Shown here: positions 1-34,455 of the stretch, in pieces
Layout of the letters: each line of letters opens with the position of its first letter
How positions within the stretch are numbered: position 1 is the stretch's first letter
From: an uncultured Prevotella sp.
GTDB taxonomy: Bacteria > Bacteroidota > Bacteroidia > Bacteroidales > Bacteroidaceae
Assembly: GCA_945787895.1 (NCBI GenBank)
Contig: CALZJQ010000014.1
Location: 1 to 34,455 of the forward strand
DNA length: 34,455 bases
Reading direction: 5' to 3'
The notes under the pieces: generated by a model
What the model was told of the DNA's origin: nothing
The model's input: only the letters and a program-made list of their open reading frames with translations
The model's database searches: none
Translations under genes and position numbers: made by a program

Positions 1-389
1 CCTTCCTGTTCGTTATATTGTTCGAGATTCTCTACATGCTTGATAGGCTCTGGTTGGATATTGACAGTGAAGATGTCCTGGTCCAGTCCGTCGTACATAC
101 GTTGCAGCATAGGGTCGTGCTCGGCGTCTTTTGTAGAAACGGGGAAATACTCCTCGATACGTGATATGCCTTTGACAGCCATATTCTGCGTAATCTCTAC
201 GGCGTTAGTACTCCAAGGAGTTATCATCTCGCGTCGCGGACCGATGAAATATCCTTCCATTGTCTCTGCCTCCAACAATGTAGCATTGCCATAAAGCCAG
301 CAAAACTCATTGATTTCGCTCTCATTGGGCTGATGGTTTATCTCAGTCGCAATGATGTTCTGTGTAGGGGTCTTGAAGAAAAGAACCAT
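1..389 (-). CDS. purL: Phosphoribosylformylglycinamidine synthase, N-terminal part (runs off the left edge)
   Basis: PurL (FGAM synthase) converts FGAR, ATP and glutamine to FGAM in de novo purine synthesis in the cytoplasm. Only the first 129 codons are in the window, read leftward from an ATG at 389-387. The translation opens MVLFFKTPTQNIIATE and continues through YFIGPRREMITPWSTNAVEI (about residues 47-66) and ISRIEEYFP, which match the N-terminal domain of the large single-chain PurL of Bacteroidota from memory. Family members are about 1,230 residues, so most of the gene lies outside. The reading frame is open and intact to the edge. A good promoter at 581-611 and an unusual repeat-filled leader precede it. 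I am confident of the family; the catalytic and glutaminase domains cannot be inspected here. Confidence 0.93.
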   Translation of the reverse strand, partial: MVLFFKTPTQNIIATEINHQPNESEINEFCWLYGNATLLEAETMEGYFIGPRREMITPWSTNAVEITQNMAVKGISRIEEYFPVSTKDAEHDPMLQRMYDGLDQDIFTVNIQPEPIKHVENLEQYNEQE

Positions 390-444
390 AATTGATGATT
401 GTGTTTATATTATTACTTTCTTTTTGTTTTTGTCCGATTCCTTT

Positions 445-552
445 CGGTTGTTGCGGTTGTAACGATTGTTACGGTTGTTGCGGTTGTAACGATTGTTACG
501 GTTGTTGCGGTTGTAACGATTATTACGATTGTGACTGTTGTAACGGTTGTGC
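445..552. repeat. Twelve-copy 9-bp tandem repeat in the purL leader
   Basis: Twelve consecutive 9-mers of CGGTTGTTG / CGGTTGTAA / CGATTGTTA type on the plus strand. The first nine form three 27-bp higher-order units (445-471, 472-498, 499-525; the third has one change), and the last three are degenerate. It lies between the predicted purL promoter and the purL ATG, so it should be transcribed as an A/C-rich untranslated leader. The unit length is a multiple of three, which leaves an open frame on both strands, but the only ATG-like start for the leftward frame overlaps the promoter. Confidence 0.9.
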
Positions 553-580
553 TGTTCTGCCGTTTGGGGGAATGACGGTA

Positions 581-611
581 CAAAGTTACAGTAAATCAAT
601 GACAATACAAA
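581..611 (-). promoter_or_regulatory. Predicted primary-sigma promoter for purL
   Basis: Read leftward, TTTG (611-608) is followed after exactly 19 bp by TAACTTTG (588-581). This matches the Bacteroidota consensus TTTG-N19-TAnnTTTG. Transcription would start near 575, giving a leader of roughly 185 nt that contains the 9-bp array. Confidence 0.75.
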
Positions 612-641
612 ATCTTTTCTGCGAAAAGAGGTGGTAAGGGT

Positions 642-681
642 AAAAAAAAGACCTGACAGAAACTCGCGTCTCGGTCAGGTC
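642..681 (-). terminator. Rho-independent terminator behind the M23 peptidase gene
   Basis: Read leftward, GACCTGAC (681-674) pairs perfectly with GTCAGGTC (657-650). The loop contains an inner GAGAC-GCGA-GTTTC stem with a GNRA-type tetraloop, and a run of eight T (649-642) follows. It closes the leftward transcript of the M23/LysM gene, about 220 bp past its stop. Confidence 0.8.
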
Positions 682-752
682 GGCAATTTGTATATGATTA
701 TGAAAGGGGGAAACTCTTATGTAGTGAAGTTTCGCTGGGCGTCAACTTGTTT

Positions 753-864
753 TTTTATGGTTTTACGGTTTTACGGTTTTACGGTTTTACGGTTTTACGG
801 TTTTACGGAGGTTTGTAATGGATGGTTGTAACTTCCGCATAACCGTACAACCGTACAACTGTAT
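753..864. repeat. Family A intergenic palindrome, copy A1
   Basis: Seven octads (one TTTTATGG, six TTTTACGG, 753-808) run into a 30-bp core at 807-836 of the form GGAGGTTTG-N10-TTGTAACTTCC. An A/C-rich arm with ACCGTACA units follows to 864. The core ends can pair with each other (ACGGAGGTT against AACTTCCG, one wobble) and the arms are roughly complementary. It lies between the M23 stop at 900 and the terminator at 642-681. The stretch 690-752 shows nothing recognisable. Confidence 0.85.
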
Positions 865-899
865 GATACTAATCAAGCCCTAACCTTGCGAAAGTCGAA

Positions 900-1844
900 T
901 TATGAATATCTCAGGATTTGTCCTGGACGGACCTTTACGTCGCGTGTCAGATGGTTGAGCTTGCAAAGCTGTTCCACTGTCACCCCACGACGCTTCGCAA
1001 TGCTTGTAAGTGTCTCTCCTGCAGATACCTTGTGGTATCTCGTCTCAGAGTATTGGCGCATCTTCTGGTTGTCGTCGCTGTTCTGCCTTCTGTTCTGTGC
1101 GACAGCCTCAGACTGTCTGGCATCCATCCTTATGTTGTTGTTTGCAGAAGCAGACTCTCTCTCATAACTGTTCTTGCGGAACATATAGTAGTCGGCGGTG
1201 ACGTCCTGGTTGGGGAAGTCGAAGAAGAGTGCTGGGTTGAGTGCTACGCCGCAGAGTCTTGTCTCAAAGTGCAGGTGTGAGCCGGTGGAACGTCCGGTGT
1301 TGCCGCCGAGTCCGATGGGCTGACCTGCCTTTACTGTCTGGTTTTCCTCTACGAGCCAGTCGCTCATGTGGCCGTAGATTGTCTCGAGGCCGTTGTTGTG
1401 GCGTATCACGAGATATTTTCCGTAGCCAGCTCTCTCATATTTCTTGATGCGCACCTTGCCGGAGAAGGCGGCGCGGATAGTGTCTCCGATATATACCTTT
1501 ATGTCGATGCCCTTGTGCATCCTGCCCCATCGCGGACCCATCTTGCTGGTCACGACGCGGTTTGTCGTAGGCATACAGAAATTGCGGAGGTTGATTCTGA
1601 ACGAGTCGGGCAGCTCCGTGGCACGGTGGGCGTATGTGTTCTCCCATTCGTCGTAGAGCTGTGCAGCAGGATTTTCAGCCATTTCCCTCTCGATGATGGA
1701 TTTGATGCTCAGCGTATCTACCGTGCGCATCCTGCGGTCAACGGGTGCCTGACGTGCAAGAAGGTCCTGCGCACATGCTGGCATGGACACGAGGATGAGC
1801 AATACGTTTACTATGACAAGAGTATAAATCTGTTTAAGTTTCAT
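900..1844 (-). CDS. Secreted M23 metallopeptidase with C-terminal LysM domain
   Basis: A 314-residue cell-wall hydrolase predicted to cut peptidoglycan cross-links in the periplasm. Residues 1-25 are a signal peptide (MKLKQIYTLV..., cleavage after ACA). The M23 (LytM/NlpD-like) domain spans about 95-210 with H110 and D114 in HKGID, H159 in YGHM, and H190/H192 in HLHFE. All expected zinc and catalytic positions are present, so it may be enzymatically active rather than a NlpD/EnvC-type degenerate activator. A Ser/Asn/Gln-rich linker (about 225-268) leads to one LysM module (about 269-314) that should bind glycan strands. I chose the ATG at 1844 because the signal peptide begins there; an in-frame upstream start would add 19 residues ahead of it. 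Monocistronic, with its own promoter and terminator. The substrate is inferred from the family. Confidence 0.9.
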   Translation of the reverse strand: MKLKQIYTLVIVNVLLILVSMPACAQDLLARQAPVDRRMRTVDTLSIKSIIEREMAENPAAQLYDEWENTYAHRATELPDSFRINLRNFCMPTTNRVVTSKMGPRWGRMHKGIDIKVYIGDTIRAAFSGKVRIKKYERAGYGKYLVIRHNNGLETIYGHMSDWLVEENQTVKAGQPIGLGGNTGRSTGSHLHFETRLCGVALNPALFFDFPNQDVTADYYMFRKNSYERESASANNNIRMDARQSEAVAQNRRQNSDDNQKMRQYSETRYHKVSAGETLTSIAKRRGVTVEQLCKLNHLTRDVKVRPGQILRYS

Positions 1845-1989
1845 TATTTTCTTTACAATTATTGTTAGGTTTAGGCGTGCCGTACGGGAGTGAAATACCA
1901 AAAAAGCACGGTATTTCGTGAAAAGGTGTCTTATTCAAATACAAAATGAATATCGACCGGCACCGAACCTCTGTTTCAAAAAATCACTG

Positions 1990-2020
1990 CAAAGTTAGTA
2001 AAAAAAATCGTAACAGGCAA
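1990..2020 (-). promoter_or_regulatory. Predicted promoter for the M23 peptidase gene
   Basis: Leftward TAACTTTG (1997-1990) matches the TAnnTTTG -7 element, with a TTG (2020-2018) 20 bp upstream. The leader would be about 140 nt. The surrounding 1902-2124 interval is AT-rich and otherwise shows no gene. Confidence 0.55.
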
Positions 2021-2124
2021 CATAAATCAAGAAAATGGGGTGTTTTTTTAACAATACTCCCGTTTTTTAACAATTTTTCATTTCTTTATATAGTCTTTTC
2101 CTAAACCAGTTTCTTTTTTTTTCT

Positions 2125-2132
2125 TAACTTTG
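2125..2132 (+). promoter_or_regulatory. Predicted -7 element for the GH43 gene
   Basis: TAACTTTG at 2125-2132 matches the Bacteroidota -7 consensus, but there is no clear TTTG at the -33 position, so support is moderate. If used, the GH43 leader would be about 225 nt and would contain repeat B1. Confidence 0.45.
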
Positions 2133-2188
2133 CAACGCAAAACCGACAAATTCAACTTTCGTAAGTCTGTGACTTGCGAAAGTTTCTG

Positions 2189-2336
2189 GTTGTAGTTCCT
2201 GGTTTTTGGTTTTAGGTTTTTGGTTGTGGGTTAGGTTTGCCTTGCTTAGTGAGAAATTCTCCATTAGAAAAGCTAACTAACCAACAACCGACAACCAAAA
2301 ACCGACAACCAAAAACCCACAACCAGGTACTACAAC
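2189..2336. repeat. Family B intergenic palindrome, copy B1
   Basis: The ends are inverted repeats: GTTGTAGTTCCTGGTT at the left and its complement with one mismatch ending at 2336. The left arm is built of heptads (GGTTTTT, GGTTTTA, GGTTTTT, GGTTGTG, GGTTAGG); the right arm has matching ACAACCAAAAACC units. The core contains the small palindrome GAGAAATTCTC at 2251-2261. The 39 bases 2251-2289 recur exactly, inverted, in copy B3. It lies in the presumed leader of the GH43 gene. Confidence 0.85.
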
Positions 2337-2366
2337 AAAACAACAAAACGACAAAACCAAAATGAT

Positions 2367-4481
2367 ATGAACATATTGAAAGCATTATGTCTTGTTTCCA
2401 TATTCGGAGCAAGTGTGAGTGGTGCAAAGGCGCAGCAGACAGGTAATCCTCAGATGGGTGACAGATACCTCTACTGCCACATGAGTGACAGGGGGCAGTG
2501 GACGGCATACGCTCTTTCGACGGACGGTCTCCACTATCATGACCTGCTGTGCGGAGACTCTGTCTTTTCCCCAAAGGAGATGGCAGGAATAGAAGGAGGT
2601 ACGCGCGATGCGTATATATGCAGGAAGCACGACCTGTCAGGCTATCTCATGGTGACGACAGACATGAACAACTCAATGACAAAGCGTCTGGGAAAGAAGG
2701 CCGACTGGGACAACTACGGTATCAACCTGCTTACTTCCGACGACCTCATCCACTGGAAATCTACGACGTTTGATTTCCGCAGGGGACTTGAAATATTCTC
2801 TGACGGAAACGACGTGAAGCGTTCGGCGTACAAGGACTGGTCCACAATCAACCGTGTATGGGCTCCGCAGATATTCTGGGATGCAGGCTATGCCTGGCAG
2901 GACGGCAGGAAAGGCGGCTACCTTATCTATTATTCTCTTTGGAACAGGGAAGAGGAAGCCTACGACAGGATGTATTATTCCTATGCCGATGAGACGTTTA
3001 CCACGCTGACGCAGCCGCGGCTGCTGTTTGACTGGGGGTATGCCACCATAGATGCGGACATCAATTACGTGCCGGCAGACAGCATGTACCACCTCATGAT
3101 AAAGAAGGAAGGCGGGCAGCCGGGACTTTTCACGTCCGTAAGCAAGTCGCTGACAGGGCCATGGCCTGAGCCTGATACCAAGGACTTTGTCAACTTTGAA
3201 GGCAAGAAGAAGTGTGAGGGCGTATCGGCCTTCCAGCTTGTAGGAGACAGCACGTGGCGCATCGCCTACATAGAATATTCTTCCAAGCCGCGCAATTACC
3301 GCATCTGCAAGGCGGATAAATTCATGCGCAACTTCTCTTCCCCGCAGAACATCGAGGGCGTGAACGGTCCGCAGCATGGGTCTTTCATGCGTATCACGCA
3401 GGAGGAGTATGACCGCCTGCAGAGATGGAGCGACGAACAGGAGGCAAAGCATCTTGCCCCGAACGTCAGCAACCCCGTCATTGCAGGCCTGTATGCCGAC
3501 CCGGAGATTCTTTTCTCGCAGAAGACAGGAAAGTATTATCTCTATCCCACCACTGACGGCATGGAGGGATGGCAGGGGCATGACTTCAAGGTGTTCTCTT
3601 CAGGCGACATGAAGACGTGGACGGAAGAGGGCACGATAATCGACCTTGCCACTGACCAGGTCTCCTGGGCAAAGGAATATGCCTGGGCTCCGTGCGCCGT
3701 CGAGGTGGCTTATCTCAAGGGAAAGATATGCAATACGCCGGAGATGCTGGCAAAGTTGGCAGCAGAGCGTGCAAAAGCAGAGAAGAAAGGAAAGCCGTCA
3801 AAGAAGATTTCATACAAGACTTTCTACTATTTTACGGCAGGAAAGCGCATCGGAGTAGCCGTAAGCGACGACCCCGCAGGACCTTTCGTCGAGCCATTGG
3901 GCAGGCCGCTCCTTGACAAGGCACCGCAGGGACAGGGCGGACAGGTCATTGACCCCGACGTCTTCCAGGACCCGCAGACGGGAAAGTACTATCTCTATTG
4001 GGGCAATTCCTATCTTGCCGTCTCCGAACTGGCTGACGACATGGTGAGTATCAAGGACACAAAGGTGCTGATTCCACGCGCAAGGAAACGCGACTATAAC
4101 TACAACGAGGGTACATACGTGTTCTACCGTGACGGAAAATACTATTTCTCATGGTCGGAGAATGATACCCGCTCGGCTTACTACCGCGTGCGCTACCTTA
4201 TCAGTGACTCGCCGACGGAGTTAGTCCGGGATGGCAGACCTGCCTTGACCGAGAAGACGATAGTCATCTCTCAAGACCCTTCAAAGCAGATATTCGGAAC
4301 CGGCCATCACTCGGTAGTCTGCAAGCCGGGCACCGATGAATGGTACATAGTATATCATCGTTTTGCTCGCCCCGAAGGCATCAAGAAGGGATGGTCAGCC
4401 GGTTACAACCGTGAAGTATGTATAGATAAACTGGAATTCAACGAAGATGGAACCATCAAGTCAGTCAAGCCGACTCTGTAG
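2367..4481 (+). CDS. Secreted two-module family 43 glycoside hydrolase
   Basis: A 704-residue predicted exo-acting glycosidase (GH43 covers arabinofuranosidases and xylosidases). Signal peptide at 1-23 (cleavage near AKAQQ), no lipobox. Two five-bladed propeller modules are visible. The N-terminal one, about 30-345, has TRDAY at 79-83, VWAPQIF at 164-170, TIDADI at 227-232, CEGVSAF at 283-289 and GPQHGSF at 334-340. The C-terminal one, about 366-704, has YADPE with likely base D378, YAWAP at 438-442, IDPDVF with D529, likely acid E581 in NEGTYVF, and GTGHHSV with H647/H648. A Lys/Ala-rich insert (about 452-483) interrupts the second module. The ATG at 2367 starts the signal peptide. The 3' end overlaps the next gene by 35 bp. 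Exact substrate cannot be told; plant arabinoxylan or arabinan is a reasonable inference. Confidence 0.85.
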   Translation: MNILKALCLVSIFGASVSGAKAQQTGNPQMGDRYLYCHMSDRGQWTAYALSTDGLHYHDLLCGDSVFSPKEMAGIEGGTRDAYICRKHDLSGYLMVTTDMNNSMTKRLGKKADWDNYGINLLTSDDLIHWKSTTFDFRRGLEIFSDGNDVKRSAYKDWSTINRVWAPQIFWDAGYAWQDGRKGGYLIYYSLWNREEEAYDRMYYSYADETFTTLTQPRLLFDWGYATIDADINYVPADSMYHLMIKKEGGQPGLFTSVSKSLTGPWPEPDTKDFVNFEGKKKCEGVSAFQLVGDSTWRIAYIEYSSKPRNYRICKADKFMRNFSSPQNIEGVNGPQHGSFMRITQEEYDRLQRWSDEQEAKHLAPNVSNPVIAGLYADPEILFSQKTGKYYLYPTTDGMEGWQGHDFKVFSSGDMKTWTEEGTIIDLATDQVSWAKEYAWAPCAVEVAYLKGKICNTPEMLAKLAAERAKAEKKGKPSKKISYKTFYYFTAGKRIGVAVSDDPAGPFVEPLGRPLLDKAPQGQGGQVIDPDVFQDPQTGKYYLYWGNSYLAVSELADDMVSIKDTKVLIPRARKRDYNYNEGTYVFYRDGKYYFSWSENDTRSAYYRVRYLISDSPTELVRDGRPALTEKTIVISQDPSKQIFGTGHHSVVCKPGTDEWYIVYHRFARPEGIKKGWSAGYNREVCIDKLEFNEDGTIKSVKPTL

Positions 4482-5007
4482 CCTGTTCGCTACGTTCTTC
4501 CGTATAGGATTGTTCACCTTCGGAGGCGGGTATGCAATGATACCCATCATCGAGGCGGAGGTGGTAGATAAACACAAGTGGATAGACAAGACGCAGTTTC
4601 TTGACCTCATTGCCGTGGCTCAGACCTGCCCCGGAGTGTTTGCAGTCAACATTTCCACGTTCATAGGCTACAAGTTGCGCAAGACGGCCGGAGCTTTCGC
4701 CTGCGCAATGGGGGCGGCCCTTCCCTCGCTTCTCATCATCCTTGCCGTCGCAATGTTCTTCAGGCAGTTTCAGGATGTTCCATGGGTGGCTTCGATGTTT
4801 GCAGGCATCCGCCCTGCCGTCGTAGCCCTCCTCGCCGTGCCTACGTGGAATCTCGCACGCCGGGCAGACATAACGTTCCTCACCTGCTGGATTCCCATCC
4901 TCAGTGCGTTGCTTATATGGGGGTTGGGAGTCAATCCTGTCTATATCATCATTGCGGCAGGTCTCGGCGGTTTCGTCTATGGACAATACATCAGACCGAC
5001 GGAGTAG
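4447..5007 (+). CDS. Chromate-transporter family subunit 1 (short CHR protein)
   Basis: A 186-residue inner-membrane protein of the CHR family in its half-size form. The signature FGGGYAMIPIIEAEVV follows the first hydrophobic stretch (about residues 24-39). PGVFAVNISTFIGYK comes next, and several hydrophobic helices follow (about 80-102, 112-130, 140-175). Short CHR proteins are usually encoded as adjacent pairs and are thought to form heterodimers of opposite topology, which fits the next gene. The only convincing start is the ATG at 4447, inside the last codons of the GH43 gene, so translational coupling is likely. Chromate export is known for some members, but in anaerobes the natural substrate is uncertain; other oxyanions are possible. 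Confidence 0.88.
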   Translation: MEPSSQSSRLCSLFATFFRIGLFTFGGGYAMIPIIEAEVVDKHKWIDKTQFLDLIAVAQTCPGVFAVNISTFIGYKLRKTAGAFACAMGAALPSLLIILAVAMFFRQFQDVPWVASMFAGIRPAVVALLAVPTWNLARRADITFLTCWIPILSALLIWGLGVNPVYIIIAAGLGGFVYGQYIRPTE

Positions 5008-5020
5008 CAGGCGCATAGTC

Positions 5021-5092
5021 GGTTATAAGGTTATAAGGTTTTTACGGAAGATACAAACAGCTTCTTCAAACCTCCGTATAACCTTAAAACCA
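5021..5092. repeat. Family A intergenic palindrome, copy A2 (inverted)
   Basis: A short, worn copy between the two chromate-transporter genes. On the minus strand the 30-bp core (5075-5046) reads GGAGGTTTG-N10-TTGTATCTTCC, matching A1, A3 and A4 with one change. The flanking arms are ggttataagg-type units on the left and accttaaaacc on the right. The orientation is opposite to A1, A3 and A4. Confidence 0.75.
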
Positions 5093-5149
5093 AAGAAGTT
5101 GAAGCTTGCGAAACTTGAGAAACACTACATTAAAAACCATCTATCAGCC

Positions 5150-5719
5150 ATGCTGTTCCTTACATTGTTCCTTACGTTCTTCATGATAGGACTCTTCGGA
5201 TTTGGAGGAGGATACGGAATGTTGTCGCTCATCCAGACGGAAGTGGTGCACAATCATCACTGGATGACTTCTGCCGAGTTTACAAACATCGTAGCCGTCT
5301 CACAGATGACGCCGGGTCCCATAGGCATCAATTCCGCTACATACTGCGGCTACACGGCGGTCCACAATGCGTATGGGAGTATGCTTTTCGGCATTCTCGG
5401 CTCTCTGACGGCTACCTTCGCCCTCATTCTCCCGAGTTTTGTCCTCATGATTCTCATCAGCCGTACATTGATAAAATATATGGACCGCCCCGGGGTGCAG
5501 AGCGCATTTGCAGGTCTCCGTCCCGCAGTGGTGGGGCTGTTGGGCGCCGCCACGCTGCTGCTGTGTAACGGGGAGAACTTCTCCACGCCCGACAATCCCT
5601 GGAATTTCTACATTTCCCTGTTCATCTTCCTTGCCTCCCTCATCGGAGTATTGATAGTGAAAGTCAATCCTGTCAAAATGATACTGTATGCGGCATTTGC
5701 CGGCTTGGTCCTGCTGTGA
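5150..5719 (+). CDS. Chromate-transporter family subunit 2 (short CHR protein)
   Basis: A 189-residue membrane protein paralogous to its upstream neighbour. It has FGFGGGYGMLSLIQTEVV near residues 18-35, TPGPIGINSATYCGY near 55-69, and hydrophobic helices to the C-terminus. I place the start at the ATG at 5150, giving MLFLTLFLTFF, which aligns with the first helix of subunit 1. Longer in-frame starts run back through repeat A2 and the 3' end of subunit 1 and give no family-like sequence. It probably pairs with subunit 1 to make one functional transporter. The substrate is uncertain. Confidence 0.88.
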   Translation: MLFLTLFLTFFMIGLFGFGGGYGMLSLIQTEVVHNHHWMTSAEFTNIVAVSQMTPGPIGINSATYCGYTAVHNAYGSMLFGILGSLTATFALILPSFVLMILISRTLIKYMDRPGVQSAFAGLRPAVVGLLGAATLLLCNGENFSTPDNPWNFYISLFIFLASLIGVLIVKVNPVKMILYAAFAGLVLL

Positions 5720-5816
5720 AGCGGCATTGTAGCATTTGCAGCGTCATTTCCTGCAGTTTCTCCAGGAATTGTCACAAGCAAGAATTCTCCTTGTAACACA
5801 CTGATAGACAATAGGT

Positions 5817-5901
5817 TGTAAAAGCGTTGATATTACAGTGCAAAAGCGTTGATATTACCTTGTAAAAGCTTGGCTTTTACAAGGTAATATCAACGCTTTT
5901 G
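5817..5901. terminator. 22-bp direct repeats feeding a perfect 29-bp-arm hairpin
   Basis: Two 22-bp direct units starting TGYAAAAGCGTTGATATTAC (5817-5838, 5839-5860) and the first 9 bases of a third (5861-5869) are followed by a 3-nt turn, TTG (5870-5872). An exact inverted copy (5873-5901) then pairs without mismatch with 5841-5869. The sequence continues as TTTTGCC, so it can act as a terminator for the chromate genes. The upstream direct copy can compete for the same pairing partner. The preceding 5720-5816 holds nothing else I recognise. Confidence 0.7.
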
Positions 5902-5961
5902 TTTTGCCATCTCAATATCGCCCTTTTCAGCTGTCTTTTCCATGGTGAAACAATAGTGAAA

Positions 5962-6095
5962 TTTGTTGTTTTGTTGTTTAGTTGTTTTGTTGTTTAGTTG
6001 TTTGTTTTTGCAAATGAGAAAAGCTATCAACAAGACCACAAAACCACAAGACCACAAAACCACAAGACCACAAGACCACAAGACCACAAAACCAC
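5962..6095. repeat. Family C intergenic palindrome, copy C1
   Basis: A left arm of TTGTTGTT / TAGTTGTT octads (5962-6005) is followed by a core containing GCAAATGAGAAAAGCTATC (about 6010-6028). The right arm is eight 8-bp units, AAGACCAC or AAAACCAC, at exactly 6032-6095 (64 bp). The right arm has diverged from strict complementarity with the left. It lies upstream of the ECF sigma gene. The gap 6096-6238 that follows holds no clear consensus promoter. Confidence 0.8.
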
Positions 6096-6238
6096 GATTT
6101 CCCCTCTCACGTAAATAAAACAGTCAATTATTTCGTCGTTTGGATTATTATTTGTAATTTCGCATCCGAAACGATGGAGAATGGAACAACATAATCCCCG
6201 GCACTGCTGCATAATCAAACAAGATAACAAAGAAGACA

Positions 6239-6766
6239 TTGGATATAATTGCATTCAGACAGTTTTTCATCGACAATTTTCCCCGGACCTGCAACCTCGC
6301 CGTCAGTCTTGTGAAGGACGATGAGGTGGCGCGCGACATCGTGCAGGATGCTTTCGAGGATTTGTTCCGCTCGGGCAAGAGTCTGAGCCAGTCTGAGATG
6401 CGTAATTACCTCTATATGATCGTGCGTCACAAGTGTGCGGATTATTATAGAAGACTTGCCGTCCACAGCAGGTACAGCGACTACGTCATACAGTTTTCTG
6501 AAAGTGAGGAATCGTGGGAGGAGCATGAAGAAAAGGTGGAAAGAGTGTACGAACTGATAGAGCGGATGTCTCCGAAGACAAGGCAGGTGATACTCGGTCA
6601 TTATATCGGCAGGTTGAAGTACCGGCAGGTGGCGGAAGAAATGGAAATCAGCGAGAGTGCGGTGAAGAAGCACCTTGTCAAGGGATTGAGATTCCTGCGA
6701 AAAAATATGATGGAAATTTGCATTTTGGGGGTAACCTGTTTTGAGTTTTGTACGATTTCTAAATAA
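6239..6766 (+). CDS. ECF-type RNA polymerase sigma factor
   Basis: A 175-residue sigma-70 family member of the Bacteroidota FecI-like ECF group. Region 2 spans about 5-75 (VARDIVQDAFEDLFRS, then RNYLYMIVRHKCADYYRR). Region 4 spans about 112-160, with a helix-turn-helix in YRQVAEEMEISESAVKKHL. The only start before the conserved part is TTG at 6239; upstream in frame a stop codon occurs at 6212-6214. It is followed 45 bp later by its presumed anti-sigma factor and then by a receptor with an STN domain, the standard cell-surface signalling arrangement (receptor, FecR, sigma). It should activate the downstream SusC/SusD operon when the receptor is loaded. Confidence 0.92.
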   Translation: MDIIAFRQFFIDNFPRTCNLAVSLVKDDEVARDIVQDAFEDLFRSGKSLSQSEMRNYLYMIVRHKCADYYRRLAVHSRYSDYVIQFSESEESWEEHEEKVERVYELIERMSPKTRQVILGHYIGRLKYRQVAEEMEISESAVKKHLVKGLRFLRKNMMEICILGVTCFEFCTISK

Positions 6767-6811
6767 AAAGGAGGGTTCTGCCAATTAGTTTGTAACCTAA
6801 ACAATTTAGTA

Positions 6812-7819
6812 ATGGATTCAGACAAGAGAAACAACCGAGAACAGGAAATACCGATTATCACTCCACTCTCATCCGAGGAGGAGCAGCTTGTCGTGGAGGC
6901 ATTGCTGCGTGGTTCTCACAGCGAAGAGGCTGTGCGTAAGGAATGGGACGGCTTTGAGAGAAGGATTGCCGGCAAGAATGACAGACGGGGATTATTGCTT
7001 AAGGTTGCGTCTGCAGCCGTCCTTGTCGTGTCTGCAGCCATGTTGTGGTTCATGCAGGCGGATAATTCCGGGCAGAACGTGGTGTATGAGGCAAGTAATG
7101 CCACGGCAGAGGTGAAGCATACGTACAGTGAGAGGGAAGACAAGCATATATCCGGCCGGGCAAATGAACAGAAAACCCATACCGTAGAATGGAAGATCGT
7201 TGACGTGCCGGCAGGAAAGGATTACAGGCTCACGCTGCCGGATGGCAGTGAGGTGTGGATTAATGCAGAATCCCGCCTCTCATACCCAACTCAGTTTGAC
7301 GAAAACATCCGTGAGGTGGAGCTTGTCGGCGAAGCGTATTTCAAGGTCGTAGCGGACAAGAGTCATCCGTTCATAGTGCGTTCTGAGGGCACAAGCACCA
7401 AGGCATTGGGCACGGAGTTCAACGTGGAGGCAAGGCAGGGGGGCAGGCAGCGGATAACGTTGGTCAGCGGAAAGGTGGAAGTGTCATGCTCTCAGGCAGG
7501 AAAGACAGCGCATCTCTCTCCGAGCGAAGCGGCAATGATAGAGGGAGGGAAAATGGATGTTGCACAGGTCAATGCCGATGACATCGTATGTTGGCGTGAC
7601 GGCATAGAGCTTTATGACGATGCAACCCTGAGCGAGATACTGATAAGGATAGGATGCTGGTACAACCTTACGGTAGTCTGTCGTGACGATGAGGCATTGT
7701 CCCATCGCCTGCATTTCGTCTATGACCGCACGCAGGATGTGCGGAAAGTAGTCAGGTCCTTGTCTCAAATATCAAAAACTAAGATAATTCTTGAGAAAAA
7801 CACAATTTTTGTAGAATAA
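6812..7819 (+). CDS. FecR-family anti-sigma factor
   Basis: A 335-residue single-pass inner-membrane regulator. The cytoplasmic N-terminus (1-59) would hold the sigma factor, one membrane segment lies at about 60-81, and the rest is periplasmic. The FecR domain spans about 130-225 and includes LPDGSEVWINAESRLSYP and the GEAYFKV motif. A C-terminal DUF4974-like domain follows at about 262-335 (FVYDRTQDVRKVVRSLS). It should pass the signal from the STN domain of the downstream receptor to the sigma factor just upstream. The ATG at 6812 is clear. An octamer-rich 13-mer shared with the susC upstream region lies at 6747-6759. Confidence 0.93.
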   Translation: MDSDKRNNREQEIPIITPLSSEEEQLVVEALLRGSHSEEAVRKEWDGFERRIAGKNDRRGLLLKVASAAVLVVSAAMLWFMQADNSGQNVVYEASNATAEVKHTYSEREDKHISGRANEQKTHTVEWKIVDVPAGKDYRLTLPDGSEVWINAESRLSYPTQFDENIREVELVGEAYFKVVADKSHPFIVRSEGTSTKALGTEFNVEARQGGRQRITLVSGKVEVSCSQAGKTAHLSPSEAAMIEGGKMDVAQVNADDIVCWRDGIELYDDATLSEILIRIGCWYNLTVVCRDDEALSHRLHFVYDRTQDVRKVVRSLSQISKTKIILEKNTIFVE

Positions 7820-7831
7820 CAGGTGTCCAAA

Positions 7832-7892
7832 ACTACGATTTGTACGATTTCAATAGAAAATGACATGAAATCGCAATAAAAACAATCGTAGT
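7832..7892 (+). promoter_or_regulatory. Nested inverted repeats abutting the SusC start codon
   Basis: Outer arms ACTACGATT (7832-7840) and AATCGTAGT (7884-7892) are perfectly complementary, and the right arm ends one base before the ATG at 7893. Inside, CGATTTCA (7845-7852) pairs perfectly with TGAAATCG (7866-7873). The 13-mer TTTGTACGATTTC at 7839-7851 also occurs at 6747-6759 before the FecR gene. It may be an ECF promoter element, an operator, or an mRNA hairpin masking the start. Confidence 0.5.
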
Positions 7893-10800
7893 ATGAAAAA
7901 GAAACAAAGACCCTTTGCATATCCACTGATAGCGGCACTGTTGACACTGCCGTCGGGGGTGTATGCAGATGCCGCTCCAGATATTGTGGGAGTGGAACAG
8001 ACGGTGGGTGAGCCGATGGCAAAGGCTCTGAAGGCACTTGAGAAATCTACAGGCTACCGCATCCGCTTTGCCTACGATGACGTGAAAGATTTTAAGGCGC
8101 AGGCAAAGCCAGATACGAAAGACATACGGAAGGCTCTCGGGCAGGTCATCGGAAACCTTCCGCTGCAGTTTTCCATTGAGGGCAGGTTTGTTGACATCTT
8201 GCCTGCAAGCAAGCCGCAATCCAAGCAGACTGCCGCCTCGCAGGGTACGCTGCAGGTGGTGGGCAAGGTAGTTGATGCCCAGGGGGAATACCTCCCCGGA
8301 GTATCTATAAAGGTACCCTCGATCAATCTTGTCATCGTGACAAACTCCAATGGAGACTTTGCCCTGCAACTGCCAAAGGGACGCACCACAAAAGTGGATT
8401 TCTCATTCATAGGAATGAAGGACCAGTCGTACCTGTTCAATGGAAAGCAACCTGTCAACGGTCTCAAGATTACCATGAAGGACGACGCCACATCTATCAA
8501 GGAGGTGGTTGTCACAGGTATATACTCACGTAACAAGGAGAGCTTCACCGGTTCGTCCAAGACCTATGATTCCCAGGAACTCAAGATGGTGGGCAACACA
8601 AACCTCATTCAGAGCCTCAAGACCCTCGACCCAGCATTTACCGTATTGGAAAATAACGAGTTCGGCTCTGACCCCAACCACCTGCCAGACCTTGAGGTGA
8701 GAGGCAAGACAAGTATCGTGGGACTGAAGGAAACGTTCGGGGAAGACCCTAACCAGCCACTCTTTATCCTTGACGGTTTTGAAACGACCCTTCAGAGTAT
8801 CATGGACCTCAGCATGGACCGCATAGCATCTGTAACCATCCTCAAGGACGCTGCTTCAACGGCTATCTACGGTGCAAAGGCGGCTAACGGAGTCATCGTC
8901 GTGGAAACAAAGGCTCCGGAGATGGGAAAGCTCAAATTCTCTTACAGCGGAAACTTCAACGTCTCCTTCGCTGACCTCTCAGACTATAACCTGATGAATG
9001 CTGCGGAAAAACTTGAGTTTGAGCGGCTTGCCGGCAACTTTACATCAAATATCGCAGACTATCAGGAGTATCAGGAGGTACGTTACAACAAGCTCTTGGC
9101 CAATGTGTTGCGAGGGGTGGACACCTATTGGCTGTCGGAACCGCTGCGTACAGGACTCAACCAACGCCATTATATCAATGCGCAGGGAGGAAACGAACAG
9201 CTGAGGTATGGTATCGGTTTCAGTTACAATAAGATAACTGGAGTCATGGAGAAGTCCAGCCGTGACGTACTGAGCGGAAATATTGACATCCTCTATCGTA
9301 TGGGAAAACTTACGTTCTCCAACAAACTCTCAGTGGATATCATCGACTACTCCAACCCTACCGTAGCCTTTTCGGAGTACGCCAATGCCAATCCTTACTA
9401 TCCTAAATATGAAGAAGACGGCAGCGTCGGCAAATGGCTGGAATATAAGGAGAATGCGCAAAGCACTACGGATGCTTCTGCCATCGTCGGCAACCCCATG
9501 TACAACGACCAGCTTAACAGCTATGACCAGGGAGAGACCTTCAGCGTGCGCAATAACTTTAGTCTCGAATATCGTCCCTACAGCTTCTTCTGGATTAGGG
9601 CGAGGTTGGGACTGACAAAGGGGACGAGTGACGAGGAGCAATTCACGTCACCCCAGAACACGTCTTTCGACCAGGTGGATGTGCTCAAGAAAGGCTCTTA
9701 CCACGACAACCGCACCGACAACTTCAGTTATGACGGAGACGTTACTGCGACGTACGGACAGTTGCTTGGTAACGTCCACCAGATAAACGCCGTGCTTGGA
9801 GCTTCAATCAGAGAGTACAGCAGTGATTCAAGAGCCTTCTCTTGCATTGGTTTCCCGGAGGGCAACTTTACGACACCGGGTTTCTCAAACCAATATACTG
9901 AGAACAGCAAGCCGACGTATTACGACAGCAAAAGCCGTAGCGCAAACTTCTATTTCAATGGAGGATATTCCTATGACAACCGTTACCTTCTCGATGTCAA
10001 TGTGCGACTCGATGGTTCCTCTGTGTTCGGTTCCAACAGAAAGTTTACCAATACTTGGGCTGTAGGTCTCGCATGGAATATCCACAATGAGAAGTTCTTT
10101 GGTAATGATGACGACCTGTTCCAGATGCTGAAGATTCGTGGCTCTATAGGTAACCCGGGAAACCAGAACTTCGGTTCTTACAAGACTATCACCACATATA
10201 AGTTCAACAACTGGATGCTCAATAGTTTCGGCACGGGACTCCTCGTCGATGCTATCGGCGATCCTGACCTTGCCTGGCAGAAGACGCTTGATTTCAACGT
10301 AGGTCTTGATGTCAGCATCATCAACCGCATACATCTCAACGTAGATTTCTATCACAAGAGTACAGACCCTCTGCTCGCCTCTATCGGTACGCCGTCTTCT
10401 GTCGGTGTGTCAAACAGACTCGCCAATATCGGTAAGCAGGTGACGGATGGCTTCAATGGTACTCTCCGCTATGCCATTATCTACAAGCCAAAGAAAAGAA
10501 TCAACTGGACTACAAGCCTTACGTTTGGCCACGTAAGGTCCAAATATGAGAATATCGGTTCTACCTTGGCGCAATACAACAATGAGAACATTACCAAAAA
10601 CATGACACGATACTATGATGGAGGAAGCCCAACGGCATTGTGGGCTGTTCGCTCGGCTGGTATCGACCCTGCTACAGGTCAGGAAATATTCATCACAAAG
10701 GGTGGAAACTATACCTTCTCCCATTCTTATGACGACGAGGTGGAGGTAGGCGACACACGCCCTGACGTGGAAGGAGTCTTTGGCAACGTGTTCTTGTGGA

Positions 10801-11219
10801 AAGGTCTCTCCCTGTCAGTATATATGAGATATAGCTATGGTGGGGATACGTTCCTTGGCACGCTCTATGATAAAGTGGAGAATATCTCTGCATCAGGACT
10901 GTCGCGGAATCAGGACCGCCGTGCCCTGTACGACAGATGGCAGAAACCTGGAGACAAGGCAAAGTTCAAAGGTATTTCCCGCACGGACACGACACCGATG
11001 TCATCAAGGTTTGTAGCTGAAAACAATTATCTTACCATCGAGTCTGTCAGGCTCTCCTATGAATTCCCATCAAAGATGATGAAGAGAATAGGCGTGCAAG
11101 GAATGCAGCTCAGCGCATACATGAACGATATTGCCAGATGGTCAACCGTTAAGGAAGAGCGTGGTATCAACTATCCTTTTACCCGTAATGTGACAATGTC
11201 ACTCGGCATCAACTTCTAA
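7893..11219 (+). CDS. SusC/RagA-type TonB-dependent receptor with STN signalling domain
   Basis: A 1,108-residue outer-membrane transporter. Signal peptide about 1-25. The STN (secretin/TonB N-terminal) domain at about 30-103 contacts FecR in signalling receptors. A carboxypeptidase-like regulatory domain follows at about 119-197 (VVGKVVDAQGEYLPGVSI). Then come SIKEVVVTG (201-209), the start of the plug, with FILDGFE and ILKDAASTAIYGAKAANGV, and a long beta-barrel ending in the C-terminal phenylalanine of SLGINF. With the SusD partner 12 bp downstream it should form the pedal-bin uptake complex powered by TonB. The STN domain and upstream sigma/FecR genes indicate ligand-dependent self-induction. 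The ligand is unknown; the locus carries no glycosidase, so peptides or other nutrients should be considered besides glycans. Confidence 0.95.
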   Translation: MKKKQRPFAYPLIAALLTLPSGVYADAAPDIVGVEQTVGEPMAKALKALEKSTGYRIRFAYDDVKDFKAQAKPDTKDIRKALGQVIGNLPLQFSIEGRFVDILPASKPQSKQTAASQGTLQVVGKVVDAQGEYLPGVSIKVPSINLVIVTNSNGDFALQLPKGRTTKVDFSFIGMKDQSYLFNGKQPVNGLKITMKDDATSIKEVVVTGIYSRNKESFTGSSKTYDSQELKMVGNTNLIQSLKTLDPAFTVLENNEFGSDPNHLPDLEVRGKTSIVGLKETFGEDPNQPLFILDGFETTLQSIMDLSMDRIASVTILKDAASTAIYGAKAANGVIVVETKAPEMGKLKFSYSGNFNVSFADLSDYNLMNAAEKLEFERLAGNFTSNIADYQEYQEVRYNKLLANVLRGVDTYWLSEPLRTGLNQRHYINAQGGNEQLRYGIGFSYNKITGVMEKSSRDVLSGNIDILYRMGKLTFSNKLSVDIIDYSNPTVAFSEYANANPYYPKYEEDGSVGKWLEYKENAQSTTDASAIVGNPMYNDQLNSYDQGETFSVRNNFSLEYRPYSFFWIRARLGLTKGTSDEEQFTSPQNTSFDQVDVLKKGSYHDNRTDNFSYDGDVTATYGQLLGNVHQINAVLGASIREYSSDSRAFSCIGFPEGNFTTPGFSNQYTENSKPTYYDSKSRSANFYFNGGYSYDNRYLLDVNVRLDGSSVFGSNRKFTNTWAVGLAWNIHNEKFFGNDDDLFQMLKIRGSIGNPGNQNFGSYKTITTYKFNNWMLNSFGTGLLVDAIGDPDLAWQKTLDFNVGLDVSIINRIHLNVDFYHKSTDPLLASIGTPSSVGVSNRLANIGKQVTDGFNGTLRYAIIYKPKKRINWTTSLTFGHVRSKYENIGSTLAQYNNENITKNMTRYYDGGSPTALWAVRSAGIDPATGQEIFITKGGNYTFSHSYDDEVEVGDTRPDVEGVFGNVFLWKGLSLSVYMRYSYGGDTFLGTLYDKVENISASGLSRNQDRRALYDRWQKPGDKAKFKGISRTDTTPMSSRFVAENNYLTIESVRLSYEFPSKMMKRIGVQGMQLSAYMNDIARWSTVKEERGINYPFTRNVTMSLGINF

Positions 11220-11231
11220 TTCCCGTCAGAA

Positions 11232-12656
11232 ATGAAACAGATAATATACACCTTATTTATATACGGCAGCATGGCGCTCGCTCTGGCATCATGTACGGAC
11301 TGGCTTGACATCCAGCCAAGTGACCGCATTTCCGAAGATAACAATTTCTCATCTGAGGCAGGATTTAAGAAAGCCCTCAACGGAGTCTATGTCGAAATGA
11401 ACCAGAACTCCCTTTATGGAAAAAACCTTACATGCGGATTCGTGGAGGTGCTCTCTCAGAGATATGCAGTAAGCGATGAGAACAAGTCTGTAAAAGAGTA
11501 CATGCTTTTCAGGTATGACGGCTCTGACGCCAAGAGTATCATTGATGCCATCTGGACCACTTCCTACAAACTGATATCAAATATCAATGCAATAATAAAG
11601 AACTCAGAATCACATCGTGAGGCATTGTCGAACAACAACTACCGTATCATCAAGGGAGAAGCATTGGCCCTGAGAGCCTACCTGCATTTCGACCTTTTCA
11701 GGCTCTTTGGCCCTGCTTACAATGAGTCTTCTACGTCACAGACCATACCTTACAGGACAGAGTTCTCACTCGATGTCGCACCAAGGCTCATCAGCAAGGA
11801 TTTCATGGCAAAGGTCATTGCTGACATTGATGAAGCTGACAGCCTGCTCCAGGATGTTGACCCAGTAATACAATACGGACCAAATGGAGACAAGCGTGAC
11901 GATTTCCTGTGTCATCGTAATCTGAGACTGAACTACTATGCCTTACAGGCACTTGCCATGAGAGTGTATTACACCATGGGAGAGGACTCGCTTGCACTTG
12001 ACAGGGCACAGAAGGTCATCGCCGTGCAGGAAACACATTTCCCATGGATAGCACCTGCAAAACTGACCTCTTCTATCCCCGACAGGATGTTTACGTCGGA
12101 GATTCTCTTCGGGCTGCAGAACCTGCAGCGGGGAAGCGTTTACATCAACAGCTTCGATGGCTCTAATCTAAAGTTGAACAATCTTCTCGCTCCCCGCTCC
12201 GATGTGGTGAAGCAGATATTTGAAAACGATCAGGTAGATTACAGATACTCTTCCGCCCTGAAGAATGTGGTGGAGATTAATGGTACGCAGTATGCTGTCT
12301 TCAATAAGTATCAAGTGAACAATAAGGACTCTATCTGCGACCAGATTATACCTATGCTGCGCATCAGCGAAGCATACCTTATAGCAACCGAACTCTCAAA
12401 GGCAAAAAGTGACAGGCTGAAATACCTCAATGAGTTCCGCAACCATAGAGGTATAAAGAGTCAGAACTGGGCAGATGACTATGACATCAAACTGGAACGC
12501 CAGAAAGAATTCTGGGGAGAAGGACAACTGTGGTTCTGGTATAAACGTAAGCAGATGACAAGCATTAAGGATGCGTTTTCATCGTACGGAACTACCGGCA
12601 TCAGCGTGGATAAGTATGTCTTGCCTTTGCCTGACAGTGAGACAAAATATAACTAA
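11232..12656 (+). CDS. SusD/RagB-family substrate-binding outer-membrane lipoprotein
   Basis: A 474-residue lipoprotein with lipobox LASC (lipidated C21), followed by CTDWLDIQP, the usual opening of SusD proteins. The TPR-like helical region includes IIKGEALALRAYLHFDLFRLFGPAY (about 141-165), a hallmark of the family. The C-terminal SusD portion is short and ends VLPLPDSETKYN. At 474 residues it is at the small end of the family (commonly 500-650). It should cap the barrel of the SusC protein encoded 12 bp upstream and bind the ligand at the cell surface. Same operon; no independent promoter seen. Confidence 0.94.
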   Translation: MKQIIYTLFIYGSMALALASCTDWLDIQPSDRISEDNNFSSEAGFKKALNGVYVEMNQNSLYGKNLTCGFVEVLSQRYAVSDENKSVKEYMLFRYDGSDAKSIIDAIWTTSYKLISNINAIIKNSESHREALSNNNYRIIKGEALALRAYLHFDLFRLFGPAYNESSTSQTIPYRTEFSLDVAPRLISKDFMAKVIADIDEADSLLQDVDPVIQYGPNGDKRDDFLCHRNLRLNYYALQALAMRVYYTMGEDSLALDRAQKVIAVQETHFPWIAPAKLTSSIPDRMFTSEILFGLQNLQRGSVYINSFDGSNLKLNNLLAPRSDVVKQIFENDQVDYRYSSALKNVVEINGTQYAVFNKYQVNNKDSICDQIIPMLRISEAYLIATELSKAKSDRLKYLNEFRNHRGIKSQNWADDYDIKLERQKEFWGEGQLWFWYKRKQMTSIKDAFSSYGTTGISVDKYVLPLPDSETKYN

Positions 12657-12686
12657 CATTGAATCCAACCGACAGAAAAAACTATT

Positions 12687-13463
12687 ATGAAGAAGACTTT
12701 AATCTATATCATATTGTTTTCGTTCACAATGGTCTTCATGGCATGTGAAAAGGAACTTGACACATATTCTGGTGACAGCGGATTGTATTTCGATACAGAA
12801 GGCATGGTTCTTGACACAGTCACAGTACATTGGGGACTGAAAAATGCAGATGTGACAAAGCAGACAATCTCGCTGAAGGTTAAACTGTTTGGAGAGGTAA
12901 AGGAATATGACCGACCTTTCTCCATACAAGTGGAAACGATGGAGGATGATTCCATCCCTGCGGTCGAAGGACGTGACTATGAAGCATTTCCCACGCAATA
13001 CGTAATGAAGGCTGGGGAAGCGGAAACGGTCATTGACATCACCTTACTTCGTGATGCGCACCTTGTCAACTCTCCCGCCAGATTTGGAGTAAAACTAATA
13101 GAGAACAGCGAATTTAAGTTCCTATATACACGATACGGAGCTCAGCATGTCAACGATACTACCGTAGAGTCAAGACCGCTCGACTACCAGCGTGCCATCT
13201 ACATGGATGAGAAATTCTCCATACCTTCATGGTGGTCTTACTATGGTGAACCTCTCTTCGGAACGTTCAGCTCGAAGAAGGCGGCACTTATTTGCGAAGT
13301 GATGGGCATCGACCGTGAACTATGGATGAAGGACATCGTAGGAGGTCTCGGATACGGTTACTTGAAGTTCTGCGGAAAGTATATGTACCGATGGCTGCAG
13401 GAGAATCCTCAGACGGAAGATGACGGCACTCCTATGGAAATGGGAGAGAAGTCAGTGTCTTAG
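12687..13463 (+). CDS. DUF4843 surface lipoprotein
   Basis: A 258-residue lipoprotein (lipobox FMAC, lipidated C20). After the lipid anchor it reads ELDTYSGDSGLYF, then a beta-rich region (about 40-160). The conserved second half has SIPSWWSYYGEPLFGTFSSKKAALICEVMG (about 178-207). The pattern matches DUF4843 proteins, which typically follow SusD in loci that also carry a PKD-like lipoprotein. It is likely an accessory surface-exposed binding subunit of the SusCD complex. No enzyme motif is visible. Its stop is followed after 17 bp by repeat B2. Confidence 0.82.
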   Translation: MKKTLIYIILFSFTMVFMACEKELDTYSGDSGLYFDTEGMVLDTVTVHWGLKNADVTKQTISLKVKLFGEVKEYDRPFSIQVETMEDDSIPAVEGRDYEAFPTQYVMKAGEAETVIDITLLRDAHLVNSPARFGVKLIENSEFKFLYTRYGAQHVNDTTVESRPLDYQRAIYMDEKFSIPSWWSYYGEPLFGTFSSKKAALICEVMGIDRELWMKDIVGGLGYGYLKFCGKYMYRWLQENPQTEDDGTPMEMGEKSVS

Positions 13464-13480
13464 TTGTTTGGATCTGATAA

Positions 13481-13604
13481 TTGGTTGTAGGTTATTGGTT
13501 TTGGGTTGTAGGTTAGGTTTGCTTTACTCTTGAGGAACCTACATTCGAAAAGCATTAATAAGCAAAAACCTAAAACCCATAACCCAAAACATGGAACTAC
13601 AACT
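13481..13604. repeat. Family B intergenic palindrome, copy B2
   Basis: Heptads GGTTGTA, GGTTATT, GGTTTTG, GGTTGTA and GGTTAGG (13483-13517) lead into a core with TTTGCTTTACTCTTGAGG and GAAAAGCATT. An A/C-rich arm follows, ending in GGAACTACAAC, the family-B terminus. It interrupts the operon between the DUF4843 and PKD-like genes, where it could attenuate transcription or differentially stabilise the mRNA. Confidence 0.82.
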
Positions 13605-13648
13605 AAACAACGAAATAAACCAAACTGAAAATCAAAAAACGAAAACGT

Positions 13649-15235
13649 ATGAACCGAATTTTTCACATAATATCCGTCGTCTGCATTGTCTTTGTATTGA
13701 CGGCGTGCGCAGATGACAAAGGCAACTATGACTATCACGACATCAATGAGGTTACCGTAGAGGGGGTTCCATCCAATGACGTGATGACAAAGGTAGCATT
13801 CATCGACCACCTCACCATAGACCCAAAGATATCTTCTTCATTCGGCATTGATGATGAGGACAATTATGAATATACATGGATTATACTTCCCTTCGGCAAG
13901 GACTTCAACCAAATAGACGATATTGACGCTTGTACGTTCAGCCACTCTAAATCTATTGACGAACTCGTCACATGGAGTCCAGGCGACTACTCCGTTTTCT
14001 TCAAGGTGAAGGACAGAAGCAACGGACTGACTACCATCAGGAGTTTCAAGCTGAGAGTGAAGTCAACGACTTCCGAGGGATGGCTCGTGCTATGCGATGA
14101 TGGGGGAAAGCCGAGGATGGATGTAATCTTCAATGTCAGCGACAAGGAGGACCTCATTGCACACGACCTATGGCAGAACAATGACTTCAACCCAGGTGCT
14201 CCCAAGCGTATCATCTACAACTATCAGCTTAATGAGACCTCCACTCTTCTCGTGACCGACAAATCTACATACAACCTTGATGTCACTGACCTGCATTATG
14301 GGGAGGATAATGAACTCATCTGGAGATTTGGGGCAACGCCCGAATATGTGCGCGTGGCAGCGTCTGCCAAGTCTCAGTTCTCCGTCAGCAACTTCTGGAT
14401 TATCATTGATGACAAAGGCGAGGTTTATTCCCTTGACATCAACAACAATGGCCTGTTTGAATTCCCTCTCAATAAAATTGACGGAAAGACGGAGTTCAAG
14501 GCTGCCCCGTTTGTCGGCGTCTGCTACAACAATACGGTGCAGGGCGCTCCCATTGCCTACCTTTACGACGAGACGCATAAGCAGTTTCTTGTGATAAGAA
14601 ACAATTCGCAATATCCTTCTGTTACGACGTTCAATGAGGCTTCACCGCTGTTCTCCGCACAGACAGGACGCGACATGCTCTGGATGGAATCTACCAAGAC
14701 GGGAAATGTCTATGCCATTCTCAAAGACCCAGAGACAGCGAAGGTGTATTTCTACGGCATGGAGATGAGCGGAAAGTACGTACCCGCAGCTCAGTGGTGG
14801 CAGCAAGGCACATACGAGGAATACAACTACCAGCATTACTACGGCGAGGTCACGGGCGAAGGTATTGCCTCTGCCTCGGCATTTGCCTTCCACAGTCAGT
14901 TCCCATACCTCTTTTATGTCAGCGGAAACAAGGTGTTCCAGTTTGACATGGGACATCCCGAAGAGCCTGCGCAGGAGGTGCTCTCCCTCCCCGGTGAGAC
15001 TATCCGCACGATACGCTTCTGCCCCATGACGGCTTGGGAGGCTTATGAGGAATGGGAAAGGCAGCGCACGTACCAGCTTGTAGTGGCTACCGTCAGCGAC
15101 GGCGAGGCGGAGGACAGGTGCGGCAACGTGAGAATGTACGACGTGCCTAACCTCATGCAGCCGCTGAGTCTTGTCAAGGAGTACCACGGACTGGGAAACA
15201 TTGTGGATATTACATATAAGGAACGAAAGAAATAA
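13649..15235 (+). CDS. PKD-like family surface lipoprotein
   Basis: A 528-residue lipoprotein (lipobox LTAC, lipidated C20). ADDKGNYDYHDINEV and an Ig/PKD-like module (about 25-140, with YEYTWIILPFG and SPGDYSVFFKVKD) are followed by a larger beta-rich, probably propeller-like region (about 140-525) with SEGWLVLCDDGGKPRMDV. This architecture is that of the PKD-like lipoproteins found with SusCD and DUF4843 genes in Bacteroidota. Likely role: surface binding accessory for the locus ligand. The start at 13649 lies downstream of repeat B2; the next gene begins 8 bp after the stop. No catalytic motif recognised. Confidence 0.82.
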   Translation: MNRIFHIISVVCIVFVLTACADDKGNYDYHDINEVTVEGVPSNDVMTKVAFIDHLTIDPKISSSFGIDDEDNYEYTWIILPFGKDFNQIDDIDACTFSHSKSIDELVTWSPGDYSVFFKVKDRSNGLTTIRSFKLRVKSTTSEGWLVLCDDGGKPRMDVIFNVSDKEDLIAHDLWQNNDFNPGAPKRIIYNYQLNETSTLLVTDKSTYNLDVTDLHYGEDNELIWRFGATPEYVRVAASAKSQFSVSNFWIIIDDKGEVYSLDINNNGLFEFPLNKIDGKTEFKAAPFVGVCYNNTVQGAPIAYLYDETHKQFLVIRNNSQYPSVTTFNEASPLFSAQTGRDMLWMESTKTGNVYAILKDPETAKVYFYGMEMSGKYVPAAQWWQQGTYEEYNYQHYYGEVTGEGIASASAFAFHSQFPYLFYVSGNKVFQFDMGHPEEPAQEVLSLPGETIRTIRFCPMTAWEAYEEWERQRTYQLVVATVSDGEAEDRCGNVRMYDVPNLMQPLSLVKEYHGLGNIVDITYKERKK

Positions 15236-15243
15236 TCAACGAC

Positions 15244-16350
15244 ATGAAAACGACGTTATCAATCCTGGCAATGCTCCTGCACGGCTCTCTCATGACTGTT
15301 GCGGGAAGCGAATATACCGTCAGGGGAAAGGTATGCAACCACAGTGGGCGCATCGTGCTCGTCACCATTCGCCCCGATGCTTCGCTCGACACGCTGGACA
15401 CTTCCGTAAGGGCGGACGGCACTTTCTGTTTCTCGGGAAACGTCACAGAGCCGCTGTCTGCAGAACTGAGGGCTTATGACTCCCGTCTCGCAGTGCCGCT
15501 CTATCTTGAAGGAGGAGTGACTGAGGTCACGGCCGACGTCAGGAAGCCTGACGTGTATGAGATAAAGGGTGGGGGAATGCTGCAGCAGTGCGCCAATGGT
15601 TTCTATGTAACTGAGCGGCGCATTGCCGAAGAACTCGACTCTGCCGTCAGTGCGACAAAGAAAGCCTATGCCGACGACCCATCCTTTGCAAGGATACAGA
15701 TTCTCGGCATCCGGCAGCAATATGAGGAGAAATACAGTGAGGCTGAGGCTGACTTCCTGCGTCGGAACGACAACTTGGTCGGTGCAACCCTCGTGGGCAG
15801 GAGGATGGCCACGCTCATACGTTCCAAGGCCTTGCCTGAACGGTGGGCCTTGCTCGGACCCAATGCCCGTGCCACCGTCTATGGACAGCTGATGAAGCCT
15901 CACGTGGAGAAACTGGAGAGGATTATCGTGGGAGGCACTGCGCCCGACCTTGTACTGAGGACTCCCGAGGGAAAGACTCTGTCGGTGCATAGCGTCAAGG
16001 CAAAGATTAAGATTCTCGATTTCTGGGCTTCATGGTGCGGGCCATGCAGGGCGGAGAATCCTACGGTGAAGCGTCTCTATTCCCTTTACCACGACAAGGG
16101 ACTGGAGGTCATCGGCATCTCGCTCGACAATGACCTCGAAAAATGGAAAAAGGCTATCGCAGACGACGCATTACCGTGGATTCATATCTCCGACCTGAAG
16201 GGATGGAACAGCATAGTGACTGACGTATATGAGGTACACGGCATCCCTCAGCTCTATATCCTCGACGAGAACAACAAGGTGATTGCCGAGGGACTGAGAG
16301 GAAAGAAACTTGAAGAGTTCGTGGAGAGGGAAATGGGCTTGCAGCCATAG
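15244..16350 (+). CDS. TlpA-like thiol-disulfide oxidoreductase with N-terminal DUF4369-like domain
   Basis: A 368-residue exported thioredoxin-fold protein. Signal peptide about 1-21, without a clear lipobox. A DUF4369-like beta domain (about 23-108: YTVRGKVCNHSGRIVLV) is followed by a helical linker and an AhpC/TSA-TlpA thioredoxin domain (about 230-366). This domain contains WCGPC with C265/C268 and the cis-proline P335 in HGIPQLYIL. It should reduce or isomerise disulfides in the periplasm. As the last gene of the SusCD locus it may reduce an imported cysteine-containing ligand or maintain the surface proteins of the locus; both are inference. Its stop is followed after 6 bp by repeat A3. 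Confidence 0.9.
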   Translation: MKTTLSILAMLLHGSLMTVAGSEYTVRGKVCNHSGRIVLVTIRPDASLDTLDTSVRADGTFCFSGNVTEPLSAELRAYDSRLAVPLYLEGGVTEVTADVRKPDVYEIKGGGMLQQCANGFYVTERRIAEELDSAVSATKKAYADDPSFARIQILGIRQQYEEKYSEAEADFLRRNDNLVGATLVGRRMATLIRSKALPERWALLGPNARATVYGQLMKPHVEKLERIIVGGTAPDLVLRTPEGKTLSVHSVKAKIKILDFWASWCGPCRAENPTVKRLYSLYHDKGLEVIGISLDNDLEKWKKAIADDALPWIHISDLKGWNSIVTDVYEVHGIPQLYILDENNKVIAEGLRGKKLEEFVEREMGLQP

Positions 16351-16356
16351 TCTTTG

Positions 16357-16579
16357 TGGTTTTCTCTACGGTTTTACGGTTTTATGGTTTTACGGTTTTA
16401 CGGAGGTTTGTAAGGCTGTTTGTTTTCTCTACGGTCATGTGGTTTTATGGTTTTACGGAGGTTTGAGAGGGCTGATTGTAACTTCCGTACAACCTTACAA
16501 CCTTACAACCGTATAACCTTACAACCGTATAACCTTACAACCGTATAACCCTATAACCGTAAAACCGTAGAGAAAACCA
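16357..16579. repeat. Family A intergenic palindrome, copy A3, with perfect 23-bp terminal inverted repeats
   Basis: The 23 bases at 16357-16379 (starting TGGTTTTCTCTACGG) are exactly complementary to 16557-16579. Inside are TTTTACGG/TTTTATGG octads and two copies of the left core half GGAGGTTTG (16402-16410 and 16457-16465). The second belongs to a complete 30-bp core, 16457-16486, with TTGTAACTTCC. The right arm has 16-bp units (AACCTTACAACCGTAT) up to 16550. This is the longest A copy and looks like one element partly duplicated within another. Confidence 0.88.
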
Positions 16580-16618
16580 AATAACAAATAATATCATAAC
16601 AACAAAAAAACAGCAATT

Positions 16619-17671
16619 ATGAAGAAATTTTACACACTTCTGACAGCCTTCGTACTCACAGCAGCACCGGAGGCAATGGCAATCACCGTAGATGACCTCG
16701 TAGGAGAATATTCCACTGCAACCGATGGCAAGACAAAACTTACAGCCAGCGGCATCATACCCACAGCTCTCGACTTCAAGGAATATGTCACCACAGTGAA
16801 GAAAGTGGATGAGACTACTGTCCGCATCTGCAACTTTGCCAACTGCAACGTGGAAATTACCGCAAAGGTGAACCTCGAAGAGAAGACGTTGGAGATTACT
16901 GACAGGACGTTCCCCCTCAGCGGAATAGGTTTCTCTTTCCGCCCATACGCAGAGAATGACGGCAAGCTGACGCAGGACGTGGAGGGAACAATCACAGGCT
17001 CGTTCAACGATGATGCCACGGAGATAAAGATCGGAAAGTTCGGAATGTTCTATGGAAGTAGTGAAACCTCTTTTTGGTATTGCTACGGTTCTTCCACCCT
17101 TACCCCTAAGAAAGCGGATGGTACCGCACTGAAGACTTTCACTGCCTCCTACACCATCGACGGATGGAGCGACTATGCTTCAGGCACGTGCAGCGTGGAG
17201 GTATTTGAGAACCATTTCCTGCTGAAGGATTTCATGAAGGAAGGAAAGAGCATCAAGTTCACGTACGATGATGGGGACAAGACAATCTCGATGAAGGATC
17301 CTGTGTTTGCGTATGGCTCCCCTTCTTACGTCAATTCTGGAAACGGCGCTTGGTACACTTCTTACATTGCCGACAAAGATGCTCTGGTATTCTACCCTGA
17401 GTACAAGAAATGTTCTTACTCCATAGATGACAAGGGTGGCAATATGATTATATATTGTGAGTATTACAAGAACGAAAAAGACCTTAAGCCAGCTATTCTC
17501 TTCTCCACTTCCATAGTATGGGGCGAGGCTGCTTCTGGTATTGCCGATGTCAAGTGCGAAAGTCTGGACAACAGCAACGCTATCTACAATCTTCAGGGCA
17601 TGAGGGTGAATGCCAAGAATCTCAAGAAGGGCATTTACATCGTGAACGGCAAGAAGGTCTGGTTTGAGTAG
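16619..17671 (+). CDS. Secreted hypothetical protein with short T9SS sorting tail
   Basis: A 350-residue exported protein of unknown function. Signal peptide about 1-21 (cleavage near AMAIT). The body (about 22-310) is beta-rich with two similar halves: VDDLVGEYSTATDG opens the first, and TFTASYTIDGWSDYASG (about 174-190) the second. Each is followed by aromatic, Asp-rich strands resembling lipocalin-like beta barrels. The final 30 residues (AIYNLQGMRVNAKNLKKGIY...) match the short Prevotella-type T9SS C-terminal signal, so the protein is probably exported through the Por system and surface-attached. It follows the TlpA gene but is separated from it by repeat A3, so co-transcription is uncertain. 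Confidence 0.72.
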   Translation: MKKFYTLLTAFVLTAAPEAMAITVDDLVGEYSTATDGKTKLTASGIIPTALDFKEYVTTVKKVDETTVRICNFANCNVEITAKVNLEEKTLEITDRTFPLSGIGFSFRPYAENDGKLTQDVEGTITGSFNDDATEIKIGKFGMFYGSSETSFWYCYGSSTLTPKKADGTALKTFTASYTIDGWSDYASGTCSVEVFENHFLLKDFMKEGKSIKFTYDDGDKTISMKDPVFAYGSPSYVNSGNGAWYTSYIADKDALVFYPEYKKCSYSIDDKGGNMIIYCEYYKNEKDLKPAILFSTSIVWGEAASGIADVKCESLDNSNAIYNLQGMRVNAKNLKKGIYIVNGKKVWFE

Positions 17672-17677
17672 GATTGC

Positions 17678-17880
17678 AGTTTTGTTGTTTAGTGGTTTTG
17701 TTGTTTAGTGGGTTTGTTGTTTTGTTGTCTTGTTATTTTGTTATTTTGTTATTTGTCTTCGCAAATGAGAAAGATATCAACAAAACCACTAAATAACAAA
17801 ACCACTAAACAACAAATTTCAACTAAACAACAAAACAACAAAACCAACCAACAACCAATAACCAACTAAACAATAAAATA
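17678..17880. repeat. Family C intergenic palindrome, copy C2
   Basis: A long left arm of GTTGTTTAGTG/TTTTGTTG units (17678-17755) is followed by a core with CTTCGCAAATGAGAAAGATATC (about 17757-17778) related to C1, then ACAAAACCACTAAA-type units. It fills the gap between two convergent genes and could terminate both. Its right end runs into the 3' end of the leftward gene, supplying that gene's stop and last codons. Confidence 0.82.
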
Positions 17881-19290
17881 ACCTGCCAGCAGTGCTCCGT
17901 TCCATCCGAGACACCACAGGGTGACCGCCAGCAATGCGTACGACAGGAAACGGATAGAGGACTCCTTCAGCAGGTATGCCATGGATATGGGCAGGACGAA
18001 GAGGTAGTGTGCCGACATGATATATACCTCGTTGATTCCAAAGCCGAGACCGACGTGAAGGAGAAGGTCCGTGAACAGGAAGGACAGGGATGTCCAGAGA
18101 AACAGGCTGTGACGCCCTTTCCATATACCCATGAAGAACAGCATGACGAGAAATACTTCCACAGCATAGTTGACGTAACCCAAGGGGGTCGTCGTGTCAT
18201 ATCTCACTATAAGGGGACGGTTGCGCAGCACGTCGCCCAGCAGGTGGTCTTTGTGCAGCTGTATGCCTTCGCCCAGCATGCATTCTATGATGACATCCTT
18301 GCGGGATGTCGTCTTGTCGGTCCACCGCATGAATTCTCCCTGCATGAAGGGCTTGCCCGTGTTCCTGTTCCATATCTTCTTGCTGTCGCGCTGTTTCTTC
18401 GCCCGTGCCCTCTCCGTGATGACTTTCTTTACTTCGGCATCAATCTTTGCCTTGTCCGCCGTGCCGAGAGAGTCTTCCATCTTTTTGCGTATCAGTGCCC
18501 TCATGGCCTTGTCTTTCTTCTGCCTTATCTCTTGGCGTGCCAACTCTTTGGGCAGGACATAGTGCCGGTATTCCCAGCGGGCGAAGCTCCATATCATGGC
18601 AGAGGGGACTGCGACGGCCAACAGGAGGTAGCGCCATTCGAAGAATCTCCTGCGTCTCGTGAAGAGGGCAGAGAGGAATACCTTCAGTCCGTTGTTGAGG
18701 GAAATGCCTGCCGTGAGCAGAAAGAGGATGACGCTCTGCCACAGGTTCAGTGCCGACCCGTCCTTGAGCTTGCGTCCCGATATGTAAAGAGTAAGGGTGA
18801 GCGCCGACATCGACATGATGAAATGGTCGGGTACCATGGCAGAAAGCATTATGTAAGCCATGCTGAAAGTCAGTCCTGTCAGTATCCACGCATCCATTTT
18901 CCTCACGCCTATTATCTCAGAGAATATCCTGTACATGAAGAGGGCTGAAAGGGAGGAGCAGGACACGAGTATCAGGGCTGTGATGAAAATGGCGCAGTTG
19001 ATGCCCGTCAGCATGATAAGTCCCTGGTTTATCATATAGAACGGCCACATGAAGAATGCAAGCAACGGGTGTCTATAGACATTGTAAGCCGTGTCCCACT
19101 CAGATATGACCTGATATGTCAGGGGGTCAAACCCTGACATATGGAACTTGCCGACAAAGAGTTTGCGGTAGTTGTCCGTCAGCACTGTGAAATCGTCGTA
19201 ATACCATGCTATGGTGACTGCGTTTATCAGGACAAAGAAGATAACCGCGGCAAGCAATACGTATCGTTCCTCTTTACGAATGGAGAGCAT
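17866..19290 (-). CDS. Polytopic inner-membrane protein, DUF6080-like
   Basis: A 474-residue protein with about ten hydrophobic helices. YYDDFTVLTDNYRKLF after helix 1 and HPLLAFFMWPFYMINQG near residues 74-90 recall GT-C-like or O-antigen-polymerase-like enzymes. A markedly charged, Lys/Arg/Glu-rich soluble stretch of about 70 residues (about 247-318) separates the N- and C-terminal membrane halves. I place it tentatively in DUF6080, a Bacteroidota family without known activity. The ATG at 19290 is preceded directly by repeat A4. The last residues (YFIV and stop) overlap the end of repeat C2. It is not clearly in an operon. A role in surface-glycan assembly is only a guess from topology. Confidence 0.65.
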   Translation of the reverse strand: MLSIRKEERYVLLAAVIFFVLINAVTIAWYYDDFTVLTDNYRKLFVGKFHMSGFDPLTYQVISEWDTAYNVYRHPLLAFFMWPFYMINQGLIMLTGINCAIFITALILVSCSSLSALFMYRIFSEIIGVRKMDAWILTGLTFSMAYIMLSAMVPDHFIMSMSALTLTLYISGRKLKDGSALNLWQSVILFLLTAGISLNNGLKVFLSALFTRRRRFFEWRYLLLAVAVPSAMIWSFARWEYRHYVLPKELARQEIRQKKDKAMRALIRKKMEDSLGTADKAKIDAEVKKVITERARAKKQRDSKKIWNRNTGKPFMQGEFMRWTDKTTSRKDVIIECMLGEGIQLHKDHLLGDVLRNRPLIVRYDTTTPLGYVNYAVEVFLVMLFFMGIWKGRHSLFLWTSLSFLFTDLLLHVGLGFGINEVYIMSAHYLFVLPISMAYLLKESSIRFLSYALLAVTLWCLGWNGALLAGYFIV

Positions 19291-19291
19291 T

Positions 19292-19400
19292 TGGTTTTCT
19301 CTACGGTTTTACGGTTTTATGGTTTTACGGTTTTACGGAGGTTTGAGAGGGCTGATTGTAACTTCCGCACAACCGTATAACCCTATAACCTTATAACCGT
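19292..19400. repeat. Family A intergenic palindrome, copy A4
   Basis: It begins with the same 23 bases that form the terminus of A3 (19292-19314). TTTTACGG octads, the complete core GGAGGTTTG-N10-TTGTAACTTCC (about 19339-19368, N10 identical to A3) and an ACAACCGTATAACC arm follow. The right terminus has lost the matching inverted repeat. It sits one base upstream of the start codon of the leftward DUF6080-like gene. Confidence 0.85.
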
Positions 19401-19558
19401 TATTTTGTTGTTTTGTTGGATTACATCCGACCTTTTCTCGCCAAGGCAATGATTGAGCAAGCTCATCATTGCTCATCAGGCTTATCGGAAACGTTGGATT
19501 TTCTTAGACCAGGTCGAAGAATACCTGTTGTTTTGTTGTTTTTGTTGTTGTGTTGTCT
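19401..19558. other. Non-coding island between repeats A4 and B3
   Basis: No gene seen. TTGTTG-rich stretches at both sides (19401-19420, about 19528-19558) resemble family C arms. The middle holds a small hairpin: CAATGAT-T-GAGC (19447-19458) pairs with GCTC-ATCATTG (19461-19471) around AA. The remaining 19475-19527 has no recognised feature. Confidence 0.5.
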
Positions 19559-19559
19559 T

Positions 19560-19685
19560 GTTGTAGTTCCTGGTTTTGGGTTTTAGGTTTTTGGTTGTTG
19601 GTTAGTTAGCTTTTCTAATGGAGAATTTCTCAAGAGGGGAGTCTATCTAACCAACAACCCAAAACCCAAAACCTGGAACTACCAC
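19560..19685. repeat. Family B intergenic palindrome, copy B3 (core inverted relative to B1)
   Basis: Its ends are GTTGTAGTTCC-type at the left and GGAACTACCAC at the right. Left heptads are GGTTTTG, GGTTTTA, GGTTTTT, GGTTGTT, GGTTAGT; the right arm carries ACCCAAA units. The 39 bases 19593-19631 are the exact reverse complement of 2251-2289 in B1. It lies just past the stop of cvfB and probably forms its 3' hairpin. Confidence 0.85.
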
Positions 19686-19700
19686 AAGACAGAGAAACAA

Positions 19701-20609
19701 TTATCCAACCAACTCAATCCCTTCGTCGCTGATAGTGATGAGCCTGCGCTTGTAAAGGTCGCCGATGGCACGCTTGTAGGTCTTCTTGCTGACTTGAAAC
19801 TGTTCGCGGATTTCCTCCGCACTGCTTTTGTCGCCGAGCCGGCAACGACCGCCACGATACTCTAAATAGCGGAGAAGGTACTCGGAAAAGTCTTCCGTGT
19901 GCTTGCGGCCGAAAGGCTGGAGGCTGATGTCTATCTTGCCGTCAGGACGTATCTTGGAGATATATGCCTCGACCCTGTCTCCTGTATGCAGCTCACGGAA
20001 TATCTGAGTGTCGTAGAGCAGGGCAGGGTATTTGTTGTCTATGATTGCCTTGAAGCCCAGGTCGGTCTTTTGCCATACCAAAGCCTCTACTTTCTCTCCC
20101 ACCTTGAGGGTGACAGGCTTGCCGCCTGCAGTCACGGGACAGCCCCCCTCGTCCACTTCGTATGCCGTGCCGTCACTGCCAGGCCTTACAGTCCTCAGAT
20201 AATGCTCCACCTTTGCCGAGGCTACGATGCGGAAGCTCTCGTCGTCGAGATGGACGTGGACTATGTACGACCGTCCCTGCACCATGCGCTGCTTCTGCTC
20301 GCGGAAAGGGCAGAAGAGGTCTTTCATCAGTCCCCAGTCAAGGAATGCACCATATTCATTGACCCATGCCACCTCAAGGAAAGCAAAATCTCCCACCATG
20401 GCTTTTGGCTCTAAGGTCGTGGCTATGCGTCGCTCTTCGTTGTCGAGATATACGAAGACTTCAATTTCATCTCCTATTGCGAGGTCGTCGGGGACGTAGC
20501 GGTTTGGCAGGAGTATCTTTCCTTCCTCGTCACCTTCAAGATATACTCCAAATTCTACTTTCCACGATGCTTTCAAGCGATTTTTTCTGCCTAATAATAT
20601 TTTTTTCAT
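19701..20609 (-). CDS. cvfB: CvfB-family S1-domain RNA/DNA-binding protein
   Basis: A 302-residue cytoplasmic protein of the CvfB (YitL) family, known from Gram-positive bacteria as a pleiotropic regulator binding RNA. It opens MKKILLGRKNRLKASWKVEF, with GVYLEGDEEGKILLPNRYVP forming the first S1-like module (about 10-62). A second lies at about 70-130 (VNEYGAFLDWGLMKDLFCPF), a third at about 166-232 (DLGFKAIIDNKYPALLY), and a C-terminal winged helix at about 240-302 (FQVSKKTYKRAIGDLYKRRLI). It is the last gene of a three-gene leftward operon, 27 bp after lolD. The ATG at 20609 fits the family start. Its targets in this organism are unknown. Confidence 0.9.
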   Translation of the reverse strand: MKKILLGRKNRLKASWKVEFGVYLEGDEEGKILLPNRYVPDDLAIGDEIEVFVYLDNEERRIATTLEPKAMVGDFAFLEVAWVNEYGAFLDWGLMKDLFCPFREQKQRMVQGRSYIVHVHLDDESFRIVASAKVEHYLRTVRPGSDGTAYEVDEGGCPVTAGGKPVTLKVGEKVEALVWQKTDLGFKAIIDNKYPALLYDTQIFRELHTGDRVEAYISKIRPDGKIDISLQPFGRKHTEDFSEYLLRYLEYRGGRCRLGDKSSAEEIREQFQVSKKTYKRAIGDLYKRRLITISDEGIELVG

Positions 20610-20636
20610 AAGGTGTGTCTGTTTGAAAAAAATGCG

Positions 20637-21290
20637 CTACTCCTCTATCTGTCCGTCTTTCATGTGAATACAACGGTCAGTAATCTGTGAGAGACCCTCG
20701 TCATGGGTAACGATGACAAAGGTCTGACCATATTTGTCACGCAGGTCGAAAAATAATTGGTGAAGCTCGGCCTTGTTCTGAGAATCGAGAGACCCCGATG
20801 GCTCGTCAGCGAAGATGACTGCGGGATTGTTGACGAGCGCACGGGCTACGGCTACACGTTGCTTTTCTCCGCCTGAAAGCTCAGCAGGCTTGTGGTCAGC
20901 ACGCTCTGACAGTCCCATGAAGGCAAGCAGTTCTTCGGCACGCGCCTTCGCCTCACTGCGCTTGCTGCCACGTATGAATGCCGGTATCATCACATTCTCC
21001 AAGGCCGTGAACTCGGGCAGCAGCTGATGAAACTGAAAGACAAAACCGACATGCTGATTGCGGAAATCTGACAGTTTCGTCTTGGAGAGCCTGCTGACAT
21101 CCACGCCATCCACCATGACCGTGCCGCTGTCAGCCTTGTCCAATGTACCCATAATCTGCAGAAGGGTGGTCTTACCGGCTCCGCTCGGTCCTACTATGCT
21201 TACTATCTCCCCTTTGTCTATGTGGAGATCAATGCCCTTCAGCACCTCAAGGTTGCCGAAGGATTTCCTTATTCCTTTTATTTCTATCAT
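20637..21290 (-). CDS. lolD: ABC transporter ATP-binding protein, LolD-like
   Basis: A 217-residue ATPase of the LolD/MacB-type subfamily. LolD powers release of lipoproteins from the inner membrane for transfer to the outer membrane. Walker A is GPSGAGKTT (34-42), the Q-loop is in [10 protein letters not shown], the signature LSGGEKQR is at 138-145, Walker B VIFADE at 158-163, the D-loop SGSLDS follows, and the switch histidine is H196. The start is the ATG at 21290 ([12 protein letters not shown]), 29 bp behind the antiporter stop; a longer reading frame extends 33 residues upstream into the antiporter gene but is not family-like. The LolC/E permease is not in the window. Assignment to LolD rather than another MacB-like ATPase rests on similarity alone. 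Confidence 0.82.
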
Positions 21291-21319
21291 GTTTCTTCTG
21301 TTGTTTTGCAATGCTTTCC

Positions 21320-23494
21320 TCATGCGTCCGTACTCCTTGACTTGGCCGCAGGGAAGTGTTGTCTTATACGTCGTAGGCTGGAAACGCATTTCTTCATGCT
21401 CTCCCAGATGCTTTCCTGCTCACGGTGCTGCGTCGTGGCGAATGTCATCATGTCGGGTTGGCTGCCGTACTGGTCCGGGAAGATAATCATTACGTTGCCG
21501 TATCTGTAGTAAGTGGTGAGTTCGTCGGGCAGGCGTTCCATTGCCGACTTGTAGGAGACCGTACCCTGACGTGCAGTCACGACGACCAGCATCTGATGCT
21601 CTTCCACCTCTGCCGCGAGAGCCTTGAAATCATTCCAGTGGTTCATGGCGGCATATTCGGCACGCATACTGCCGTATTTGTTTTCTGCGAAAGCCCTGAT
21701 GAGGGCGAGAGACTCCTCGCGTCCGTGGAAAACGATGCGGCAACCCAGACGGCTTACCATGCGGGAAATGCGCTCAAGCCACCTGTAGAAGCCCGGCTCA
21801 AACTCCGCCCTCGAAGGGACTGCTACGTGGAACACGCGGATTGTGCTGAGCGGTATGGTGCAGCGGGCAATGATTATCTGTCGATTGAGCCCATTGAACA
21901 GACTTTGGGCAAACTGTCCCCAGAAACGACGGGTGGAGTTGTCGTGGATGTGTTGTCCGAGGATAATCTCCGAAGCATCGTTCTCCTTGAAGGCGTGTTT
22001 GATGCCGTTGGCAATGTTGGTAGCGAGACGTACCTGCGTCTGCACCTTGACATCGGAGGCAGAAGCCTTCTGTTGGATATGTTTCAGGAGCCGTTGTCCC
22101 TCACGTTTGTTGTAAATGGCGTCAGCGTCGTCATACACCACGTTGAGGGCTATGAGTCCGCGTCCTAATTTCTCGTTGCGCATCAGCATGGCAAGCTCAA
22201 GCAGGGTGTCACAGGTTTCAGGATATTTCACGGGGATAAGCATCTTTTCGTCATCCCCATTGTTGTCCTTCTCGCTCATCTTGCGTCGTGATTTTCGATG
22301 AAGGACTATGTCACGTGAGGCATAGTCGGTGAGGATGGTTGAGATAATACATGTACACAAAATCATCATCACTACGCCATTGAGTACTTCGTCGTCTAAA
22401 AGATAATGCCCCGGCGATATTTCCAGATTGAGACCTATCATCACCATCGCTATTCCGCCGGCTGCGTGTGCTGATGTAATGCCAAACATCAGGTTGCCCT
22501 CGCGCCAAGAACGACGGAAGAGAAAGCATGAGAGATAGGCTGCGACACCCTTGCCTATCGTTCCAAAGAATACCATGCACAATACTATCGTCAGTATATT
22601 GCCACCTTCAAACAGTATTCTCGCATTAATCAGCATGCCTACACCGATAAGGAAGTAGGGGATGAATATGGCATTGCCAATAAACTCTATGCGATTCATC
22701 AATGGTGAGACGGAGGGGATGAAGCGATTGAGTATCAAACCCGAGAAGAAAGCTCCGAAGATTCCCTCCAAACCTATCAGTTCGCAAGTGGCGGCACTGA
22801 TAAACATGAGGGACAGAACGAAGATATATTGCATCACGGAGTCGGAATATCTCCGCAGGAACCATCGCGTCAGGTGACGGATGACCCATGTGGTCACGGC
22901 GCACCATGTCAGAAACTTCACCGTGAAGAATATCCAGAACATTGTCCCCGTGCCGCCTGTTATGCTTCCTACCAACGCAGCTACTACAACGAGAGCGAAG
23001 AAAAGTGACAACATGGAGGCGCCTACAGAGAGAGTAGAGACACTATTGCGGTGTAATCCGTATCTTATGATGATGGGGTAAGCGATGAGCGTATTGCTCG
23101 ACATGATGCATCCTATCAGTATGGAGGCTAACGGAGAATAGCCGAGATACCACGTGCAGGAGTAATAAGTGAGAATAAAGGGTATCATGAAAGTGAGTAT
23201 TCCAAAGACTGAAACTTTGTATAAATCCTTCTTCAATCCTTCCATGTCCATTTCTATCCCTGCAAGGAACATAATGTAAAGCAGTCCGACACGACCGAAA
23301 AGCTCAAAACTCGAATCACGCTCCAGAATATTCAACCCGAACGGACCTATCAAGACTCCTGCAAGTACCATTCCGATGATATGAGGAATACGAAGTTTTC
23401 CCATTACGATAGGCGCAACAAGGATAATCAGCAACACCATGCAGAATATCAAAGTGGGATTAGTAATAGGAAAATATTGGGAGAAATCAAGCAT
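21320..23494 (-). CDS. CPA2-family cation:proton antiporter with C-terminal Usp-like domain
   Basis: A 724-residue membrane protein. Residues about 12-395 form roughly twelve hydrophobic helices of the Na+/H+ exchanger fold, with [23 protein letters not shown] (about 31-53) and [22 protein letters not shown] (about 63-84) characteristic of CPA2 proteins. A charged linker ([18 protein letters not shown]) leads to a soluble region of about 310 residues that looks like two universal-stress-protein-like halves (about 420-555 and 565-680). It should exchange Na+ or K+ for protons and may sense nucleotides through the Usp part (inference). It is the first gene of the antiporter-lolD-cvfB operon. 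The ATG at 23494 immediately begins the conserved sequence. Confidence 0.9.
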
Positions 23495-23574
23495 TTTTAT
23501 TGACGTTAGGCATTAATTACGATGCAAAATTGCAAAAAAAATATCAAAATATCGAAGATTATTCCGAAAATTTG

Positions 23575-23582
23575 TACTTTTG
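23575..23582 (+). promoter_or_regulatory. Predicted -7 element for asd in the divergent gap
   Basis: TACTTTTG fits TAnnTTTG, about 50 bp before the asd ATG; no clear -33 TTTG. The 137-bp gap 23495-23631 must also hold the leftward promoter of the antiporter operon, but I see no convincing consensus for it. Confidence 0.45.
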
Positions 23583-23631
23583 CAGTGCAATTATACATTA
23601 TATGTAATAACAACTAAACAAAACAGAAGAA

Positions 23632-24645
23632 ATGAAAGTAGCAATTGTTGGCGCAAGTGGTGCGGTAGGACAAGAGTTCCTTCGCATCCTCGATGAGAGA
23701 AATTTTCCTATGGATGAGTTGGTTTTGTTCGGCAGTAAGCGTTCTGCTGGTACCAAATATACATTCAAGGGTAAGGAATATGAGGTGAAACTCTTGCAGC
23801 ACAACGATGATTTTAAGGATGTTGACATAGCGTTCACCTCTGCAGGGGGAGGCACAAGCGAGGAGTTTGCTGAGACGATAACAAAGTATGGAGCTGTGAT
23901 GATTGACAATTCCAGTGCGTTCCGTATGTGCGATGACGTACCATTGGTAGTGCCTGAGTGTAATGCAGAGGATGCTCTCAACCGTCCCCGCAATATTATC
24001 GCAAACCCTAATTGTACTACTATCATGATGGTGGTGGTGCTGAAACCTATAGAAAAGCTCTCACATATCAAGAGAATACACATATCAAGCTATCAGAGCG
24101 CATCAGGAGCCGGAGCTGCTGCAATGGCTGAACTTCAGCAGCAATACAAAGAACTCATTGAAACAGGAGAGGCTAAGACCATTGAGAAATTCCCACACCA
24201 GTTGGCTTATAATGTCATTCCTCAGATTGACAAGATGACGGGAAATGACTATACCAAGGAAGAAATGAAGATGTTTAATGAGACACGCAAGATTATGCAT
24301 AGCGATGTGCGTACCAGCGCAACGTGTGTACGTGTGTCTTCTTTGCGCAGTCATTCTGAGTCTGTATGGGTAGAGACAGAGACCCCTCTGACAGTAGAGC
24401 AGGTGCGCGAAGCATTGAAAGCGGCTGAAGGCGTGACACTTGTCGATGATCCTCAGAACTATATCTACCCCATGCCTCTCGAAAGCGCAGGCAAGGATGA
24501 TGTTTACGTAGGACGCGTGCGTCAGGATTTGGCTAATGACAATGGTATTACTCTGTGGCTTACAGGAGACCAGATACGTAAGGGAGCGGCTCTTAACGCT
24601 GTTCAGATAGCAGAATATCTCATCAAGGTGGGCAACGTGAAGTAG
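23632..24645 (+). CDS. asd: Aspartate-semialdehyde dehydrogenase
   Basis: A 337-residue NADPH-dependent enzyme that reduces aspartyl phosphate to aspartate semialdehyde, the branch point to lysine/diaminopimelate, threonine and methionine. The Rossmann motif is [15 protein letters not shown] (6-20). The catalytic cysteine is C128 in NPNCTT and the likely active-site histidine is H242 in [20 protein letters not shown] (154-167) is typical. Length and motifs are normal. It starts at the ATG at 23632, after an A-rich leader. The stop codon is followed without gap by repeat C3, which separates it from dxs. Confidence 0.96.
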
Positions 24646-24794
24646 TTGTTTAGTTGTTTAGTTGTTTAGTTGTCTGGTTGTTTGGTTGGTAGCATTCGAC
24701 TCAATTGCCAAGACAAACAACCAAACAACCAGACAACCAAACAACCAAACAACCAAACAACCAAACAACCAAACAACCAAACAACAAGACAACC
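24646..24794. repeat. Family C intergenic palindrome, copy C3
   Basis: The left arm TTGTTTAG octads begin immediately after the asd stop. A core with ATTCGACTCAATTGCCAAGA (24694-24713) resembles C4 and, inverted, C1 and C2. The right arm is eight octads, ACAACCAA (one ACAACCAG), at exactly 24717-24780 (64 bp), with a degenerate tail. The arms can pair over most of their length. It lies in the asd-dxs gap and is open in the dxs reading frame. Confidence 0.85.
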
Positions 24795-24815
24795 CCACAC
24801 CTTTATATAATAGTC

Positions 24816-26753
24816 TTGAATTACACATTTCTCAATAATATCAATTCACCTGAGGACTTGAGAAAAATTCAGGTGGAAGAATTGCCTGAGGTTTGCAGGG
24901 AGCTTCGTGATGACATCGTGAAGGAACTCTCGGTAAACCCTGGGCATCTTGCGTCAAGTCTGGGAGTCGTCGAACTGACGGTTGCTTTACATTATGTCTT
25001 CAATACTCCGTATGACAGACTCGTATGGGATGTAGGACATCAGGCTTACGGACACAAAATATTGACAGGAAGACGAGATACTTTCTGCTCAAATAGAAAG
25101 CTGAATGGTATTCATCCTTTCCCCTCTCCGGCAGAAAGCGAATACGACACCTTCACCTGCGGACATGCTTCAAATAGCATTTCTGCAGCGCTCGGTATGG
25201 CAGTAGCTGAGCAAAGAGCGCAAGTACTGCGCAGCGAGAGCGGAGAAGTAAATGCAAACGGCAAACGACACGTCGTGGCAGTGATAGGTGACGGAGCCAT
25301 GAGCGGTGGTCTTGCTTTTGAAGGACTCAATAATGTCAGTTCGTCGCCTAACGACCTGCTTATCATTCTCAACGACAATAATATGTCTATCGACCGTTCG
25401 GTGGGAGGTATGAAACAATACCTTATCAACCTGACCACCAATGAGTCGTACAATAAGTGGCGTGACAAAGCCGCTAAATGGTTGTTCAGCAAGGGAATAC
25501 TCAATGACAACAGAAGAAAAGCCATCATACGGCTCAACAATTCCATTAAGTCAATCATTAGCGAACAGCAGAATATCTTTGAGGGACTCAATATCCGCTA
25601 CTTCGGACCTGTCGATGGGCATGATGTGAAGGAAATGGTCAGAGTGCTCAACCAACTGAAAGATATGCGCGGACCAAAACTCCTGCATATTCATACAGTA
25701 AAAGGAAAAGGCTACCGGCCTGCAGAGAATGCAGCTACTATATGGCATGCTCCTGGTAAGTTTGACCCAGATACCGGAGAGCGAATTACAAGTAATGAAG
25801 AAAACCAGCCTCCAAAATATCAAGATGTTTTCGGCGAGACTCTAGTGGAATTGGCAAAGGAAAACCCTCAAATAGTGGGAGTGACTCCTGCAATGCCTAC
25901 AGGATGCTCCATGAACAAACTTATGGAGGCGATGCCAAATCGTGCCTTTGATGTAGGTATTGCAGAGGGGCACGCAGTGACATTCTCAGGGGGAATGGCT
26001 AAAGACGGGCTACTGCCATTCTGTAATATTTACAGCGCTTTCGCTCAACGTGCCTACGATAATATCATCCATGATGTGGCAATACAGAATCTTCCAGTCG
26101 TACTCTGCTTTGATCGTGCAGGATTAGTAGGAGAAGACGGAGCAACACACCACGGAGTTTTCGATATGGCGGCATTAAGACCTGTGCCAAATATTACCAT
26201 TTCGTCTCCGATGAATGAGCATGAGTTACGAAAACTTATGTTTACAGCTCAGCTTCCTGATAAGGGAACGTTCGTCATTCGCTATCCGCGTGGACGCGGT
26301 GTGCTCGTCGATTGGCGTTGTCCGCTTGAGGAAATCCCTGTAGGTAAAGGCAGGAAACTGACAGAAGGCGAGGATATTGCAATCCTTTCCATCGGTCCTG
26401 TTGGAAATACCATTCAGGAAGTGATAAGCAATCTTGGACCAGATGCAGGCATTGCACACTATGATATGCGTTTCCTTAAACCTCTTGATGAAGACATTCT
26501 CCATGAGGTAGGGCGCAATTATCGTAGGATAATCACGGTGGAAGATGGAGTGAGGAATGGCGGTATGGGCTCTGCCATAATGGAATGGTTCGCTGATAAT
26601 GAATATGATGTACACGTAAGACGTCTCGGAATGCCTGACACATTCGTAGAACATGGTACTGTAAACGAACTTCAACATATTGTCGGAATTGATTCTGAGG
26701 GAATACTCTCTGCCATAAAGAAAGAAACAATGCAGAAAGATGCTAATATATAG
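24816..26753 (+). CDS. dxs: 1-Deoxy-D-xylulose-5-phosphate synthase
   Basis: A 645-residue thiamine-diphosphate enzyme that condenses pyruvate with glyceraldehyde 3-phosphate, the first step of the MEP isoprenoid pathway. Motifs: [11 protein letters not shown] at the start, [35 protein letters not shown], the ThDP-binding [16 protein letters not shown] ending in NDNNMSID, and in the transketolase-like part [19 protein letters not shown] and RYPRG. I choose the TTG at 24816 because family similarity begins right there. An alternative TTG at 24705 would add 37 residues encoded by repeat C3 (TKQPNNQT octapeptides). No ATG precedes the conserved part, so the start is uncertain. It is followed at 42 bp by trkA, probably in one operon. 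Confidence 0.93.
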
Positions 26754-26795
26754 GATAGGAAAGGAATACGCTTAATGGTATAACAAGAGAAGAAT

Positions 26796-28142
26796 ATGAA
26801 AATAGTCATAGCAGGAGCAAAGGCAATAGGTGCCTATTTGGCGAAATTGCTTTCGAGGAATAATGAGGATATTACCCTTATTGATAGCAATGAGGAGAGT
26901 CTTGACAGTATTAGTGCAGACCTTGACGTACTGACGCTACACGATACCCCGGGTAGTATTTCGGCAATGATAACGGCGGAGGTTCCTCATTGTGACCTTT
27001 ATATTGCAGTGACAAGTGACCAGCATGTGAATATGAACTCCTGCTCTCTTGCCAAATCCTTGGGAGCAAAGCGCACCGTGGCAAAGGTGGAGGACTATGA
27101 ATTTGCAAATCCTGATTTTTCAGACCATCTGCATAGGGTAGGCATCGACTCCATTATCTACCCCGAACTCCTTGGAGCTAAGGATATTATCAACGGACTG
27201 AAAATGTCATGGGTCAGACAACGATGGGATGTGCATGATGGAGCACTCGTGATGCTCGGCATAAAATTACGTGAGACGGCTGAAATTCTCAATCGCCCGC
27301 TACGTATCCTTTGCGGACCTGATGACCCTTATCATATCGTTGCCATAAAGCGTGGCAATGAAACAATCATTCCTGGTGGTAATGATGAATTGAAACTCAA
27401 TGATATTGCCTACTTCATGACAAAGCGCAACTTCATTCCGCTTATTCGAAAACTGGTAGGTAAGGAGCATTATGCAGATGTGAAGAACGTAATGGTCATG
27501 GGAGGCGGAAAGACTGCTGTGCGTACTGTCGCTACTCTGCCTGAATATATGAAGATGAAAATCATTGAGATAGACCCACAACGATGTGAACGTCTCAACG
27601 ATATCCTCCCCATAAACGATAATGTGATGATAATCAATGGAGATGGACGAGATGTCTCCTTGCTTATCGAAGAGGGCATCAAGAGTACACAAGCTTTCGT
27701 AGCTCTCACAGGAAATGCCGAGACTAACATCCTTGCTTGTCTCACAGCAAAGAGATTAGGCGTGAGAAAGACTGTCGCTCTTGTAGAAAATATCGACTAT
27801 ATCGATATGGCAGAGAGTCTCGATATCGGCACTATCATCAACAAGAAAGCTATTGCTGCAAGTCATATCTACGAGATGCTCATGAGTGCAGATGTCTCTA
27901 ACGTGCGTTTCCTTATGGCTGCTAACGCTGATGTGGCAGAGTTTGTAGCCCAACCTGGTTCTAAGGTGACACGAAAGAAAGTCTTCGAACTCGGTATTCC
28001 ATACGGTATGACCTTTGGAGGACTTGTACGTAATGGCGAGGGAATGCTTATTTCTGGTGGCACACAGATACAGGAGGGAGATAATGTCGTCGTGTTCTGT
28101 CATAATGCAGACATGAAACGCATAGAGAAATTCTTCGTTTAG
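26796..28142 (+). CDS. trkA: Trk potassium-uptake regulatory subunit TrkA
   Basis: A 448-residue cytoplasmic protein with two RCK units, each an N-terminal Rossmann domain (about 1-125 and 229-350) plus a TrkA-C domain (about 140-215 and 365-448). It gates the TrkH channel encoded 53 bp downstream in response to bound nucleotides. The first glycine motif reads GAKAIG (7-12), with K9 in place of the usual middle glycine. The second reads GGGKTA (236-241), lacking the final glycine. The acidic residues that bind ribose (D30; E258/D260) are kept. The ATG at 26796 has a purine-rich AAGAGAAGAAT just upstream. Whether the altered loops still bind NAD(H) or rather ATP/ADP cannot be told from sequence alone. 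Confidence 0.93.
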   Translation: MKIVIAGAKAIGAYLAKLLSRNNEDITLIDSNEESLDSISADLDVLTLHDTPGSISAMITAEVPHCDLYIAVTSDQHVNMNSCSLAKSLGAKRTVAKVEDYEFANPDFSDHLHRVGIDSIIYPELLGAKDIINGLKMSWVRQRWDVHDGALVMLGIKLRETAEILNRPLRILCGPDDPYHIVAIKRGNETIIPGGNDELKLNDIAYFMTKRNFIPLIRKLVGKEHYADVKNVMVMGGGKTAVRTVATLPEYMKMKIIEIDPQRCERLNDILPINDNVMIINGDGRDVSLLIEEGIKSTQAFVALTGNAETNILACLTAKRLGVRKTVALVENIDYIDMAESLDIGTIINKKAIAASHIYEMLMSADVSNVRFLMAANADVAEFVAQPGSKVTRKKVFELGIPYGMTFGGLVRNGEGMLISGGTQIQEGDNVVVFCHNADMKRIEKFFV

Positions 28143-28195
28143 CCTTTGATATTTGTGGAGAAACGCATTGAAAAATACCTACTTCCCTCAGAAAA

Positions 28196-29650
28196 ATGAA
28201 TACTAAACTGATATGTAAGATATTAGGGTCGCTCCTATTCCTTGAGTCCTTGTTTATGATATTTTGTCTTGTAATCTCGATAAGGTATCATGAGGATGAT
28301 TTGTTCGCTTTTTTAGTCTCTATATTGATTACTCAAGGCTTCGCATTTATATTCAGATACATAGGACGCAATGCGGACAATTCTCTTGGAAGACGAGAGT
28401 CTTTCCTTGTTGTCACGCTCGCATGGAGCGTCTTTAGTCTTTTCGGTACGTTGCCATACATGATAGGAGGGTACATTACAGACTTTACCAATGCGTATTT
28501 TGAGTCAATGTCAGGATTTACCACGACGGGATGTACTATTCTTGATGACGTAGAGTGTTTGCCTCACGGCATCCTCTTCTGGCGCAGTCTCTCGCAGTGG
28601 ATAGGAGGATTGGGTATTGTTTTCTTTACTATTGCCGTCTTGCCTTCCATGGTTGGAGGTTCGGTGAAGGTCTTTTCTGCTGAAGCCACTGGACCGATAA
28701 AGACAAAATTGCATCCACGTCTGAGTAATTCGGCAAAGAGTATATGGACTATTTTCCTTGTGCTCACCATCCTCTGTGGTGTCAGTTTCTATGCTTTAGG
28801 TATGGATGTTTTTGATAGCGTCTGCCATGCCATGACCACGCTTGCCACTGGAGGCTTCTCTACTCATAATGATAGCATTGAGTTCTTCAATTCTCCTGCA
28901 ATAGAATATGCCAGCACTTTCTTCTGTTTCCTTTCTGGAATAAACTTTATTCTCCTGTATAATATGGTGATAAGAGGAAAGGTGGGCAATCTCCTGCGTA
29001 ATCCCGAGGTGCGCTTTTACGTTCTGATAATATTCCTTTTTTCTGTCTTTATCATGGTTGAACTTATCATAAGGAATGACTATGGTTATGAGCGTGCTTT
29101 CCGTTGCGCTGTCTATCAGGTCGTGTCATTTATCACGACCACCGGTCTTTTCAATGATGATGCCGGACAATGGCCGCACGTCACGTGGGTCGTTCTCGCA
29201 GTCTGTATGTTCATGGGAGGATGCGCAGGAAGTACGAGCGGCGGTTTCAAGTCCATCAGATGCGTCATGCTTCTCAAAATCGTGCGTAATGAGTTCGTCC
29301 ATATGCTTCATCCGAGAGCTGTATTGCCATTGAGAATAGGGGATAATAACGTCCCTAATGATAAGCGTGTGACTCTCCTTGCCTTTCTTACTATCTATTG
29401 TATAATGTGTATTGTTTGTGCTTTTACGATGATAGCTGCGGGAGTGGATAATACAAATGCCATTACTATCACAATATCTACTCTCAGTAATGTAGGTCCC
29501 ACGCTTGGTGTGGAAATAGGTCCTACGATGTCATGGGATCATTTGCCGGATTTTGCAAAGTGGATATGCTCATTTCTCATGCTCATGGGGCGTCTCGAAA
29601 TCTTCTCTGTCCTGATAATCTTCACCCCCTCTTTCTGGAAGGATAGGTAG
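28196..29650 (+). CDS. trkH: Trk-type potassium channel subunit
   Basis: A 484-residue inner-membrane K+ uptake protein with the four pore-loop repeats of the SKT superfamily: SMSGFTTTGCT (about 104-114), MTTLATGGFST, VVSFITTTGLFND and TLSNVGPTLG. Each supplies the filter glycine. GRLEIFSVLIIFTPSFW near the C-terminus is typical of TrkH. It works with the TrkA protein encoded upstream. The dxs-trkA-trkH order looks like one operon. The ATG at 28196 follows a short gap. The stop is followed directly by repeat C4, which probably serves as terminator. I cannot tell whether transport is coupled to H+ or Na+. Confidence 0.95.
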   Translation: MNTKLICKILGSLLFLESLFMIFCLVISIRYHEDDLFAFLVSILITQGFAFIFRYIGRNADNSLGRRESFLVVTLAWSVFSLFGTLPYMIGGYITDFTNAYFESMSGFTTTGCTILDDVECLPHGILFWRSLSQWIGGLGIVFFTIAVLPSMVGGSVKVFSAEATGPIKTKLHPRLSNSAKSIWTIFLVLTILCGVSFYALGMDVFDSVCHAMTTLATGGFSTHNDSIEFFNSPAIEYASTFFCFLSGINFILLYNMVIRGKVGNLLRNPEVRFYVLIIFLFSVFIMVELIIRNDYGYERAFRCAVYQVVSFITTTGLFNDDAGQWPHVTWVVLAVCMFMGGCAGSTSGGFKSIRCVMLLKIVRNEFVHMLHPRAVLPLRIGDNNVPNDKRVTLLAFLTIYCIMCIVCAFTMIAAGVDNTNAITITISTLSNVGPTLGVEIGPTMSWDHLPDFAKWICSFLMLMGRLEIFSVLIIFTPSFWKDR

Positions 29651-29797
29651 GTTTGTTGTTTAGTTATTTAGTTGTTTAGTTGGCTGTGCCACAAATGAGT
29701 GGTTTAGTTGTTTTGTTGTTTAGTTAATAATATTCGTCTCAATAGCCAAGACAAACAACTAAACAACCAAACAACTAAACAACTAAACAACCAACTC
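29651..29797. repeat. Family C intergenic palindrome, copy C4
   Basis: TTTGTTGTTTAGTT-type units start at the trkH stop. An extra internal segment GCCACAAATGAG (29688-29699) resembles the C1/C2 core. A second core follows, ATTCGTCTCAATAGCCAAGA (29732-29751), matching C3 with few changes. The right arm is ACAACTAA/ACAACCAA octads. It ends at the stop codon of the convergent DUF5686 gene. The presence of two cores suggests a fused or rearranged copy. Confidence 0.82.
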
Positions 29798-32378
29798 AAA
29801 ACGTCATTCGGAACATAAACCTTATACCGTGCTTGTTGCTTGTAGGCAATTCAAGATAGTTCATGCGGCGGACATATTCTACGTGTAGTATCTTGAAAAT
29901 GTTGTGAATGCCTGCGATAAGTTCGATGTAAGGTTTGTTTTTATCCATGAGATAACAACCCTCGGGAAATACCATGAGCATATCATCACCTTCGTTTTGC
30001 TTGAGGAAAGGATTGTTCTTGTCAGAGAGAGTGCCCCATAGAGCCTTGACGCCGATGAACTCACGCCATTTAAGTTTCTTGATGAGTGGTATGCGGTTGA
30101 ATAATTTGCCGTTGAAGTCCCAGCTCATGTCCAGCGATACGAAGCGGTCGTTGAGGAACTCCATATTGTTGATAAGGTTGAAGGTCTCGTCCTCCATGAT
30201 GTAGGAGAGGTTGGCTGCAGGGGTGATGAGCAGAGGATATGGCACTTTGTCCCATTGTATGCCGCTCTTGATGTAACAATCTATCTTTCCCCAACTCTTC
30301 ATCCAGAAACGCTTGTATATGTCGAGAGTGGTGTAGTTGAAGCGATAGTCACCTCCGAGGAAGTCTTTCAGTCCGAAAACGTGATTGACAGAGAAGACTG
30401 GGGCATCAAGATTGATGGTCAATCTGCGCTGTTTCGTGTTGATAAATGTCTCTCCCGGAGCGATGCGGAGACCGATGCTCAGTTCTGTAGTGCGATATTT
30501 GCCACGTCCGTCCCATACGTGGGGATAGTCGTCTGGATTGTAAGGGCTGACAGCTTGCTGGGCGAGGGTAGTGTAGTGCATCGCTCCGCAAGCCTCGTTC
30601 TCCTCAGTCTTGAGGCTTATCGTTGTCTTGAAGCCCCATTCTTCTTCGCGTTCAAACTTCAGTTCCTGACGGTTCTGGAACATCATCTTATCCACTGTTG
30701 CCCATTTCCACGCTGTGAACACGTTATCCTTGTCCGTATGTACGAATTTGTCGCTTGGCGAGCATACATCGTACGACGAGGTGAAAGCGAGGGTGCGGCG
30801 TGGGAACTCACGCGGGAGGTACTCCTTTTTATTGAAAGAGTAGATGATGGAGCCGCTGTAATAGTTCTTTTTGCTGCCCCATGCACGGGCTGCATAACCC
30901 GAGAAGAACCAATGTTTGTTGAGGTTGGCAGTGGTCTGAGCTGAAATACGCGTGCGGAAGCCGTCGATGAAGTTGGAGGTCAGCATTGTGTTGATAGGAC
31001 CTATATCCACCTTGGAATCCTTGGCGCTCGTCTCTACAAAGTTCTCTATGAACGCTTTCAGACCGAAGATGAAGTACTTGAAGCCTTTTATGTTCTCGAT
31101 ATGTGAAAGGAAGGAACCCATGCCGTTCTCTGCCTTGGTAAGTTCTACCTGACGGTATTTATTCCAGAAATCATCGCCACGCATCATAGCGTCAGCTTCT
31201 TTTACCTCTTTTGCCTTGCCTTTGAACAATTGTCGGGGCAGGTCATCGAAGGCATAGTCTGTGAGACGTGTGGTACGAATGACTGCTGTGCGCGTTATCC
31301 ATTTGGCAAAGCATAGCTCTGCTATCATGTCATCGACGGAGAGTGACCATGAGGAGTCTGGCAGCTGCGTGAATTCCTGTATCACTTTCAGGTTCTCTAC
31401 GAAGTTGACGTCGCTCTTCTTCGGTATCGTCAGTTCGCAGCGTTTTACCTGATAGCTTGAGTCGGCAAGTATATATATGTCTCCACGGAAACCAAAGTCC
31501 TGCTGATTGTTGGGCAGGAAGTTGAGGTGAATACATTTGTCTTTATCTACATACAGTGTGTCGTCTATGTAGAAGCGGTAAAAGCTGATAGCATCTTTGC
31601 CTATCGGCGAGGTGAAAGGATATTGCAACATACGTATCTGGTCATCGTAGATGTTGACATCCGTGAAGACGTCCTTCAATACGGTGGTGAGTATGTCTCC
31701 TGTCTGGAAAAGGTCGTTGATACCCGAGGAGTTTTGACCTTTGATAATTGTCTTTTCTGAGTGCGGATGCTTGCGGTATATTTTCTGTGATACGGTCTCG
31801 TCAACGGAGATAGGCAGTATTACCTTTCCCGTATAGTCGCATTTCTCCAACTGTTCTTTGAGCCATGGGTGCTTCACGAAACGCTTTGAGCGCAGGGTGT
31901 CGGCGTTTACATCGTTGAGCGCAAGAGTTATCTTTTGGTATTTGTTATATTGATAGAAGTCGCGGTTGCTGAGGTCGGTCTGCTTCTTGTGCTCTATGAC
32001 CTTTTTCATCAGTTCTACGGCAGGGTTGTTTTTTCGGCTGTATTTACTTCTTTTCCTCTTTATGACTACCTCTTCGAGACTTTTTGTGTCTGGTTTAAGA
32101 CGTATGTTTAGGTGGTCAGACGTAGAGTTTGTTATCCTTACGGTCTGTGATACGTAGCCTACCGCACTGAATGTCAAATCCCATCCATTGCGTCGTGCTA
32201 TCTTATAGTGTCCATTTATGTCGGATATAGCAGACAATCCTCGTCCTTTATATACTACAGAGACGAGAGGTATGCTGTCTTTTGTCTCTGCATCGAGGAC
32301 GTGTCCTGTAATCTGTGCGTTTGCAGGAAGCACAATAAAGAGTAATGTTATCAGTACGAAAAACAATTTTTTTACCAT
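29796..32378 (-). CDS. DUF5686 outer-membrane protein with carboxypeptidase-like regulatory domain
   Basis: An 860-residue exported protein. Signal peptide at 1-21 (cleavage after ANA). The carboxypeptidase-D regulatory-like domain (about 22-95) opens ITGHVLDAETKDSIPLVSV and contains ISDINGHYKIARR. A periplasmic region (about 110-430, SKYSRKNNPAVELMKKVIEHK at its start) precedes a C-terminal beta-rich barrel (about 440-860) ending in RFMFRMTF with a terminal phenylalanine, the usual signal for insertion by the Bam complex. This matches DUF5686 proteins, common in Bacteroidota and of unknown function. It has none of the TonB plug motifs, so it is not a SusC receptor. It lies downstream of the inositol-phosphate synthase gene in the same orientation but separated by repeat B4. 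Confidence 0.85.
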   Translation of the reverse strand: MVKKLFFVLITLLFIVLPANAQITGHVLDAETKDSIPLVSVVYKGRGLSAISDINGHYKIARRNGWDLTFSAVGYVSQTVRITNSTSDHLNIRLKPDTKSLEEVVIKRKRSKYSRKNNPAVELMKKVIEHKKQTDLSNRDFYQYNKYQKITLALNDVNADTLRSKRFVKHPWLKEQLEKCDYTGKVILPISVDETVSQKIYRKHPHSEKTIIKGQNSSGINDLFQTGDILTTVLKDVFTDVNIYDDQIRMLQYPFTSPIGKDAISFYRFYIDDTLYVDKDKCIHLNFLPNNQQDFGFRGDIYILADSSYQVKRCELTIPKKSDVNFVENLKVIQEFTQLPDSSWSLSVDDMIAELCFAKWITRTAVIRTTRLTDYAFDDLPRQLFKGKAKEVKEADAMMRGDDFWNKYRQVELTKAENGMGSFLSHIENIKGFKYFIFGLKAFIENFVETSAKDSKVDIGPINTMLTSNFIDGFRTRISAQTTANLNKHWFFSGYAARAWGSKKNYYSGSIIYSFNKKEYLPREFPRRTLAFTSSYDVCSPSDKFVHTDKDNVFTAWKWATVDKMMFQNRQELKFEREEEWGFKTTISLKTEENEACGAMHYTTLAQQAVSPYNPDDYPHVWDGRGKYRTTELSIGLRIAPGETFINTKQRRLTINLDAPVFSVNHVFGLKDFLGGDYRFNYTTLDIYKRFWMKSWGKIDCYIKSGIQWDKVPYPLLITPAANLSYIMEDETFNLINNMEFLNDRFVSLDMSWDFNGKLFNRIPLIKKLKWREFIGVKALWGTLSDKNNPFLKQNEGDDMLMVFPEGCYLMDKNKPYIELIAGIHNIFKILHVEYVRRMNYLELPTSNKHGIRFMFRMTF

Positions 32379-32408
32379 TGATTTTTTTATGTATTAATCC
32401 TAATTATT

Positions 32409-32421
32409 CTGTATTATACAG
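32409..32421. promoter_or_regulatory. 13-bp palindrome before the DUF5686 gene
   Basis: CTGTATTATACAG is a perfect 6-1-6 palindrome about 30 bp upstream of the DUF5686 start. It is operator-sized and AT-rich, but may be chance. No TAnnTTTG element is seen in 32379-32479. Confidence 0.3.
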
Positions 32422-32479
32422 TATTTCTTTTCTGTGATTGTTCCATAGTAATAGAATTGTGTTTTTCGTGGGGGGGATA

Positions 32480-32608
32480 GTTGGTTTTTGGTTGTGGGTT
32501 TTTGGTTGTGGGTTTTTGGTTGGGTTACCTTTGCCTTTTGAGCAAGTCTCCATTGGCAACGCATTATCAACCAAAAACCTACAACCGAAAACCCAAAACC
32601 ATCAACCA
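32480..32608. repeat. Family B intergenic palindrome, copy B4
   Basis: Heptads alternate GGTTTTT and GGTTGTG three times, then GGTTGGG. The core has ACCTTTGCCTTTTGAGC and CTCCATTGG, related to the other B cores. The right arm is ACCAAAAACCTACAACCGAA-type units. It separates the inositol-phosphate synthase gene, whose stop is at 32611, from the DUF5686 gene. Confidence 0.82.
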
Positions 32609-32610
32609 AA

Positions 32611-33918
32611 TTAATCTATTTCTTCGTCTGCCTCGTAGCCACCCATTTCGCGGATAGCATTCTTCAGCATAGTATATTGCTGATAGAGGTTGTTGATAGG
32701 TTCTTCACCCTTTGTGTAGTCATGCATCGGTGACTTGAGGAAGAAGCTGAGGAAACGCTGTATGCCATAGCGTCCGGCACGTGCAGCGAGGTCAGAGAGG
32801 AGACAGAGGTCAAGGCAGAGAGGAGCTGCGAGGATAGAGTCGCGGCAGAGGAAATTAATCTTTATCTGCATTGGGTAACCCATCCATCCGAAGATGTCGA
32901 TGTTGTCCCATCCCTCTTTGTTGTCGTTGCGTGGTGGGTAGTAGTTGATACGTACCTTGTGATAGTAGTCTGTATAGAGGTCTGGCTGAGCTTCTGGCTT
33001 GAGGATTGTTTCGAGAGTAGAGAGCTTTGATACCTCTTTGGTGCGGAAGTTGGCAGGCTCATCGAGTACGAGACCGTCGCGATTGCCGAGGATGTTGGTA
33101 GAGAACCATCCGCTGAGACCGAGGCAACGTGTGCCGATGATTGGAGCGAAACCCGACTTTACAAGTGTCTGGCCTGTCTTGAAGTCCTTGCCGCAGATAG
33201 GCATCTTTGTCTTTTCTGCAAGTTCCCACATTGCAGGGATATCCACAGTGGTATTTGGTGCGCCCATGATGAAAGGAGCATTCTCTGAGAGTGCAGCGTA
33301 AGCGTAGCACATTGAGGGTGCTATATGCTCACGGTCGTCAGCTTTCATTGCGTTTTCCAGAGCTGCGAGAGTGCCATGTACGTTTTCATCTATAGGAACA
33401 TATATTTCGGTAGAAGCAGCCCAGATGACAACGATACGTGCGCAACCGTTCTTTTCCTTGAAGTCACGGATGTCCTGACGGATGGCTTCCATCATTTCCC
33501 AGCGGTTTTTGCAGTCTTTTACGTTATCTCCGTCGAGGCGTTTTGCATAGTTTTTGTCGAAAGCGGCCTTCATAGGTACGATTTTCTCCAGTTCGTCCTT
33601 TACGGGGAGAATGTCTTTCTCCTTGAGTACTTCGCAGTACATTGCGCTCTGGAAAGCATTCTGTGGGTAAACGTCCCATGTGCCGAAGACGATATCATTA
33701 AGGTTTGCTATAGGAGCGATTTCGCTGTAAGGGAGATATTTTGCATTTTCGCCCTTGCCGACACGTATCTTGTCATACTGTGTCATGCTACCTACAGGCT
33801 TGGTCAGACCCTTGCGAGCCATCAAAACACCAGTCATAAATGTTGTGGCAACAGCACCGTTGCCTACTACCATAATGCCGAGTTTTCCATCGGCTGGCTT
33901 TACATTAATCTTGTCCAT
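32611..33918 (-). CDS. myo-Inositol-1-phosphate synthase
   Basis: A 435-residue NAD-dependent enzyme converting glucose 6-phosphate to inositol 3-phosphate. The N-terminal Rossmann motif is IMVVGNGAVATTF (about 15-27). IVVIWAASTEIYVP (about 161-174), ICGKDFKTGQTLVKSG (about 239-254) and GWFSTNILGNRDG (about 267-279) match the conserved NAD- and substrate-binding parts of the family. In Bacteroides, a homologous enzyme begins the synthesis of inositol lipids (phosphatidylinositol and inositol sphingolipids); that pathway is a likely role here, though no other gene of it is in view. The ATG at 33918 is clear. A -7 element lies about 185 bp upstream, giving a long leader with a small hairpin at 34003-34028. 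Confidence 0.93.
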   Translation of the reverse strand: MDKINVKPADGKLGIMVVGNGAVATTFMTGVLMARKGLTKPVGSMTQYDKIRVGKGENAKYLPYSEIAPIANLNDIVFGTWDVYPQNAFQSAMYCEVLKEKDILPVKDELEKIVPMKAAFDKNYAKRLDGDNVKDCKNRWEMMEAIRQDIRDFKEKNGCARIVVIWAASTEIYVPIDENVHGTLAALENAMKADDREHIAPSMCYAYAALSENAPFIMGAPNTTVDIPAMWELAEKTKMPICGKDFKTGQTLVKSGFAPIIGTRCLGLSGWFSTNILGNRDGLVLDEPANFRTKEVSKLSTLETILKPEAQPDLYTDYYHKVRINYYPPRNDNKEGWDNIDIFGWMGYPMQIKINFLCRDSILAAPLCLDLCLLSDLAARAGRYGIQRFLSFFLKSPMHDYTKGEEPINNLYQQYTMLKNAIREMGGYEADEEID

Positions 33919-34102
33919 TATTTGTTTATTTTGTTAAGATATTGTATTCTCTTATTGTTGTCTTTATTTTTTTTTGTCATTCCTGTGCACCATTAGTTCT
34001 CATGTATTGCGCTAAGTCTGTCAATACAAGATATGGTGTGGAATCTGTATTTTTTTCATAGTAATATCAGGTAAATAGGATAAACCGATGTATGAATCTT
34101 TG

Positions 34103-34110
34103 CAAAGTTA
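34103..34110 (-). promoter_or_regulatory. Predicted -7 element for the inositol-phosphate synthase gene
   Basis: Leftward TAACTTTG (34110-34103) matches TAnnTTTG; the -33 element is not clear. The leader (about 33919-34096) contains TGTATTG/CAATACA arms (34003-34009, 34022-34028) and otherwise nothing recognisable. Confidence 0.55.
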
Positions 34111-34206
34111 ACATTTTTTTCTTAAACACGTAAAACTTTTTTAGTTATATTAAGTTTTCTAACAAAAATAAACGAATTTGTGTTCCTTTACGGAAAATTA
34201 TTGTTC

Positions 34207-34256
34207 AAAAAAGGTCTCAATTCCCGAATTTCTGTTTAGGGATTGAGACCTTTCTT
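34207..34256. terminator. Bidirectional rho-independent terminator
   Basis: AAAGGTCTCAATTCCC (34210-34225) pairs with GGGATTGAGACCTTT (34239-34253), with one bulge. Leftward, T-rich sequence follows; rightward, TTTCTTTT follows. It should end the leftward transcript of the T9SS-tailed gene at the window edge. Confidence 0.75.
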
Positions 34257-34270
34257 TTGTGCTTCGTAAA

Positions 34271-34311
34271 GCGGTTCTGACGATTTGTAACGGATGTTTC
34301 GTCAGAACTGC
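34271..34311. other. Second hairpin in the 3' untranslated region
   Basis: GCGGTTCTGACGA (34271-34283) pairs with TCGTCAGAACTGC (34299-34311), 13-bp arms with one wobble and a 15-nt loop. There is no T run, so it is more likely a stabilising 3' hairpin ahead of the true terminator at 34207-34256 than a terminator itself. Confidence 0.55.
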
Positions 34312-34324
34312 CGGGTAGATGCAG

Positions 34325-34455
34325 TTACTTTACAAACTTTTTGCCGTTCCTGCTAATCTGCAGTCCCTTGGTGTTGGCGTTGATGCGCTGACCGAGGGCG
34401 TTGTAGATAGGAGAAACGCTGTCGTCAGCCTTTTCCACTTCATGGATTCCGGTAG
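34325..34455 (-). CDS. C-terminal end of a T9SS-exported protein (runs off the right edge)
   Basis: Only the last 42 codons and a TAA stop (34327-34325) are inside the window. The frame ends SPIYNALGQRINANTKGLQI followed by SRNGKKFVK. This is the short Prevotella-type sorting tail that also ends the protein at 16619-17671 (IYNLQGMRV... NGKKVWFE). Placement of YN-GQR and NGKK motifs is the same in both. The cargo itself, possibly an enzyme, adhesin or protease, lies outside. The TGIHEVEKADD linker before the tail is also typical. Confidence 0.75.
   Translation of the reverse strand, partial: TGIHEVEKADDSVSPIYNALGQRINANTKGLQISRNGKKFVK

What the first reader, a model, noticed from the sequence alone, without database searches (positions are those of the whole stretch)
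753..32608. Twelve intergenic palindromes on one plan: G/T-rich 7- or 8-bp units, unique core, A/C-rich units
Copies A1-A4 (octads, ACGGTTTT type), B1-B4 (heptads, GGTTNNN type) and C1-C4 (octads, TTGTTGTT type) fill most larger gaps in 34 kb. Within each family the core is conserved between copies, while the arms differ in unit number. Families share design and some core letters (AGGTTTG at the entry of A and B; GAAAAGCTA in B and C cores), suggesting a common origin or mechanism. The G-bearing arms repeat GG every 7-8 nt and could form hairpins or two-layer G-quadruplexes. Possible roles are terminators, mRNA stabilisers, nucleoid or topology sites, or small non-autonomous mobile repeats. 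I know of no described family with this exact build, but could not search.
Basis: partly seen in the sequence, partly recalled or inferred. Interest (0 to 1): 0.78.

Follow-up and report, generated by a model that had tools for sequence, protein, structure and literature searches.

The report
Palindromic repeat spacers between bacterial genes
Many small palindromes built from 7- or 8-letter repeats sit between the genes of this bacterium, often reaching from one gene's stop codon to the next gene's start; a minority lie inside small elements that carry the scars of insertion.

Summary
In detail: 11 sites in the window (4 A, 3 B, 4 C) share the plan G/T-rich 7-8-bp array, core, A/C-rich array. 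In 1.215 Mb of the host genome (44%), a unit-blind detector found 96 B/C-type elements: 103 pairs in G/T-then-A/C order, 0 in the opposite order. Cores recur between copies.

New: (1) A, B and C palindromes also occur inside one 152-277-bp chassis ('D') with inverted-repeat ends; 16 of 22 such units have flanking direct repeats of 7 nt or more, against 6.9% of mismatched flanks. That is MITE-type insertion, but only 1 of the 96 elements matched a complete D unit. (2) Elements abut coding sequence: ATG starts at the last arm base in 24 of 68 cases. (3) Arms vary independently and show a two-unit period. (4) The core patterns were not found in other species searched, yet the nearest sampled relative has gap palindromes with other units.

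Best reading: dispersed palindromes, some MITE-borne, with slippage-prone arms. Terminators and REP/RAYT are not supported. No transposase partner found; function open. New variant of a known kind.

The parts
753..862 (+). A1: octad arm (ACGGTTTT), A core, right arm; degenerate D-like ends at about 727-748 and 872-898 (by eye)
5020..5119 (-). A4: short A element with an intact D1 end at 5096-5119 and no D2 end seen; lies after the stop of the chromate-transporter ORF 4447-5007 and before the Pfam match of the next one (inside the called ORF 4904-5719)
16357..16580 (+). A2: doubled left arm, A core, right arm; outer ends GTTTTCTCTACGG / CCGTAGAGAAAAC; 7 nt after a stop codon
19294..19400 (+). 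A3: A element with a left GTTTTCTCTACGG end
2190..2350 (.). B1: heptad arms (mostly GGTTKTD), B core; the A/C arm ends a few nt before the ORF start at 2367
2154..2184 (.). D-type hairpin AACTTTCGTAAGTC-TGT-GACTTGCGAAAGTT next to B1
19545..19700 (.). B2: B element framed by GTAGTTCCTGG / CCTGGAACTAC, abutting the stop codon of the minus-strand gene 19701-20609
32481..32609 (.). B3: B element abutting the stop codon of the myo-inositol-1-phosphate synthase gene (minus strand)
5962..6095 (.). C1: octad arms (GTTGTYTD), C core
17679..17882 (.). C2: C element between convergent genes, overlapping the end of the 17866-19290 ORF; B-like heptads at the right end
24643..24801 (.). C3: C element beginning in the stop codon of asd and filling most of the asd-dxs gap; in G122, G008 and G133 (tblastn) and G001 (by sequence) dxs begins at about the stop codon of asd
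29651..29792 (.). C4: C element between convergent trkH and DUF5686 genes, next to both stop codons
19501..19525 (.). E: imperfect palindrome TTCTTAGACC-AGGTCGAAGAATACC next to the B2 arm; the same motif lies beside arms elsewhere in the genome (by eye)

Best explanation
These are families of short dispersed palindromes whose arms behave as minisatellites, and part of them travel as MITE cargo. Shown: A, B and C cores recur as homologous sequences at many sites. All three also occur as the filling of one chassis (D) with inverted-repeat ends and target-site-like direct repeats, so D-bounded copies were inserted by a transposase-like process. Not shown: how the far more numerous B/C copies outside D were dispersed; a transposase acting in trans, not found, is the inferred agent for D. 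Inferred from the repeat pattern: arms lengthen and shorten by slippage in two-unit steps (16 or 14 bp), each arm on its own. Inferred: selection and deletion trim the rest of the gap, so surviving elements run up to stop and start codons. The polarity (G-bearing arm first on either strand) means that a gene starting beside an element is preceded by an A/C arm with almost no start-like codons, so the element is tolerated in either orientation. I do not think it has one dedicated regulatory role.
For: Recurring cores. Polarity 66:0 and 37:0. D-bounded units with direct repeats of 7 nt or more: 5 of 7 in the discovery sample (mismatched pairs 4.8%), 4 of 4 in held-out stretches (8.3%, p=0.04), 16 of 22 pooled, which includes units of both samples (6.9%, permutation p below 2e-4). 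The 22 units hold A (15), C (2), B (3, by eye) or degenerate A-like (2, by eye) fillings. B/C core orientation is random to tandem genes: 22 same, 18 opposite. Arm lengths are uncorrelated, and left/right complementarity is no better within than between elements. Odd/even lag pattern. Stop and start abutment. TAG stops 27 of 48 beside elements against 114 of 484 elsewhere. Start-like codons 0.06 against 7.20 per 40 nt in A/C and G/T arms.
Against: Only 1 of the 96 detector elements matched a complete D unit, and B/C elements as a class have no flanking direct repeats: 3 of 60 against 5.5% by chance. So transposition is shown only for a minority, mostly A. No autonomous partner was found, though the assembly is fragmented (198 contigs, 88.85% complete). 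Slippage alone should make adjacent units alike; adjacent units are less alike than shuffles. Gaps occupied in G000 are longer than in relatives (median 245.5 against 121.5 nt, 14 rows, 13 distinct gaps), but unoccupied gaps are longer in G000 too (90 against 42, 85 rows), so this is weak. The trimming step has no direct test. Polarity was the same in every pair detected, also where no start codon is near, so selection at starts is not its only cause. My confidence fell from 0.58 to 0.5 after the count.
Confidence: 0.5

Rival explanations
1. Selected cis-acting RNA hairpins: the mRNA hairpin between two cistrons protects 3' ends, insulates or couples translation, or brings stop and start codons together.
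For: Stop-arm-core-arm-start arrangement in 34 of 94 elements; strong predicted folds, z -3.5 to -10.7 in 6 window elements; the nearest sampled relative fills gaps with different palindromes of similar plan.
Against: Arms do not co-vary within an element and their lengths are uncorrelated. Occupancy is not shared between lineages: G095 against G000, 1 both, 4 and 4 single, 16 neither, p=1; with three double-occupied gaps found separately added, p=0.17. B/C core orientation is random to genes.
Confidence: 0.23
2. Pure simple-sequence arrays: 7-8-bp slippage tracts, as in Xanthomonas and Nostoc, with no mobility of their own; palindromes arise by fold-back copying.
For: Unit sequences differ between species; 7-bp arrays overlapping stop codons are known elsewhere (PMC4692102, passages); in SUG860 the cores look unrelated to each other by eye; nearly all B/C elements lie outside D.
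Against: Recurring 20-45-nt cores in many copies and direct repeats around D units need copying to new sites.
Confidence: 0.17
3. Binding-site arrays for a nucleoid or segregation protein that reads a 7-8-bp unit.
For: Octad positions 1, 2 and 7 are 97-99% fixed while position 8 is free among A, G and T; the unit filter and the detector favour this result in part.
Against: Arms differ in related species of the same genus; three unit families coexist in one genome; placement follows gene borders.
Confidence: 0.06
4. REP/BIME elements moved by a RAYT (Y1 transposase).
For: Intergenic palindromes in high copy; TAG stops at element ends, as reported for GTAG REPs (PMC3733652, passage).
Against: Only one Y1_Tnp match, below cut-off (22 bits against 23), in the own genome; arms are tandem arrays, not a single short stem; D units have direct repeats, which REP insertions are not known for (recalled).
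Confidence: 0.03

Closest known systems
BrickBuilt MITE of Porphyromonas gingivalis (PMC4596501; first of nine parts of the text, with abstract, and passages read)
   Same: Bacteroidales; intergenic; minisatellite inside a MITE with inverted-repeat ends; variable repeat number; direct repeats at 3 of 4 copies examined there; limited host range
   Different: 23-nt unit, 19 copies, 49-591 nt from genes, no arms-core-arms palindrome described in what I read; here 7/8-nt units on both sides of a core, 96 elements in 44% of the genome, abutting stop and start codons, several fillings in one chassis
Heptamer repeats GGGAATC (Xanthomonas) and GGGGA(C/T)T (Nostoc) (PMC4692102; start of abstract and 12 passages read)
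   Same: Intergenic 7-bp arrays, G-rich, many convergent inverted pairs, repeats overlapping stop codons, G-strand on the coding side after a stop
   Different: The passages read describe one unit type per studied genome, with no conserved core and no mobile chassis
TAACTGA heptamer arrays of Beggiatoaceae, Cyanobacteria and some Bacteroidetes (PMC4679880; most of the abstract and passages read)
   Same: 7-bp arrays directly upstream of start codons, some overlapping stop codons; patchy distribution
   Different: Direct repeats with one inverted case in the main genome; no palindromic core described in the passages read; 2-6 copies per set there
GTAG/CGTC REPs (PMC3733652; part of abstract and passages read)
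   Same: Intergenic palindromes in high copy, some ending genes with TAG
   Different: 20-40 bp, single short stem, RAYT-linked (GTAG type); here long tandem arms and no RAYT match above cut-off

Membership tests
MITE | Short, non-coding, dispersed | tested here: met
   22 D-bounded units of 152-277 bp; 46 D1-like (up to 2 mismatches) and 36 D2-like ends (up to 3) in the genome
MITE | Terminal inverted repeats | tested here: met
   TCAA(G/C)TTTCGCAAG / CTTGCGAAA(G/C)TTGA at D ends. Not tested for B/C elements without D
MITE | Target-site duplication | tested here: met
   D-bounded units only: 16 of 22; 4 of 4 in held-out stretches. Not met for B/C elements as a class: 3 of 60
MITE | Related autonomous element | tested here: inconclusive
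   No D1-D2 span with a transposase seen; genome incomplete, and ends were matched with few mismatches
BrickBuilt | 23-nt tandem repeat between leader and tail | tested here: not met
   Units are 7 and 8 nt around a core
REP/BIME with RAYT | RAYT (Y1 transposase) in the genome | tested here: inconclusive
   One match at 22 bits, cut-off 23; assembly incomplete
REP/BIME with RAYT | 20-40-bp unit with a short stem | tested here: not met
   Median B/C element length 143 bp, tandem arms
Intergenic 7-mer SSR (Xanthomonas/Nostoc type) | Head-to-tail 7-bp units in gene gaps, near stops or starts | tested here: met
   B arms are heptads; abutment
Intergenic 7-mer SSR (Xanthomonas/Nostoc type) | Array alone, no conserved core (from the passages read) | tested here: not met
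   Recurring cores
Intrinsic terminator | Stem followed by a T run | tested here: not met
   T run after 19 of 191 element ends against 319 of 4000 random positions. The consensus scan (12 hits against 16.5 and 15 against 11.4 in shuffles) allows loops of 3-8 only and cannot see hairpins with a 20-45-nt core
Rfam RNA family | Match above gathering score | tested here: not met
   0 matches in the window

The most novel reading that the evidence does not exclude
A general process in part of this genus builds and renews palindromic spacers between genes: each lineage has its own vocabulary of 7-9-bp units, arms turn over independently of position and core, and the product leaves genes with a start-codon-free leader. 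In G000 it has been captured by, or arose from, a MITE chassis that can carry any of three palindromes. [quoted passage not shown]
Probability: 0.15. Interest if true: 0.82.

Novelty: new variant of a known kind. Interest (0 to 1): 0.6.

Why it matters
It links two kinds of bacterial repeat that are usually treated apart, mobile palindromes and short tandem arrays, in one modular element. It shows gene gaps occupied from stop codon to start codon by repeats, with unit sequences that differ between species of one genus. That makes the question of what fills bacterial intergenic space, selection or self-renewing sequence, testable by comparing strains.

Tried and rejected
REP/RAYT: not supported. 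Terminators: not supported; the consensus scans cannot see these long-loop hairpins and count for little. Co-evolving hairpin arms: not supported. RNA-specific core: made unlikely by random orientation. Direct repeats around B/C elements: looked for, not found. Orthologous maintenance of sites between G000 and G095: not supported. Three double-occupied gaps looked striking, but came from a screen of G000-occupied gaps only, and one search's edge rule missed them; added by hand the table gives p=0.17. One search also scores at least one G000 gap with an A-like element as empty, and counts terminator-like palindromes of G095 as occupied.

'G/T arms supply stops in all frames' as the reason for polarity: weak, 258 of 576 frames against 234 of 576 for the other arm. 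Exact A-core pattern in the GTDB collection: 0 (the tool may leave out the own genome and very near ones). Phage collection with C3: no match. The arm pattern's single hits in unrelated phyla look by eye mostly like short isolated palindromes. Orthologues of the L050 gene block gave no useful empty site.

Limits: genes were called by a simple longest-ORF rule (ATG/GTG/TTG; ATG only). The detector penalises C in G/T arms, and units were kept only if 5 of 8 letters matched, so unit purity is in part ascertainment. Searches cover B/C-type elements, not A. No expression data. The collections searched hold one genome per species, so no same-species strain was compared.

Full report
WHAT IS THERE. 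The window is a contig (G000:C14) of a 2.758-Mb, 198-contig genome, 88.85% complete. Genes for a SusC-type receptor, FecR, DUF5686 and GH43 point to Bacteroidales. That the genus is Prevotellaceae is inferred: same-genus genome G021 has the same two matches, at the same contig numbers and coordinates (C1:1439-1490, C164:2421-2480), as contigs titled 'uncultured Prevotellaceae bacterium'. The window holds 11 palindromic sites: A1-A4, B1-B3, C1-C4. Ten of 11 beat all 100 shuffles clearly; A4 does so weakly. No Rfam family and no tRNA was found.

GENOME-WIDE. A detector that knows nothing of the units (a G/T run followed by an A/C run within 160 nt) found 66 pairs (61 elements) in 831 kb, and 37 pairs (35 elements) in 384 kb of held-out stretches, against 0 and 0 of the opposite order. 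Scaled to the genome this is about 220 elements (extrapolation); it misses most A elements. The A core pattern has 25 matches, the C core pattern 17. The 96 elements cover 14,152 of 1,215,489 bases, median length 143.

ANATOMY. Octad units are GTTGTYTD: positions 1, 2 and 7 are 97-99% fixed; position 8 is G, T or A, with C in 5 of 618. Both the detector and the unit filter favour such purity. Heptad units are mostly GGTTKTD. Cores recur within families, and many B and C cores share AATGGAG-like letters, by eye. Left and right arms of one element are no more complementary than arms of different elements (p=0.63 heptads, n=13; p=0.996 octads, n=38), and their lengths do not correlate. Position-8 letters agree less than within-array shuffles at lag 1 (z -3.4) and lag 3 (-2.3), and more at lag 2 (+4.3) and lag 4 (+2.2); lags 5 and 6 are not distinct. 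Heptads agree more at lag 2 (+3.8) but less at lag 4 (-2.6, 36 pairs). Read simply, copies are made two units at a time.

NESTING AND MOBILITY. A, B and C palindromes occur inside a common chassis D: CTCAAGTTTCGCAAGCTTCAACTT on one side, CTGAGCAAGTCNNNGACTTGCGAAAGTTGA on the other. Flanking direct repeats of 7 nt or more: 5 of 7 in the first sample, 4 of 4 in held-out stretches, 16 of 22 pooled, with mismatched pairs at 6.9% and permutation p below 2e-4. Of 25 D1-D2 spans, three of 515, 1330 and 2968 bp were left out of that count. The 1330-bp one holds a 359-aa ORF, a glycosyltransferase by eye, between two units. D-bounded copies are a minority: 1 of the 96 detector elements matched one, and B/C elements as a class show no such repeats, 3 of 60. 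No transposase with these ends was found, and the only Y1 transposase match is below cut-off.

PLACE. In the first sample 52 of 70 adjacent stop codons lie within 20 nt of an element or overlap it, median 4. With both samples, 68 start codons lie within 60 nt of a B/C element, 24 of them with ATG at the last base of the A/C arm and 58 within 20 nt; 34 of 94 elements lie between a stop and a start, 11 touch neither. Random 140-bp intervals in 190 element-free gaps of 150 bp or more give 0.20 stops within 10 nt against 0.65, and 0.22 starts within 20 nt against 0.60. Stop codons beside elements are TAG in 27 of 48 cases against 114 of 484 (p=8e-6); at several B elements the TAG is the element's own end. 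The A/C arm before a start has 0.06 start-like codons per 40 nt, the G/T arm 7.20.

RELATIVES. The exact A-core pattern was not found in the GTDB collection (the tool may leave out the own genome). The C core pattern is absent from 59 relatives, 35 of the same genus. The C-arm pattern occurs in 1 of 149 other same-genus genomes, G021. Among named species it also occurs in Prevotella sp. SUG860 (7 loci; in 5 of 7 an ATG closely follows the A/C arm, by eye), where cores differ. G095, the best DNA match for the asd-trkH region among 150 genomes, has 49 of 125 gaps palindromic, ordinary terminator-like palindromes included, with its own units (TGAAAAAT, TACTATT, GGAGTACAA, GGTGTTGG types). Tandem-armed palindromes by one stricter rule: G000 57 of 489 gaps, G095 13 of 125, G158 2 of 31, G008 1 of 30, G021 1 of 8, none in 16 other genomes, 12 of these sampled at only 20 kb. 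Another rule, inverted array pairs, gives 103 in G000 (17 direct pairs), 3 in G158, 2 each in G133 and G001, not all of them true palindromes by eye. G-left polarity holds in 56 of 57 in G000 and 9 of 13 in G095, but in 0 of 3 in G158 and G008.

At asd-dxs, G122, G008 and G133 and G001 have almost no gap, G158 a short one, while G000 and G095 both have a palindrome, with different arms. Two more gaps are occupied in both. Across 104 syntenic pairs occupancy is not shared: G095 1 both, 4 and 4 single, 16 neither; other relatives 0 of 79 occupied. The three cases above were missed by that table; added, p=0.17.

READING. D-bounded units behave as MITEs. The palindromes they carry exist outside the chassis in far larger number; how those copies spread is not shown. 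The arms behave as minisatellites. The tight fit to stop and start codons is best explained by tolerance plus trimming, since nothing indicates selection on pairing within an element. This is inference. My confidence was lowered from 0.58 to 0.5, and the two main rivals raised a little.

LITERATURE. In the listings of nine searches (one returned nothing, the others showed 6-20 papers each) I saw no paper on these elements; the library lacks most subscription journals. Nearest in kind: BrickBuilt (PMC4596501), Xanthomonas/Nostoc heptamers (PMC4692102), TAACTGA arrays (PMC4679880), GTAG REPs (PMC3733652) and palindromic candidate RNAs, several in Bacteroidetes (PMC8040213, passages). RepRanger (PMC12306157) was seen in a search listing only.

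Noticed in passing
window 445-550: A 9-bp / 27-bp tandem array (CGGTTGTTGCGGTTGTAACGATTGTTA) upstream of the FGAR-AT-like gene, unlike the 7/8-bp families.
   Followed up: no
window 5816-5915: A strong 43-nt-arm palindrome with 22-bp repeats followed by T-rich sequence; the longest terminator-like hit of the window.
   Followed up: partly
window 19501-19525; L031, L049, L050, L053, L054: A separate palindrome GGTATTCTTCGACCWGGTCGAAGAATACC, or close variants, lies next to the arms of C elements (by eye).
   Followed up: partly
L196 3592-3689 and 4463-4579 (G001): Two palindromes with different arms (AAGAGTG heptads, GAAAAATT octads) share the core letters CCGCATGG, a parallel to the A/B/C situation.
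   Followed up: no
L174 / L182 asd-dxs gap (G095): The G095 palindrome core has CCATTGGAAA, as in some G000 B cores (CTCCATTGGAAAGAC); not tested against chance.
   Followed up: no
L117 (Desulfobacterales HSG2) and L103, L105 (Mariniflexile): Similar G/T-array then A/C-array palindromes in unrelated bacteria; in Mariniflexile L103 apparently also between a stop and an ATG (by eye).
   Followed up: no
L053 13857-14130: A C element with a 211-nt left arm that also contains GTTTTT hexad stretches mirrored on the right side.
   Followed up: no
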